Shown: positions 1 to 45,338 of the stretch, in pieces | How the letters are laid out: each line of letters opens with the position of its first letter | How positions within the stretch are numbered: the first letter of the stretch is position 1 | NCBI GenBank assembly: GCA_030612505.1 | Contig: JAUWNU010000005.1 | Span: 1 to 45,338 of the forward strand | From: Methanomassiliicoccales archaeon | GTDB lineage: Archaea > Thermoplasmatota > Thermoplasmata > SG8-5 | Direction: 5' to 3' | Length of the DNA stretch: 45,338 nt | The notes under the pieces: generated by a model | The model's input: only the letters and a program-made list of their open reading frames with translations | What the model was told of the DNA's origin: nothing | The model's database searches: none | Position numbers and translations under genes: made by a program

Positions 1-143
1 CGCTCAGCGATAGAAAAAAATATACGGGTTAATTGCATTCTTATGTCTGCCCTTCCAAACATCCTAGAACGTTTGTAAGGGGTAAGCACCACATGGTACT
101 GGCTCTGTCCAACACCATGGCTATATGACCATTCCATTTTCAT
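1..143 (-). CDS. tnpA: IS200/IS605-family Y1 transposase TnpA, N-terminal part (cut by window edge)
   Basis: Reading the minus strand from the ATG at 143 gives 47 complete codons with no stop before the left edge. The peptide starts MKMEWSYSHGVGQSQYHVVL and continues TPYKRSRMFGR, then a segment ending FFSIAER. This is the usual opening of small HUH/Y1 single-strand transposases: a Tyr-His-Val strand, a basic loop, then a helix before the Glu-Val-Met-Pro-Asp-His-Val-His motif, which lies outside the window. An AGGAGT Shine-Dalgarno lies 8 bases upstream. The HUH motif and the catalytic Tyr cannot be seen, so activity cannot be judged. Confidence 0.8.
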   Translation of the reverse strand, partial: MKMEWSYSHGVGQSQYHVVLTPYKRSRMFGRADIRMQLTRIFFSIAE

Positions 144-169
144 GGGAAATACTCCTGGCGGTTCCTAAT

Positions 170-194
170 GCGCCCCCCCTCACCAGGGGGGCGC
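170..194. repeat. Strong GC hairpin upstream of tnpA
   Basis: A perfect 9-bp stem (GCGCCCCCC / GGGGGGCGC) with a 7-base loop stands in the tnpA 5' leader, just upstream of its Shine-Dalgarno. It could be a subterminal hairpin recognised by TnpA, or a leader hairpin that limits readthrough into the transposase. There is no T-run on either side, so it is not a clear terminator. Confidence 0.6.
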
Positions 195-238
195 GCCGCC
201 AGACCTTTATTTTATTTCAAAGCAATAAGAATTGTGGT

Positions 239-311
239 TGATTAGATATTCAAAGCCCTGTATCCGCAGACCTAAAGGTCGCGGGATTAGGGCTTACGTC
301 TGTACTAATCA
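239..311. mobile_element. Probable left-end (LE) structured region of the IS200/IS605 element
   Basis: This gene-free stretch folds as a long imperfect hairpin. The outer stem is TGATTAG (239-245) with CTAATCA (305-311). The middle stem is AAGCCCT (253-259) with AGGGCTT (289-295). The apex is GACC-TAAA-GGTC. IS200/IS605 ends carry subterminal hairpins rather than inverted terminal repeats, and this lies upstream of tnpA where the left end is expected. A direct repeat AGATATTCAA occurs at 244-253 and 339-348. The exact cleavage site cannot be set. The 298 bases from 144 to 441 contain this, the 170-194 hairpin and the promoter of the next gene; I see no gene there. Confidence 0.5.
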
Positions 312-384
312 TGAATAATCACTTCCGCTCTCTAGTTAAGATATTCAATGGTATTCCCTTATTAGATATATATCTATTTCTAAC

Positions 385-415
385 CTTTTTAAAGATAGAA
401 AAGTTTTTAATTATA
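385..415 (+). promoter_or_regulatory. AT-rich promoter candidates for the ubiquitin-like gene
   Basis: Two TATA-like boxes, CTTTTTAAAG (385-394) and TTTTTAATTATA (404-415), precede the ATG at 442. The second would place the transcription start about 5 bases before the ATG, that is, a nearly leaderless message. This agrees with the lack of a good Shine-Dalgarno. The nearby IS end means the upstream context may have been altered by insertion. Confidence 0.4.
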
Positions 416-441
416 TCAATATATGAACTGCCTGTGAGAAT

Positions 442-879
442 ATGGGAATTCGCGTTATTTTGAGCAATGCATTGTCCGAGGACAGTTCCAGCATACAGTG
501 TGAGGTCGATCCTGGTGAGAAGGTCAGTGGATTAATCGATACTGCTGTGGGATACTGGGGACTGGAGAAAGATATTTCTTATGGCGTCAAATGTGGATCC
601 ATAATCCTGCCGCCTGAAAAGGTAATCACCGATAAAATCATAAAAGAAGGTGAAAAACTGGTTGTGGTCGATTCTAACCTGTGGCAGGCAAACCTTGAAA
701 CAGTGAAGAACTGGATAGCTGATAATCTGGATGCAAAACTTGAAGAACTGGAAATGATAAAAAGCATTGAAAAGGGAAGCAATCATACCGAGTTCCTGTT
801 CAAGAATACGAATAAAAGTGATAGACATTACATGATTACATTAAGTAACGGAGAAGTGGAGAGCTATCGCCCATTATGA
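442..879 (+). CDS. Small protein with N-terminal ubiquitin-like (YukD/EsaB-type) fold
   Basis: The protein has 145 residues. The first ~75 have the beta-grasp rhythm of YukD/EsaB-like ubiquitin-like proteins: an opening strand IRVILSNAL, a hydrophilic turn, a second strand ending in a DPGEKV turn, a helix VSGLIDTAVGYW, a strand around YGVKCGSIILP, and the final KEGEKLVVVD strand, as in 'gv.dGd.L.lv' endings. There is no C-terminal Gly-Gly, so it is not an obvious protein modifier. The second half (about 76-145) is helical and then beta, and I do not recognise it. It is followed 14 bases later by a pilin-like gene on the same strand and faces the secretion operon. In bacteria this fold accompanies the FtsK/EssC ATPase of type VII secretion; here a HerA/FtsK-type ATPase lies 2 kb away. 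The fold is inferred from pattern only. Confidence 0.6.
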   Translation: MGIRVILSNALSEDSSSIQCEVDPGEKVSGLIDTAVGYWGLEKDISYGVKCGSIILPPEKVITDKIIKEGEKLVVVDSNLWQANLETVKNWIADNLDAKLEELEMIKSIEKGSNHTEFLFKNTNKSDRHYMITLSNGEVESYRPL

Positions 880-893
880 AAATAGAGGTTTGA

Positions 894-1445
894 ATGCTGC
901 AAAGAAAATTGTTTTCAGATGAAAATGCAATATCATCATTTTCCCTGATGGCCATAATTTTGTTGCTCTTTGCAAGTTTTTCCGTATCATACCTTTCATA
1001 TGTCACCCATATTGATTCCAATTATAGACTGCGCATGGAGGATATCACCAAGATGGAACTCAAATCCCTGGAAATTATTCGTGATTTGGAGTATCATGCA
1101 GTTTTTCTAGCCAGGGAAAAGATTCAGGAAGGAAATGAAAATGATTTTGAGGATGATTATTATGACTACATTGAAGAGATGGCAGAAGAAGGTTTTGATA
1201 TCTGGCTAGGGGGAGATGTGAGAGCTACTGTCAATGGCGTATATGCGGTCATTGGCGGAACCGTCCGGGAGAATTACACTGTTTCCCTTACTCCTTTAGA
1301 CAATGGTACATACCTTGTTTCAGGTTCCTTCAATGTGACCATAAGCAATCTGAGGACCGACCTTGTTCTGAAGAAGGTAGTGAACTTCGAAAGACAAATT
1401 AGTACCGCTGACCTGACCTATGCAGGCGGCCTGATTCTACCCTAA
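894..1445 (+). CDS. Pilin-like single-pass membrane protein
   Basis: The protein has 183 residues. A short charged head (MLQRKLFSDENAISSF) is followed by one hydrophobic segment at about residues 16-35 (SLMAIILLLFASFSVSYLSY), then a helical stalk and a beta-rich extracellular tail with several N-x-T/S sequons. This is the architecture of archaeal pilins and TadE/TadG-type minor pilins. The Shine-Dalgarno GAGGT precedes the ATG, and the gene is probably co-transcribed with the ubiquitin-like gene. Its stop overlaps the stop of the convergent Ig-repeat gene (shared CTAA, 1442-1445). No family was recognised, and a class III signal peptide cleavage site is not obvious. Confidence 0.6.
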   Translation: MLQRKLFSDENAISSFSLMAIILLLFASFSVSYLSYVTHIDSNYRLRMEDITKMELKSLEIIRDLEYHAVFLAREKIQEGNENDFEDDYYDYIEEMAEEGFDIWLGGDVRATVNGVYAVIGGTVRENYTVSLTPLDNGTYLVSGSFNVTISNLRTDLVLKKVVNFERQISTADLTYAGGLILP

Positions 1446-2869
1446 CTTATGATTATAAAATATTGGGGGGATTCGCTGACATTATCTGGGATATCCCTGG
1501 CTATTATTTTATAAATGACAGTTCCGGCAGATGAGAAGGTCATATCAATGGAATATAGATCGCCACTGACAAGATTCATCTCGAACTCGACTCCCGAAAT
1601 AACTAGTCTCACATATTCCACACCATTCAAATCAGTCACGGTGGCACTGAAAGTAACAGTCTCATTCACAGTCCCGGGATTTGGAGATGCCGATACGCCA
1701 CTTATCACCGGTGGGGTGGTATCCTCTATGATGAAATTGTAGGGAGAGGTGACTCCCCAGTTCCCTGAGGGGTCAATGGCAGAGAACACATATGAGTAGG
1801 TGCCAGTAGGTATAATTGTCTCGCTGTATGTCCATTCTTTCCCTGTAGTGTGGGTCATATGGCGTGATTTAGTTCCAGCTGGGGAAGTGATATTGATATA
1901 AACTTCAGCCACTTCATGATCATCCAAAACATCCACATAAAATATGATATTTTCACCGCTCTCCTGAGGATTCTTGTTTATCCTTACATTGGACAGATCT
2001 GGAGGTTCAATGTCCTTGATTGTAATGGTATAATCATCTGTAAAATCTATACGGTCAAAAATATCCGTGGCCCATACCTTATATGAATACTCGCCAACCA
2101 TGGTGTAGGTTGTTTCATGATAATACTGTAAACCTGGACCCTTCAACATGGTGGTGGTTATCTTTTCTCCATCAGGGTCGGTGAGGGAACAAAAAACACG
2201 CCTTATATTATCGCCTTCCACATCCACGGTTATATTAACTCGCTTATCGAGAATTTGAGGATCTGGGTCATCTGAAACATCACTGATAGATGGAGCCTCA
2301 CTGTTCCCGTACAGCAGCTGTTTGCCCTCATCATCATCTGGAGAATAAAATACAATGTCTGTGAACATGAAAACAAATACCTTGTAGGTCATTTTACCTT
2401 CTATCTCCACATAACGACTGGCCACTCCAAAATCCTGATTGGAATATAATGACAATTTATTTACATATGAATTCTGGGGATTCTCAAGAAGCTCCTCCAA
2501 GTCTACATTGGTCTGATTTCCTATCTGTAATGGCTGAATATTGGTTCCGAATCGCATGGGTATGTCCATATCGCCAGACGTAGCTCTCATATAACTTTCA
2601 TAAAAAGTGAATTTATAGATATCACCGTCAACCTTGCCTGGCAGGTAGAATGCCCGGTAGGAATAATATCTATCAAAGGTGAAATTGACAGTCATCTCTC
2701 CATTTATCCCGTCCAGTCTCTTGATGACTCGATTCACCTCCTGGGTGGCACCCTGGAGAAGATTCTCATCAATGGAATCTGTCTGTACCTGGAAGAACCC
2801 TATGACAAATGACATAATCAATATTGATGTCACAAGCCAGGTCATCTTGGAAAGGACAAAGTCCAGCAT
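1442..2869 (-). CDS. Membrane-anchored protein with three Ig-like repeats
   Basis: The protein has 475 residues. The N terminus has one pilin-like membrane segment (about 9-27) followed by a helical stalk. A beta-rich region of about 170 residues comes next, then three tandem Ig-like/HYR-type domains (about 205-475) beginning with DPDPQIL, EPPDLSN and TTPPVISG. Each carries Val-Asp-Val-type strands and a YSYKVWATD-like closing strand. It is the last gene of the leftward secretion operon: its ATG overlaps the stop of the HerA-like ATPase gene (TGATG), with GGAGAT as Shine-Dalgarno. It is probably an outward-facing structural or adhesive part of the machine. There is no C-terminal anchor. Confidence 0.6.
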   Translation of the reverse strand: MLDFVLSKMTWLVTSILIMSFVIGFFQVQTDSIDENLLQGATQEVNRVIKRLDGINGEMTVNFTFDRYYSYRAFYLPGKVDGDIYKFTFYESYMRATSGDMDIPMRFGTNIQPLQIGNQTNVDLEELLENPQNSYVNKLSLYSNQDFGVASRYVEIEGKMTYKVFVFMFTDIVFYSPDDDEGKQLLYGNSEAPSISDVSDDPDPQILDKRVNITVDVEGDNIRRVFCSLTDPDGEKITTTMLKGPGLQYYHETTYTMVGEYSYKVWATDIFDRIDFTDDYTITIKDIEPPDLSNVRINKNPQESGENIIFYVDVLDDHEVAEVYINITSPAGTKSRHMTHTTGKEWTYSETIIPTGTYSYVFSAIDPSGNWGVTSPYNFIIEDTTPPVISGVSASPNPGTVNETVTFSATVTDLNGVEYVRLVISGVEFEMNLVSGDLYSIDMTFSSAGTVIYKIIARDIPDNVSESPQYFIIIS

Positions 2870-4281
2870 CAGCCATCTCCTATTTTCTTACCGTAGAGGT
2901 CACCAAAACCAGAGTCACTTCCCTGGCCTCCACCTTTATCACTGGATGAAAGAGTTTCCTCCCTGGGGAATAAAGTAGCATCCAATCCTGTGTGAAGGGT
3001 CATTCTCGGTCGAACGCATACAAGTTCCATTTTTCTAGTTTTATCATCCATGACCACTGCCAGACCTCGTCTGAATTCCATTGTCGAAACCAATCTGTCA
3101 AAGTCCTTTGTTCCGGAAGTATAGGACTGTTTTGCCATCTTCAAGGCTTCTATATCCGGTGCCGCAGTAACATTGTGGGCGATTATCAGATCTGCCTGCT
3201 TGATGGCACTCTCATGAAGTGCTGATGGCTCCTGGGTGGCCAGTATCAGCGAAAGACCAGGGTGACGCCCCAGCTTGATCCAATCAATCAGAGCATCGGT
3301 GGCAATGGTCTTGCCCTTGGCTGGAAGGAAAAGATGGGCCTCGTCTATCATCATGTACACCAATGGATGTTCCTTTGTGATGTCCTTGGCCACCTTCTCA
3401 TCTATGAGATTTGCCTCGGCCTGCATCTCCAAAGTGGTATAAAGCGTCCTGGCACGCATTAAATGATTGGCTATTATGGATACTATTAGATTACGTACAT
3501 CAAATCCGCCTAGACGTCCCAGGTAACTGATATCCAGGATAGTTGCCCTGCCTGCCTTGATAATGTCTGAGAATGGAGTACCCTCCTTGTCGAAGACCCC
3601 TATGTCCTCCACCATCTGGATGGTTCCCTTGAGGCTTTCTTTGGCCTCTCCGCCATCAAACACATGCTGATTGTCTATTTCCCTGTAAATATCTTCATAG
3701 CCATAGGGTTCGTTCTTTTGCTTAAGGATCCTTATCACATTTATCAGCAAAGTTCCCACAGGGTCAGTTATGGTAAGATTGAACAAATCCAGCCAGTCCT
3801 GGACGCTTATCTCATGCAGCGGAAGCTGGAGAACCTGGTCATAGAGAATTTTATGCCCATCCTTCTCCAATTCATTGATGGCCAGTTTTGGCATGAGGAT
3901 ATGCACATAATCCCCCAATCCTTTCGGCGTTAAATTATTGAACTCTTTCAAGCGTTCTACTTCATAAGAATTGGTATTGGCAGTCTTCAGACTATGAAAG
4001 ACGCTCATTGTATCAATTATAAGAACAGATAGCCGGTTTTTCTGCTGGTCGTCCAGCGTCCCAAATGACTCGGCAATTACACCAAGAGTATATGACTTTC
4101 CGGTGCCTCTCTTTCCCAGAACAAGCATGCAATGGGGAAATGCCAGGTCCAAATGAACCTCTCCAATCTCTTCATAACGACCAGCCGGGTAACTGACTAT
4201 CTTGCCAAGATAACCGCAGCCCCTGATTCCGTATTCATTTATGTCCTTGTCTGTCCTGCCAAATATGACTTTTTGTGCCAT
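2869..4281 (-). CDS. HerA/FtsK-type P-loop ATPase of the pilus-like locus
   Basis: The protein has 470 residues. An N-terminal beta region precedes Walker A GKRGTGKS (about 56-63). Walker B VYMMIDEAH lies at about 308-316, followed by the sensor motif LILATQEP (about 345-352). This order is typical of the HerA/VirB4/FtsK ATPase clade, whose hexamers pump DNA or protein. The last ~30 residues are Ser/Gly/Asp-rich. The gene has a strong GGAGGT Shine-Dalgarno and follows the FlaJ-like gene by 3 bases. It is clearly distinct from the genuine DNA-repair HerA at 24429-25988: it lacks a NurA partner and sits within a secretion operon. A motor role in assembly or export is inferred. Confidence 0.8.
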   Translation of the reverse strand: MAQKVIFGRTDKDINEYGIRGCGYLGKIVSYPAGRYEEIGEVHLDLAFPHCMLVLGKRGTGKSYTLGVIAESFGTLDDQQKNRLSVLIIDTMSVFHSLKTANTNSYEVERLKEFNNLTPKGLGDYVHILMPKLAINELEKDGHKILYDQVLQLPLHEISVQDWLDLFNLTITDPVGTLLINVIRILKQKNEPYGYEDIYREIDNQHVFDGGEAKESLKGTIQMVEDIGVFDKEGTPFSDIIKAGRATILDISYLGRLGGFDVRNLIVSIIANHLMRARTLYTTLEMQAEANLIDEKVAKDITKEHPLVYMMIDEAHLFLPAKGKTIATDALIDWIKLGRHPGLSLILATQEPSALHESAIKQADLIIAHNVTAAPDIEALKMAKQSYTSGTKDFDRLVSTMEFRRGLAVVMDDKTRKMELVCVRPRMTLHTGLDATLFPREETLSSSDKGGGQGSDSGFGDLYGKKIGDG

Positions 4282-4284
4282 TCT

Positions 4285-6351
4285 CTAACCTCCCATTATT
4301 GATTGACTCAGAATTGTAACTATTGCGAAAGTGACTGCAGCAACAGGCAAGGATATTCCAATGGAATATTTTACCTCAATGGGATCATTGCCATTCTGTA
4401 TTCCCACTGCAAAATAGCCTGTTATTCCCACTACCATTAGCAGATAAATACCGATAATAAGCACGAAATCGGAGGGGGCCATCATGGCTGATGTGAAGGG
4501 CAAATCCTGAAATTGATTGTAGAGCATGAAGTAAAGCCCAATGGTGATTCCCATGACAATGGGAGAGAATAGAATGGCAGTTGTTTTCATCATGTCAACA
4601 ACCGAACTCAGCGAGTTCTTTATTTCCTGATCAACCTGAATCATGTCCCTGAGGTAATTGGATATGACAACAATTGTCTGGCCGGCGGTGGCTGCGTCCT
4701 TCTGGACTGCCTCAACCACGGTTTCCATGGTGGCCCTTATTGTTCTGGAATGCACATCTTTCAGAACACCTATGTTTCTGTTGAACAGTATCTCATTGAG
4801 TGGTGCCCTTGTCATTTTCAGGTTGTATGAGATAGTGCCAAAAAGGTCGGCTATAAGGGTACCCTTGAGCGTATCGGCCACTTTCTGGAAGGCTGATTCC
4901 AGCGGCTCACCCTCGGATATACGGTTACCTAATTGGAACAATGCGTCTGGGAATTCTACTTCAAGCTTTTTGGTCTCGTCCCTTTTCTTCTTCTGGTATC
5001 TAGTTGTGGTCAGAAGATAGAAGGATACGCCCACTGCAATACCAACAATTATGGGTGTCACACCAAACATGTCGAAACCTATGTACTCATACACGAATGG
5101 CACACCCAGTATCCCAATGCTCACAGCAAGCACCAATCCGGTAATCGCAATGCTTCGTTTCTGTTTGATGGTGAAGGGGGATGTGATATCTGGCGGAGTT
5201 GTGGTTCCAGGCCTATTGCCTAATACATAATATGAATATACAAGAGTAATAACCGGAAATATAACATCCAGCAGAAGTACAACTGGCAATATGCTGACTT
5301 CTTCCACGCTGGAACCAGCAGCCAGAGTATCCTCCATGCCAGCTCCGTCAAAATTCATCATGTCGCCCATGTTCATGGAAAGCATGGGAAGCATGGAACC
5401 CATTATCAAAGGAAGCAGAACTCCCAGGGCAAACACTATCATGGTGGGCCCACTAAGTGAGGCAGCATAACCTTCCATTCTGGTTTTGGTTCCGGTGAGA
5501 ATAATATCATTGGCCTTATCCAGTGTGCGCTTGAGGCCTTCATCGGTCCTTTCCAATGTAGCTGTCCTGATGGTATACAGGGCTCTTCGGAAATCCTCAT
5601 TCCACTGACCCCATCTCGATGCGAAGTCAACAAGCCCATCCTCTATGGAGGTGTACTTCCTCATCATGAGATCCCATGAGAGTTTTTTAAACTCAGAGGC
5701 AAGCGGTTCATCTGTATGATTTCCAGTAAAAAGAATGGCCTTGTCCAGTGTTGGAGAGAGGCGCATTGACATAACAAGGTAATTAATGGCCTCCGGAGCC
5801 CTTCCAAGACTTTGAATTCTGACCCTCTGGGCTAGGCTCTCGGGATATGTGGCAAAGAATCCCAGCACAATCAATGGGAATATGAAAACAAATGGTATAG
5901 CATACAATAGGGAAGTGCCACCATATATCAAAAATATAGGAATTGTCATGACTGCATTGAGGGCAAATGTGATCAGGGTCATTATCTGACTGAATGCCAA
6001 AACATCGAACTCATCTATGTCCCAGCCCAGAAAATCCACAGAAGCATGAAACTTTTCCTGTTTATAGACTGCTTCTGCCTTTTCAACCTTCTTCCTGGCT
6101 GCCTTGTACTTATCTTCTGCTCTCTTGAACTCCCTGGTGGAATCATCACCCCGGATTCTGGCCTCATTCACTTTTTCAAAGGCTTCATTGGCAGCAAGCT
6201 CGGCATTCTCAAAGGCATCTCTGGTTGCCTCACGTTTTTTCTCCTTCTCGTCCTCGGAAGGACCAGCCGACTTCAGGATGCGCCTGGATAGTGATATATA
6301 CCATGCACCATAGGGTGGTAAATCTCTTTCCAGTCCCTTATTATCATGCAT
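4285..6351 (-). CDS. FlaJ/TadC-type membrane platform protein with two T2SSF-like halves
   Basis: ATG 6351 is chosen (688 residues) because GGAAGGTG lies 6 bases upstream; a GTG at 6360 is the longer option. A basic/charged coiled-coil N-terminal region (about 30-95, Lys/Glu/Ala-rich) precedes roughly ten membrane spans in two blocks (about 115-395 and 410-688). Each block has the helical cytoplasmic domain of type II secretion F proteins, for example the LSPTLDKAILF and GEPLESAFQKVADTL regions. FlaJ of the archaellum also has two such halves. It would form the inner-membrane rotor or platform driven by the FlaI-like ATPase encoded immediately upstream; the two genes overlap by 8 bases. Confidence 0.8.
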   Translation of the reverse strand: MHDNKGLERDLPPYGAWYISLSRRILKSAGPSEDEKEKKREATRDAFENAELAANEAFEKVNEARIRGDDSTREFKRAEDKYKAARKKVEKAEAVYKQEKFHASVDFLGWDIDEFDVLAFSQIMTLITFALNAVMTIPIFLIYGGTSLLYAIPFVFIFPLIVLGFFATYPESLAQRVRIQSLGRAPEAINYLVMSMRLSPTLDKAILFTGNHTDEPLASEFKKLSWDLMMRKYTSIEDGLVDFASRWGQWNEDFRRALYTIRTATLERTDEGLKRTLDKANDIILTGTKTRMEGYAASLSGPTMIVFALGVLLPLIMGSMLPMLSMNMGDMMNFDGAGMEDTLAAGSSVEEVSILPVVLLLDVIFPVITLVYSYYVLGNRPGTTTPPDITSPFTIKQKRSIAITGLVLAVSIGILGVPFVYEYIGFDMFGVTPIIVGIAVGVSFYLLTTTRYQKKKRDETKKLEVEFPDALFQLGNRISEGEPLESAFQKVADTLKGTLIADLFGTISYNLKMTRAPLNEILFNRNIGVLKDVHSRTIRATMETVVEAVQKDAATAGQTIVVISNYLRDMIQVDQEIKNSLSSVVDMMKTTAILFSPIVMGITIGLYFMLYNQFQDLPFTSAMMAPSDFVLIIGIYLLMVVGITGYFAVGIQNGNDPIEVKYSIGISLPVAAVTFAIVTILSQSIMGG

Positions 6352-8278
6352 ACTTGGCACCTTCCAGGAACCAGGTTCTCCATTGTTCCAGGATTATATT
6401 GTAATCAAGATTGTCATTAAGAATGGCATTCTCACGCAATGCCCAATATTTATTGTTCATGCGTGCAACCCATTCAATTCTCAAAAGTTGTGGCTTATCA
6501 TGCTCTCTTGCATACTCCACCGCGTCCAATCGATATCTGGCTCTGGCCTTAATATCATTCAGGGCATCCTCCATAGAAATGCCCCATTTTCTAGCGATTT
6601 CACCGATACGCTCGGATTTGTAATTGAATATATCTGTTTCCATCAGCAGGTCATTATCGCTATCGTACATCATAAGGTCATTGAACTCTCCAGGGACATC
6701 CGATGTCTTGACAGTTTCCGCAATCTGGGTGCAACGCCTCAGCAGCTTTTGAGAGCCTTTGGACTGCGTAAGTGTCTGAACAACTATGATGTCTGTTGCC
6801 ATAAACGATGTCGCCGGGATGCCCATATCACTGGTGGCTCTATCGAAGGTGGCCTTTGCAGAATCAGCATGGAATGTGCCCATGACAGATGAACCTGCAG
6901 TTCCAGTCCTCATTGCCTCATAAAGGGTTCTGGCCTCCTGGCCTCTTACTTCTCCCAATATCAAGGCAGATTCACCCAATCTGAGCGAAGTTCTTAATGC
7001 ATCATCAGCAGTCATCTCACCCTTTCCACCCAAGGTAGACTGGACAAACATTCTCTGAACCTTGTATCCCAAACTCTGCATCTCCGGTACAGGCAATTCC
7101 AGCGTATCTTCGATGGTGAGTATTCTCTGTATAGTTGGGAACTCCAGTAACAGAGCGCCTAAAAGCGATGACTTACCGGAACCCCTACTTCCAGATATCA
7201 GCATGGTACAATGACCCTCGATGAGGAATGAAAGAAGACCCGCCGAAAGAGGAGATACTGTTCCATTATCAATGAGCTTTAGCATGGTCCAGGGGTCGGT
7301 AGAATGCCTGCGGAAGGCTATAGCTATACCATCAGGGCTCAATGGTTTTCCTATGGCGGTTATCCTGGTCTGATGCTGAACAAGGTCTGTTTCCAATACA
7401 GGCATGGCCTCGGAGAATGGTCTGCCACTTTCATATCTGAATCGGGATACCATGCTCTCCACATCTTCATTGCTAAGAACCACATTGGTGACAAACTTGT
7501 CATATAATTCCTTCTGATTCAAACCGCCCATACTGGCATGGACAGAATTCTTCGGGGCCGGGGCATCAACATAGATGTCCTGCATGTACGGGTCTTCCAG
7601 GAAATATTCGAATAGGCCCAGGCCAACTGTGTATCTAGCAAGTATGGAAGTAAGGTTGTCCAATACCTTCATTTCTTCCTCTGGTGTGCGGCCTATTTGG
7701 ATAGCATGCTTGTTTGCTATCTGATATAGTATCTTTTTCCCGAAGGTTTCCACATAGAGCCTGGCTTGCCCTGGCCTGTCCAATTGAATATGCCTTGGCC
7801 GATTTCTCAAGAGTTCTATCTTGGCAAGATGTATGAGCTTCATGTGTTTCGATGGAAGAGAGTATTCCTTTGGTTGAAGATGATAATGAGAGTAAGTGAT
7901 GTCCTTGATAGACCACAGGCTTGCGATGGCATCTCCCACTTTGTATTCCAGTATCTTTTCAGAATTTTCTGGTGGTTCTGGGCTTACCCAAGAATAGGAA
8001 AAGCCAGGGCGAAGATCATAATATTTATCCATTATCTGAATCATGGCTCTATGAACACGTTTTCTGTCAATGGTCAGCGACCCCTTGTTCTCAAGACAGT
8101 TAATTACGCCATCTAGGGTCGTTATTTTACCAGTTACCTTTGCCTTGCTGGCCTTAATAATAGAAGGTGCTTTTTCATCTTCAGTTGAAATGATTTCTAT
8201 TTCCTTCTTTTTGATGTTCGTATCATCTGGGTAAATTTCTTTCGGTTTCTTTTCATCTTGACCAATTATTTTCACCAT
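6344..8278 (-). CDS. FlaI/PilT/VirB11-family secretion ATPase
   Basis: The protein has 644 residues. Its N-terminal ~200 residues form the membrane-platform-binding domain. The RecA-like domain carries Walker A GSRGSGKSS (about 363-371), an Asp box TIEDTLELP (about 388), Walker B SALILGEVRG (about 437-446) and a His box GTFHADSA (about 467), all expected in type II/IV secretion ATPases. The first 45 residues are Lys/Glu-rich and probably unstructured. It hydrolyses ATP to power assembly of pilin-like subunits through the platform encoded next. It is coupled to that gene by an 8-base overlap and follows the Cys-rich gene by 11 bases. Confidence 0.88.
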   Translation of the reverse strand: MVKIIGQDEKKPKEIYPDDTNIKKKEIEIISTEDEKAPSIIKASKAKVTGKITTLDGVINCLENKGSLTIDRKRVHRAMIQIMDKYYDLRPGFSYSWVSPEPPENSEKILEYKVGDAIASLWSIKDITYSHYHLQPKEYSLPSKHMKLIHLAKIELLRNRPRHIQLDRPGQARLYVETFGKKILYQIANKHAIQIGRTPEEEMKVLDNLTSILARYTVGLGLFEYFLEDPYMQDIYVDAPAPKNSVHASMGGLNQKELYDKFVTNVVLSNEDVESMVSRFRYESGRPFSEAMPVLETDLVQHQTRITAIGKPLSPDGIAIAFRRHSTDPWTMLKLIDNGTVSPLSAGLLSFLIEGHCTMLISGSRGSGKSSLLGALLLEFPTIQRILTIEDTLELPVPEMQSLGYKVQRMFVQSTLGGKGEMTADDALRTSLRLGESALILGEVRGQEARTLYEAMRTGTAGSSVMGTFHADSAKATFDRATSDMGIPATSFMATDIIVVQTLTQSKGSQKLLRRCTQIAETVKTSDVPGEFNDLMMYDSDNDLLMETDIFNYKSERIGEIARKWGISMEDALNDIKARARYRLDAVEYAREHDKPQLLRIEWVARMNNKYWALRENAILNDNLDYNIILEQWRTWFLEGAKYA

Positions 8279-8289
8279 TCATTTCACCC

Positions 8290-8919
8290 CTAGATAACCA
8301 CATTGAATCCTTCATAATACAGGAAGGCTCTGAACTTCTCTGTAAGATTGAATATATAAACCAAGGCCTCGTCAGTTGTCTTGACACATGCCCGACACTC
8401 TGCCGCCTTTGTTTTTCTAACTGCCTTCGAAGAGATGAGAAACTCATCATAGAAAACCTCAATGTCCTCCAATAGCATCTTCTTCAGACGTGGAAAGATT
8501 ACCTGGGGATTGGCCTTGCAATTATTGCAGATTGCCCTCCTCTTTTCCTTTGCACCCTGGGCCTTGATATCTTTGAAATAAGTCCTGGGTGGATTCCGCA
8601 TAGAGAGATTATCAATTTCATTGGAGAGGTCGATGAGAGTCTTGAGCATTTTCATGGACGGCCCAGAGTATCTTAATTCTGCATAGTCGCTCAGAACCAC
8701 ATTATCTGCATTGTAATTATCTGCAAGAGCAGACAGCACGCCTTTCAGGCATTGCTTATTTTTCAGGCTGGCCCTCAATTGACATTCCTTGCAGTCGAAC
8801 ACCAAGCGCATCTCCACAGTGGATGTTTCAATATTGTGATTGCAGATTATATCGGTCTTCTTATCGACTTTCTTTTCATTCGTTTTCACTTTTTCTGTGT
8901 CTGCTGCTTTCGCACCCAT
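8290..8919 (-). CDS. Cys-rich protein of the pilus-like operon, probable metal binder
   Basis: ATG 8919 (209 residues) is preferred because a perfect GGAGG sits 7 bases upstream; the longest frame starts at 8955. After a Lys-rich head there are three CxxC pairs: CKEC with a trailing Cys, CNNC (about 145) and CRAC (about 185). A lone Cys-x-His also occurs near residue 26. This pattern suggests one or two zinc sites or an Fe-S cluster. The rest is mostly helical and has no membrane segment. The gene sits between the giant surface protein and the FlaI-like ATPase in one operon, so a cytoplasmic accessory or regulatory role in the machine is likely. I do not recognise the family. Confidence 0.6.
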   Translation of the reverse strand: MGAKAADTEKVKTNEKKVDKKTDIICNHNIETSTVEMRLVFDCKECQLRASLKNKQCLKGVLSALADNYNADNVVLSDYAELRYSGPSMKMLKTLIDLSNEIDNLSMRNPPRTYFKDIKAQGAKEKRRAICNNCKANPQVIFPRLKKMLLEDIEVFYDEFLISSKAVRKTKAAECRACVKTTDEALVYIFNLTEKFRAFLYYEGFNVVI

Positions 8920-8935
8920 AACAATGCCTCCAGGC

Positions 8936-11900
8936 CTATTCCTCTTCCTTGTCACTCCTCTGTTTCTTGATATAAAGTATAAACAGCACCGCAGCTACCA
9001 GCAGCAATATTCCAATCATTGACGCTGCATATATTATGGCCATGGTTCCATCATTGTCATTGGCCGGGTCATAATCATCATCTTCCCAGGTTCCGAAATT
9101 CAATCTTTCGGATGCTTGATTGTTAGTCTCGTCCTTCTCGATTATGTAATCCATAGGGTCAACAGTAACATACACTGTTCTTGCTCCAACCGGAGCTGCC
9201 CACTCATAATAAAGCATAGTTTGAACAGATTCATCCAGCTGCGTGATGTTCACCGAATGAAGTAGAGTATCGTTTCCAGCATTGTAGCTTCCATAGAATT
9301 CCACCTCTATTCCAGTCAGATTGCCATAGCCAATGTTCGAGACATTGGCAGTGATGTTCAATATGCCATTGTCATGTTCTGCAATTATCAGGTCGACGGT
9401 GAGGTCCTTGGAAGAAAGCACTGCCAGATTTACTACCTTTTTGTTTTCAGCTTCCTCGGCTTCCATTATATTATCGGTGGGGAAGGCCACTGCATAGATC
9501 TGGTGATTTCCTACAGGGGCCTGCCAGTCCATGGAAACGCTTGCTTCCTCACCATGTCCCAGGGAAATGAATTGACCATCGATGAAGCCCTCAAATGTAT
9601 AAAATTTCACGAATATGCTTTCGGAATCTGCCCTTCCCTCATTCTTGAGCGTCGCCGAAACGGTTGCTCTCTCACCCTCATTGATGAGTCCACTGGATAT
9701 GAACAGGGCAGAGATAGAAATATCTGGAACAAGGGAAACCCTTCTGAAGGCCAGATTATTATCTGGAATAAGGTCGCTTATATTAAGGTAAACGAAAAGC
9801 TCGTGGGTGCCCAGTTCTGCAGTCCAATAGGTGGTCACGGTTATATTTTCATCCATAGCCATAGATGCAATGGTTTTCGTATCAAATAGTTCGCCATCAA
9901 GTGTAGGGTCACCATCATAGAATTCCACCAGGACATTGGACGCAGAAGTATAGCCAACATTCCTGATCATGGCGGTTATAGTAACAGTCTCACCCTGGTT
10001 TGGCTCATTCGGGCTTAGAACTATATTTTCAAAGGATATGGAAACATCCACTGGACACGTGATTGTGCAGTTGAGCCTATTATTGCTCTCAACTATCTCG
10101 GCAATGATATCTTCATAATCAACAATGAAGAATACCCTATGAGAACCGTCTGGAACCACCCAGTCGATGGATATGTTAACTGCCTCATGTCGGCCTATGG
10201 AAGAAACAGGAACCTTTTCAATTAGCATTCCTCCTGTCTCGGGCTCACCATCAAAGAAGCTCACATTGAAGGCCTGGGTAACAAGATCTCCTGTGTTCTG
10301 TATTGTCGCATTTATCTGGACGGTCTCGCCCTCCCTGGCAATAATTCCCGAGGAATTCCCATTCACTAAAAGTGAGCTAGCCTCTATGTCCGGCAGGAAA
10401 TATATGTAAATAGTCACTTGCTCCTCAGTGTATTTGTCGGTGGGGTCTGTAAGATTATTGTAGGTATATACCACAGTGTTCCTGTCAAATAATTCTGTAT
10501 CGCTCCAGAAGTCCAGGAATCCAATATTTGTGACAGCTACCAGCCTTGGTTCACTCCACTCAGCATTGCCCCTGAGGTCAATGGTGGAATAGTAAATACC
10601 AGCCTCTCTTGCACTGGAGATATTGATTACCTGGCTACTCTTCCAGACTACGGCAGCCAGTCCATCAGGATTAACCACCACCTGTGGAAGCTGCACCGGT
10701 CTGGTGGTGTAGTTCATCATCTTGATTTCAGACCAGGTATCAGTGGCAATATCATAAGTGCAGTATTTGATATAGCAATTATCTTCCCAGTCTATTGCCA
10801 GCCAGACCAGAATAACAGTGTCATCATCCACTGCAAGGGAAGTGGAATCCACGCTGAGATTATCGTTTGTAATAAACTTGTAATCAGTCCAGTTGGTGCC
10901 ATTGAATAGCGAATACACTATCTGCTGGTCATCATATGTATTGAAATGCTCGTCATAGTCCCGGGTCCAGATGGATAATACATCACCGTCAGGTAGGCTC
11001 ACCATCTTATTATCGTAATGGAAGCTATTGTGGATTGTCTTGATGGCGGGTGCAGTCCAGTTGGTACCGTTCCACACTGAATACATTGTACGTTGGTCAC
11101 CAGTGGTCATGATGTCGCCACCAATATCATGAATCCAAGTCAGGGTGATATTGTCATCGTTCATCAGCACCATACTGGGCTGCAGGTCAGAACCGCTAGT
11201 CTTGGTATATATGGTGTCCGGGCCATGTACCAGGACATTGTTCTCGTCTATAATAGCGAATTTCATTTCCGCATCATTCATGAAATTGACAAGGCCGATA
11301 CTTGTTGACGTGAGGTCAGTGTTGTCTATCCCTTCATTCCATACTACGAATGCGGAACCAGTCTTATTGTATATCACCTGAGGGTCTATTTTAATTCTAT
11401 TATTGGTTGTCAAGATATCAGAAGGCAACATAATAGAGCCGTCTGCCCTGGCCTGTATCTGATAATTCGGGTTGTGGATACTATTGTTCAGGTCCTTGCT
11501 CCTGACAACAATGTTCTTTCCATTGAAGGTAGCGGTTGATGGTCCAGTTGGGAAGTTGATGGTACCGTCCTCGTCTGCCAGCGAGTCCAGGTCATCTTCT
11601 GGTTTCTCGAATGAAGAACCTCCATCATCTGTTCCCTCGAAGACATCAAATCCCCAGTTACCAAGGTTATATTCACCTTCCCAGAAGGTCCAGGTCTTGG
11701 TGAACCATAGGAATTCAACATAGGCCCCCAATCCAGCTGCCAGGGTCACGTCCAACTCACCATTACAGAATGGACTGAATCCTCCTGCCGTGGTAGTACC
11801 ATGAATGTCAATGGTTGGAGTTTCATATATGAAGCCAGTGTCCAGAGTTAGTGCCGGGCGGCCTTCAATCCAGCCTTCTATTCCGCCGCCTCCAATTCCG

Positions 11901-14314
11901 AAATCTATACCAATACGGATCGCACATCTCAGAGTCAGGCCGAGACCCAGTTCGAATCCAGCCTCAACATAGCCAAATTCCACACCTGAAAGCGTGGCCG
12001 ATATGCTGGCTTCAGTATGCGCCATTGCCGAGAAATCTGCACTTACGTCCACGGTAGCTACAATAACAGGGGGCATAATTGGATACTTAGCACTGAATAT
12101 ATCCCATTCTTTCTCAATGCCAACTTCTGCACCAACAGTGGCCTCGAAGCTCACCAGGTCCAGCATGCTAGCCGGGTTGTCGGCGACATCCATGATGGTG
12201 CCCCATACATCCTTTATGGTTTCGAAGGTCTCCATATATTCTCCGACTATGTCAGTAATATTTGATATGGAATTGGTTATGCCGCTGAAATCCTTCGAGC
12301 TGTCATTGGACTCATTTTCGGCAGCACTTCTTGTTTCATTTAAAGCATTTAACAAATCAGCAGCATTGTCAGGTTTCAATACATGCTTCCACACTTCACC
12401 AATGGTTGTTCCATTAGCAGTGACCGTATCCTTTAACATGGGCCCAAACTGATTCCAGTTTGTTATCAGGTATTTACCTTCCCTGATAAGGTCAAATATC
12501 TTGGTCAGATCCACCTCAATATCCGGAAATCCAACATTTATTGCAGCATCAATATAGGCTCTGCCAGTTACTTCCATACCCATAACACTTGATTCAAGTG
12601 TTTTCTCCTTTCCAAAGGTTATGGAACCGCCGATTGGTATCTTAAGCTCAAGCACATATTTCTCGGATTGCTTATTGTCCTGACCAGCAACATATGGAGT
12701 GCTGTCAGAGGCCGGTGCCTCTTTGCCGTCATTGAGGGTCTGGGGAAGTTCCAGCATCAATGTGAAATAATTCAACTGGGCCTCGGTGTTCCCATTTCCC
12801 CCAGTGGCGTCACCGGATTCCGCAGGAGTGAAGCTATCATCTCTTTTTCCGGTTTCCTTTGCAGTCGCCTTTCTTGCCTCATCAGTATTTTCCATCCAGC
12901 GAGGTGGAAATTCCATGTAAATAGCCGTGTTATAAGGGTCACTTCCAACACCAGCATTATCTATTGCAGCAATGGTGAGGTTGGAGGTGCCATTGATTCC
13001 ACCCATGTTAATGTAAGTTGTGAATATATCGCCAGCCTTTTCCATGAGAATCTGGGTAGGTGGGATGTCACGTTTGTATGGATCCAGCGAAAATTCATCA
13101 TCGCCATACCACAGAAGGGTCTGCCAAACATAGCCATTCTCATCTGTCGCATTTATTGTAAACCTATTGAACACCTCTATGCCCCGGACAAACACACCAA
13201 TTCCAGGGTCAGGGTCATCATACTGCGCTTCTACCGAGTTGATTACCGGTGGAATCTCAATATGCAGATATTCTCTATTATTGTTTTTACCATTGATTTC
13301 GTCAATATTATCGCCATCAATTATTTCGCTGGTCTTATTTTCCTCATCTACTTCATATTCAATGAAATCCACCTGGGCAATTACTTTTCTATTCAATAGT
13401 GTTCTATCAAACGCATCATCATAATACAAATAATCCACAATTCTCCATGGTGCAGGGTCGCCATTTGAAAAACTGGCCGTGACTGCGATTTCCTCATCAG
13501 GGTCCAGATGGTCAATTATTATAGATTCCCCTATCTGTCTGGTCTCATTACGTTCCACAAGATAATCAATGAACCTAACTCTTATGACCCCGTCATCCTT
13601 GCCTATGCCATCTACCCATTTGGATTTTGGATCATCTGTGGCCAGGTTACCAATATTCTTTATCACAGCAGAAACCTGATAACCAGGAGGGACATCGGGA
13701 GTCATCATCGGAGGGCTGTATGCATCAAACACGTCATCAGACACTACATAACTGTCCTCTGGCGGATTGTTAAGCACGGATATGGAGCCAACATATAGAT
13801 CAGGCATCCTAACCTCGCCTTCCTGACCCTTTTCCCTGACAACTACAAAATCAGTGAAACCGATTGTATCCTTCTGGATTATCAAATCCCACTTGCCATA
13901 TCCTTCCAACAGAAAAGCGCTGTTATCTGGAGAAGTTATTGGGATATTAGGGTCAGTGACCACAATATGCTCCCAGGTGCCCCATAGCTTGTATGATATG
14001 GTGGATTGATTCATTCCAGGATGCTCTCCTATTTTATCACCTATCACTATGGAGTCGAGACCTGAAAATCTTGAACTACCAAAATCGAGAGTAACCTCTC
14101 TTGATTCCAATGTACCTTGACCATATACAAAACGAATGGCAGTTACCAACTCATTCATGGCATCCTCTATATCATTTCTGGTCTGTTTTTCTGCATTAAC
14201 ACTCAGACCATGATATACTGCTGGCAGCAAGAAGCCTATAGCAACCACGGTGACAAGTAATTTCATGGGCATTCCCTCGAGACCTCTCATGTCACGACTG
14301 ATTCCTCTTTTCAT
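8936..14314 (-). CDS. Giant pilin-headed surface protein with CARDB repeats
   Basis: The protein has 1,792 residues. Residues ~1-30 contain a pilin-type motif MRGLEGMPMKLL and a hydrophobic helix. The next ~110 residues align with the small pilin of 14354-14866 (shared VY..G, SGLD..IG, TNPNI/TDPNI landmarks). A long beta-rich middle follows, with Ig-like parts, a coiled or helical stretch around 640-730, and WNG-TNW repeats resembling a sialidase-like propeller at about 1000-1300. Four CARDB domains follow (about 1310-1735; recurring EGE-T-V--T and SNN/ENN-type ends). A C-terminal membrane helix (about 1750-1772) ends in IKKQRSDKEEE. Both ends are thus membrane-embedded. The Shine-Dalgarno GAGATGG precedes the ATG. 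Probable role: adhesin or wall-spanning component of the pilus-like machine. Confidence 0.75.
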   Translation of the reverse strand: MKRGISRDMRGLEGMPMKLLVTVVAIGFLLPAVYHGLSVNAEKQTRNDIEDAMNELVTAIRFVYGQGTLESREVTLDFGSSRFSGLDSIVIGDKIGEHPGMNQSTISYKLWGTWEHIVVTDPNIPITSPDNSAFLLEGYGKWDLIIQKDTIGFTDFVVVREKGQEGEVRMPDLYVGSISVLNNPPEDSYVVSDDVFDAYSPPMMTPDVPPGYQVSAVIKNIGNLATDDPKSKWVDGIGKDDGVIRVRFIDYLVERNETRQIGESIIIDHLDPDEEIAVTASFSNGDPAPWRIVDYLYYDDAFDRTLLNRKVIAQVDFIEYEVDEENKTSEIIDGDNIDEINGKNNNREYLHIEIPPVINSVEAQYDDPDPGIGVFVRGIEVFNRFTINATDENGYVWQTLLWYGDDEFSLDPYKRDIPPTQILMEKAGDIFTTYINMGGINGTSNLTIAAIDNAGVGSDPYNTAIYMEFPPRWMENTDEARKATAKETGKRDDSFTPAESGDATGGNGNTEAQLNYFTLMLELPQTLNDGKEAPASDSTPYVAGQDNKQSEKYVLELKIPIGGSITFGKEKTLESSVMGMEVTGRAYIDAAINVGFPDIEVDLTKIFDLIREGKYLITNWNQFGPMLKDTVTANGTTIGEVWKHVLKPDNAADLLNALNETRSAAENESNDSSKDFSGITNSISNITDIVGEYMETFETIKDVWGTIMDVADNPASMLDLVSFEATVGAEVGIEKEWDIFSAKYPIMPPVIVATVDVSADFSAMAHTEASISATLSGVEFGYVEAGFELGLGLTLRCAIRIGIDFGIGGGGIEGWIEGRPALTLDTGFIYETPTIDIHGTTTAGGFSPFCNGELDVTLAAGLGAYVEFLWFTKTWTFWEGEYNLGNWGFDVFEGTDDGGSSFEKPEDDLDSLADEDGTINFPTGPSTATFNGKNIVVRSKDLNNSIHNPNYQIQARADGSIMLPSDILTTNNRIKIDPQVIYNKTGSAFVVWNEGIDNTDLTSTSIGLVNFMNDAEMKFAIIDENNVLVHGPDTIYTKTSGSDLQPSMVLMNDDNITLTWIHDIGGDIMTTGDQRTMYSVWNGTNWTAPAIKTIHNSFHYDNKMVSLPDGDVLSIWTRDYDEHFNTYDDQQIVYSLFNGTNWTDYKFITNDNLSVDSTSLAVDDDTVILVWLAIDWEDNCYIKYCTYDIATDTWSEIKMMNYTTRPVQLPQVVVNPDGLAAVVWKSSQVINISSAREAGIYYSTIDLRGNAEWSEPRLVAVTNIGFLDFWSDTELFDRNTVVYTYNNLTDPTDKYTEEQVTIYIYFLPDIEASSLLVNGNSSGIIAREGETVQINATIQNTGDLVTQAFNVSFFDGEPETGGMLIEKVPVSSIGRHEAVNISIDWVVPDGSHRVFFIVDYEDIIAEIVESNNRLNCTITCPVDVSISFENIVLSPNEPNQGETVTITAMIRNVGYTSASNVLVEFYDGDPTLDGELFDTKTIASMAMDENITVTTYWTAELGTHELFVYLNISDLIPDNNLAFRRVSLVPDISISALFISSGLINEGERATVSATLKNEGRADSESIFVKFYTFEGFIDGQFISLGHGEEASVSMDWQAPVGNHQIYAVAFPTDNIMEAEEAENKKVVNLAVLSSKDLTVDLIIAEHDNGILNITANVSNIGYGNLTGIEVEFYGSYNAGNDTLLHSVNITQLDESVQTMLYYEWAAPVGARTVYVTVDPMDYIIEKDETNNQASERLNFGTWEDDDYDPANDNDGTMAIIYAASMIGILLLVAAVLFILYIKKQRSDKEEE

Positions 14315-14353
14315 TTTACCATCTCTCTGTTTATTTCATATATGAATGTAATT

Positions 14354-14866
14354 TTAATATACCAATCCTACCTCAACCACCCATGAATACATGGCTCCGT
14401 CTCCATCTATATCCTTCCCAAGTGTATATTCATCCACTGTTCTGACCTCTATCATTCTAAGGCCATTACTTAATTCAAACATACCTGTCATGTTTACCAT
14501 GGCAATATTGGGATTGGTAATCATAAAATATTGTTCCACGCCACCATGAACTCTATAACGGAAACTAGACAGGTTGGACCAGACATCATTGGGAGTTCCA
14601 CCAATATACATGTAATCCAAACCAGACACTAATCCACCTTTGAGTTCCATCTCCACCACCCTTACATTACCCGGGCCCATGGAGTAAACATCCCTTACAG
14701 CAGCTTCAAGATAATCCAGTTGCGTGTCTATTGTCTGCTGGGTCTGTTGCACTGAATACACCTCAAGATAATTCCAGGACATAGGAACAACCATGGCAAC
14801 AACAATGAACATTATTAGAAGCTGAAGAGGGAAACCTTCGATTCCCCTCGAATCTATTCGCTTCAT
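14354..14866 (-). CDS. Small pilin-like protein, paralogue of the giant protein's head
   Basis: The protein has 170 residues. MKRIDSRGIEGFPLQLL leads into a hydrophobic helix (about 13-33), as in archaeal prepilins processed at a Gly. The globular part carries VYSMGPGNVRVV, SGLDYMYIGG and MITNPNIA, matching positions in the 1,792-residue protein. There is no C-terminal anchor. The start codon overlaps the stop of the preceding pilin gene (ATGA, 14863-14866). It is likely a structural or minor pilin. No prepilin peptidase gene is present in the window. Confidence 0.7.
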   Translation of the reverse strand: MKRIDSRGIEGFPLQLLIMFIVVAMVVPMSWNYLEVYSVQQTQQTIDTQLDYLEAAVRDVYSMGPGNVRVVEMELKGGLVSGLDYMYIGGTPNDVWSNLSSFRYRVHGGVEQYFMITNPNIAMVNMTGMFELSNGLRMIEVRTVDEYTLGKDIDGDGAMYSWVVEVGLVY

Positions 14867-15306
14867 TTATTCACTGCAATACTCTTGGTGACAACGTTGC
14901 CACCACCAGATACTGTCACTTTGATGAAATCTGAGTTTGTGTTGGGAGGCAATGTGGGGGTTACACCCGTAAAGGTGTATTCACCATTATCATCAGTAAT
15001 CGCCTTCATATCTATACCCATTCCTTCTATGGATATCTCACAACCACTCATTGTTCCCTTGTCATTGTAGGCTATAACTGTAATATCAAATGTTTCATTT
15101 ACAGTATTCACATCAGTGACCATTGTCGGCGTTACCTCTATGTATTCAAGAGGCGGGGTCAAAAGAAACATCCATGACAGTATGATGCCTATGGCAACTG
15201 CTGCAATTACTACCATTATCAGTAGATTCAGCGGTAGCCCGAGTACACCACTGTCATCTGTCCTAATGCTCCGTGGGGTCCTTATATTCTCTCTGTAATT
15301 AGTCAT
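14863..15306 (-). CDS. Pilin-like protein with an Ig/carboxypeptidase-regulatory-like domain
   Basis: The protein has 147 residues. A basic head precedes SGVLGLPLNLLIM and a membrane helix (about 23-47). Then comes a single beta-sandwich domain (about 55-145) with the sequence landmarks of Big/CarboxypepD_reg-like folds: TFDITVIAYND, a Cys-Glu strand, and DDNGEYTFTGVTP. It is the first gene of the long leftward operon, transcribed from the divergent control region. The N-terminal G-V-L-G-L-P motif matches those of the next two proteins, suggesting a shared processing enzyme. Confidence 0.7.
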   Translation of the reverse strand: MTNYRENIRTPRSIRTDDSGVLGLPLNLLIMVVIAAVAIGIILSWMFLLTPPLEYIEVTPTMVTDVNTVNETFDITVIAYNDKGTMSGCEISIEGMGIDMKAITDDNGEYTFTGVTPTLPPNTNSDFIKVTVSGGGNVVTKSIAVNK

Positions 15307-15495
15307 TTATACCACTAGGCATTAAATCCCAATAATGTATTTAGATGTTTCGTAATACATATATATATTATGTTTATAGGATCCAATCTCTGTGATTAAT
15401 CAGGGGTTTTTCTGAATTTTAAGACAATATAAGCCTATATTACCCCCCAAGATATTTATAAAATCATCCTATCAAGTCATCAAGAGGTAGGGAAT
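15307..15495. promoter_or_regulatory. Divergent promoter/control region of the pilus-like locus
   Basis: This 189-base AT-rich region separates the two operons of the locus. A clear TATA box TTTATAAAA (15455-15463) and an AGAGGTAGGG Shine-Dalgarno serve the rightward vWA gene. It holds two inverted repeats: ATGTATT/AATACAT (15335-15341 and 15354-15360) and AATATA-AGCC-TATATT (15426-15441). The first overlaps a possible leftward TATA (minus strand CTAAATACATTA), so it could be an operator controlling the leftward operon. Confidence 0.55.
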
Positions 15496-16959
15496 ATGGA
15501 GCTCAGCATTGTGAAATCGGATAGAGGAGAAATTGCAATCAACCCGGACGATGCATCCCACATAGGTGCCAATGCAGGAGATGTAATCTCTCTCACCCAC
15601 ACCGAAACAGGAACCAGGATTTTAGGAATAATGGGACTTCAAAGTGATATTGAATCAGGTACTGTGGGAGTGAATCCTTTGCTGTTAATTTCTAATGGGC
15701 TCCAGGAAGGAATAAAAATAGACACGAATGTCTGGAAAGATAGCCTGGTTCATATAGATTCAGTGGAACTTGGAATAGATAATCTGGCAGATTCAAAGAA
15801 AAAGGGCGATGTCCTCCAGCGATTGAGAATGAAAGAGACTGAACTTGTCAAATTAATGAAGAACAAGGTATTCCGAAATGGAACTTCTTTTATTTTGAAA
15901 AACTTAAATTTACAAGTAACCATCAACAGCACAAAACCAGAATTAGCAGAGGGACAGGCAGCACAATTCAATGGTATTAGAGATTTTTCCTATACATGGT
16001 CCAATGAACAAAATGATGGCTATGATAGTGTATTAATGATTGACCTTTCCGGCAGCATGGACACAGAAGACATGAGAATGGATGAGACCGCTCATGATAC
16101 TATAAAATCCATTGATTCAAAATTCAAAAGCAAACACGGTGCAGTTCTGATGGAGCGGCTCAAGGATAAGAATGTGGTGTCCAGAATTGACGGAACAAGC
16201 CTTGCAATATTGAATTATTCTCAGAGCCAAAGCAATTCATTTGGCCTTGTTTATTTTAGTGATGAAGGAATTCCTGTTACATTCCCCGACGGAACTGGAC
16301 ATTACAATGCTGGTTCGAATACTCCAGTTGCAGAACTCGGCGAAGCTATGCTGGGAGAAATAGCCAAAAACTGGCATGGACAGACAAACCTAGCAGATGG
16401 TTTGATAAAAACAATAGAGATAGCAAAGGAACTAGATCACGGAAAGAACAAGATGATTACGCTGCTCATGGATGGCAAACCAAAAGATGAAGAAAAATGC
16501 CTTCAGATAATTAATAGTAGAATTGCTCCCAGAAAAGATATGATTATCAATACCCTGGGATACGGTCCAAATATAGATGAAGGTTTTCTATTAGATATCG
16601 CAGAAAAGACAGGAGGAAAATATCAAAAGGTTCAGAATGTTGATGAACTGATTCAGATATTTTCAGATATGGCCATTAAGTTTAAAGTTCATGGGTCCAG
16701 AGAACTGCTTGACCTTCATTCCATCAGAAGAGAAACTGTCAAAGCTGATCCAACAGAGGTTTATTGCAAGAAATGCGGCCAGCATGCATCATTCTTTGGT
16801 AATCATGGCCGGTGGTATTGTGATGAGTGCAAAAAGTATCTGGAGAAGGGAGATTTCAAGAATAAATGCATAAAGTGCAAAAAACCATTGACATTCCTGG
16901 GCAACACAAAAAGATGGTTCTGTTACGATTGCAATGAATTTGATAGAGGAAGCAGGTAA
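15496..16959 (+). CDS. von Willebrand factor A protein with N-terminal barrel and two C-terminal zinc ribbons
   Basis: The protein has 487 residues. Residues 1-90 resemble the double-psi barrel of the CDC48/VAT N domain (GDVISL, then a repeated Ile-Lys-Ile-Asp strand). A vWA domain (about 175-400) has the MIDAS motif DLSGSM (183-188), the GQTNLADGL threonine segment and LLMDGKPKDE. Two zinc ribbons close the protein, each CxxC-x(n)-WYC/WFCxxC (about 423-447 and 456-479); their loops GNHGRW and GNTKRW show they are tandem duplicates. There is no signal peptide, so it is cytoplasmic. It is the first gene of the rightward operon. It could act as a metal-dependent scaffold or chaperone for the machine. 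The barrel call is pattern-based. Confidence 0.75.
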   Translation: MELSIVKSDRGEIAINPDDASHIGANAGDVISLTHTETGTRILGIMGLQSDIESGTVGVNPLLLISNGLQEGIKIDTNVWKDSLVHIDSVELGIDNLADSKKKGDVLQRLRMKETELVKLMKNKVFRNGTSFILKNLNLQVTINSTKPELAEGQAAQFNGIRDFSYTWSNEQNDGYDSVLMIDLSGSMDTEDMRMDETAHDTIKSIDSKFKSKHGAVLMERLKDKNVVSRIDGTSLAILNYSQSQSNSFGLVYFSDEGIPVTFPDGTGHYNAGSNTPVAELGEAMLGEIAKNWHGQTNLADGLIKTIEIAKELDHGKNKMITLLMDGKPKDEEKCLQIINSRIAPRKDMIINTLGYGPNIDEGFLLDIAEKTGGKYQKVQNVDELIQIFSDMAIKFKVHGSRELLDLHSIRRETVKADPTEVYCKKCGQHASFFGNHGRWYCDECKKYLEKGDFKNKCIKCKKPLTFLGNTKRWFCYDCNEFDRGSR

Positions 16960-16963
16960 ATCG

Positions 16964-17515
16964 ATGACAGGGCAGATGAAGACCAGGAAGCAATCAGATA
17001 AGGCATCTGCCATGTTTAGAAAAGACCGTTTGCATCTCAATAATGATGGAGTCGCCGGGTATTTTGAAGATTTACCCAAGTTATTATTCATTCTCTTTGC
17101 GGTGGGTTTGTTTGTAACTAGCACAGTTATTGTTTACGGATCATACAACCGATTCAATGAGCACACACAGATGATGGACAATCTCAATACCTTCTCAAAT
17201 GATGTTCTGAACTGGGACAATATTACACTTAATAATGAAGGTGTACTGAACGGTAATGCATTGAATAATATGGACATAGATGATTGGGAATACCAGTTCC
17301 CACCTGAAGTAAAATATTTTGAATATCAGATCATAGTCATGGACAGGAGCCAGTATAATCTGACATATGGTCTCGAAAGGCAGGATTATGGGCCCATAAG
17401 CACCGAGGCACGCCCTGTTGGAGTGGACATATATTCGAAGTCCACCCCGGTTGTAATTCTGGATGCCGATGGGAATTACAGGGCTAGTTATCTGGTGGTG
17501 GCAATATGGAGGTAG
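16964..17515 (+). CDS. Pilin-like single-pass protein
   Basis: Start 16964 (183 residues) is chosen over ATG 16934 because AGCAGGT lies just upstream and it begins 4 bases after the vWA stop. A basic head of about 45 residues contains DGVAGYFEDLPKLL, leading into a hydrophobic helix (about 45-63). The extracellular part (about 65-183) has N-x-T sequons and a beta-rich tail. The G-V-A-G...P-K-L-L motif resembles the N-terminal motifs of the leftward pilins. No family was recognised. Confidence 0.6.
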   Translation: MTGQMKTRKQSDKASAMFRKDRLHLNNDGVAGYFEDLPKLLFILFAVGLFVTSTVIVYGSYNRFNEHTQMMDNLNTFSNDVLNWDNITLNNEGVLNGNALNNMDIDDWEYQFPPEVKYFEYQIIVMDRSQYNLTYGLERQDYGPISTEARPVGVDIYSKSTPVVILDADGNYRASYLVVAIWR

Positions 17516-17520
17516 GTCGA

Positions 17521-18075
17521 ATGAAAAAACGATGGAATGATCATGGTATGCTATCCCTGCTTGATGCAATGTTGTTCTTTGTTATCATGCTCATCACTTC
17601 TGGCCTTTTTCTACAAATCGGCATTACCATGTCAGAAAGCGCAGAATTGATAAGAGACCAGCAAAGCGCAGAGTACAATGATTATGCAAGACTGGCCTGG
17701 ATGAGTTCCAGCATACCTCTAGTGACATATAATGACACTCTAGGCATGCAACATATACTTAATAATCTCAGTGTGCAATTTCTGATAATGGAAGAATTTT
17801 ATCTAATGAAGAATGAAGGTCTTAAACCAGAATATATTCATTTCAATGAAAATATCCATATGCAGGCAAACCTCATCATAGAACCAATATACGAATGGGC
17901 CTTCTGGGCTGAATCCGGTAGTATCAAGCTATCAATGAACAGGACATCTATTAACACTGAGCCAAACTTTGAAGATTTTAAAGATAATCTTGGTTATGAG
18001 GTTCATTCATCTTCATGGAACTCATTGATGTTCGGAGGAGATGGGGATATCAAAATGAATTTTTATACCTGGTAA
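17521..18075 (+). CDS. Pilin-like single-pass protein, last gene of the rightward operon
   Basis: ATG 17521 (184 residues) follows the previous stop by 5 bases and has GGAGGT 7 bases upstream; the ATG at 17506 only supplies that Shine-Dalgarno. A short basic head and HGMLSLLDAMLFFVIM begin a membrane helix (about 8-32). A helical stalk (SAELIRDQQSAEY) and a mixed extracellular domain follow. The layout resembles TadE/TadG minor pilins and the pseudopilin at 894-1445. A hairpin terminator follows. Confidence 0.6.
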   Translation: MKKRWNDHGMLSLLDAMLFFVIMLITSGLFLQIGITMSESAELIRDQQSAEYNDYARLAWMSSSIPLVTYNDTLGMQHILNNLSVQFLIMEEFYLMKNEGLKPEYIHFNENIHMQANLIIEPIYEWAFWAESGSIKLSMNRTSINTEPNFEDFKDNLGYEVHSSSWNSLMFGGDGDIKMNFYTW

Positions 18076-18095
18076 ATATCGGATTCTGTCCAGGC

Positions 18096-18122
18096 ATTCA
18101 GTTAAAAAATGAATTACTGAAT
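18096..18122. terminator. Hairpin between convergent genes
   Basis: ATTCAGT (18096-18102) and ACTGAAT (18116-18122) form a 7-bp stem around an A-rich loop between the pilin-like gene and the convergent TPR gene, overlapping the TPR stop. It may end transcription in either direction. There is no strong T-run, so this is tentative. Confidence 0.4.
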
Positions 18123-19439
18123 TACAATCTCCTTAAGATATAAGGATATTTTTTCAATTCTTGCGGTTTCAGCTTTCTCCTTATACCATTCAAGTGCTTT
18201 CTCCAGCAGAGGTTTTGCCTTGTCTGGATCCTTCTTTTTCAGATACATTATACCGAACTCTTCCTGGGCAATAGCCAGATAGTCCGGCGAACGGATCTTT
18301 TCTACCAATTCGATGCTCTTCTGAAACTTCTCGATGCTATTACTCCAATCCCCACGCTCACGATGATATTTGCCCCACATGCAATTGAGCTTCGAGTGCG
18401 CAATGGGATCGCTGAAATCCCTCAGGGCCTTATCGGCTCTGTCAAGATGTTCCCTGGCTTCATGCACTTTCCCATACTCAACAAGAGCGCTGGCAAGATT
18501 TGTGATAGCCCAGCCCTCCATTCGAAGCTCGCCTGATTCCTTGGTGAATTTAATTGCACGCTCATACCTGTCAATGGCCCGGGGATAGTTTCCCATCTCC
18601 TCATATACTCTGGCCAGATTGTTATATACACGGCCAATTTCAGCACTGTTATCCAGGCTCTTGAAAATCTCGATAGATTCCTCATGGAATTTGATTGAAG
18701 CATCATAGTCCATCAGGTCCAGGTACACATTGCCCAGACCAGACTTCATCAGGGCCTCGGCACTTTTCTTCTTTATCTTATCGTTCCTGGACTGTGCCCC
18801 ATAGGGTGCTAGTGCCTTCAATGCACGGTCATAGTTCTTCAGGGCATCCTTATGTTCGCCAAACCTCCATGAAATAGCTCCCAGACCGGCCCAGGAAAGG
18901 GCTACATCATAATGCTGGCCAGTACCTTTTCCCATACGGATAGCTGCCTCATATTGCTCAATTGCATCATCAATTTTCTCGGTGGAACGGGCCAGTGCCC
19001 TTGCTATCAATCTGGTTATTCGGACCTCGAATAATCTGGCATCGCTCTTTCTCATGCCTTCAAGGGGTAATTTTGCGATCTCCAGGGCCTCGAGGGCTTC
19101 GTCAAGCAATCCAACGGCCATTTTCTTGCTGGCTATTATCAGCTGGGCATCTATGATTTTCTCGGGCTCCTCTCTCCTGGCAACAGCATTGTCAACAACA
19201 CCCAATGCCTTGCGGTAATCAAGTATATCCCTGCGGATCTCCTCTGCACGTTTCTCGCCAGTATAGCTCCTGATTGCCCAGGAAACCTTCTTGGCCAGCT
19301 GCCCAAGGTCCTCGTAAGAAATATGATTCGGGTCTATGTCCAGAGAACGGCACTGCTTCTCCAGAATGAATTTGCCGGTGAATCCTACTTCCTTTTCCAG
19401 TAATAACGTAAGCTCTTGCTTCAAATCTAATTCTTCCAA
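18114..19439 (-). CDS. Tetratricopeptide-repeat protein
   Basis: The protein has 441 residues. Start codon TTG at 19439 has AGGTAGGGG a few bases upstream and no better ATG. The N-terminal ~90 residues are helical and not TPR. From about residue 95 on there is a series of 34-40-residue helix-turn-helix units with TPR signatures (ALSWAGLGAISWRFGEHKDA, VYNNLARVYEEMGNYPRA, EFGIMYLKKKDPDKAKPLL), about eight repeats in all. It is a soluble protein-interaction scaffold with no enzymatic domain. It is transcribed alone from its own TATA promoter towards the pilus-like operon; a functional link to that operon is possible but not shown. Confidence 0.8.
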   Translation of the reverse strand: MEELDLKQELTLLLEKEVGFTGKFILEKQCRSLDIDPNHISYEDLGQLAKKVSWAIRSYTGEKRAEEIRRDILDYRKALGVVDNAVARREEPEKIIDAQLIIASKKMAVGLLDEALEALEIAKLPLEGMRKSDARLFEVRITRLIARALARSTEKIDDAIEQYEAAIRMGKGTGQHYDVALSWAGLGAISWRFGEHKDALKNYDRALKALAPYGAQSRNDKIKKKSAEALMKSGLGNVYLDLMDYDASIKFHEESIEIFKSLDNSAEIGRVYNNLARVYEEMGNYPRAIDRYERAIKFTKESGELRMEGWAITNLASALVEYGKVHEAREHLDRADKALRDFSDPIAHSKLNCMWGKYHRERGDWSNSIEKFQKSIELVEKIRSPDYLAIAQEEFGIMYLKKKDPDKAKPLLEKALEWYKEKAETARIEKISLYLKEIVIQ

Positions 19440-19445
19440 GATATT

Positions 19446-19490
19446 CCCCTACCTAGGTTAAAAATGCCTAAGGTTAAATGGTATAAAAAC
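19446..19490 (-). promoter_or_regulatory. Promoter and ribosome binding site of the TPR gene
   Basis: On the minus strand, TATA box GTTTTTATAC (19481-19490) is followed about 27 bases later by the expected start, then AGGTAGGGG, then TTG. The spacing supports the TTG start. A short direct repeat AGGTTAAA (19455 and 19471) lies between. Confidence 0.5.
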
Positions 19491-19560
19491 CTGGCTATTT
19501 AGGAATGCTGAATAGTAAAAAATACCGTGCTGGAATGTGCAATTTTACAATTCTGAAGAT

Positions 19561-20703
19561 TTAACGACCCAGTATAGCTCTGGAAATAACTATACGCTGA
19601 ACCTGGCTTGTTCCCTCGCCAATCTCCATGAGCTTTGTGTCACGCAGCATACGTTCCACAGGGTAATCTCTTGTGTAGCCATAGCCACCATGTATCTGGA
19701 TTGCGTGGAGACAATTTTGAGTTGCACGTTCTGATGCGTATAATTTTGCCATTGAAGCTTCCTTTGAGAATCTTTCTCCCTGATCCTCCATCCATGCTGC
19801 ACGGTAAACCAGAAGCCTTGATGCTTCGGTCTGGGTTGCCATGTCTGCCAGCATCCACTGGATTGCCTGGAATTTGGCAATTGGGCGGCCAAATTGTTCG
19901 CGCTCCTTTGCATATTTAACAGATTCATCCAAGGCTCCTTGAGCTATTCCCACGGCCAATGCGCCTACTGCTGCTCTTCCTCGGTCAAGAATGTTCATTG
20001 CGCCAGTGAATCCTGTTCCTGGCTCTCCTAGAATATAATCCTTGGGAATGCGGCATTCTTCGAAAACAAGTTCTGAGGTATGAGAGCCCCTGAGGCCCAG
20101 CTTGTCCTCCTCGGTTCCCAGGCTGTATCCAGGTGTGCCAGTGGGAACTACAAAAGCACTGATTCCCCTTGCGCCCTTTGACTTGTCAGTGACTGCCATA
20201 ACTGTAACATAATCACCAATTGCGGCATTTGTTATGAAGATTTTAGTTCCATTCAGCACCCACTCATCTCCATCTGGAACGGCTGTTGTGCACATTCCGC
20301 CAGAGTCTGAGCCAGCACCAGCCTCGGTTAATGCCCATGCAGCTAATTTTTTTCCAGATGCAATATCCGGAACCCATCTTCTGCGCTGCTCTTCGGTACC
20401 GCGCTCGAATATATGGCCCAATCCCAGTGAGTTATGGGCCTCCATGACTATTCCTGTGGAGCCGCAGACCCTGGCTATTTCTTCCAGTGCTATCATATAT
20501 GATATCTTATCGCAGCCAGCGCCGCCATACTCCTTTGGGACTGTCATGCCCATGAGGTTCATCTCACCCATGCGTTGGAGTATTTCCTTTGGCACGTCTC
20601 CATTCTTGTCAATGTCACCAGCTATTGGCTTGATCTCTGTCTCTGCGAAGCTCCGGACAGTGTTCCTGAGCATCTCATGTTCCTTTGTGGGGTTAAAATC
20701 CAT
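19561..20703 (-). CDS. Acyl-CoA dehydrogenase (FAD)
   Basis: ATG 20703 (380 residues) follows a well-placed AGGTGG; the frame extends 9 codons further up without support. Family landmarks are in order: an N-terminal helical domain, YGGAGCDKISYMIALEEIAR, the FAD/substrate strand ALTEAGAGSDSGGM (about 125-140), the ITNAAIGDYV region, and C-terminal IHGGYGYTRDYPVERMLRD and IGEGTSQVQRIVI. The Glu of EGTSQ is at the short-chain enzyme's catalytic base position. It oxidises an acyl-CoA to the enoyl-CoA, passing electrons to an ETF not encoded here. A paralogue lies at 33663-34802. Chain-length specificity cannot be read. Confidence 0.93.
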   Translation of the reverse strand: MDFNPTKEHEMLRNTVRSFAETEIKPIAGDIDKNGDVPKEILQRMGEMNLMGMTVPKEYGGAGCDKISYMIALEEIARVCGSTGIVMEAHNSLGLGHIFERGTEEQRRRWVPDIASGKKLAAWALTEAGAGSDSGGMCTTAVPDGDEWVLNGTKIFITNAAIGDYVTVMAVTDKSKGARGISAFVVPTGTPGYSLGTEEDKLGLRGSHTSELVFEECRIPKDYILGEPGTGFTGAMNILDRGRAAVGALAVGIAQGALDESVKYAKEREQFGRPIAKFQAIQWMLADMATQTEASRLLVYRAAWMEDQGERFSKEASMAKLYASERATQNCLHAIQIHGGYGYTRDYPVERMLRDTKLMEIGEGTSQVQRIVISRAILGR

Positions 20704-20781
20704 TATGCCACCTGGGGCGCAGAAAGGCAATCATAGATAAAAAGATTAGTTAACAATATACCTAACTAATACATCGAATTT

Positions 20782-21231
20782 TTAGTTTACAATGCTTCTG
20801 ACAATCCGCCTATCGTTCTCAAAGGTTAGCATTTTCAGGGCTTTGGAAGGCTCTTCCCAGGCATGAGTGCTGAAATCTGGCTCCAATTTCATTTCCTGCT
20901 CTGTGCCGTTTATGTGCATGAGAAAATAATGTACTGTTTTATTGTAATTCACATTGTCTGGCCGCCACAGAAAAATGTACCGAACCAGACCAATCTCTCT
21001 TATAATTCTTAAATTTGTGAGGCCGGTCTCTTCCTGAACTTCACGAAGGGCCGTTTGAACCAGGGTCTCGCCAGGCTCTGCCTTGCCCTTTGGAAGGACC
21101 CATGTTCCCTCCTGTTTTCTCCGGAGAATTAGCACCTGACCTTCATGGTTGAGAACTACACCACCAGAGGATGTAACTGGATGAGTTGGCTTACTTGGAT
21201 CCGGCCGGCCGGTTAGCTGTTTCTCGGTCAT
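20782..21231 (-). CDS. Nudix hydrolase
   Basis: The protein has 149 residues. The Nudix box G-x5-E-x7-REVQEETGL is complete (about 48-70, GKAEPGETLVQTALREVQEE), so the Mg-binding glutamates are present. It hydrolyses a nucleoside diphosphate linked to another moiety; the substrate is unknown, with Ap4A-type or oxidised nucleotides typical for this size. The start overlaps the rad50 stop by 4 bases, so it is the last gene of the nurA-herA-mre11-rad50 operon. This suggests a nucleotide clean-up role tied to repair, by context only. Confidence 0.88.
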   Translation of the reverse strand: MTEKQLTGRPDPSKPTHPVTSSGGVVLNHEGQVLILRRKQEGTWVLPKGKAEPGETLVQTALREVQEETGLTNLRIIREIGLVRYIFLWRPDNVNYNKTVHYFLMHINGTEQEMKLEPDFSTHAWEEPSKALKMLTFENDRRIVRSIVN

Positions 21232-23315
21232 GCTATTAACACCGCCTGGCTTGTGCCGTCGCTGGCCTCGGAAACCTGAATCACATTGCCCATTAGTTCC
21301 TTCACATCCTCAACATGGGTTATAAGGAATATTTGCTTAAATCTATTGCTTAAACCGTTCAAGGTGGTTAGCAAGGCTCGTTTGCGGTTTGCATCCTGAC
21401 TGCCAAATATCTCGTCCAGAACTATCATGTCAAAGCTATTTGTTCCATGTCTGGTGGCGATTATTTCAGAAATCGCCAGCCGTAGGCACAAATTAGCCAG
21501 GTCCTTCTCACCCCCTGAGAACCTATCAAGCTTGTGCATTTCCCCGGCATCCCGAATACTTATGTCATAGTCCTCGCTTAATTCGATTTCATTATACCGG
21601 CCTTCGGTGAGTATGCTCAAGAGTTCTGATGACATGCTGGCCAGTGCAGGCCTGATTCTGCTGATTAAATGCTTGCGAAACTCACCCATGACTGTTTCCA
21701 GTGCTGCCAGTATTTCAGCTTCAGCCTTTTTCTTGTCATAATTCTTCTGAACTTTTTCAAGTCTGGCCAGGTCCTTATTATGGGCCTTTTTCCGTTCCTC
21801 AAGCCTGGCCAGTTCTGATTCGCATTGCATTTTCTCCCTGTCAATGGTACGAAGCTGGGAGTTCATATCATCATAGGCCAGCTTTGCCTTGTCATAGGAA
21901 TCCTGGTCAAAATTAATATTATCAAGTTTTTTCTGGTCATCAATAAGCAAGTTTTCGAGTTCCTTGAGCTTGGCATCCAGGCTATCAAACTGCTTCTGTA
22001 GTTTGGCCCCGCTCTCCATCTTTGTCTGCAAGATATCAAAATTCTTCATCTTCTCCCGAAGCCGCAGTTCACGCTTTGCCAGTGCCTCGGAAAGTGCCTC
22101 TGAAGCACCTAGCTTCTTTTCAGCGGCTGCAAGTGCAGATATAAGTTCCTGGCTTTGAACCTCATGGGCCACCATTTGTTTTTCAAATGCATCCAGAAGT
22201 TTTTGATAGGTCGCGCCAAGTTTTCTCTCGCATGTGGGACAGTCAGAATCCGGGCCCATATTTCCAATCTCGGACATATTGGCCTTAATTTCATCTGTTT
22301 CCTTGGACAGTTGCTTGATGCCAGCTTTCAATTCTGCCATCTCAGCCACAATGCCTTCTCTTTCCTTTCTGGCAGTTTTATGTTTTTCCAGCACATTAAA
22401 AAGGTCGTTCTTGGCCTTGCTGGCCTTGGGCTCAAGTTCCTTGAATTGAGTTTCAAGTTTCTCATATTGCTTAAGCTCCTGGACAAGTCCCTCCTTCTGA
22501 TCCTTCAGGGCAGAAAGCTTCGCCTCAAGTGCATTTTTACTTAATTCAAGCTTCTCTTTCTCCCTGGCCAACTTTTCCTGGCTCTCAAGTTCCTTCTTCA
22601 ACTTCTTGTGCACGCTTTCTATTTTCTTCAGCTCGGCCTCAAGCCCCTTCTTTCTGGAAACCAGCTTTTTATCCTGCTTTGCCAGGCTTGCCAGTTCCAT
22701 TTCCAGCTCCTCAATTACACTGCCGCCGTCGGCACTTGTAAGTTCATCCCTGGCACTTTGAATTGCATTCTTGGCATATCTTGCGTCCTCACGAATACGC
22801 TTGATGGCTTCATCAATGCTTTCTATGTCCAGTAATCGCAGAACCATCTTTTTCCGCTCGCCCTTGGGCTGGCTGGTGAGCGCATTGAGTTCTTTCTGCC
22901 TGGCAAATACCGAGATAAAAAATGATTTATGGTCCATTCCAAAGAGCTTCATCAGCGCTTGACTAACTTCTTCTGTACCCCGGGCCATGAGATTATCGCC
23001 TGCATACATTGATGCGTTCATTGTGAGGTTCTTGCCCTTCATTGTGCGCTCAACAATATACCCCGTATCCTCAAAATCAAACTCTATTCGAACCATGCAA
23101 GGGTCGGTGTGAACAGCACCCTGACGCTTGATGCTCTCCTTGCCAGTACGTACTATCTCCGATTGATTGCCAAATAATGCCCAGGCAACTGCCTCCATTA
23201 ATGTTGATTTACCGGAGCCATTGTGGCCGATGATGGACACCATGCCGTCCGGCAGTTCAAGCTCAGCAGATTTATACCGGCGATAGTTCTGGAGCTGGAT
23301 GGTGCGAAGCCTCAT
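21228..23315 (-). CDS. rad50: DNA double-strand break repair ATPase Rad50
   Basis: The protein has 695 residues. Walker A GHNGSGKSTLMEA (about 30-42) and a Q-loop region precede a long coiled coil. The zinc hook CPTC (359, 362) sits at its apex. The returning coiled coil is followed by the ABC signature FSGGEKDLANLCLRLA, Walker B MIVLDEIFGSQD and the C-terminal His loop (LITHVED). It is shorter than many archaeal Rad50 proteins (near 880), so the coiled-coil arms are short. With Mre11 it tethers and processes DNA ends. It overlaps mre11 by 4 bases. Confidence 0.97.
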   Translation of the reverse strand: MRLRTIQLQNYRRYKSAELELPDGMVSIIGHNGSGKSTLMEAVAWALFGNQSEIVRTGKESIKRQGAVHTDPCMVRIEFDFEDTGYIVERTMKGKNLTMNASMYAGDNLMARGTEEVSQALMKLFGMDHKSFFISVFARQKELNALTSQPKGERKKMVLRLLDIESIDEAIKRIREDARYAKNAIQSARDELTSADGGSVIEELEMELASLAKQDKKLVSRKKGLEAELKKIESVHKKLKKELESQEKLAREKEKLELSKNALEAKLSALKDQKEGLVQELKQYEKLETQFKELEPKASKAKNDLFNVLEKHKTARKEREGIVAEMAELKAGIKQLSKETDEIKANMSEIGNMGPDSDCPTCERKLGATYQKLLDAFEKQMVAHEVQSQELISALAAAEKKLGASEALSEALAKRELRLREKMKNFDILQTKMESGAKLQKQFDSLDAKLKELENLLIDDQKKLDNINFDQDSYDKAKLAYDDMNSQLRTIDREKMQCESELARLEERKKAHNKDLARLEKVQKNYDKKKAEAEILAALETVMGEFRKHLISRIRPALASMSSELLSILTEGRYNEIELSEDYDISIRDAGEMHKLDRFSGGEKDLANLCLRLAISEIIATRHGTNSFDMIVLDEIFGSQDANRKRALLTTLNGLSNRFKQIFLITHVEDVKELMGNVIQVSEASDGTSQAVLIA

Positions 23316-24424
23316 GATTCACCTCCTGCCAGATATTTAAGACCAAGAGTTTCAATCTCCTTGGGGTCTGCATTCTCAATTGCAATCTTGGCCAGATAGA
23401 TAATATATTCTCTTTCCAGGGAATCAAAGGTTGCATCCTGGGAGGCAACTTTCTGACCTGCCTCTATTGCTGCTGGCCTAAGCTCGAAATGCAAAGCATC
23501 CTTGGTAATTTTGCGGGTGAAAGATATGTCCAGAAGTCCCAGTTCCCGACGGTCTATATCTTGAAGCTTCTGGCGGATAATTGCACCTTTGATATTGGCT
23601 TTATCCACGTTCTTGCGAATTATACTGGCTATATCATCTGCCTTCATATCAATGCAATCTATTGTCTTCAGGTCAATCATTTGTCGAATTTTTATTTCAT
23701 GGAACTTCCACTTGTTTTTATCGGTGTCCAGCATGACAAAACCCTTTGATTGATTTACATGTCCAAACCCGAACCTTTCAGTTGAGCCAGCATAAACAAT
23801 GTTCTTTCCAACCTCGCAATGCTCATGATAGTGACCCAGTGCAACATAATCCCAGCCACGGTTCAGCTGGCTGTCGGTGGCCATTAGCTCATTGAACTCG
23901 TTCATGCGGAACACTGCAAGGCCGGAAACAGCAGAATGAAGCATTGCAATATTGTAAGAAAATTTATCATCGGGCTTCATTGCGTTTAACTCATCCTCGA
24001 ATAGCTCTTTATCTGCACAATGTGGCAGTGCATGAACCTTCAAATCGCCGAATTCAAATGCCTGGCATTTGCCGGTGTACGCTAAATGTAAATTCTCAAT
24101 ATGCTGGAATACCTTGAAGACTGTGCCAGTTTCCCTGAGCCGCGGTGTCTCATGATTGCCCGATATGATGATAGTGGGAATTCCAGCATCTGACAGCCGA
24201 AGCAACTCACCCATAGCGAAGCTGATTGCACGATTGCTGGGCCGCACAGTGTCGAAGAGGTCCCCGGAATGCAGTACCAAATCCACTTTCTTTTCAAGAG
24301 CATAATCCACCACCTGGCTAAAGGCATTGAATACATCCACCTCGCGCTGATTTATTCCATTATCGTCAAGCTTATTGTAGGCAGAATAGCCTATGTGGGT
24401 GTCAGCAAGGTGTAGTATTTTCAT
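23312..24424 (-). CDS. mre11: DNA double-strand break repair nuclease Mre11
   Basis: The protein has 370 residues. All phosphoesterase motifs are present in order: LHLADTHIGY (3-12), LHSGDLFD (about 51), ISGNHETPR (about 90), ALPH, LHSAVSG and LGHYHE (about 190-197), supplying the Mn ligands and the catalytic His. The C-terminal ~130 residues form the capping and Rad50-binding regions. It makes the Mn-dependent endo/exonuclease of the Mre11-Rad50 complex, which with HerA-NurA resects double-strand breaks to 3' tails. It starts 4 bases after the herA stop. Confidence 0.97.
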   Translation of the reverse strand: MKILHLADTHIGYSAYNKLDDNGINQREVDVFNAFSQVVDYALEKKVDLVLHSGDLFDTVRPSNRAISFAMGELLRLSDAGIPTIIISGNHETPRLRETGTVFKVFQHIENLHLAYTGKCQAFEFGDLKVHALPHCADKELFEDELNAMKPDDKFSYNIAMLHSAVSGLAVFRMNEFNELMATDSQLNRGWDYVALGHYHEHCEVGKNIVYAGSTERFGFGHVNQSKGFVMLDTDKNKWKFHEIKIRQMIDLKTIDCIDMKADDIASIIRKNVDKANIKGAIIRQKLQDIDRRELGLLDISFTRKITKDALHFELRPAAIEAGQKVASQDATFDSLEREYIIYLAKIAIENADPKEIETLGLKYLAGGES

Positions 24425-24428
24425 TCAA

Positions 24429-25988
24429 TCAAAAAAAGTCGCTGTCTACAGACTTTTTATCCTCCTTCGGCCCTGAAGCCAGTTCTTTTAAATAAGTTTC
24501 ATACAGGTCAATTTTCAGGGGCAGTGCAAATGGTGTATTTGGTCCAATCACCAGGCCTTCGCCAGTCATTAATGTCTGAATCTCATAATCCAGCTTGGAT
24601 ATGTCCTGGCGAGCAGAACTGCTGAGCCGCTCACGGTCTTGCCTATCTGCAAGGCCCAGTATCACCAGGGTATTGAATTGCGACATTACCTCATTGTCAA
24701 TTAGCTTGGGTTGTTGGCTAATTGCACATAGGCCAGTTTTGAACTTCCGGCCTTCCCTGGCAATCTGCTGGAAAATGCCGCCCCAGGCACGGTTGAAGAC
24801 TCTTTGCGCTTCTTCCAGTGCTATGAGGCAGGTTGGTATTTCCTTGAATTCTTTTTTGTTCTTAAATTTGCTTTGATTGGTCTGGAAAATCGCCCGGGCC
24901 AGTATACTAGAAATTAGCAGTTCTTCCTTCTCAGACGCGCCGGCAAGGTCCACCAGAACAACCTTGCCAGAATGCAATTGTTCGATGATGGTTTTGGTCA
25001 TGGAAATTCGATTGTCCCGGGTTATGAATTGTGAACGGTTCAGAACACTGGCTCGACGCTTTACCACCCCAATACTGCCTTCATGAAATTGTTCATTGAA
25101 ATCCTGGTAAATATGAGTCCCTTCCGTGTCAACAATATATGGCAGCCAGTTCTCCCGCTCCCTTGCCCAAACTGCATTCAACAACTCTATCTGAGGCTGG
25201 CTGAAAGGCCATAGGTTCTCCATGTCCTGAACTGTTATTTCAGTGGATGAAATCTTAACGCTGGCCACATTGCCTTCAACTTCCCTGGTAACATAAACTT
25301 CAAGGTTGCTGGATGCCTTTGGATGATGCATCAGGCCCCGCAATTCTTCCTTGCCGCCGTCAATGTACTCTCCATGGGGGTCCAGTATGAGAAGGCCAAT
25401 AATGCCAGACTCCATTACCGAACCAGCTAGACGTTTCATTAAATTACTTTTACCCATGCCAGTGGTTGCGAATATGCCCATGTGCTGGGCAAGATCCTTC
25501 GAAGCCACGCCAACAGGAACATGCCGAATTATCTGTTCACCGGACCTCAAACTGCCAAGTTTAATGTTCCCAAGATACTTCTCCAGAAAACGATAATCAT
25601 CATTGCTGGCCCGCCTGACCTGCGAAAAGTGTGATGGTATAGTTTTCGGGCTGCGGAATTGTACGTCATCACCCTGGCCAATTAGATAGCCCAGCGGTGC
25701 GCAGACAACATGATTGTAAAGCCTTCGGTCGGCATCATATACATGATACTCTTGATCTTTAGTATCGCCGTCCATGAATGCTCCTGCGGTTCTTGGTGCC
25801 CAACCGGACTCGCTGGCCTCATTGCCGTGCATTATGTTTATCACCCGCAATATGAATCTTCTATCAGAGTCCTGGCAGTCGCCTATGAGCATCTCGCCCA
25901 GGAAAATGTCCTGGTCCCGATAGGCCCGGAATATTATCTCGGTTACATCTTTGCCAGTTATTCTGCCGAGGTTCATTTTTTCGTCCAT
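24429..25988 (-). CDS. herA: Bipolar DNA translocase HerA
   Basis: ATG 25988 (519 residues) has AGGTGAT, fully complementary to the 16S tail, 7 bases upstream; ATG 25997 overlaps the nurA stop and is the alternative. The N-terminal HAS beta-barrel domain (about 1-130) precedes Walker A TTGMGKSNL (about 175-183), LDPHGEYIDGG, Walker B IALEEAQRVF and the arginine-finger region AISQQPKLIDNEVMSQ. The hexamer pumps DNA into the NurA nuclease. Its tight operon with nurA, mre11 and rad50 is the canonical archaeal arrangement. Confidence 0.95.
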   Translation of the reverse strand: MDEKMNLGRITGKDVTEIIFRAYRDQDIFLGEMLIGDCQDSDRRFILRVINIMHGNEASESGWAPRTAGAFMDGDTKDQEYHVYDADRRLYNHVVCAPLGYLIGQGDDVQFRSPKTIPSHFSQVRRASNDDYRFLEKYLGNIKLGSLRSGEQIIRHVPVGVASKDLAQHMGIFATTGMGKSNLMKRLAGSVMESGIIGLLILDPHGEYIDGGKEELRGLMHHPKASSNLEVYVTREVEGNVASVKISSTEITVQDMENLWPFSQPQIELLNAVWARERENWLPYIVDTEGTHIYQDFNEQFHEGSIGVVKRRASVLNRSQFITRDNRISMTKTIIEQLHSGKVVLVDLAGASEKEELLISSILARAIFQTNQSKFKNKKEFKEIPTCLIALEEAQRVFNRAWGGIFQQIAREGRKFKTGLCAISQQPKLIDNEVMSQFNTLVILGLADRQDRERLSSSARQDISKLDYEIQTLMTGEGLVIGPNTPFALPLKIDLYETYLKELASGPKEDKKSVDSDFF

Positions 25989-25996
25989 ATCAATCA

Positions 25997-27088
25997 TCAC
26001 CTGCTTGTATCTAATATTTCGTGGAAATCCTGAAATGTCAGCTGCCATTCCTTGGGATTCATGCCTTTTTGCAGAGCCTCTGCACGAAGCATTGCCTTGA
26101 GATCATTGACCTCCATTCTGGAGAAAGCAATATCATTATGCACCCTGGCCAGTGGATACGGATATCCCACATAGGTAGGGTCATCTGCATAGTATGCCAG
26201 CTTGCCGAATGCTTCCTCCGCCTTGACTCCGTCAGGAAGGCTCAGGTCCACCCGGAACACATATTGCGAACGGGAATGCAGTTTTGCCAGATAGATTTTT
26301 CCAAAGAGCTTTTCAGAATAATTGCCAGTCTCCAGAGGATAATGCCATGTAGCTTCTGGCAGTACATCATCTCCAAGCATCTGGACCATGGGAATTAGAG
26401 GTCTTGAACCTTGTGTCAGCATACTCTTTTTGCTTATGCCGCATAGGATAATTTTCTTCTGTCTGGCTTGCTCCACAATTCGTTCCAGGAGAGTGCCGAC
26501 ACCCTTTATTCCGGCCCACATTGCACCGTCAAAGGCAAGTACCACACCTTCTGGAATGTCTTGGTAAAGAATTTTCTCCACCTGGCTCCATTCCATCAAT
26601 GCGCGAATGCGACCCACTGCCTCTTCAAGTCCTTTCGGGTAATCCGGAGGTTCTCCTCCCACAATCTTTTCAAAGAATATCTCATAGTATTTTTCAAGGT
26701 GGCCAGATGCTAAATGGAGCAGGTGAAATTCGGGCTCGCTTGCACTGTTAAATTGTTTTTCATGAAACTCAACATGGCCCACCCTCATACCAGCCACGAC
26801 AAAAGAGCCTGCATTGAGAATAGTGGCGCTTCCACCGTCCACTGCCAGCATTATTGCATTTTCTGATTTGGAAAATCCCTGAAAATTACTTTCAGCAATA
26901 TCTCCTTTGATTTCGATTATACCCTTTTCCTGGGCTGAACCAGGCTGGGGCTCGTCCATGTCCGAAACCATCTGGCCAACTACGTTTTCCAACTCCTTCT
27001 GATTAAGTCCTCTCAGCATCCGGTGGAAATTGGGGGGAGCGTACTTAAGGGTTGAGTAGGGGTTGGTGAAAGTAATACTATCGTGCAC
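25997..27088 (-). CDS. nurA: 5'-3' nuclease NurA
   Basis: The protein has 363 residues from a GTG at 27088. No ATG gives a better frame start until residue 24 (MLRGLNQKEL), so the N terminus is uncertain. The NurA landmarks are MLAVDGGSATILNAG (about 83, first acidic metal ligand), VVLAFDGAMWAG (about 183), and the late YVGYPYPLARVHNDIAF region. It dimerises at the HerA pore and digests DNA during end resection. It is the first gene of the operon; its stop overlaps the possible herA start (TGATG). Confidence 0.92.
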   Translation of the reverse strand: MHDSITFTNPYSTLKYAPPNFHRMLRGLNQKELENVVGQMVSDMDEPQPGSAQEKGIIEIKGDIAESNFQGFSKSENAIMLAVDGGSATILNAGSFVVAGMRVGHVEFHEKQFNSASEPEFHLLHLASGHLEKYYEIFFEKIVGGEPPDYPKGLEEAVGRIRALMEWSQVEKILYQDIPEGVVLAFDGAMWAGIKGVGTLLERIVEQARQKKIILCGISKKSMLTQGSRPLIPMVQMLGDDVLPEATWHYPLETGNYSEKLFGKIYLAKLHSRSQYVFRVDLSLPDGVKAEEAFGKLAYYADDPTYVGYPYPLARVHNDIAFSRMEVNDLKAMLRAEALQKGMNPKEWQLTFQDFHEILDTSR

Positions 27089-27098
27089 CGAATCTAAA

Positions 27099-27136
27099 CT
27101 CTTGCATAGTTAAAAACATTTCAAGCTCTTGCATAG
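27099..27136. promoter_or_regulatory. Direct repeats upstream of nurA
   Basis: CTCTTGCATAG occurs exactly twice (27099-27109 and 27126-27136), 27 bases apart. Partial copies of TCTTGCA and TGCACCG occur around 27146 and 27084. They lie in the likely promoter of the resection operon and could be regulator sites. There is no clear TATA box there. Confidence 0.35.
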
Positions 27137-27212
27137 CCGCTGCTGTCTTGCACCGTATCCCTACATTTTAGTACCTAAGGTCGTAAGACGTGTTTACAGA
27201 ATTAACAAAAGC

Positions 27213-27222
27213 GAAAATATAA
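27213..27222 (+). promoter_or_regulatory. TATA box for the zinc-ribbon membrane protein
   Basis: GAAAATATAATA upstream places the transcription start near 27244, downstream of the first ATG (27227) and just before the ATG at 27248. This favours a leaderless start at 27248. Confidence 0.45.
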
Positions 27223-27247
27223 TATCATGCTTTGCTTAGTTATCAGC

Positions 27248-28363
27248 ATGAAGCTGCCAGAGCCACTGGAGAAAATCAAAGACATCAAGCATGCAAAATT
27301 AATTGGTCTAGCAACAACCCTCACTTTGGATATTGTGTTGATGGCCTTTGCACTGTTCTTCATGGACCCATATACTGGCTATTATATTCTTATGATAGGC
27401 CTGGTGGCCATTAGTTTTGCTACGCTCTATATTTTTGGATGGAGGAAAGGAAAGCAACTGGTCATAGTTGGAATTGGTATCTTCATATTAATCGGGGCAA
27501 TCTGGGGGCCCATGAAGGTCCATTATGATTATGGGTTGCCAGAGCCAGAATCAACTCAGTCATATTCACATATAAACTGGTTCACAAGAAGTATCACCGA
27601 ACTGGATATTGGCAATTACTCGGTAGACGGGACTGTTTACGCAGAAAACGTGGGCATCTATGAAACAGGAGGGGTGGTATATGCCCTGGACAATGGAACT
27701 CTGACACCCTATCAGGGCGCGGTTGGAGAGACCTATGAATTCCGAATAACCCTGTATTCCAATGGAACATTTACTACGCAGCCAGAGGTCATGGTGGCAT
27801 ATGCATCTTCTGCTTTCGGAGAAATCAGCACAGAGTTCATGGAGCCGGTTGATGCCAATGATACAATCTATGAAGATGGAAAGGAATTCTATTACAATGC
27901 AACATTTGACAAGCCAGGCATTTATTCCCACACATTCAGCGTGAACTTCCAGGGAGAGCACAGGAACAGCCTCAATACCACAGTTGAGTTTGGACCCCTG
28001 GTAGGCGACGAGTCAGAAAGTTATGGAAGATACGCACTTATTGGCATACCATCGATGTTCTGCAATATCGGAATGCTGTTTATCATTCTGGTGCTGCTAT
28101 ACTGGTGGATAGGAACAGCAAAGGAAAAACGCAAGGCCTGGGATCTGGACCTTATTGAGAAGGAAGAAGAAGGGGAAAAAGAACTGGCTGATGATGGTGG
28201 TGATGATGACGACAAACCGTTCACCTGCGACCAGTGCGGGGCCAGCGTCGGCACGGATGATAATTTCTGCCCCAAGTGCGGGGATCGATTTGATGAACTT
28301 GAGGACGATGAATTAGAGGTCATACCAGCTGAAGGCATTGGGGAGCCAAAGAAAGATTCTTGA
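27248..28363 (+). CDS. Membrane protein with extracellular beta domain and C-terminal zinc ribbon
   Basis: The start at 27248 gives 371 residues. Three hydrophobic segments come first (about 22-42, 48-65 and 72-92). A beta-rich domain of about 180 residues with N-x-T/S sequons follows and probably faces outside. A further membrane helix (about 270-292, MFCNIGMLFIILVLLYWWIG) leads to a charged cytoplasmic tail ending in a zinc ribbon CDQCG...CPKCG (about 327-348). Acidic runs flank the ribbon. I do not recognise the family. The layout suggests a sensor or assembly factor that couples an outside domain to a cytoplasmic metal-binding module. Confidence 0.7.
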   Translation: MKLPEPLEKIKDIKHAKLIGLATTLTLDIVLMAFALFFMDPYTGYYILMIGLVAISFATLYIFGWRKGKQLVIVGIGIFILIGAIWGPMKVHYDYGLPEPESTQSYSHINWFTRSITELDIGNYSVDGTVYAENVGIYETGGVVYALDNGTLTPYQGAVGETYEFRITLYSNGTFTTQPEVMVAYASSAFGEISTEFMEPVDANDTIYEDGKEFYYNATFDKPGIYSHTFSVNFQGEHRNSLNTTVEFGPLVGDESESYGRYALIGIPSMFCNIGMLFIILVLLYWWIGTAKEKRKAWDLDLIEKEEEGEKELADDGGDDDDKPFTCDQCGASVGTDDNFCPKCGDRFDELEDDELEVIPAEGIGEPKKDS

Positions 28364-28451
28364 ACTTCAAAAAAGGAGAGTGAAACGTGAAAATATGCAT
28401 ATATATCACAGTTTTTCACGAAATGCCGGCTTTGAAGAAGGCGGCATAATA

Positions 28452-29354
28452 ATGAGAATATTCCGGGCCTACAATGTCTGGCCAGATTTTCCATCTATTT
28501 CTCTTAGCGGCGAAGCCTGCGCCCTGAACTGCAAGCATTGCGGTAAAGTTTATCTGAAAGACATGGAACCTGCTATTTCTCCCGAGGAATTGGTTCAGCT
28601 ATGCCAGCATCATAAAGAAAAGGGTGCTAATGGAATTTTATTATCTGGCGGTTGCGATTCCAAAGGTAATTTACTTTATCTCAAAAAATTCTTGTCAGCA
28701 ATACGGCAAATTCACGAAATGGGCTTGATAATCAAACTTCATACTGGCTTTGTTGATAAAGAACTTGCAGAGACCATAGCCAGTGCTGGTGTGGATATAG
28801 CATCCCAAGAGATGGTTGGCGATGCTGGCACAATAAAGAAAATATTTGGCATTGATGCTTCACCGGAAGATTATTTGGCTACCTTTCAGAACCTTCAGAA
28901 GGCGGGAATACCGCATATCTGCCCACATATTTGCGTGGGGCTGGATGAGGGAAATCTCAAGGGCGAAATAAATGCCCTTGAAATGCTAAGCCAGTATATT
29001 ACTATAAGCACACTGGCAATCATTGTTCTGCGGCCAACAAAAGGCACTGCTCTCTCCAATATTCCGCCTCCTAGTGGGGATGATGTGGAGAAGGTTGTTA
29101 CTTATGCCAGAAAGTTATTTCCTGACATCAAAATCATTCTTGGGGCATTGCGGCCCAGGGGCTCCGAGGAAACAGGTGGAAAGGCTCAGCGCCTAGACAT
29201 CGAGATGGGCGCATTAAGAGGCGGCATTGACGGTGCGGAAGTGCCTTCCCAGGAAATGCTGGACGCTGCTGTTTCAATGGATTTTTCAATTAAAAAAATT
29301 CAGGCCTATGGGGTTCTGCCGGTGGATTATGAGGGTAGAGTTAGAACAGATTAA
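28452..29354 (+). CDS. Radical SAM protein (biotin-synthase-like, uncharacterised archaeal group)
   Basis: ATG 28452 (300 residues) is chosen: the first residues MRIFRAYNVWP lead straight into the core and GGCGG lies upstream. The frame is open from 28338. The [4Fe-4S]/SAM motif is CALNCKHC (CxxxCxxC, about 22-29), followed by the GILLSGGCDSKG glycine-rich strand and a TIM-barrel pattern (LHTGFVD, ICPHICVGLD, LRPTKGTALS). There is no extra Cys cluster at the C terminus. It resembles the archaeal homologues of biotin synthase (COG1856-like); the substrate is unknown. It starts 88 bases after the membrane protein gene. Confidence 0.82.
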   Translation: MRIFRAYNVWPDFPSISLSGEACALNCKHCGKVYLKDMEPAISPEELVQLCQHHKEKGANGILLSGGCDSKGNLLYLKKFLSAIRQIHEMGLIIKLHTGFVDKELAETIASAGVDIASQEMVGDAGTIKKIFGIDASPEDYLATFQNLQKAGIPHICPHICVGLDEGNLKGEINALEMLSQYITISTLAIIVLRPTKGTALSNIPPPSGDDVEKVVTYARKLFPDIKIILGALRPRGSEETGGKAQRLDIEMGALRGGIDGAEVPSQEMLDAAVSMDFSIKKIQAYGVLPVDYEGRVRTD

Positions 29355-29564
29355 TTATTCCTCATAGTCGTAGCAATCTTCTTCCCCAGGACATTCGAAC
29401 TTGCCATGCTTCTTGCAGTACCCGTCTCCCCTGAGATGCTTGCATCCGCTAAGTTTTGGTCCTCTGGTAGAATCTAGGCACTTATCTCCGATACATCCGA
29501 ATCCCTTGTACTTGCCCTGGCAGATACCTTCTTCGTCGAGGTGCCTGCAATCGACCTGGCTCAC
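29355..29564 (-). CDS. Small Cys-rich protein with a duplicated C4 motif
   Basis: The protein has 69 residues. Two copies of C-x-HL-x(4)-G-x-C...C-x-G-x(2,3)-C (Cys 6, 15, 24, 29 and 41, 49, 58, 64) make eight cysteines in tandem, suitable for two zinc or Fe-S sites. It overlaps the upstream gene by 4 bases (ATGA) and is convergent with the radical SAM gene. The upstream protein carries a third version of the motif. Function unknown. Confidence 0.65.
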   Translation of the reverse strand: MSQVDCRHLDEEGICQGKYKGFGCIGDKCLDSTRGPKLSGCKHLRGDGYCKKHGKFECPGEEDCYDYEE

Positions 29565-29908
29565 TTCAATGTCTCCATGTGTTCGGCCAGCGCATTATGA
29601 TAATGCTCGGCAGTGGCACAACTACCGGATTTACAGCCATCCGCTCCTCCGGTACAGTAGAATCTCTGGTAATGGGGGCAGTAAACTCCCATCCACTGGC
29701 TCATAGAATCATCCACTTGCTTATCCTGAACAACTATGGTACTGAGCTTTAATTCTGGCATTGTGGCCTTCCCTGCGACCACATTTTCAGAACTATGCTG
29801 AGGCTTGTTAAGAAATTCGCAATCATCCTCGCCAACACAGAATGGTTTCTCCATCTGGCTATTGGCACAAAGACCACCTCTGTAATAATACTTGCATGAC
29901 ATTCGCAT
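29561..29908 (-). CDS. Cys-rich protein related to its small neighbour
   Basis: Start 29908 (115 residues) fits a TATA-like TTTATATC near 29955-29962. The frame open to 29998 would add an unlikely hydrophobic leader across the promoter. The N-terminal CKYYYRGGLC...FCVGEDDC repeats the C-x(8)-C-x(8,9)-C-x(4,5)-C pattern of the 69-residue protein. The C-terminal half has YCPHY, FYCTGG and CKSGSC (five further Cys). The two genes form a two-gene operon and probably arose by duplication. Metal binding is likely; role unknown. Confidence 0.6.
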   Translation of the reverse strand: MRMSCKYYYRGGLCANSQMEKPFCVGEDDCEFLNKPQHSSENVVAGKATMPELKLSTIVVQDKQVDDSMSQWMGVYCPHYQRFYCTGGADGCKSGSCATAEHYHNALAEHMETLK

Positions 29909-30092
29909 CCCAATCCTTGCTCTTGCGAGCGAACCTATATAGGCTGAAATAGATATAAATGTTTCGATTGAAAAAATAAAATGCTGGATTAATAACAAAA
30001 ATCTAGATTAGGCCATGAACAATGATGGGAAAGATATATCTATATGAGAAACATTACGTAATCTTGATAGAGCACAGGGGATTGATGCTTAA

Positions 30093-30455
30093 ATGGCTAA
30101 TATAATGGCACTAGAGGAGATACTGGATAATATAAAACAAACCGGAGCCGTAACCGATGCGGTTCTAGTATCTAGAAGCGGTATGCATATTGCCGGCAAG
30201 GTTCCTTCAGGCGCACATGCAGAGACCTTTGTAGCCATGTCTGCGATTCTTATGGGTGCGGCAGAAACATCAACTTCCGAGCTAAAAGAGAACCTAAAAA
30301 TCGTCACAATAATACTTGAAAGATCTAAAGTGGCAATTGGAGTTGTCAGCCCCAAAGCAGTTTTAGTTTTAAAATCCGAGTTAACAGAATCAGACGAACA
30401 TCTTCTGGAGATACTGTCTGGTAATATCCCAAAGTTCGAGCGCGCATTAGAATAA
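30093..30455 (+). CDS. Roadblock/LC7-domain protein
   Basis: The protein has 120 residues and fits the roadblock/LC7 (longin-like) fold end to end: an N-terminal helix, VTDAVLVSRSGMHIAGKVPS as the central hairpin, a helix AETFVAMSAILMGAA, then strands KIVTIILERSKVAIGVVSP. In archaea and bacteria these small proteins act with Ras-like GTPases or as dimerising regulators. No GTPase gene lies next to it. A pair of hairpins follows the stop. Confidence 0.85.
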   Translation: MANIMALEEILDNIKQTGAVTDAVLVSRSGMHIAGKVPSGAHAETFVAMSAILMGAAETSTSELKENLKIVTIILERSKVAIGVVSPKAVLVLKSELTESDEHLLEILSGNIPKFERALE

Positions 30456-30457
30456 TT

Positions 30458-30537
30458 ATCTTCTGTCTTTAGAGGTGGTTCCTCTAAATCAAGAAGATAT
30501 ATCTTCGGTCTTTAGGGGTAAATCCCCTAAATCAAGA
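30458..30537. repeat. Tandem pair of covarying hairpins between convergent genes
   Basis: Two ~43-base units follow each other. Hairpin 1 is TTTAGAGG-TGGTT-CCTCTAAA (30468-30488) and hairpin 2 is TTTAGGGG-TAAAT-CCCCTAAA (30511-30531). Each is preceded by ATCTTCnGTC and followed by TCAAGAA, which can extend the stem. The stems differ by a compensatory change (A-T to G-C). They lie between the roadblock gene and the convergent metG and probably act as bidirectional terminators or processing signals. Confidence 0.65.
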
Positions 30538-30546
30538 AAATTAGAT

Positions 30547-32697
30547 TTACTTTATTTTTGCACCAGGACCTAGATTCTTATCTGTTCCGATGTTTTTACC
30601 ATCCACAGTAAATGGAATAAACTTGCTGCCAATAATAGCTCCCGCATAGCCATCATGACCAACCTCAAGAGTGTATTTTAAGAAATCTGGAAATTCAATC
30701 TGTTTTGCCTTGGTTGTCCCATCAAGCTGAGTTCCTGGCTCTGCGCTTTCCGGCGGTAAAAGTAATGAAACTACATCGCCTTCAGAAGCTGCAAGTAACA
30801 TACCCTCAGACATGATGCCTCTGAGCTTTGCTGGCTTGAGATTGCACACCACAACAATATTCTTGCCTACGAATTCCTCCAGGGAATAATGCTCTTTCAG
30901 ACCGGCGCAAAGTTGACGGTTTTCCTGGCCCAGGCTGACATTTAAAACTATTAATTTGTCAGCATTTGGATGGTCATTGGCCTCTATAACTTTACCGATT
31001 CTCAGGTCTAACTTGTCTAATGTCATTTTGGGCTCCTTTTGAGGTTCATCAACTGGCTCATCTTTTTTTGGTGGGTCTAATTTCTTAAACATTGGCTCTG
31101 GTCTTTCAAGCTTTGTTCCTGATTTCGGGGGTACAAGTGCGTCCTCCCAGCTAGCCTCATATATCTGGCCATCTTCGCCAAGCGCGTTCCACAATTTCTG
31201 GGATGAGAACGGAAGGTATGGCGCGAAGATAATTGCCAGCGCCTTTGAAATGCATATTGAGGTGTAAAGAGTTGCGGCACAATCTTCTCTTGAAGCTTTC
31301 AATTGCTTCCAGGGTGCCTGTGCGTCTATGTACTGATTGCCGAACCTGGCAAGTTCCATTGCCCGCTTTATGCCCATCTTGAACTCGCATTTTTCAATAT
31401 GCTGGGCTACTTCTTCCAAGGCTGATTTAATAGCCTTTTCTGCTTCCGGGTTCAGCGGAGCATCCGGTATCTCGCCAAAGTTCTTTTGCGTGAAACTTAA
31501 AGTCCGATGAACAAAATTGCCGTAGGTTGCCACGAGCTCGGAATTATTCCGGGTAACAAAGTCCTCCCAGGTGAAGTCTGCATCCCGATTCTCCGGCATT
31601 GTGGTTGCCATGTAATAACGCATTGCGTCAGGGTCATATTCCTCAACAATATCCTTGATTGAGACTGAAACTCCTCTTGATTTTGAGAATTGCTGACCTC
31701 CAAATTTCAGGAATGCATTCGCCGGAACATCGTATGGTAGGTTCAAGTCCCACTCAAGGGCACTGACAACTGCCGGCCAGAATATTGTGTGAAACGGTAT
31801 ATTGTCTTTACCAAGGAAGTAATAATGCTTGCAATCTGGGTTCTTCCAGAAACTGTCCAGCTTTGCCTGGTCAAGGTTGCCGTTTTCATCCATGGCCCAC
31901 TTTACTGCCATTGTGTAATATCCCATGAATGCCTCGAACCAGACATATATTCTCTTATCATCATGACCATCAATTGGAATTTTAATGCCATAAGTAGTAT
32001 CACGAGTAACCGGCCGGTCCTTTAGCCCCCCTTCCAGGAACATTCTTGAGAAATTGAGAACATGAGGGCGCCAGTAATCTTTATCAGCCATCCATTTTTT
32101 CAGTGGTTCTTCTAATGCGCTGAGTTTGAAAAAGAAATGATTGCGCTTGACAAATTCAGGAGTGGAGCCGCAGGTTGTGCATCTTAGATTGATTAAAAGG
32201 TCTGGGTCCATGAGCTTCCCGCATTCTTCACATTGGTCGCCTCTGGCATTCTCATAATGGCAGAATGGGCATTCCCCTTCAACGTACCGGTCTGGAAGAG
32301 TTCTATCACATTTGCTGCAGAATGGCAGTTCCATTTCTTTCTCGTAGAGATGGCCAGTCTCATGCAATCTCAGAAATAATTTCTGGACAATGGCAATGTG
32401 GTCAGGGTCTTCGGTACTGTGAAACTCGGTGAATTTAACCCCGAAATCGTCAAAGGCCTTGACATTTAATTGATGATATTTTTCTGCTAATTCCTCTGGT
32501 CTCAGGCCTTCCTTCTCGGCCCTCACTGTCACCGGAGTGCCGTGCATATCAGAGCCAGACACCATTAAAACTTCGTTTCCACGCATGATATGATATCTGC
32601 GAAATATGTCCGGCGGCAGATTGCAGCCTGCCATGTGGCCCACATGAATGGGACCGTTGGCGTATGGCCAGGCGACTCCTATGAATATTTTTGACAT
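30547..32697 (-). CDS. metG: Methionyl-tRNA synthetase
   Basis: ATG 32697 (716 residues) begins MSKIFIGVAWPYANGPIHVG, the standard start of MetRS; the frame runs 9 codons further up. It carries HVGH in place of HIGH, two zinc knuckles in the CP domain (CSKC/CPFC and CEEC/CTTC), the FSKSRG version of KMSKS, an anticodon-binding helical domain, and a C-terminal EMAP/Trbp111-type tRNA-binding domain (about 610-716, LDLRIGKVIEANDHPNADKL). It charges tRNA-Met. The fused tRNA-binding domain is common in some archaeal and bacterial MetRS. Confidence 0.97.
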   Translation of the reverse strand: MSKIFIGVAWPYANGPIHVGHMAGCNLPPDIFRRYHIMRGNEVLMVSGSDMHGTPVTVRAEKEGLRPEELAEKYHQLNVKAFDDFGVKFTEFHSTEDPDHIAIVQKLFLRLHETGHLYEKEMELPFCSKCDRTLPDRYVEGECPFCHYENARGDQCEECGKLMDPDLLINLRCTTCGSTPEFVKRNHFFFKLSALEEPLKKWMADKDYWRPHVLNFSRMFLEGGLKDRPVTRDTTYGIKIPIDGHDDKRIYVWFEAFMGYYTMAVKWAMDENGNLDQAKLDSFWKNPDCKHYYFLGKDNIPFHTIFWPAVVSALEWDLNLPYDVPANAFLKFGGQQFSKSRGVSVSIKDIVEEYDPDAMRYYMATTMPENRDADFTWEDFVTRNNSELVATYGNFVHRTLSFTQKNFGEIPDAPLNPEAEKAIKSALEEVAQHIEKCEFKMGIKRAMELARFGNQYIDAQAPWKQLKASREDCAATLYTSICISKALAIIFAPYLPFSSQKLWNALGEDGQIYEASWEDALVPPKSGTKLERPEPMFKKLDPPKKDEPVDEPQKEPKMTLDKLDLRIGKVIEANDHPNADKLIVLNVSLGQENRQLCAGLKEHYSLEEFVGKNIVVVCNLKPAKLRGIMSEGMLLAASEGDVVSLLLPPESAEPGTQLDGTTKAKQIEFPDFLKYTLEVGHDGYAGAIIGSKFIPFTVDGKNIGTDKNLGPGAKIK

Positions 32698-32727
32698 TGG
32701 TAATCTGCCGAGAATATGAAGCATAGG

Positions 32728-32740
32728 ATTTAAAAGTAAT
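32728..32740. promoter_or_regulatory. TATA box shared by divergent metG and phosphotransferase genes
   Basis: ATTTAAAAGTAAT reads as a TATA element both ways. On the minus strand TTTTAAAT lies about 30 bases before the metG ATG (leader of only a few bases). On the plus strand it lies about 35 bases before the start at 32770, which has AGAGGG as Shine-Dalgarno. Confidence 0.45.
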
Positions 32741-32769
32741 CTGTCCTATATAGCCTGAAGAGGGAAAAA

Positions 32770-33660
32770 ATGGATATTGGAGACTGCCGCAGGATAATCG
32801 AAGCCTGTTTTCCGGATTTTATTGTGCAGGATATCCGGTCGATGCAGCAGGGCTGGGACTCTTTCGTGGTATTGGTCAACAGCAGTCATGTCTTCAGGTT
32901 CCCGCTGCGCCCGCAAACAGAGAGATGCCTGAGGTCGGAGATACGGCTGCTCCCCCAGCTGTCGGAGGTTCTGCCCGTTGCAATCCCAGAATTCGAGTAT
33001 GTCTGGCAGGGGGATGACAAGCAGTCACTGGCCTTTGTCGGGTATCCCATCATTCCCGGGACGGCATTGTCGGAATCGCCTCCCTTCAGGTTGAAAAATA
33101 CCGGGCAAATCGCTGAACTCCTGGGCAGGACGCTGGCATCGCTCCATTCCTTCCCTGTGTCAAAGAGTGCGGAAGCAGGGCTCAAACCCGGGTCTGCCGA
33201 ACAGTGGAGGGAATCCTACCGGGAAATGCTGGCCAGGCATGAGAAAAATTCTTTCCCACTCATGGAAGAAAGGCTGCAAAGCAAATGCACAGGTATCTTC
33301 GAGGACTTCCTGGAGCGGGATGATTATTTCACCTTCGAGCCGGTTGTAATACACGGCGACCTGGCCCCTGACGCCCACATCCTATGGGATCCTGAAACCG
33401 AGGACATAACGGGAATAGTGGACTGGGGGGACATGAGAATAGGGGACCCGGCACTGGACTTCACAGGCATTATCAGTGATTGCGGCCCGGATTTCGCCTT
33501 GATGGTATATTCGCATTATGGATTTTGTAATGACCCCACGTTCATGGACAGGGCAGCCTGGTACACAAAATTCTTTGGATTCTATTTCATCGAGTACGGC
33601 CAGATAATCGACGATGACTCATACATTGAATCCGGACTGAAAATGCTGAGAGAGGTATAG
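32770..33660 (+). CDS. Aminoglycoside phosphotransferase (APH)-family kinase
   Basis: The protein has 296 residues. An N-lobe GWDSFVVLVNSSHVFRFPLR resembles APH(2'')-type enzymes, with EIRLLPQL following. The catalytic loop is HGDLAPDAH (about 197-205; Brenner motif, Asp199 as base) and the metal motif is VDWGDMRIGDPALDF (about 218). It phosphorylates a small-molecule hydroxyl with ATP or GTP; resistance to a drug is possible but unproven. Codon use is markedly GC-richer than in the neighbours (many CGG, CTG, GCC, CCC), which suggests recent horizontal transfer. It sits between two native genes. Confidence 0.85.
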   Translation: MDIGDCRRIIEACFPDFIVQDIRSMQQGWDSFVVLVNSSHVFRFPLRPQTERCLRSEIRLLPQLSEVLPVAIPEFEYVWQGDDKQSLAFVGYPIIPGTALSESPPFRLKNTGQIAELLGRTLASLHSFPVSKSAEAGLKPGSAEQWRESYREMLARHEKNSFPLMEERLQSKCTGIFEDFLERDDYFTFEPVVIHGDLAPDAHILWDPETEDITGIVDWGDMRIGDPALDFTGIISDCGPDFALMVYSHYGFCNDPTFMDRAAWYTKFFGFYFIEYGQIIDDDSYIESGLKMLREV

Positions 33661-33662
33661 AA

Positions 33663-34802
33663 TCATTTCAGGGCCTCCCTGGCGATGACCATCTTCTGGA
33701 CCTCGCTGGTGCCCTCATAAATCTCGGTTATTTTTGCCTCACGATAGAATCTTTCCACAGCGTAGTCCTTGGTGTACCCATACCCGCCATGTATCTGGAC
33801 AGCATCGGAAGTAACTTCCCTGGCAATCTTCGAAGCATACAATTTTGCCATTGCACTTTCCTTTGTGAAGGGCTTGCCAGCTTCCTTCAAATATGCAGCA
33901 TGATGAACCAGGAACCTTGCAGCTTCAATCTTGGTCGCCATCTCTGCCAGCATCCACTGTATTGCCTGGAACTTGCCTATTGGTCTGCCGAATTGTTCTC
34001 TCTCTTTGGCGTATTTAATTGACTCGTCCAATGCGCCCTGGGCTATGCCTACTGCCTGAGCAGCAATGCCCATTCTGCTGGCATCCAGTGTTGTCATTCC
34101 TATCTTGAAGCCCTTGCCTTCCTGCCCAAGTAGATTATCCTTGGGAATCCGGCAGTTCTCGAATACCAACTCGGTTGTTGCAGATGCACGGACACCCATC
34201 TTGTCCTCGATTGTTCCGTAGGTATAGCCTGGTGTTCCTTTCTCAACTAAGAATGCACTTAAACCTCGCACTCCCTTAGATAGATCGGTGGACGCAAGAA
34301 TCAGAACTGTATCTGCCTCGGAGCCAGATGTTATGAATATCTTGTTGCCCTGAATAATATACTCGTCACCATCAAGAGTGGCAGTTGTCCGAACTGCACC
34401 TGCATCTGAACCAGCACTTGGTTCGGTGAGTGCGAAAGCTCCCAGTTTATCACCAGCAGCCAGTGGTTTCAGGAATTTCTCTTTCTGGGCATCAGTGCCA
34501 AATAAATAAATCGGATAACAGCAGACCGAATTATGCACAGCCATAATCACGCTGGTTGAGGCGCAGACCTTGGCGATTTCCTCGATTGCCATCATGTAAG
34601 AAATAGTATCAACACCGGCGCCGCCCCATTCCTTGGGAATTGCCATGCCCATGATATTTAGTTGGCCCATTTTCCTGAGAACTGGCCATGGAAATTCTTC
34701 AGTGGCATCAATCTCCTGGGCTATGGGCTTGATCTCGGCCTCTGCAAAACGCTGGACCATGGACTGAACCATCTTCTGCTCCGGGGTATAATTGAAATCC
34801 AT
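33663..34802 (-). CDS. Acyl-CoA dehydrogenase (FAD), second copy
   Basis: ATG 34802 (379 residues) is set by a TATA box ending ~23 bases upstream, giving a leaderless message; it begins MDFNYTPEQ like the first copy. Landmarks are WGGAGVDTISYMMAIEEIAK, ALTEPSAGSDAGAVRTTA, IFITSGSEAD, IHGGYGYTKDYAVERFYR and ITEIYEGTSEVQKMVI, with the catalytic Glu of YEGTSE. Closely similar throughout to 19561-20703. The paired paralogues suggest fatty-acid, branched-chain amino acid or reversed (butyryl-CoA) chemistry. No ETF or hydratase gene is in view. Confidence 0.94.
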   Translation of the reverse strand: MDFNYTPEQKMVQSMVQRFAEAEIKPIAQEIDATEEFPWPVLRKMGQLNIMGMAIPKEWGGAGVDTISYMMAIEEIAKVCASTSVIMAVHNSVCCYPIYLFGTDAQKEKFLKPLAAGDKLGAFALTEPSAGSDAGAVRTTATLDGDEYIIQGNKIFITSGSEADTVLILASTDLSKGVRGLSAFLVEKGTPGYTYGTIEDKMGVRASATTELVFENCRIPKDNLLGQEGKGFKIGMTTLDASRMGIAAQAVGIAQGALDESIKYAKEREQFGRPIGKFQAIQWMLAEMATKIEAARFLVHHAAYLKEAGKPFTKESAMAKLYASKIAREVTSDAVQIHGGYGYTKDYAVERFYREAKITEIYEGTSEVQKMVIAREALK

Positions 34803-34824
34803 CAAGGCAAGGGAATTATCCAAT

Positions 34825-34925
34825 GGATAAAAACTTTCGTTTTTGGGAACCCGTGGGAATTCCCATAGAAGGTTTTTATTAGATTAATTGCATCTACGTA
34901 TTAAGAGAGAAATGTCGTGAGGGAG
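34825..34925. promoter_or_regulatory. Divergent promoters with a perfect 12-bp palindrome
   Basis: TGGGAATTCCCA (34854-34865) is a perfect palindrome, abutted by TGGGAACCC (34844-34852). On the minus strand GTTTTTATCC (34825-34834) is the TATA box of the acyl-CoA dehydrogenase. On the plus strand TTTTTATTAG (34873-34882) and Shine-Dalgarno GAGGGAG (34919-34925) serve the next gene. The palindrome lies upstream of both boxes, where an activator or repressor would bind. Confidence 0.5.
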
Positions 34926-34933
34926 TTCAACAA

Positions 34934-35722
34934 ATGGAAAAGAAATTATTAACTGGATTAATAATATTATCAATAATAATAGCAGCAATCTCGCTAACTT
35001 TGGTATTGTCTAATAAAACAATTGATAATGATATGCCAGTTATTGAATCCGGCATACCAGTTATTGAATCCATAATAATCACACCAGAAAATCCAACAGC
35101 AACTGATATTATTACTATAACAGCAACTATAAAAAATCAAAAACAAATTGACAGGCCCATTTCATATAATGATATTTCATATACAGAAATCATAGGGGCA
35201 AGGATTAATTATTTTAAATTTGGTTCAGTTGGTGGTGTTGGATCAATTCCTTTAAACTATATAAGTGGGAATAATTATTCAATTTCATTTGATCTATTTG
35301 ATGATAATTCTCTGCTATACTTTTTTATCACTGGCTATAACGACACGGGTTATGAAGTGAAATCTGATTGGATTACTGTTTTAATTGGAGAAGAAGTGAA
35401 TACTCCTTGGGATATTCAAATTAATAATATACGTATTGAACCTGAAACACCTTCCTTAGAAACAGGATACCAAGCTTATGCTTCAATAGATAGTGATATT
35501 GATATAACTAATGTGGAATTTTGTTACCTATATGGAGCAAGTGAATCAGGTAGCGGTTCTGGAACTATGAGATTTCAGGATAATGAATATGTGTTTTACG
35601 AATACAGTAATGATTTAGAGATGTATTCAAATGAATTACCTATAAAATGCTGGATAGTCATAAAGAACTCTAACAATCAATATTATTTTTCTGAAAAATC
35701 AACATTTACAGTGTATCCATAA
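34934..35722 (+). CDS. AT-rich secreted or membrane-anchored Ig-like protein
   Basis: The protein has 262 residues. A Lys-rich start and a hydrophobic helix (about 6-25) form a signal anchor. A short internal repeat (MPVIESGIPVIES) leads to two beta-sandwich domains (about 45-150 and 155-262). The first opens with IIITPENPTATDIITITATI, typical of CARDB/Ig-like archaeal surface domains. Base composition is far more AT-rich than the neighbours (many AAT, ATA, TTA codons), suggesting a foreign or fast-evolving gene. No catalytic motif. The Shine-Dalgarno GAGGGAG lies 8 bases upstream. Confidence 0.65.
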   Translation: MEKKLLTGLIILSIIIAAISLTLVLSNKTIDNDMPVIESGIPVIESIIITPENPTATDIITITATIKNQKQIDRPISYNDISYTEIIGARINYFKFGSVGGVGSIPLNYISGNNYSISFDLFDDNSLLYFFITGYNDTGYEVKSDWITVLIGEEVNTPWDIQINNIRIEPETPSLETGYQAYASIDSDIDITNVEFCYLYGASESGSGSGTMRFQDNEYVFYEYSNDLEMYSNELPIKCWIVIKNSNNQYYFSEKSTFTVYP

Positions 35723-35771
35723 TATTAAGTGGTGGAATAGCAGCCAATATTTCTGTTGATGAATAGATTAG

Positions 35772-35811
35772 GCGCCCAGGTCGCCATCCAACTGCCTACG
35801 TGCGTCCTTCT
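35772..35811. repeat. Duplicated 3' end of the neighbouring zinc-finger gene (copy B)
   Basis: This 40-base block matches 35874-35913 at about 35 positions. Read on the minus strand it encodes the same ending, KDARRQLDGDLGA-stop, as the gene beginning at 36166, but is preceded in frame by a stop. It is a remnant partial duplication lying about 100 bases beyond the true stop. The rest of 35723-35869 shows no gene. Confidence 0.7.
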
Positions 35812-35869
35812 ACACCACTTTTTTCTTTGGAACCCGAGCCAGCGCAGAAAATCGCTAAAAAATGGCTGT

Positions 35870-36166
35870 TCAAGCGCCCAAGTCGCCATCCAACTGCCGT
35901 CTTGCGTCTTTCTGCATGACAAGTTCCTCTTCCCACTGGTCCAATGTGTCCAGTGTCTCTTTTAATTGCCTGAGGCAGTCAATGCATACCCAGCGTTTGC
36001 CAACCATCTTGCCTGGTATTTTTCTATAACATATGGAATTGCACATCCAGCAGACGTTCATTTCTTTTGTGCGGTGCTCGGCATAGGCCTCCATCTTTCT
36101 GCCTTCCACTATGGATTCGATGACCATCCTGCGCCTTGCACTGTCGGTTTCGGTTGTTTCCTGCAT
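35870..36166 (-). CDS. Small treble-clef/zinc-knuckle protein
   Basis: Start 36166 (98 residues) fits AAGGA upstream and a TATA-like TTATATCTA near 36197-36205; ATG 36190 would add 8 residues. After a charged helix, CWMCNSICY and CIDC (about 39-42 and 61-64) form a C4 zinc site. A coiled helix and the KDARRQLDGDLGA tail follow. It is probably cytoplasmic and nucleic-acid or protein binding. It stands alone, divergent from the large mosaic gene. Confidence 0.55.
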   Translation of the reverse strand: MQETTETDSARRRMVIESIVEGRKMEAYAEHRTKEMNVCWMCNSICYRKIPGKMVGKRWVCIDCLRQLKETLDTLDQWEEELVMQKDARRQLDGDLGA

Positions 36167-36280
36167 GCTATTCCATTTCCTTATAATCATTTTAGATATA
36201 ATAGTATTTCCCAGTAGAGGTGATTTTCAGCGCTATTATAATAATAATAAATATCACAAAGTTGATATAATAAGCCACAT

Positions 36281-39200
36281 TTGCAGTCAGCGAGGGAGAT
36301 TATTCCTAATGTTAACGAGACAGGGGGCAAGGCATCCACAAAGAGGAAGCAAATAACAGAATATTTTATTTCAAGGCCTAATCAGCTTATTTCATCTTCT
36401 GATGTGGCAAAAGAGCTGAACATGAACCTGAACACTGCAAGGGCCATAATCAAGAAACTGGCCAATGAGGGGGCCATTGCAAAAGAGGGACGTGGAAAGT
36501 ATGTGTTCCGTGAAGTTGAGTTAACAGATGTCGAGGAGCAGATAAAAGCCGAGATGAAGGAGTTGGAATCTGACCTGAAAGAGAAGACTATCCAGCCCGC
36601 AACTAAATTTGAGATTGATGAAGTAGATGATGAGGTCAATGACCTTTTGGATGAACTGGTACTGGAAGAGCCCGGGTCTGAAGAACTGGAAGAAGATTGG
36701 GATCTGGGACTTGTGGGTGCTGGCAAGAGCCAGGACGATGAAGATATTATTCTTGACCTGGATGAGATAATAGAAGAGGCAAGAGAAGGAACACACCCAG
36801 CTGATAGAAAACCAATTGAGATGGACCTAGACGATGATGATATTCTTCTTGACCTGGAAGGGATAATAGAAGAAGCAAGAGAAGGAACACAACCAACTGA
36901 TGCAAAACCAATTGAGATGGACCTAGACGATGATGATATTCTTCTTGATCTGGATGGAATAATAGAAGAAGCAAGAGAAGGAACATCTCTAGTTGATGCA
37001 GAACTCATGGATCTGGAGGAAGAATTGCCGGATGTTCCAATACCAACATATGTGGATACTCGGAAGATCGAAGATGAAGCAGTACTTGCATTTGAAAAAC
37101 TGATAGAAGATTCAGAGATGGAAGATGCCATATCATCTAAATGTCCAGAATGTGGTGCCGAGCTGGATTATGATTCATCTATTTGCAGTTCTTGTTTTAC
37201 CATCATTGGTGGAAAGAGAGAACCAGATTCAAGGACACTAGCACCTGGTTTGATTGGCAGGAGAGGGCATGTCAATGGTCTGACAAATGGCAAGATTAAT
37301 GGACTTACTAATGGTTTAACAAATGGCTTGACCAATGGGCTTACTAACGGATTGACCAATGGGCTTACTAACGGATTGACCAATGGCCTCACAAACGGAT
37401 TGACCAATGGCCTTACTAATGGTTTGACCAATGGATTGACAAACGGACTCATAAATGATAAAGGAAGAATAAATGGATTGGTCAATGGAGAAGGGAGAAT
37501 GTATACTCTTAATGAACCTTCAAGCTACCCACCACGTTTAGGAAGAAAAAGACATAGGATTCATAAGCTCACAATCCTGACTTCCTTCATAATACTGGCA
37601 ATTATTATTATAAGTATGTTCAATTACGTAGGGAATGTTCCGCCGCCGCCACTGGATATCCAGATTGATGGTGTGTTCAATGATTGGTCAGATTTTGTGA
37701 TTACAGAATCTTCCCTGAATCCCTCACCCTTCAACCCTAATATTGATATCTTACAAAGCTGTGCTGAAAACAATGGAGATAGATATCTAGCACTGTACTT
37801 GGAGGTTGAAGGCAATATACTTCAAGGAGAGCCAATTGCAGAGAATGCCAGACAAGACACTTTCTATGCATTTTTTGACACAGATAGAAGTGATGCAACA
37901 GGCTATCTCATAAATGACATTGGGGCAGATCACGTGCTGATGATTTCTGGATGGAATGGAAGGGTCCACAGCTCAGTATTTTATTCATTCATGCCAGATT
38001 ATGAACCTCATGATTGGAATGGTTTCCGTGGAGGCCATACTATCTATTCCGGGGCCAATGGCAGTGCCCTGGAGTCTCAAATTGGCTGGGCTGTTCTTGG
38101 TTTGAACGGGCCAAGCCACGTGAACACATATTTCTGCTCTCAAAGTTGGGACGGTTTCCAGGACACGGCAGATTATATTATCAGTACAGACAAGGGTGTT
38201 TTGCATGGTGTCCAGCATAGCATAGGCCCAGAGATTATTACTGGGAACACGGAGAACCTGCTACGCATTGACCTTACTGCCAGAGATATTGACATGACCA
38301 TAGAAACAATACAAATCAAATTTGATGGGTCCTTACCAGTCGAGGGAATTGCGCGGTGTTATATCATGGACGAAAACTCCAATCTATTAGGTGAAACAAA
38401 TGATGTCACAAATAGACTGGCATCTATTAGTTTGGGCGGAATTACTATCCCAGAGGATGTTTCTACATCTATGTTCATTGGAATTGATTTGAGTTCTATG
38501 TCTTTCCCAGGAAGTACAATCAGGGCCAGTATAGCGATGTCCAGGGATATTGGAGTGCAAAATGGAACAGTCACATTGAATACCGAAGCCTCTGATTATG
38601 ATTATTCTTATGTCAGCTCAATTCTTTCTGGAATAATTATTGACGGGGGATTTTCTGACTGGACAGATTTAAGTTTAGACATGGACAATGACATTTCTAC
38701 AAACAACAATGATGATATTGATATCAGGAGATATTCAGCAGATTATGATGATGTTGAGCTAGCTGTGTATATGGATGTTGACGGAAGCATGTTTGGCGGA
38801 ACATCAATACCTTCAAGGAACACTGGAATTGTTTCGCCTGCCTCAAATCAAACCCAAATAATTCAAGTTGATTCAGACCGTGACGGAATACTTGATGAAA
38901 ATGAAATAGGATATGAATTCGATTTTGATAATGACGGTATTTCTGACATACAGGATACAGATGATGATAATGATGGTGAACTTGATTATACTGATGGTGG
39001 AACAGATATGTGGTTAAATCTTACATATACTGGAGTATCAATATACATCGGGCCTCCTGAACCAGATATACCAGTCATGGGAGATGATAATGCAAGAATC
39101 TATCTGGACTCGGATAATAATTCCTTTACTGGCTTCCGTATAGGAAATATTGGTGCCGAATACCTGATTCAAATTAGTGGAAAGCACAATAAGATTCTTA

Positions 39201-40096
39201 ATGAGTCTTTGTTCTCCTATCATTACGGGGAAAATGAGCCCTGGGTATGGGAAGAGCAATCTGTTGAGATAGATATTGCAATAGATTCTGCCAGGATGGA
39301 ACTCTCAGCACCTTTTTCAATAAGTGGTGCTTTCAATTTATGGTTTGAAACTACTGGTTGGGGCGGTGCCTATGATGAACTAGATGAACAATTAGAGATA
39401 GGTTACACAGATCAAACTAAAGCAGGGACCAGGGCCGGTGATAATCCGCAACCTACAGACCCAACTTCTTTGATATGCTACAGTGGAACAGCTGCAACCA
39501 TTGATGGAGATTACAGTGCAGCAGAATGGGCAGACGCAGATTATTATAGTACTGGCTCCGTCAGAATATACACAAAACATGACTCAACCCATGCCTATTT
39601 CTGCATGGTTGCACTGCATGATACGTCCCTGGATTCTGGTGATTATGGCAGCTTTGCCTGGGACACAGCCCATGATGTTGGTGATGCACCAAAAACCGAT
39701 GATACCTTGTACACTGCAACCCGGGGAGCAACCGAGTGGGCATACACAGAACAAACCGGGGATGGAAGCAATTGGGGTTCTTCATCAGCTTTATCAGAAG
39801 GCGAGTTTGTAGCTGCCTATGACAGTGGAGAAGGTTATATGGTCTATGAGTCACGAATGCCGCTTGATACTCTCAATGACGATGGCAATTTTGATGCCAA
39901 TGGGGACATAATCGGGTTTGCAGGATTCACAAATGATGGAAGTGACAGCAGCCAGGGAACATGGCCAAGCTCCGCAGACTCCAATGTGCCAAATACCTGG
40001 GGAGATCTTTCCGCTGCCGAAATCCCAGAATTCCAGATGATTTTGATTCCAATTATTGTTCCTCTAGCTCTGATTTTTTACAGAAGAAGAAAATGA
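36281..40096 (+). CDS. Mosaic transmembrane protein: winged helix, acidic repeats, zinc ribbon, GLTN linker, CBM9-like ectodomains
   Basis: The protein has 1,271 residues. A winged-helix DNA-binding domain lies at about 22-80 (SSSDVAKELNMNLNTARAI). A Glu/Asp-rich region with three 32-residue repeats (157-244) follows, then a zinc ribbon CPEC...CSSC (288-305) and a GLTN linker (331-392). A membrane helix lies at about 430-451. Outside are CBM9/DOMON-like domains opening with IDGVFNDW (460), IDGGFSDW (786) and IDGDYSAAEW (1073), plus a Ca-binding Asp-rich stretch (864-905). The C terminus IPEFQMILIPIIVPLALIFY-RRRK is PEF-CTERM-like. The start is uncertain: TTG 36281 is the only standard in-frame codon. 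Possibly a membrane-bound transcription regulator. Confidence 0.75.
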   Translation: MQSAREIIPNVNETGGKASTKRKQITEYFISRPNQLISSSDVAKELNMNLNTARAIIKKLANEGAIAKEGRGKYVFREVELTDVEEQIKAEMKELESDLKEKTIQPATKFEIDEVDDEVNDLLDELVLEEPGSEELEEDWDLGLVGAGKSQDDEDIILDLDEIIEEAREGTHPADRKPIEMDLDDDDILLDLEGIIEEAREGTQPTDAKPIEMDLDDDDILLDLDGIIEEAREGTSLVDAELMDLEEELPDVPIPTYVDTRKIEDEAVLAFEKLIEDSEMEDAISSKCPECGAELDYDSSICSSCFTIIGGKREPDSRTLAPGLIGRRGHVNGLTNGKINGLTNGLTNGLTNGLTNGLTNGLTNGLTNGLTNGLTNGLTNGLTNGLTNGLINDKGRINGLVNGEGRMYTLNEPSSYPPRLGRKRHRIHKLTILTSFIILAIIIISMFNYVGNVPPPPLDIQIDGVFNDWSDFVITESSLNPSPFNPNIDILQSCAENNGDRYLALYLEVEGNILQGEPIAENARQDTFYAFFDTDRSDATGYLINDIGADHVLMISGWNGRVHSSVFYSFMPDYEPHDWNGFRGGHTIYSGANGSALESQIGWAVLGLNGPSHVNTYFCSQSWDGFQDTADYIISTDKGVLHGVQHSIGPEIITGNTENLLRIDLTARDIDMTIETIQIKFDGSLPVEGIARCYIMDENSNLLGETNDVTNRLASISLGGITIPEDVSTSMFIGIDLSSMSFPGSTIRASIAMSRDIGVQNGTVTLNTEASDYDYSYVSSILSGIIIDGGFSDWTDLSLDMDNDISTNNNDDIDIRRYSADYDDVELAVYMDVDGSMFGGTSIPSRNTGIVSPASNQTQIIQVDSDRDGILDENEIGYEFDFDNDGISDIQDTDDDNDGELDYTDGGTDMWLNLTYTGVSIYIGPPEPDIPVMGDDNARIYLDSDNNSFTGFRIGNIGAEYLIQISGKHNKILNESLFSYHYGENEPWVWEEQSVEIDIAIDSARMELSAPFSISGAFNLWFETTGWGGAYDELDEQLEIGYTDQTKAGTRAGDNPQPTDPTSLICYSGTAATIDGDYSAAEWADADYYSTGSVRIYTKHDSTHAYFCMVALHDTSLDSGDYGSFAWDTAHDVGDAPKTDDTLYTATRGATEWAYTEQTGDGSNWGSSSALSEGEFVAAYDSGEGYMVYESRMPLDTLNDDGNFDANGDIIGFAGFTNDGSDSSQGTWPSSADSNVPNTWGDLSAAEIPEFQMILIPIIVPLALIFYRRRK
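36752..37012 (+). repeat. Three tandem 96-bp coding repeats (acidic module)
   Basis: Units start at 36752, 36848 and 36944 (the third partial). Each encodes LDLxxIIEEAREGT...KPIEMDLDDDDIL. The first two are nearly identical in DNA as well as protein, indicating recent duplication. The modules are acidic helices of the cytoplasmic part of the mosaic protein. Confidence 0.85.
37274..37456 (+). repeat. 12-bp coding repeat encoding GLTN
   Basis: Twelve consecutive perfect Gly-Leu-Thr-Asn units plus flanking imperfect ones (NGLTNGKIN before, GLIN after). Codons vary synonymously between units (GGA/GGT/GGC/GGG; CTT/TTG/CTC), so the protein sequence rather than the DNA is conserved. It forms a flexible or beta-solenoid linker between the zinc ribbon and the membrane helix. 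Confidence 0.9.
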
Positions 40097-40102
40097 TTAC
40101 TT

Positions 40103-40128
40103 AACCCTGTGCGGTTCTCAGGGTTTTA
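40103..40128. terminator. Hairpin terminator between the mosaic gene and arcS
   Basis: AACCCTG (40103-40109) and CAGGGTT (40119-40125) form a 7-bp stem with a 9-base loop, followed by TTT. The structure reaches the arcS stop on the other strand. Confidence 0.6.
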
Positions 40129-41682
40129 GGTCTTAACCCTGTGCCTTGCCCTGACTGCCTCGCCACGATTTGATTGGACCATTTCTTCGCCGTTCATCCT
40201 GGCAGTTCCGCAGGCAGCTAATTTCCCATCCCTGACAACTGCGACCTCATCGCCCACGCGGATGTTCGGGTCAGCGTCATCCACCCCAACTGCGAACACA
40301 TTGCCAGTTATTTCGAAGTCTGCGATTTTAACTGTGTGGATATCCTTTTCAACAAGGAACTTTGAACCTTCTAATGTTGGAATAAGCATTCCTGTGATGT
40401 GGCTGATGCTGGCAACCTGTTCCTTGCCCTGGAAAATTCTGAGCTTGGGGTAACGGCCTTTAACCACTGCGCCCTGGAACATTTGTTCGGCTTTGGGGCC
40501 GAACTGGAACATTGCCATTGAACAAATCTCCTGAATACTGCGCTCCTTCCAGGTTGATTTACTGCCTTCGGTTATGTCGGCCAGTGTTGTCTGTAACTTT
40601 TTCAGGGAGGCATCTGATTTGGGGGGGCCATCTGTAGTGACTAACGCATCAATATCAAGTAAATTTTCATCGCCCAGGTGGTTTATAATATGTTCATATT
40701 TATTAATATCTAAATATTTATTAAGTAAGTTATTAATCATTACTTTCTCGTCTTCAAACCACTGGCCAGTCACCGGAATATCATAGTTTTGGGCAGGATA
40801 GTAAAGCTCCAATTCTCTTGGCACTAGACCCAATGGTGATGTGATTATTACCTCGTGAACGTCCATTGATACTCCGCTGTTTCTTATGGCATTGCGGAAG
40901 TAATAATGGCTCTTGCTGTCGGAGTATGGTTTTTTCGCAGAGCATGGCAGTAAAACCAGGACTTTCGGAACAGCTGGCTTTCGATATCTTTCTATTATGC
41001 GCTTGCGAAATCGCTGGATATCCGGCCGGCTCAATGCTAGACGGGTTGTTGCCCTGAAATTTGCTCCTGAAATTGGGAATCGCTTTTCCTGAAAATCATA
41101 ATACTGGCCATCGAATCTGCGAAGAATTTCCACCAGCTTGGGAGATGTTTTTGCCTTGTATTCCACATATTCCCGCAATGTGCCCCGGCTTATCTGGCCT
41201 CTTACTTTATGCATTTCAGTCAAGAGCATTTGCATATTGTGATTGTAAAGAGAATCAGAACAGTGGCACTCATCCTCGCCTATTTCATCCGCAGGCCAGG
41301 CACCGTCGGAAGTGAGAAAATAATTCTCACTGGAAAGTAAAGCTGCCCTGGAAGAATCCAGAATATCCACGCCCATGTAAAACAGAATAGCTAGATTATG
41401 CGGCAGCGCAATCCCGGGAAGGTACAGTGCTGCCTGGTAGCCAATTTCTTCTCTGAACTTAATGAACTCTTCAATAAATATTCTAGGGTTTTGATATAAA
41501 TCTAATGACTTGTCTAAAACATGAATCTCATCGTATGTCTGGCCAAGAGTTGCTTCAGCCTTTTTCGGAGCAGGAAATCTCTCGGTATCCATGAATAGAA
41601 TATTGGGTGTTTCTATTTCCCAATCATCTACGGATAGCTTGCCGGAACGGGCGGTTGCCACGCGATTTTTGACCTCAAACAT
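40126..41682 (-). CDS. arcS: Archaeosine synthase ArcS (TgtA2 family)
   Basis: The protein has 518 residues. The N-terminal ~240 residues form a degenerate tRNA-guanine-transglycosylase barrel (TPNILFMDTERF, GIALPHNLAILFYMGVDILDSS). The ArcS core PCSAKKPYSDSKSHYYFR (about 270) is the family hallmark, and a C-terminal PUA domain (about 425-505) closes the protein (VAVGVDDADPNIRVGDEVAVVRDGKLAACG). It converts preQ0 at position 15 of tRNA to archaeosine, after TgtA. It is the last gene of the leftward apt-hpt-lysE-arcS set, 31 bases after the exporter gene. Confidence 0.9.
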   Translation of the reverse strand: MFEVKNRVATARSGKLSVDDWEIETPNILFMDTERFPAPKKAEATLGQTYDEIHVLDKSLDLYQNPRIFIEEFIKFREEIGYQAALYLPGIALPHNLAILFYMGVDILDSSRAALLSSENYFLTSDGAWPADEIGEDECHCSDSLYNHNMQMLLTEMHKVRGQISRGTLREYVEYKAKTSPKLVEILRRFDGQYYDFQEKRFPISGANFRATTRLALSRPDIQRFRKRIIERYRKPAVPKVLVLLPCSAKKPYSDSKSHYYFRNAIRNSGVSMDVHEVIITSPLGLVPRELELYYPAQNYDIPVTGQWFEDEKVMINNLLNKYLDINKYEHIINHLGDENLLDIDALVTTDGPPKSDASLKKLQTTLADITEGSKSTWKERSIQEICSMAMFQFGPKAEQMFQGAVVKGRYPKLRIFQGKEQVASISHITGMLIPTLEGSKFLVEKDIHTVKIADFEITGNVFAVGVDDADPNIRVGDEVAVVRDGKLAACGTARMNGEEMVQSNRGEAVRARHRVKT

Positions 41683-41713
41683 CAGGCAGCAATAAGCAGA
41701 TTATGATATAAAA

Positions 41714-42340
41714 TTAAGCAAACAATGGCGATGCAATAAAGTAAATTCCGAATACTATCAAAACTACCCCACAACCACCCAGTACAAGTGACTGGGTGCG
41801 ACCGATCCAGAACTCTCGCGAGCGGAATGTGGCATAGCTGACAAAGCCGTCCCACACAAGATCGCAGGTCCAGTGAACCACTGCGAATATGGCTACTGCC
41901 CAGGCCCCAAAAGTACTGGCCTGTGTTATGAGCAGTATTCCAACAGTTGCCCACCACAGGAAGAAGTATGGATTTGATAGACTGGTGATAATGCCTACCC
42001 AGAACGGATGATACGGTAGATACTTCTCTTCTTCAGGGTCGTCTGTTCGGTGGCGTACCATTCCGTAGCCCATGAAAATCAGCATTGCTCCACCGGCCAG
42101 TCCGATGATTATCATGACAGTTGAGTCCTGAAAGAATGCATCCAGGCCAAAGTATAAAGCCGCGATTAATGGGAATTCCACAACACCATGGGCAAGTGCT
42201 ATCCAGATGCCTGCGAATTTGTCCTTATAACCTTTGGTGATTGTGGCTGCCAGAACAGGGCCAGGCATCATTACCCCTGATAGTGAAACTAAGACCACGA
42301 ATCCCAGGAAAATTAGCAAACCGGAATCGGGAATGGTCAT
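41714..42340 (-). CDS. LysE/RhtB-family exporter
   Basis: The protein has 208 residues with six predicted membrane spans. The first span is followed by the family motif SGVMMPGPVLAATITKGYKD (residues 20-39), and a helix with GGAMLIFMGYGMVR comes later. These proteins export amino acids or related small molecules by proton antiport; the substrate here is unknown. The start follows the hpt stop by 2 bases, so it is translationally tied to purine salvage genes. Confidence 0.85.
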   Translation of the reverse strand: MTIPDSGLLIFLGFVVLVSLSGVMMPGPVLAATITKGYKDKFAGIWIALAHGVVEFPLIAALYFGLDAFFQDSTVMIIIGLAGGAMLIFMGYGMVRHRTDDPEEEKYLPYHPFWVGIITSLSNPYFFLWWATVGILLITQASTFGAWAVAIFAVVHWTCDLVWDGFVSYATFRSREFWIGRTQSLVLGGCGVVLIVFGIYFIASPLFA

Positions 42341-42342
42341 GC

Positions 42343-42903
42343 CTAATCTTCCTTGATTATGACTTTTCCATCCTCTATATCTATGCTCACCAGTGCCTTG
42401 ATCTTCACGCCGAATTCGTTTTCAATCCTTCTTCGGCCGCCATCCTTGTCAATGACTATGATTATGTCCACAACTTCCACGTCCATCTGGTTCAGTGCCT
42501 TGAGAATACCGCGCATGGTCCCACCGGTGCTGATAAGGTCGTCCAGCAGCAGAATTTTATCACCCTTTTCAAGACCATTGATGTACATTTTTCTGGAAGA
42601 ATAGCCAGTCTCTTGGTCAAATTCGACCTCGCCGGGTAGGCCATACTTTCGCTTGCGGATTATTGTGAATGGTTTGCCAGTTTTCAGTGAAAGCCCTGCG
42701 GCCAAATGAATGCCCATTGCCTCTGCTGTAACTATTTTATCATACTGGCCTTCAATCCTGGATACTATTGCATCAATAACTTCCTCAAAAAGGTCTGGCT
42801 CTATGGTTGGAATGCCATCAGCTATTGAGAATATGAAATATTCATAATCTTGAAACTTCACCGCAGGGGCATTTTCCAGGCTCCGTTTGAGATGTTCCAG
42901 CAT
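42343..42903 (-). CDS. hpt: Hypoxanthine/guanine phosphoribosyltransferase (archaeal type)
   Basis: The protein has 186 residues. The PRPP-binding loop is LLLDDLISTGGTM (about 117-129). YDKIVTAEAMGIHLAAGL, FTIIRKRKYGLPGE and IIIVIDKDGGRRRIE are characteristic of the archaeal Hpt group, which resembles orotate/adenine transferases more than eukaryotic HPRT. It forms IMP or GMP from the base and PRPP. It follows apt by 7 bases and precedes the exporter. Confidence 0.88.
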   Translation of the reverse strand: MLEHLKRSLENAPAVKFQDYEYFIFSIADGIPTIEPDLFEEVIDAIVSRIEGQYDKIVTAEAMGIHLAAGLSLKTGKPFTIIRKRKYGLPGEVEFDQETGYSSRKMYINGLEKGDKILLLDDLISTGGTMRGILKALNQMDVEVVDIIIVIDKDGGRRRIENEFGVKIKALVSIDIEDGKVIIKED

Positions 42904-42910
42904 TGTTCAC

Positions 42911-43435
42911 CTAATCATAGATAATAAGACTGTCAATGATACCCTCTGGCAGTTTATCACGGCCATTGAGGAAGCCCAGTTCGATAACAAAGGCGCATTT
43001 TACAACTTCTGCGCCAAGTTTCTCAATGAGTTCGATGCTGGCTGCTGCGGTACCGCCAGTTGCCAGTAAATCGTCCACAATTATGACGCGGTCGCCCTTC
43101 TCCAGGGCATCTGTGTGCATTTCGATGGTTGCCTCGCCGTATTCCAGCTTGTAACTGGTCTTTATCTTGTCATATGGCAGCTTTCCTTCCTTCCTGATTG
43201 GCACAAATGGAGCATTCAATGCAAGTGCCAGCGGCGTGCCTATGATGAAACCACGGCTTTCTATTCCAATAACTGCATCAATGTTCAGGTCAGCATATTT
43301 TTTCCTGAACTCCTCGATTATCGCTCCCAGTGCTTCCGGGTCCTTCAGCACCGGAGTAATATCCTTAAATATTATCCCGGGAACTGGAAAGTCCGGAACA
43401 TCCCTAATAAGTTCCTTTACACGGTCCATGTTCAT
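42911..43435 (-). CDS. apt: Adenine phosphoribosyltransferase
   Basis: ATG 43435 (174 residues) suits both the family length and a TATA-like CTAAATATG near 43455-43467; the frame is open to 43480. It carries the Apt opening FPVPGIIFKDITPVLKDP, IGIESRGFIIGTPLALAL, the flexible loop VPIRKEGKLPY, EMHTDALEKGDRV and the PRPP loop VIIVDDLLATGGTAAA. It salvages adenine to AMP. First gene of the leftward operon, divergent from tyrS. Confidence 0.94.
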   Translation of the reverse strand: MNMDRVKELIRDVPDFPVPGIIFKDITPVLKDPEALGAIIEEFRKKYADLNIDAVIGIESRGFIIGTPLALALNAPFVPIRKEGKLPYDKIKTSYKLEYGEATIEMHTDALEKGDRVIIVDDLLATGGTAAASIELIEKLGAEVVKCAFVIELGFLNGRDKLPEGIIDSLIIYD

Positions 43436-43520
43436 GGGGATGATTTTATCATATTTAGATTTGGCCGCATAGGAAAACATTTAATCAGAAGGGGGTTTTG
43501 AGGTCTTGCCTGTGTAATAG

Positions 43521-43607
43521 TTGAATACTCAATTTTTGAGAATTTGAAATACGTATTCAACAATATAGATTACGAACCTGATAAGTATCAATATGATATG
43601 TTCGTAA
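43521..43607. promoter_or_regulatory. Two inverted repeats upstream of tyrS
   Basis: First repeat: TTGAATAC (43521-43528) with GTATTCAA (43553-43560), enclosing a small CTCAA-TTT-TTGAG hairpin. Second repeat: TTACGAAC (43570-43577) with GTTCGTAA (43600-43607), enclosing interleaved TGATA/TATCA/TGATA. Both are perfect 8-bp arms and sit between apt and tyrS, immediately before the tyrS Shine-Dalgarno GGAGGT (43617-43622). They may be operators or a leader RNA structure. Confidence 0.55.
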
Positions 43608-43628
43608 CTACAAGCAGGAGGTAATGAA

Positions 43629-44678
43629 ATGAACCAAGAAGAGAAACTCTCGATATTGATTAGCGGCATGGACGAAGTCGTAACCCTAGACGAGGCTAAG
43701 GAACTATTAACCAGGGGTGGAGAGCTGAAGGCTTATTGGGGAATTGAACCATCTGGATTATTTCACATAGGCCAGGCACTTGTGGGAGCCAGGAAAGTTA
43801 GGGAATTAGAATCCTTAGGCTTCGAGGTTGTTGTGCTTCTTGCAGACTGGCATGCTTTTATTAATGACAAATTAGATGGCACAATGGAGAGCATTCAGCT
43901 TTGCGGCAAGTACCTTGAGGACTGCCTGAAAGGTTTGGGTGCGGATTCGCCAAAAATCAAATACGTGGTAGGCTCGGACATTGTTGATGAGAAGGAATAC
44001 TGGGAGAAAGTTGTCCGTATTTCAAAGGCATCCAGTGTCGCCAGAATAAAGAGGGCAATGACAATCATGGGCCGCTCGGAAGAGGATGCAGATGCAGATG
44101 CTTCGAAGCTCATTTACCCGGCAATGCAGGCCGCCGACATATTTCACCTTGATCTAGATTTAGCAATAGGCGGAATGGACCAGAGACATGCACATATGCT
44201 TGCAAGAGATGCTGCAAGCAAGCTTGGATACAAGAAGCCAGTTGCATTACACTGGCCCTTACTTATGGGACTCCAGGGCGGGGGTCGAATGGATGCTTCC
44301 GAGTTTAAAATGAGCAAGTCAAACCCGGATTCAGCAATATTCCTGCATGATGCTCCTGATATAGTGAAGAAGAAAATGAACAAGGCATTTTGTCCACAAG
44401 CTCAAGTTGAAGATAATCCGGTGCTGGAGCATGCTCGTCTGGTTGTGTTCCCCGAGATGGGGCATATCCAGATTCAGAGGCCAGAGAAGTTTGGCGGAGA
44501 TTTGAAGTTCGATACATTCGAGGCGCTTTCAGAGGCATTCGGCAATGGAGATGTTCACCCAATGGACCTGAAGAATGCTGTTGGTCGGCATATCTCCGAG
44601 ATTCTTGAGCCAGTGCAGAAATATCTGGCGGAAAATTCAAATAACTTCGCTCAATTGAGAGAGATAATTGAAAAATAA
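43629..44678 (+). CDS. tyrS: Tyrosyl-tRNA synthetase (archaeal type)
   Basis: The protein has 349 residues. Class I motifs: GIEPSGLFHIGQ (HIGH region, about 37-48) and KMSKSNPDSAIF (KMSKS, about 223). YPAMQAADIFHLDLDLAIGGMDQRHAHMLAR is the tyrosine-binding region of archaeal/eukaryal TyrRS. A short C-terminal domain without an S4 fold agrees with that type. A strong GGAGGT lies 6 bases before the ATG; an ATG at 43624 meets a stop at once. Confidence 0.96.
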   Translation: MNQEEKLSILISGMDEVVTLDEAKELLTRGGELKAYWGIEPSGLFHIGQALVGARKVRELESLGFEVVVLLADWHAFINDKLDGTMESIQLCGKYLEDCLKGLGADSPKIKYVVGSDIVDEKEYWEKVVRISKASSVARIKRAMTIMGRSEEDADADASKLIYPAMQAADIFHLDLDLAIGGMDQRHAHMLARDAASKLGYKKPVALHWPLLMGLQGGGRMDASEFKMSKSNPDSAIFLHDAPDIVKKKMNKAFCPQAQVEDNPVLEHARLVVFPEMGHIQIQRPEKFGGDLKFDTFEALSEAFGNGDVHPMDLKNAVGRHISEILEPVQKYLAENSNNFAQLREIIEK

Positions 44679-44713
44679 TCTTCAATATTCAGGACAAGCA
44701 AGGAGATGACATA

Positions 44714-45151
44714 ATGGGAAAGAGAAAGATGACAAATAATGAGAAAGCTGGGTTCATTGCGATAATTGGTGGTATTCTCATGCTGCTGGCCGGTATTACT
44801 GGCGCGGCAACCTGGGCTGCCCTTGGAACGCTGACTGAAGGTATTATTGGAAATGACAGCCTTAATCTGGTGTTCCAGATACTGGCATTATTGGGTTCCC
44901 TTGGCGGATTAGTAATCATACTGGGCGGGCTCATGATACATGGTAAGTACTTCAAGATGAAGAAGGATAAGAGAGTAAAAATCGGAAAGCTCTTCATCAC
45001 CCTTGGCGCAGGAATGGGTGTAATTGGCCTGATAATTTTCCTGGTACTGGCATTGTTCAGCACTGACCCGGCAGGAAATATCTTTGGCGCTATTGGATTT
45101 GGATTTATAGGTCTGATACTGACAATAGTAGCCAGGCAAAAAACAAAGTGA
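44714..45151 (+). CDS. Small multi-pass membrane protein
   Basis: The protein has 145 residues. Four hydrophobic segments (about 13-35, 52-75, 90-110 and 115-138), with a short Lys-rich cytoplasmic loop (KYFKMKKDKRVKIGK) between the second and third. Gly-rich helices; no recognised motif. AGGAGAT lies 9 bases before the ATG. It follows tyrS by 35 bases and may be co-transcribed. Function unknown. Confidence 0.7.
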   Translation: MGKRKMTNNEKAGFIAIIGGILMLLAGITGAATWAALGTLTEGIIGNDSLNLVFQILALLGSLGGLVIILGGLMIHGKYFKMKKDKRVKIGKLFITLGAGMGVIGLIIFLVLALFSTDPAGNIFGAIGFGFIGLILTIVARQKTK

Positions 45152-45166
45152 TTTAAAACTAAAAAA

Positions 45167-45185
45167 GCAGGCGGTTTCCGCCTGC
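45167..45185. terminator. Bidirectional hairpin terminator
   Basis: GCAGGCGG-TTT-CCGCCTGC is a perfect 8-bp stem, with six A's before it and TTATTATTTT after it. It can end both the rightward membrane-protein transcript and any leftward transcript leaving the transposase gene. Confidence 0.75.
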
Positions 45186-45188
45186 TTA

Positions 45189-45338
45189 TTATTTTGTAAT
45201 GAGGGCTCCCCACGCTAAAGCATGGGGTATCCCTACAGTTAGCTGGTGAAGAAAAGCAGTGTAGTTTGAGGAGTTCTTTTGGACTCCGAATCTCTCAGGA
45301 GCCATGCACCTGGCATCCTGATTTCTTTGTGGTGCTTC
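45189..45338 (-). CDS. tnpB: IS200/IS605-family TnpB, C-terminal end (cut by window edge)
   Basis: Minus-strand frame of 49 codons open to the right edge and ending in TAA at 45189. It contains an EAP segment (EAPQRNQDARCM) and ends VGIPHALAWGALITK. The EAP motif and a Pro-His/Arg-Ala-x-x-x-Gly tail written over the element's right-end hairpin are typical of archaeal TnpB (IS605 OrfB) C termini. The RuvC and zinc-finger parts lie outside the window, so the call rests on a short tail. Confidence 0.55.
   Translation of the reverse strand, partial: EAPQRNQDARCMAPERFGVQKNSSNYTAFLHQLTVGIPHALAWGALITK
45208..45227. mobile_element. Probable right-end (RE) hairpin of the IS200/IS605 element
   Basis: CCCCA-CGC-TAAA-GCA-TGGGG is an imperfect hairpin inside the last codons of the tnpB-like frame. 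IS200/IS605 right ends carry such a hairpin a few bases from the cleavage site, so the element probably ends near 45190-45203. Confidence 0.55.

Follow-up and report, generated by a model that had tools for sequence, protein, structure and literature searches.

A putative type IV pilus locus of Thermoplasmata with a HerA-fold second ATPase and a ubiquitin-like/vWA protein pair

The window, a stretch of 45,338 nucleotides from a Methanomassiliicoccales archaeon, carries 13 ORFs across positions 442-18075 (Table 1), matching the earlier description of the locus made from the sequence alone (hereafter, the sequence-only reading). The eight minus-strand genes are separated by gaps of only -20 to +39 bases, in agreement with the tight overlaps noted in that reading. 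By gene arrangement, the ORFs form three transcription units and not one, namely, pil3 to the Ig-repeat gene on the minus strand, and vWA-pil4-pil5 and Ubl-pil1 on the plus strand. The vWA-pil4-pil5 unit diverges from the pil3 unit across a gap of 189 bases, and the Ubl-pil1 unit is convergent with the Ig gene. Misbinning of the contig was ruled out, its canonical HerA and MetRS being 84-90% identical to those of genomes from the same genus.

Table 1. Genes of the pilus-like locus, their positions in the window and distinguishing features
Gene	Position	Strand	Features
Ubiquitin-like protein (Ubl)	442..879	+	Ubl domain and conserved tail domain of ~60 residues; no C-terminal GG
pil1	894..1445	+	Single-pass membrane protein; TM at residue 13; no clear prepilin leader
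Ig-repeat protein	1442..2869	-	N-terminal ~175 residues correspond to the IgN family
HerA-fold second ATPase	2869..4281	-	Walker motifs GKRGTGKS (A) and IDEAH (B); lacks a HAS-barrel and a TM
FlaJJ	4285..6360	-	Double T2SSF/FlaJ-type platform; 9 TM
FlaI/GspE/CpaF-type assembly ATPase	6344..8278	-	PF00437, 1.2e-24
Cys-rich protein	8290..8955	-	8 Cys; homologue of the FlaI N-domain in fused relatives
Giant CARDB surface protein	8936..14314	-	PF07705 x4, 3.4e-36; prepilin-like N-terminus; C-terminal TM
pil2	14354..14866	-	Prepilin-like; leader RGIEGFPLQLL; orthologues in L035, L038, L079
pil3	14863..15306	-	Prepilin-like with Ig/CNA-type domain; always adjoins solo HerA
vWA protein	15496..16959	+	Four CxxC (zinc-ribbon) motifs
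pil4	16934..17515	+	Prepilin-like; orthologues adjoin HerA in L038 and L039
pil5	17506..18075	+	Prepilin-like; orthologues adjoin pil4 in L038 and L039

The core of the locus, comprising the Cys-rich protein, FlaI, FlaJJ, the prepilin-like proteins and the giant, is a type IV pilus (T4P) system that is common in Thermoplasmata; indeed, FlaI relatives are found in 100 of the 200 sampled genomes. By comparison with relatives, FlaI (with a detached Cys-rich N-domain) and FlaJJ are its assembly motor and platform. Consistent with the FlaI-type call of the sequence-only reading, the solved structures nearest to FlaI are A. fulgidus GspE (2oap), CpaF and FlaI. The double FlaJ-type platform was likewise correctly recognized: FlaJJ matches PF00482 over residues 192-325 (1.1e-6) and the ArlJ/FlaJ model over residues 430-689, and the double length is the rule among the relatives examined. 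The Cys-rich protein is real but not a new partner, as many relatives carry it fused to FlaI as the N-terminal domain of that ATPase. Because of such fusions, its iterated profile drifted onto FlaI, and the search was repeated with hand-picked seeds. A full core in the order Cys-FlaI-FlaJJ-pil3-giant-pil2-IgN, with no HerA nearby, is present in another genome (G048 C36, L079). FlaI of the window is 81% identical to that of another family and 48-49% identical to those of its own genus, which may point to movement of the pilus genes from one lineage to another. A candidate prepilin peptidase, a 306-aa frame at G000:C33:33355, scores 27.4 bits against PF01478 (cut-off 26.5) when neighbouring pieces are joined, no single piece passing.

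Clear prepilin-like leaders (G-x-x-G-x-P ahead of the TM, or a similar motif), called from motif and hydropathy and with predicted cleavage, are carried by pil2-pil5 and by the extreme N-terminus of the CARDB giant (RGLEGMPMKLL). Both pil1 and the Ig protein cross the membrane once but display no obvious leader. The giant CARDB protein of the sequence-only reading is borne out by the four domain matches, whereas the Ig repeats were matched slightly short of the Pfam cut-offs (E 1e-4 to 3e-5). IgN is a 173-aa single-pass family encoded downstream of FlaJJ in other loci. Collectively, pil2-pil5, IgN and the giant are candidate pilins and surface tip, the giant likely being the adhesin or tip.

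The second ATPase had been described as HerA/FtsK-type, of which the HerA part holds and the FtsK part does not. The protein matches DUF87 (1.1e-9) and HerA_C (1.2e-8), and the best PDB matches of its AF2 model (pLDDT 88) are HerA DNA translocases (TM 0.57-0.64), with T. kodakarensis HerA at the top. By contrast, the EccC/EccCb model reaches only 16 bits (E 0.0025; cut-off 346), CedD 17.6 bits (cut-off 600) and CedB 14.9 bits (cut-off 700). An alignment of 16 Thermoplasmata orthologues shows invariant Walker A and B motifs, and all 61 aligned family members share Walker A, indicating selection for ATPase activity. No HAS-barrel match was obtained in the HerA family, in which Walker A starts at residue 51-56 (61 aligned members); the protein has a pI of 5-7. 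NurA is not found beside any pilus-linked HerA and pairs instead with the other HerA of the window. The latter belongs to the canonical HerA-NurA-Mre11-Rad50 cluster of the same genome (21228-27088), and a link between this cluster and the pilus locus was rejected, as the cluster is absent near other HerA-pilus loci.

Orthologues of the pilus-linked HerA, counted at >=44% identity, occur in 18 of the 200 sampled genomes, and 19 copies could be placed. Seven copies adjoin FlaJJ on the same strand, together with FlaI, across six families; FlaI is intact beside five of them, lies in two frames in G010 and is cut by the contig end in G051. Flanking genes vary among the six families while FlaI-FlaJJ-HerA stays adjacent and co-directional, and one genome (G079) has the same set including Ubl, pil2, pil3, pil4 and pil5. 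However, 12 of the 19 placed copies, all from one family, are located away from FlaI/FlaJ with pil3 alone, which adjoins the solo HerA on the same strand in 12/12 cases. The neighbourhood search thus bears out co-occurrence with the pilus genes only in part. Similarly, the sequence-only reading of one compact machine is backed by the recurrence of FlaI/FlaJJ/HerA in six families, but most T4P loci of this type have no HerA, and most HerA and vWA relatives are found away from FlaI/FlaJ. The HerA tree splits the FlaJJ-linked and pil3-only contexts perfectly at one branch (support 100/99). The two contexts and this split argue that HerA is an accessory T4P module and not a core part, a subfamily tied specifically to this T4P, via FlaI/FlaJJ in some lineages and via pil3 in another. 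Moreover, this FlaI subfamily is present in 16/18 HerA genomes vs 84/182 others (p 0.0008, kinship ignored). HerA-linked FlaIs do not form a single clade: linkage changes four times on the FlaI tree, so that gain and loss or transfer is needed. Among DPANN relatives of HerA, a crude pilin detector found pilin-like neighbours in 17/459 near vs 10/324 far cases (p 0.7), from which the HerA family as a whole is not pilus-bound. A general pilus association in DPANN was rejected on these grounds, apart from two loci (L131/L134) in which FlaI-FlaJJ and two pilin-like genes lie within about 6 kb.

The ubiquitin-like protein of the window alone gave no domain match, and its assignment in the sequence-only reading is upheld through its family: PF00240 matches 5/10 members (best 3.4e-9), and the family profile matches single-copy ubiquitin chains in PDB at about 2e-6. 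The assignment rests on these profiles, the AF2 model of Ubl being of low confidence (pLDDT 55). Its C-terminus is YRPL, following the extra tail domain, and has no GG for conjugation. The vWA protein of the locus gives weak vWA and zinc-ribbon matches (E 0.03 and 0.004), whereas a relative of it matches strongly (PF00092, 3e-13). In G015, one protein (L184, 9807-11111) joins Ubl and vWA, and elsewhere the two genes lie close together; a Ubl relative is also encoded within the G079 pilus locus (L038, 3525-4130). vWA relatives are mostly away from FlaI/FlaJ, which does not bear out vWA as a co-conserved partner of the pilus locus. By the distribution of the two genes, Ubl and vWA form a pair, a second and separable module. 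Comparable to ArnB, a vWA regulator of archaella, the Ubl-vWA pair may scaffold or regulate the pilus machine from the cytosol.

We propose, at a probability of roughly 40%, that the locus encodes a T4P of the common Thermoplasmata kind with two accessory modules, in which HerA is a second motor pumping a polymer, most likely DNA. A pilin-like protein, most probably pil3, would recruit a soluble HerA ring to the membrane, where the ring would drive the polymer across the envelope at the base of the pilus. A parallel exists in Sulfolobales, where the Ups pilus and the Ced ATPases, of HerA/VirB4 type, are encoded at separate loci; Ced/Ups DNA exchange requires such ATPases plus T4P (PMC11868833; PMC9905601). 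Several observations count against a DNA pump, namely, the lack of a CedA/VirB6-like channel in the locus, where FlaJJ is the sole polytopic protein, the pI and missing TM and HAS-barrel of HerA, the many T4P loci of this kind without HerA and the lack of pilus enrichment in DPANN. A more specific version, in which the single locus would be an integrated Thermoplasmata counterpart of Ups plus Ced, with a dedicated HerA-fold DNA pump, a Ubl/vWA control module and no VirB6-type channel, is rather unlikely.

It is possible, though somewhat unlikely, that HerA moves no DNA and is instead a second pilus motor or pilin-handling ATPase for filament retraction, disassembly or pilin extraction, standing in for PilT, which is absent in archaea (PMC4858521). 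Such a role would suit its constant partners, which are either a pilin (pil3) or the motor and platform of pilus assembly, and Cuniculiplasma CdiP pili also have a second ATPase, the role of which is open (PMC12448462). However, the fold is that of a HerA translocase and not of FlaI/PilT type, most T4P loci here have no HerA, and one ATPase is thought to power both extension and retraction of the Aap pilus (PMC12448462). It is quite unlikely that HerA simply lies next to the pilus genes and serves another function, such as DNA repair or defence, sharing only regulation or mobility with them. HerA proteins are indeed often repair or anti-phage enzymes, solo copies in family f9 are flanked by housekeeping genes, DPANN homologues occur in varied contexts and, as the FlaI identities indicate, pilus genes may be mobile; yet the FlaI-FlaJJ-HerA set recurs in six families, a pilus-type pilin accompanies every solo copy and NurA does not adjoin the pilus-linked ones. 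Very improbable is a type VII-like machine, hinted at in the sequence-only reading, in which HerA and Ubl export proteins past the platform: the locus does combine a HerA-superfamily ATPase with Ubl, and YukD weakly matches 3/10 Ubl relatives (best E 0.08), but the ATPase resembles HerA and not FtsK/EccC, no locus protein has a WXG100 domain, and Ubl accompanies vWA also away from HerA. Least probable of all is an ordinary adhesion T4P with HerA as a dispensable accessory of no defined mechanical role, e.g. a chaperone or regulator, which the complete core without HerA in G048 would allow but the invariant Walker motifs speak against.

The pilus part is thus ordinary, and the unusual part is the HerA-fold second ATPase in a scattered subset of Thermoplasmata. 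In the literature covered (main texts, with few subscription papers and preprints), we found no description of HerA with pili in DPANN or Thermoplasmatota, nor of Ubl with vWA in archaea. Before the CdiP locus with its two FlaI-type ATPases (PMC12448462) appeared in 2025, descriptions of archaeal pili included a single assembly ATPase. Placed in the pilus operons of several families, and paired with a pilin alone in one family, a HerA-fold motor would represent a novel class of accessory motor for pili, and it offers a clear genetic test for pilus DNA uptake vs a non-PilT retraction motor in archaea. Furthermore, the Ubl-vWA pair brings a ubiquitin-like protein into archaeal surface machinery.

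Among known systems, the HerA-NurA repair helicase has the same ATPase fold, but HerA of the window locus lacks the HAS-barrel and the NurA partner. Type VII secretion (EccC, EsaB/YukD) shares a HerA/FtsK-superfamily ATPase and a Ubl without GG, whereas the window locus has a T4P motor and platform, with no FtsK/EccC and no WXG100 substrate. Archaeal T4P (Aap, Ups, haloarchaeal Pil, methanogen pili; PMC4858521) share the FlaI/GspE-type ATPase, the TadC/FlaJ platform, several prepilin-like proteins and large surface proteins, and vWA regulators are known in some loci. The window locus differs from them by the HerA-fold second ATPase, the Ubl-vWA pair and the detached Cys-rich N-domain of FlaI, and the census text mentions neither of the first two in connection with T4P loci. 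The CdiP pilus of Cuniculiplasma (PMC12448462) likewise has two ATPases in one Thermoplasmata pilus locus but, unlike here, both are FlaI-type and the platform is split in two; a locus of CdiP layout is found elsewhere in the same genome as the window (G000:C135, L054). In Ups plus Ced (Sulfolobales) and in Ted (Thermoproteales), a pilus likewise cooperates with a HerA/VirB4-type ATPase (PMC11868833, PMC9905601). That ATPase, however, is part of a distinct T4SS-like system, which has a CedA/TedA channel and a pilin of its own, whereas HerA of the window locus, with no TM and no channel encoded at the locus, lies inside the T4P operon itself.

The core of the locus is, judging by sequence, a widespread type IV pilus (T4P), an identity that we regard as almost certain. 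All 13 genes listed in the sequence-only reading are present in the block, which comprises three units, and its calls of the assembly ATPase FlaI, the double platform FlaJJ, the HerA-like ATPase and the giant CARDB protein are upheld by Pfam and NCBIfam. The Ig repeats score just below cut-off, and the proposed ubiquitin-like (Ubl) and vWA proteins are clear only via relatives, not from the window proteins themselves. The window is an entire contig of a 2.25 Mb, 85% complete assembly. FlaI relatives (E ≤1e-40) occur in 100 of the 200 genomes sampled from the class, surrounded by recurring parts: a Cys-rich domain (separate or FlaI-fused), FlaJJ, the single-pass IgN family, pil2, pil3, pil4 and giant proteins. 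One such stretch (L079, G048 C36) reads Cys-FlaI-FlaJJ-pil3-1241aa-pil2-IgN, with HerA absent. Seen against this recurrence, the Cys-rich gene of the window is a FlaI domain that has become detached, and its Ig gene belongs to the IgN family, with Ig repeats added. The solved structures nearest to FlaI by sequence are A. fulgidus GspE, CpaF and archaellum FlaI; a weak prepilin peptidase candidate was found in the source genome. A TPR protein adjoins the block, and TPR proteins near FlaI also occur in L066, L076 and L080, which may be mere profile drift. A canonical repair cluster lies 3 kb from the block.

HerA orthologues were defined by at least 44% identity, with a clean gap to generic HerA (~25–31%); carriers among named records are metagenome bins labelled Thermoplasmata, Thermoplasmatota, Euryarchaeota or Methanomassiliicoccales. 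Leaving out the G022 copy (3-kb contig), 7 of 19 placeable copies adjoin FlaJJ, with FlaI (G000, the source genome; G051, at a contig end; G007; G026; G079 C28; G055 C103; G010, FlaI in two frames). The other 12, all from family f9, adjoin pil3, a prepilin-like protein, and are distant from FlaI/FlaJ. On a HerA tree, a single branch (support 100/99) splits the two sets, and G055 and G079 each carry one copy of either kind. The FlaI subfamily is present in 16 of 18 HerA genomes versus 84 of 182 others, a count that ignores kinship. The link between HerA and T4P thus runs via motor and platform in one set and via a T4P pilin in the other, and these comparisons identify HerA as an accessory of this T4P; we put the probability that it is a functional partner at roughly 80%. 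Several f9 genomes encode a ~176-aa DUF2378-related protein after the pil3-HerA pair (L042; equivalents in L040, L045 and L046).

Housekeeping genes of the contig match the source genus; its FlaI, by contrast, shares 81% identity with that of G066, from another family, versus 48–49% with same-genus genomes. On the FlaI tree, HerA labels require four changes. The simplest reading would be that the pilus locus has moved from lineage to lineage.

The Ubl and vWA proteins form a second module. A single G015 protein combining both links the two window genes. The Ubl family profile matches ubiquitin (PF00240 found in 5 of 10 members). One Ubl relative is part of the pilus locus of G079 and runs in the same direction as pil3-pil2; four f9 genomes have two per locus, with vWA. 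In G066, a vWA relative lies ~2 kb from Cys-FlaI; the remaining clear relatives lie away from FlaI/FlaJ. In the four f9 genomes, the Ubl and vWA proteins flank a GCS2-type carboxylate-amine-ligase-like protein, itself bearing the Ubl tail domain, and in L186 an amidohydrolase adjoins the set; possibly, this is a Ubl-based ligase system. The L195 contig, from a same-order genome, is short and has no Ubl.

Remoter HerA homologues (31–36% identity) are widespread in DPANN archaea, mostly without pilus neighbours. The exception is two related contigs, L131 and L134, whose FlaI matches the window subfamily at E about 1e-168. In Nanohalarchaeota-related bins (L112, L114), the HerA homologue has a gene for a protein with a prepilin-like leader 15 bp upstream of it.

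Coordinates of the pilus block, neighbouring features and related loci
Locus	Position	Strand	Content
Window	442-18075		pilus block
Unit 1		minus	pil3-pil2-CARDB-Cys-FlaI-FlaJJ-HerA-Ig; gaps -20 to +39 bases
Unit 2		plus	vWA-pil4-pil5
Unit 3		plus	Ubl-pil1
Window	18114-19439		TPR protein
Window	21228-27088		Rad50-like, Mre11, HerA, NurA
L054 (G000:C135)	14133-19694		second pilus locus of source genome
L042	2016-2546		DUF2378-related protein
L184 (G015:C1)	9807-11111		Ubl + vWA + CxxC zinc-ribbon-like end
L185	1514-6182		Ubl/vWA/GCS2-like
L186	9268-15038		Ubl/vWA/GCS2-like
L187	9118-14700		Ubl/vWA/GCS2-like
L188	52-4526		Ubl/vWA/GCS2-like
L195 (G051:C18)	524-4347		GCS2-like, then amidohydrolase-like
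L131	3678-11272		FlaJJ, FlaI, two pilin-like genes, HerA
L134	2180-9748		FlaJJ, FlaI, two pilin-like genes, HerA
L112	3595-4908		437-aa leader protein
L114	3562-4875		437-aa leader protein

At the sequence level, the data establish that the locus belongs to the T4P core and that HerA is specifically tied to it. Walker motifs of the orthologues are invariant, and the structure model is confident (pLDDT 88), with HerA translocases as best matches; neither a HAS-barrel nor a TM segment was found in the orthologues. FlaI and FlaJJ would assemble the pilus, and a HerA hexamer, recruited by pil3, might pump a polymer, most likely DNA. Such pumping is a tentative proposal by analogy with the Ups/Ced systems of Sulfolobales, where DNA exchange needs both T4P and HerA/VirB4-type ATPases (PMC11868833, PMC9905601); against it, no channel was found in the locus. 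The chief rival is that HerA is a retraction or pilin-handling ATPase.

Our literature search, with most subscription papers and preprints outside its reach, turned up no account of HerA as part of a T4P operon. In the 2016 archaeal T4P census, HerA appears in the text only as a superfamily name (PMC4858521). A 2025 paper on Thermoplasmatales called it unique for a single pilus operon to have two ATPases, which in that case are both FlaI-type (PMC12448462). The source genome's second pilus locus (L054) likewise has two FlaI-type ATPases, which enclose two separate genes (337 and 382 aa) in what appears to be the layout reported for the Cuniculiplasma pilus CdiP.
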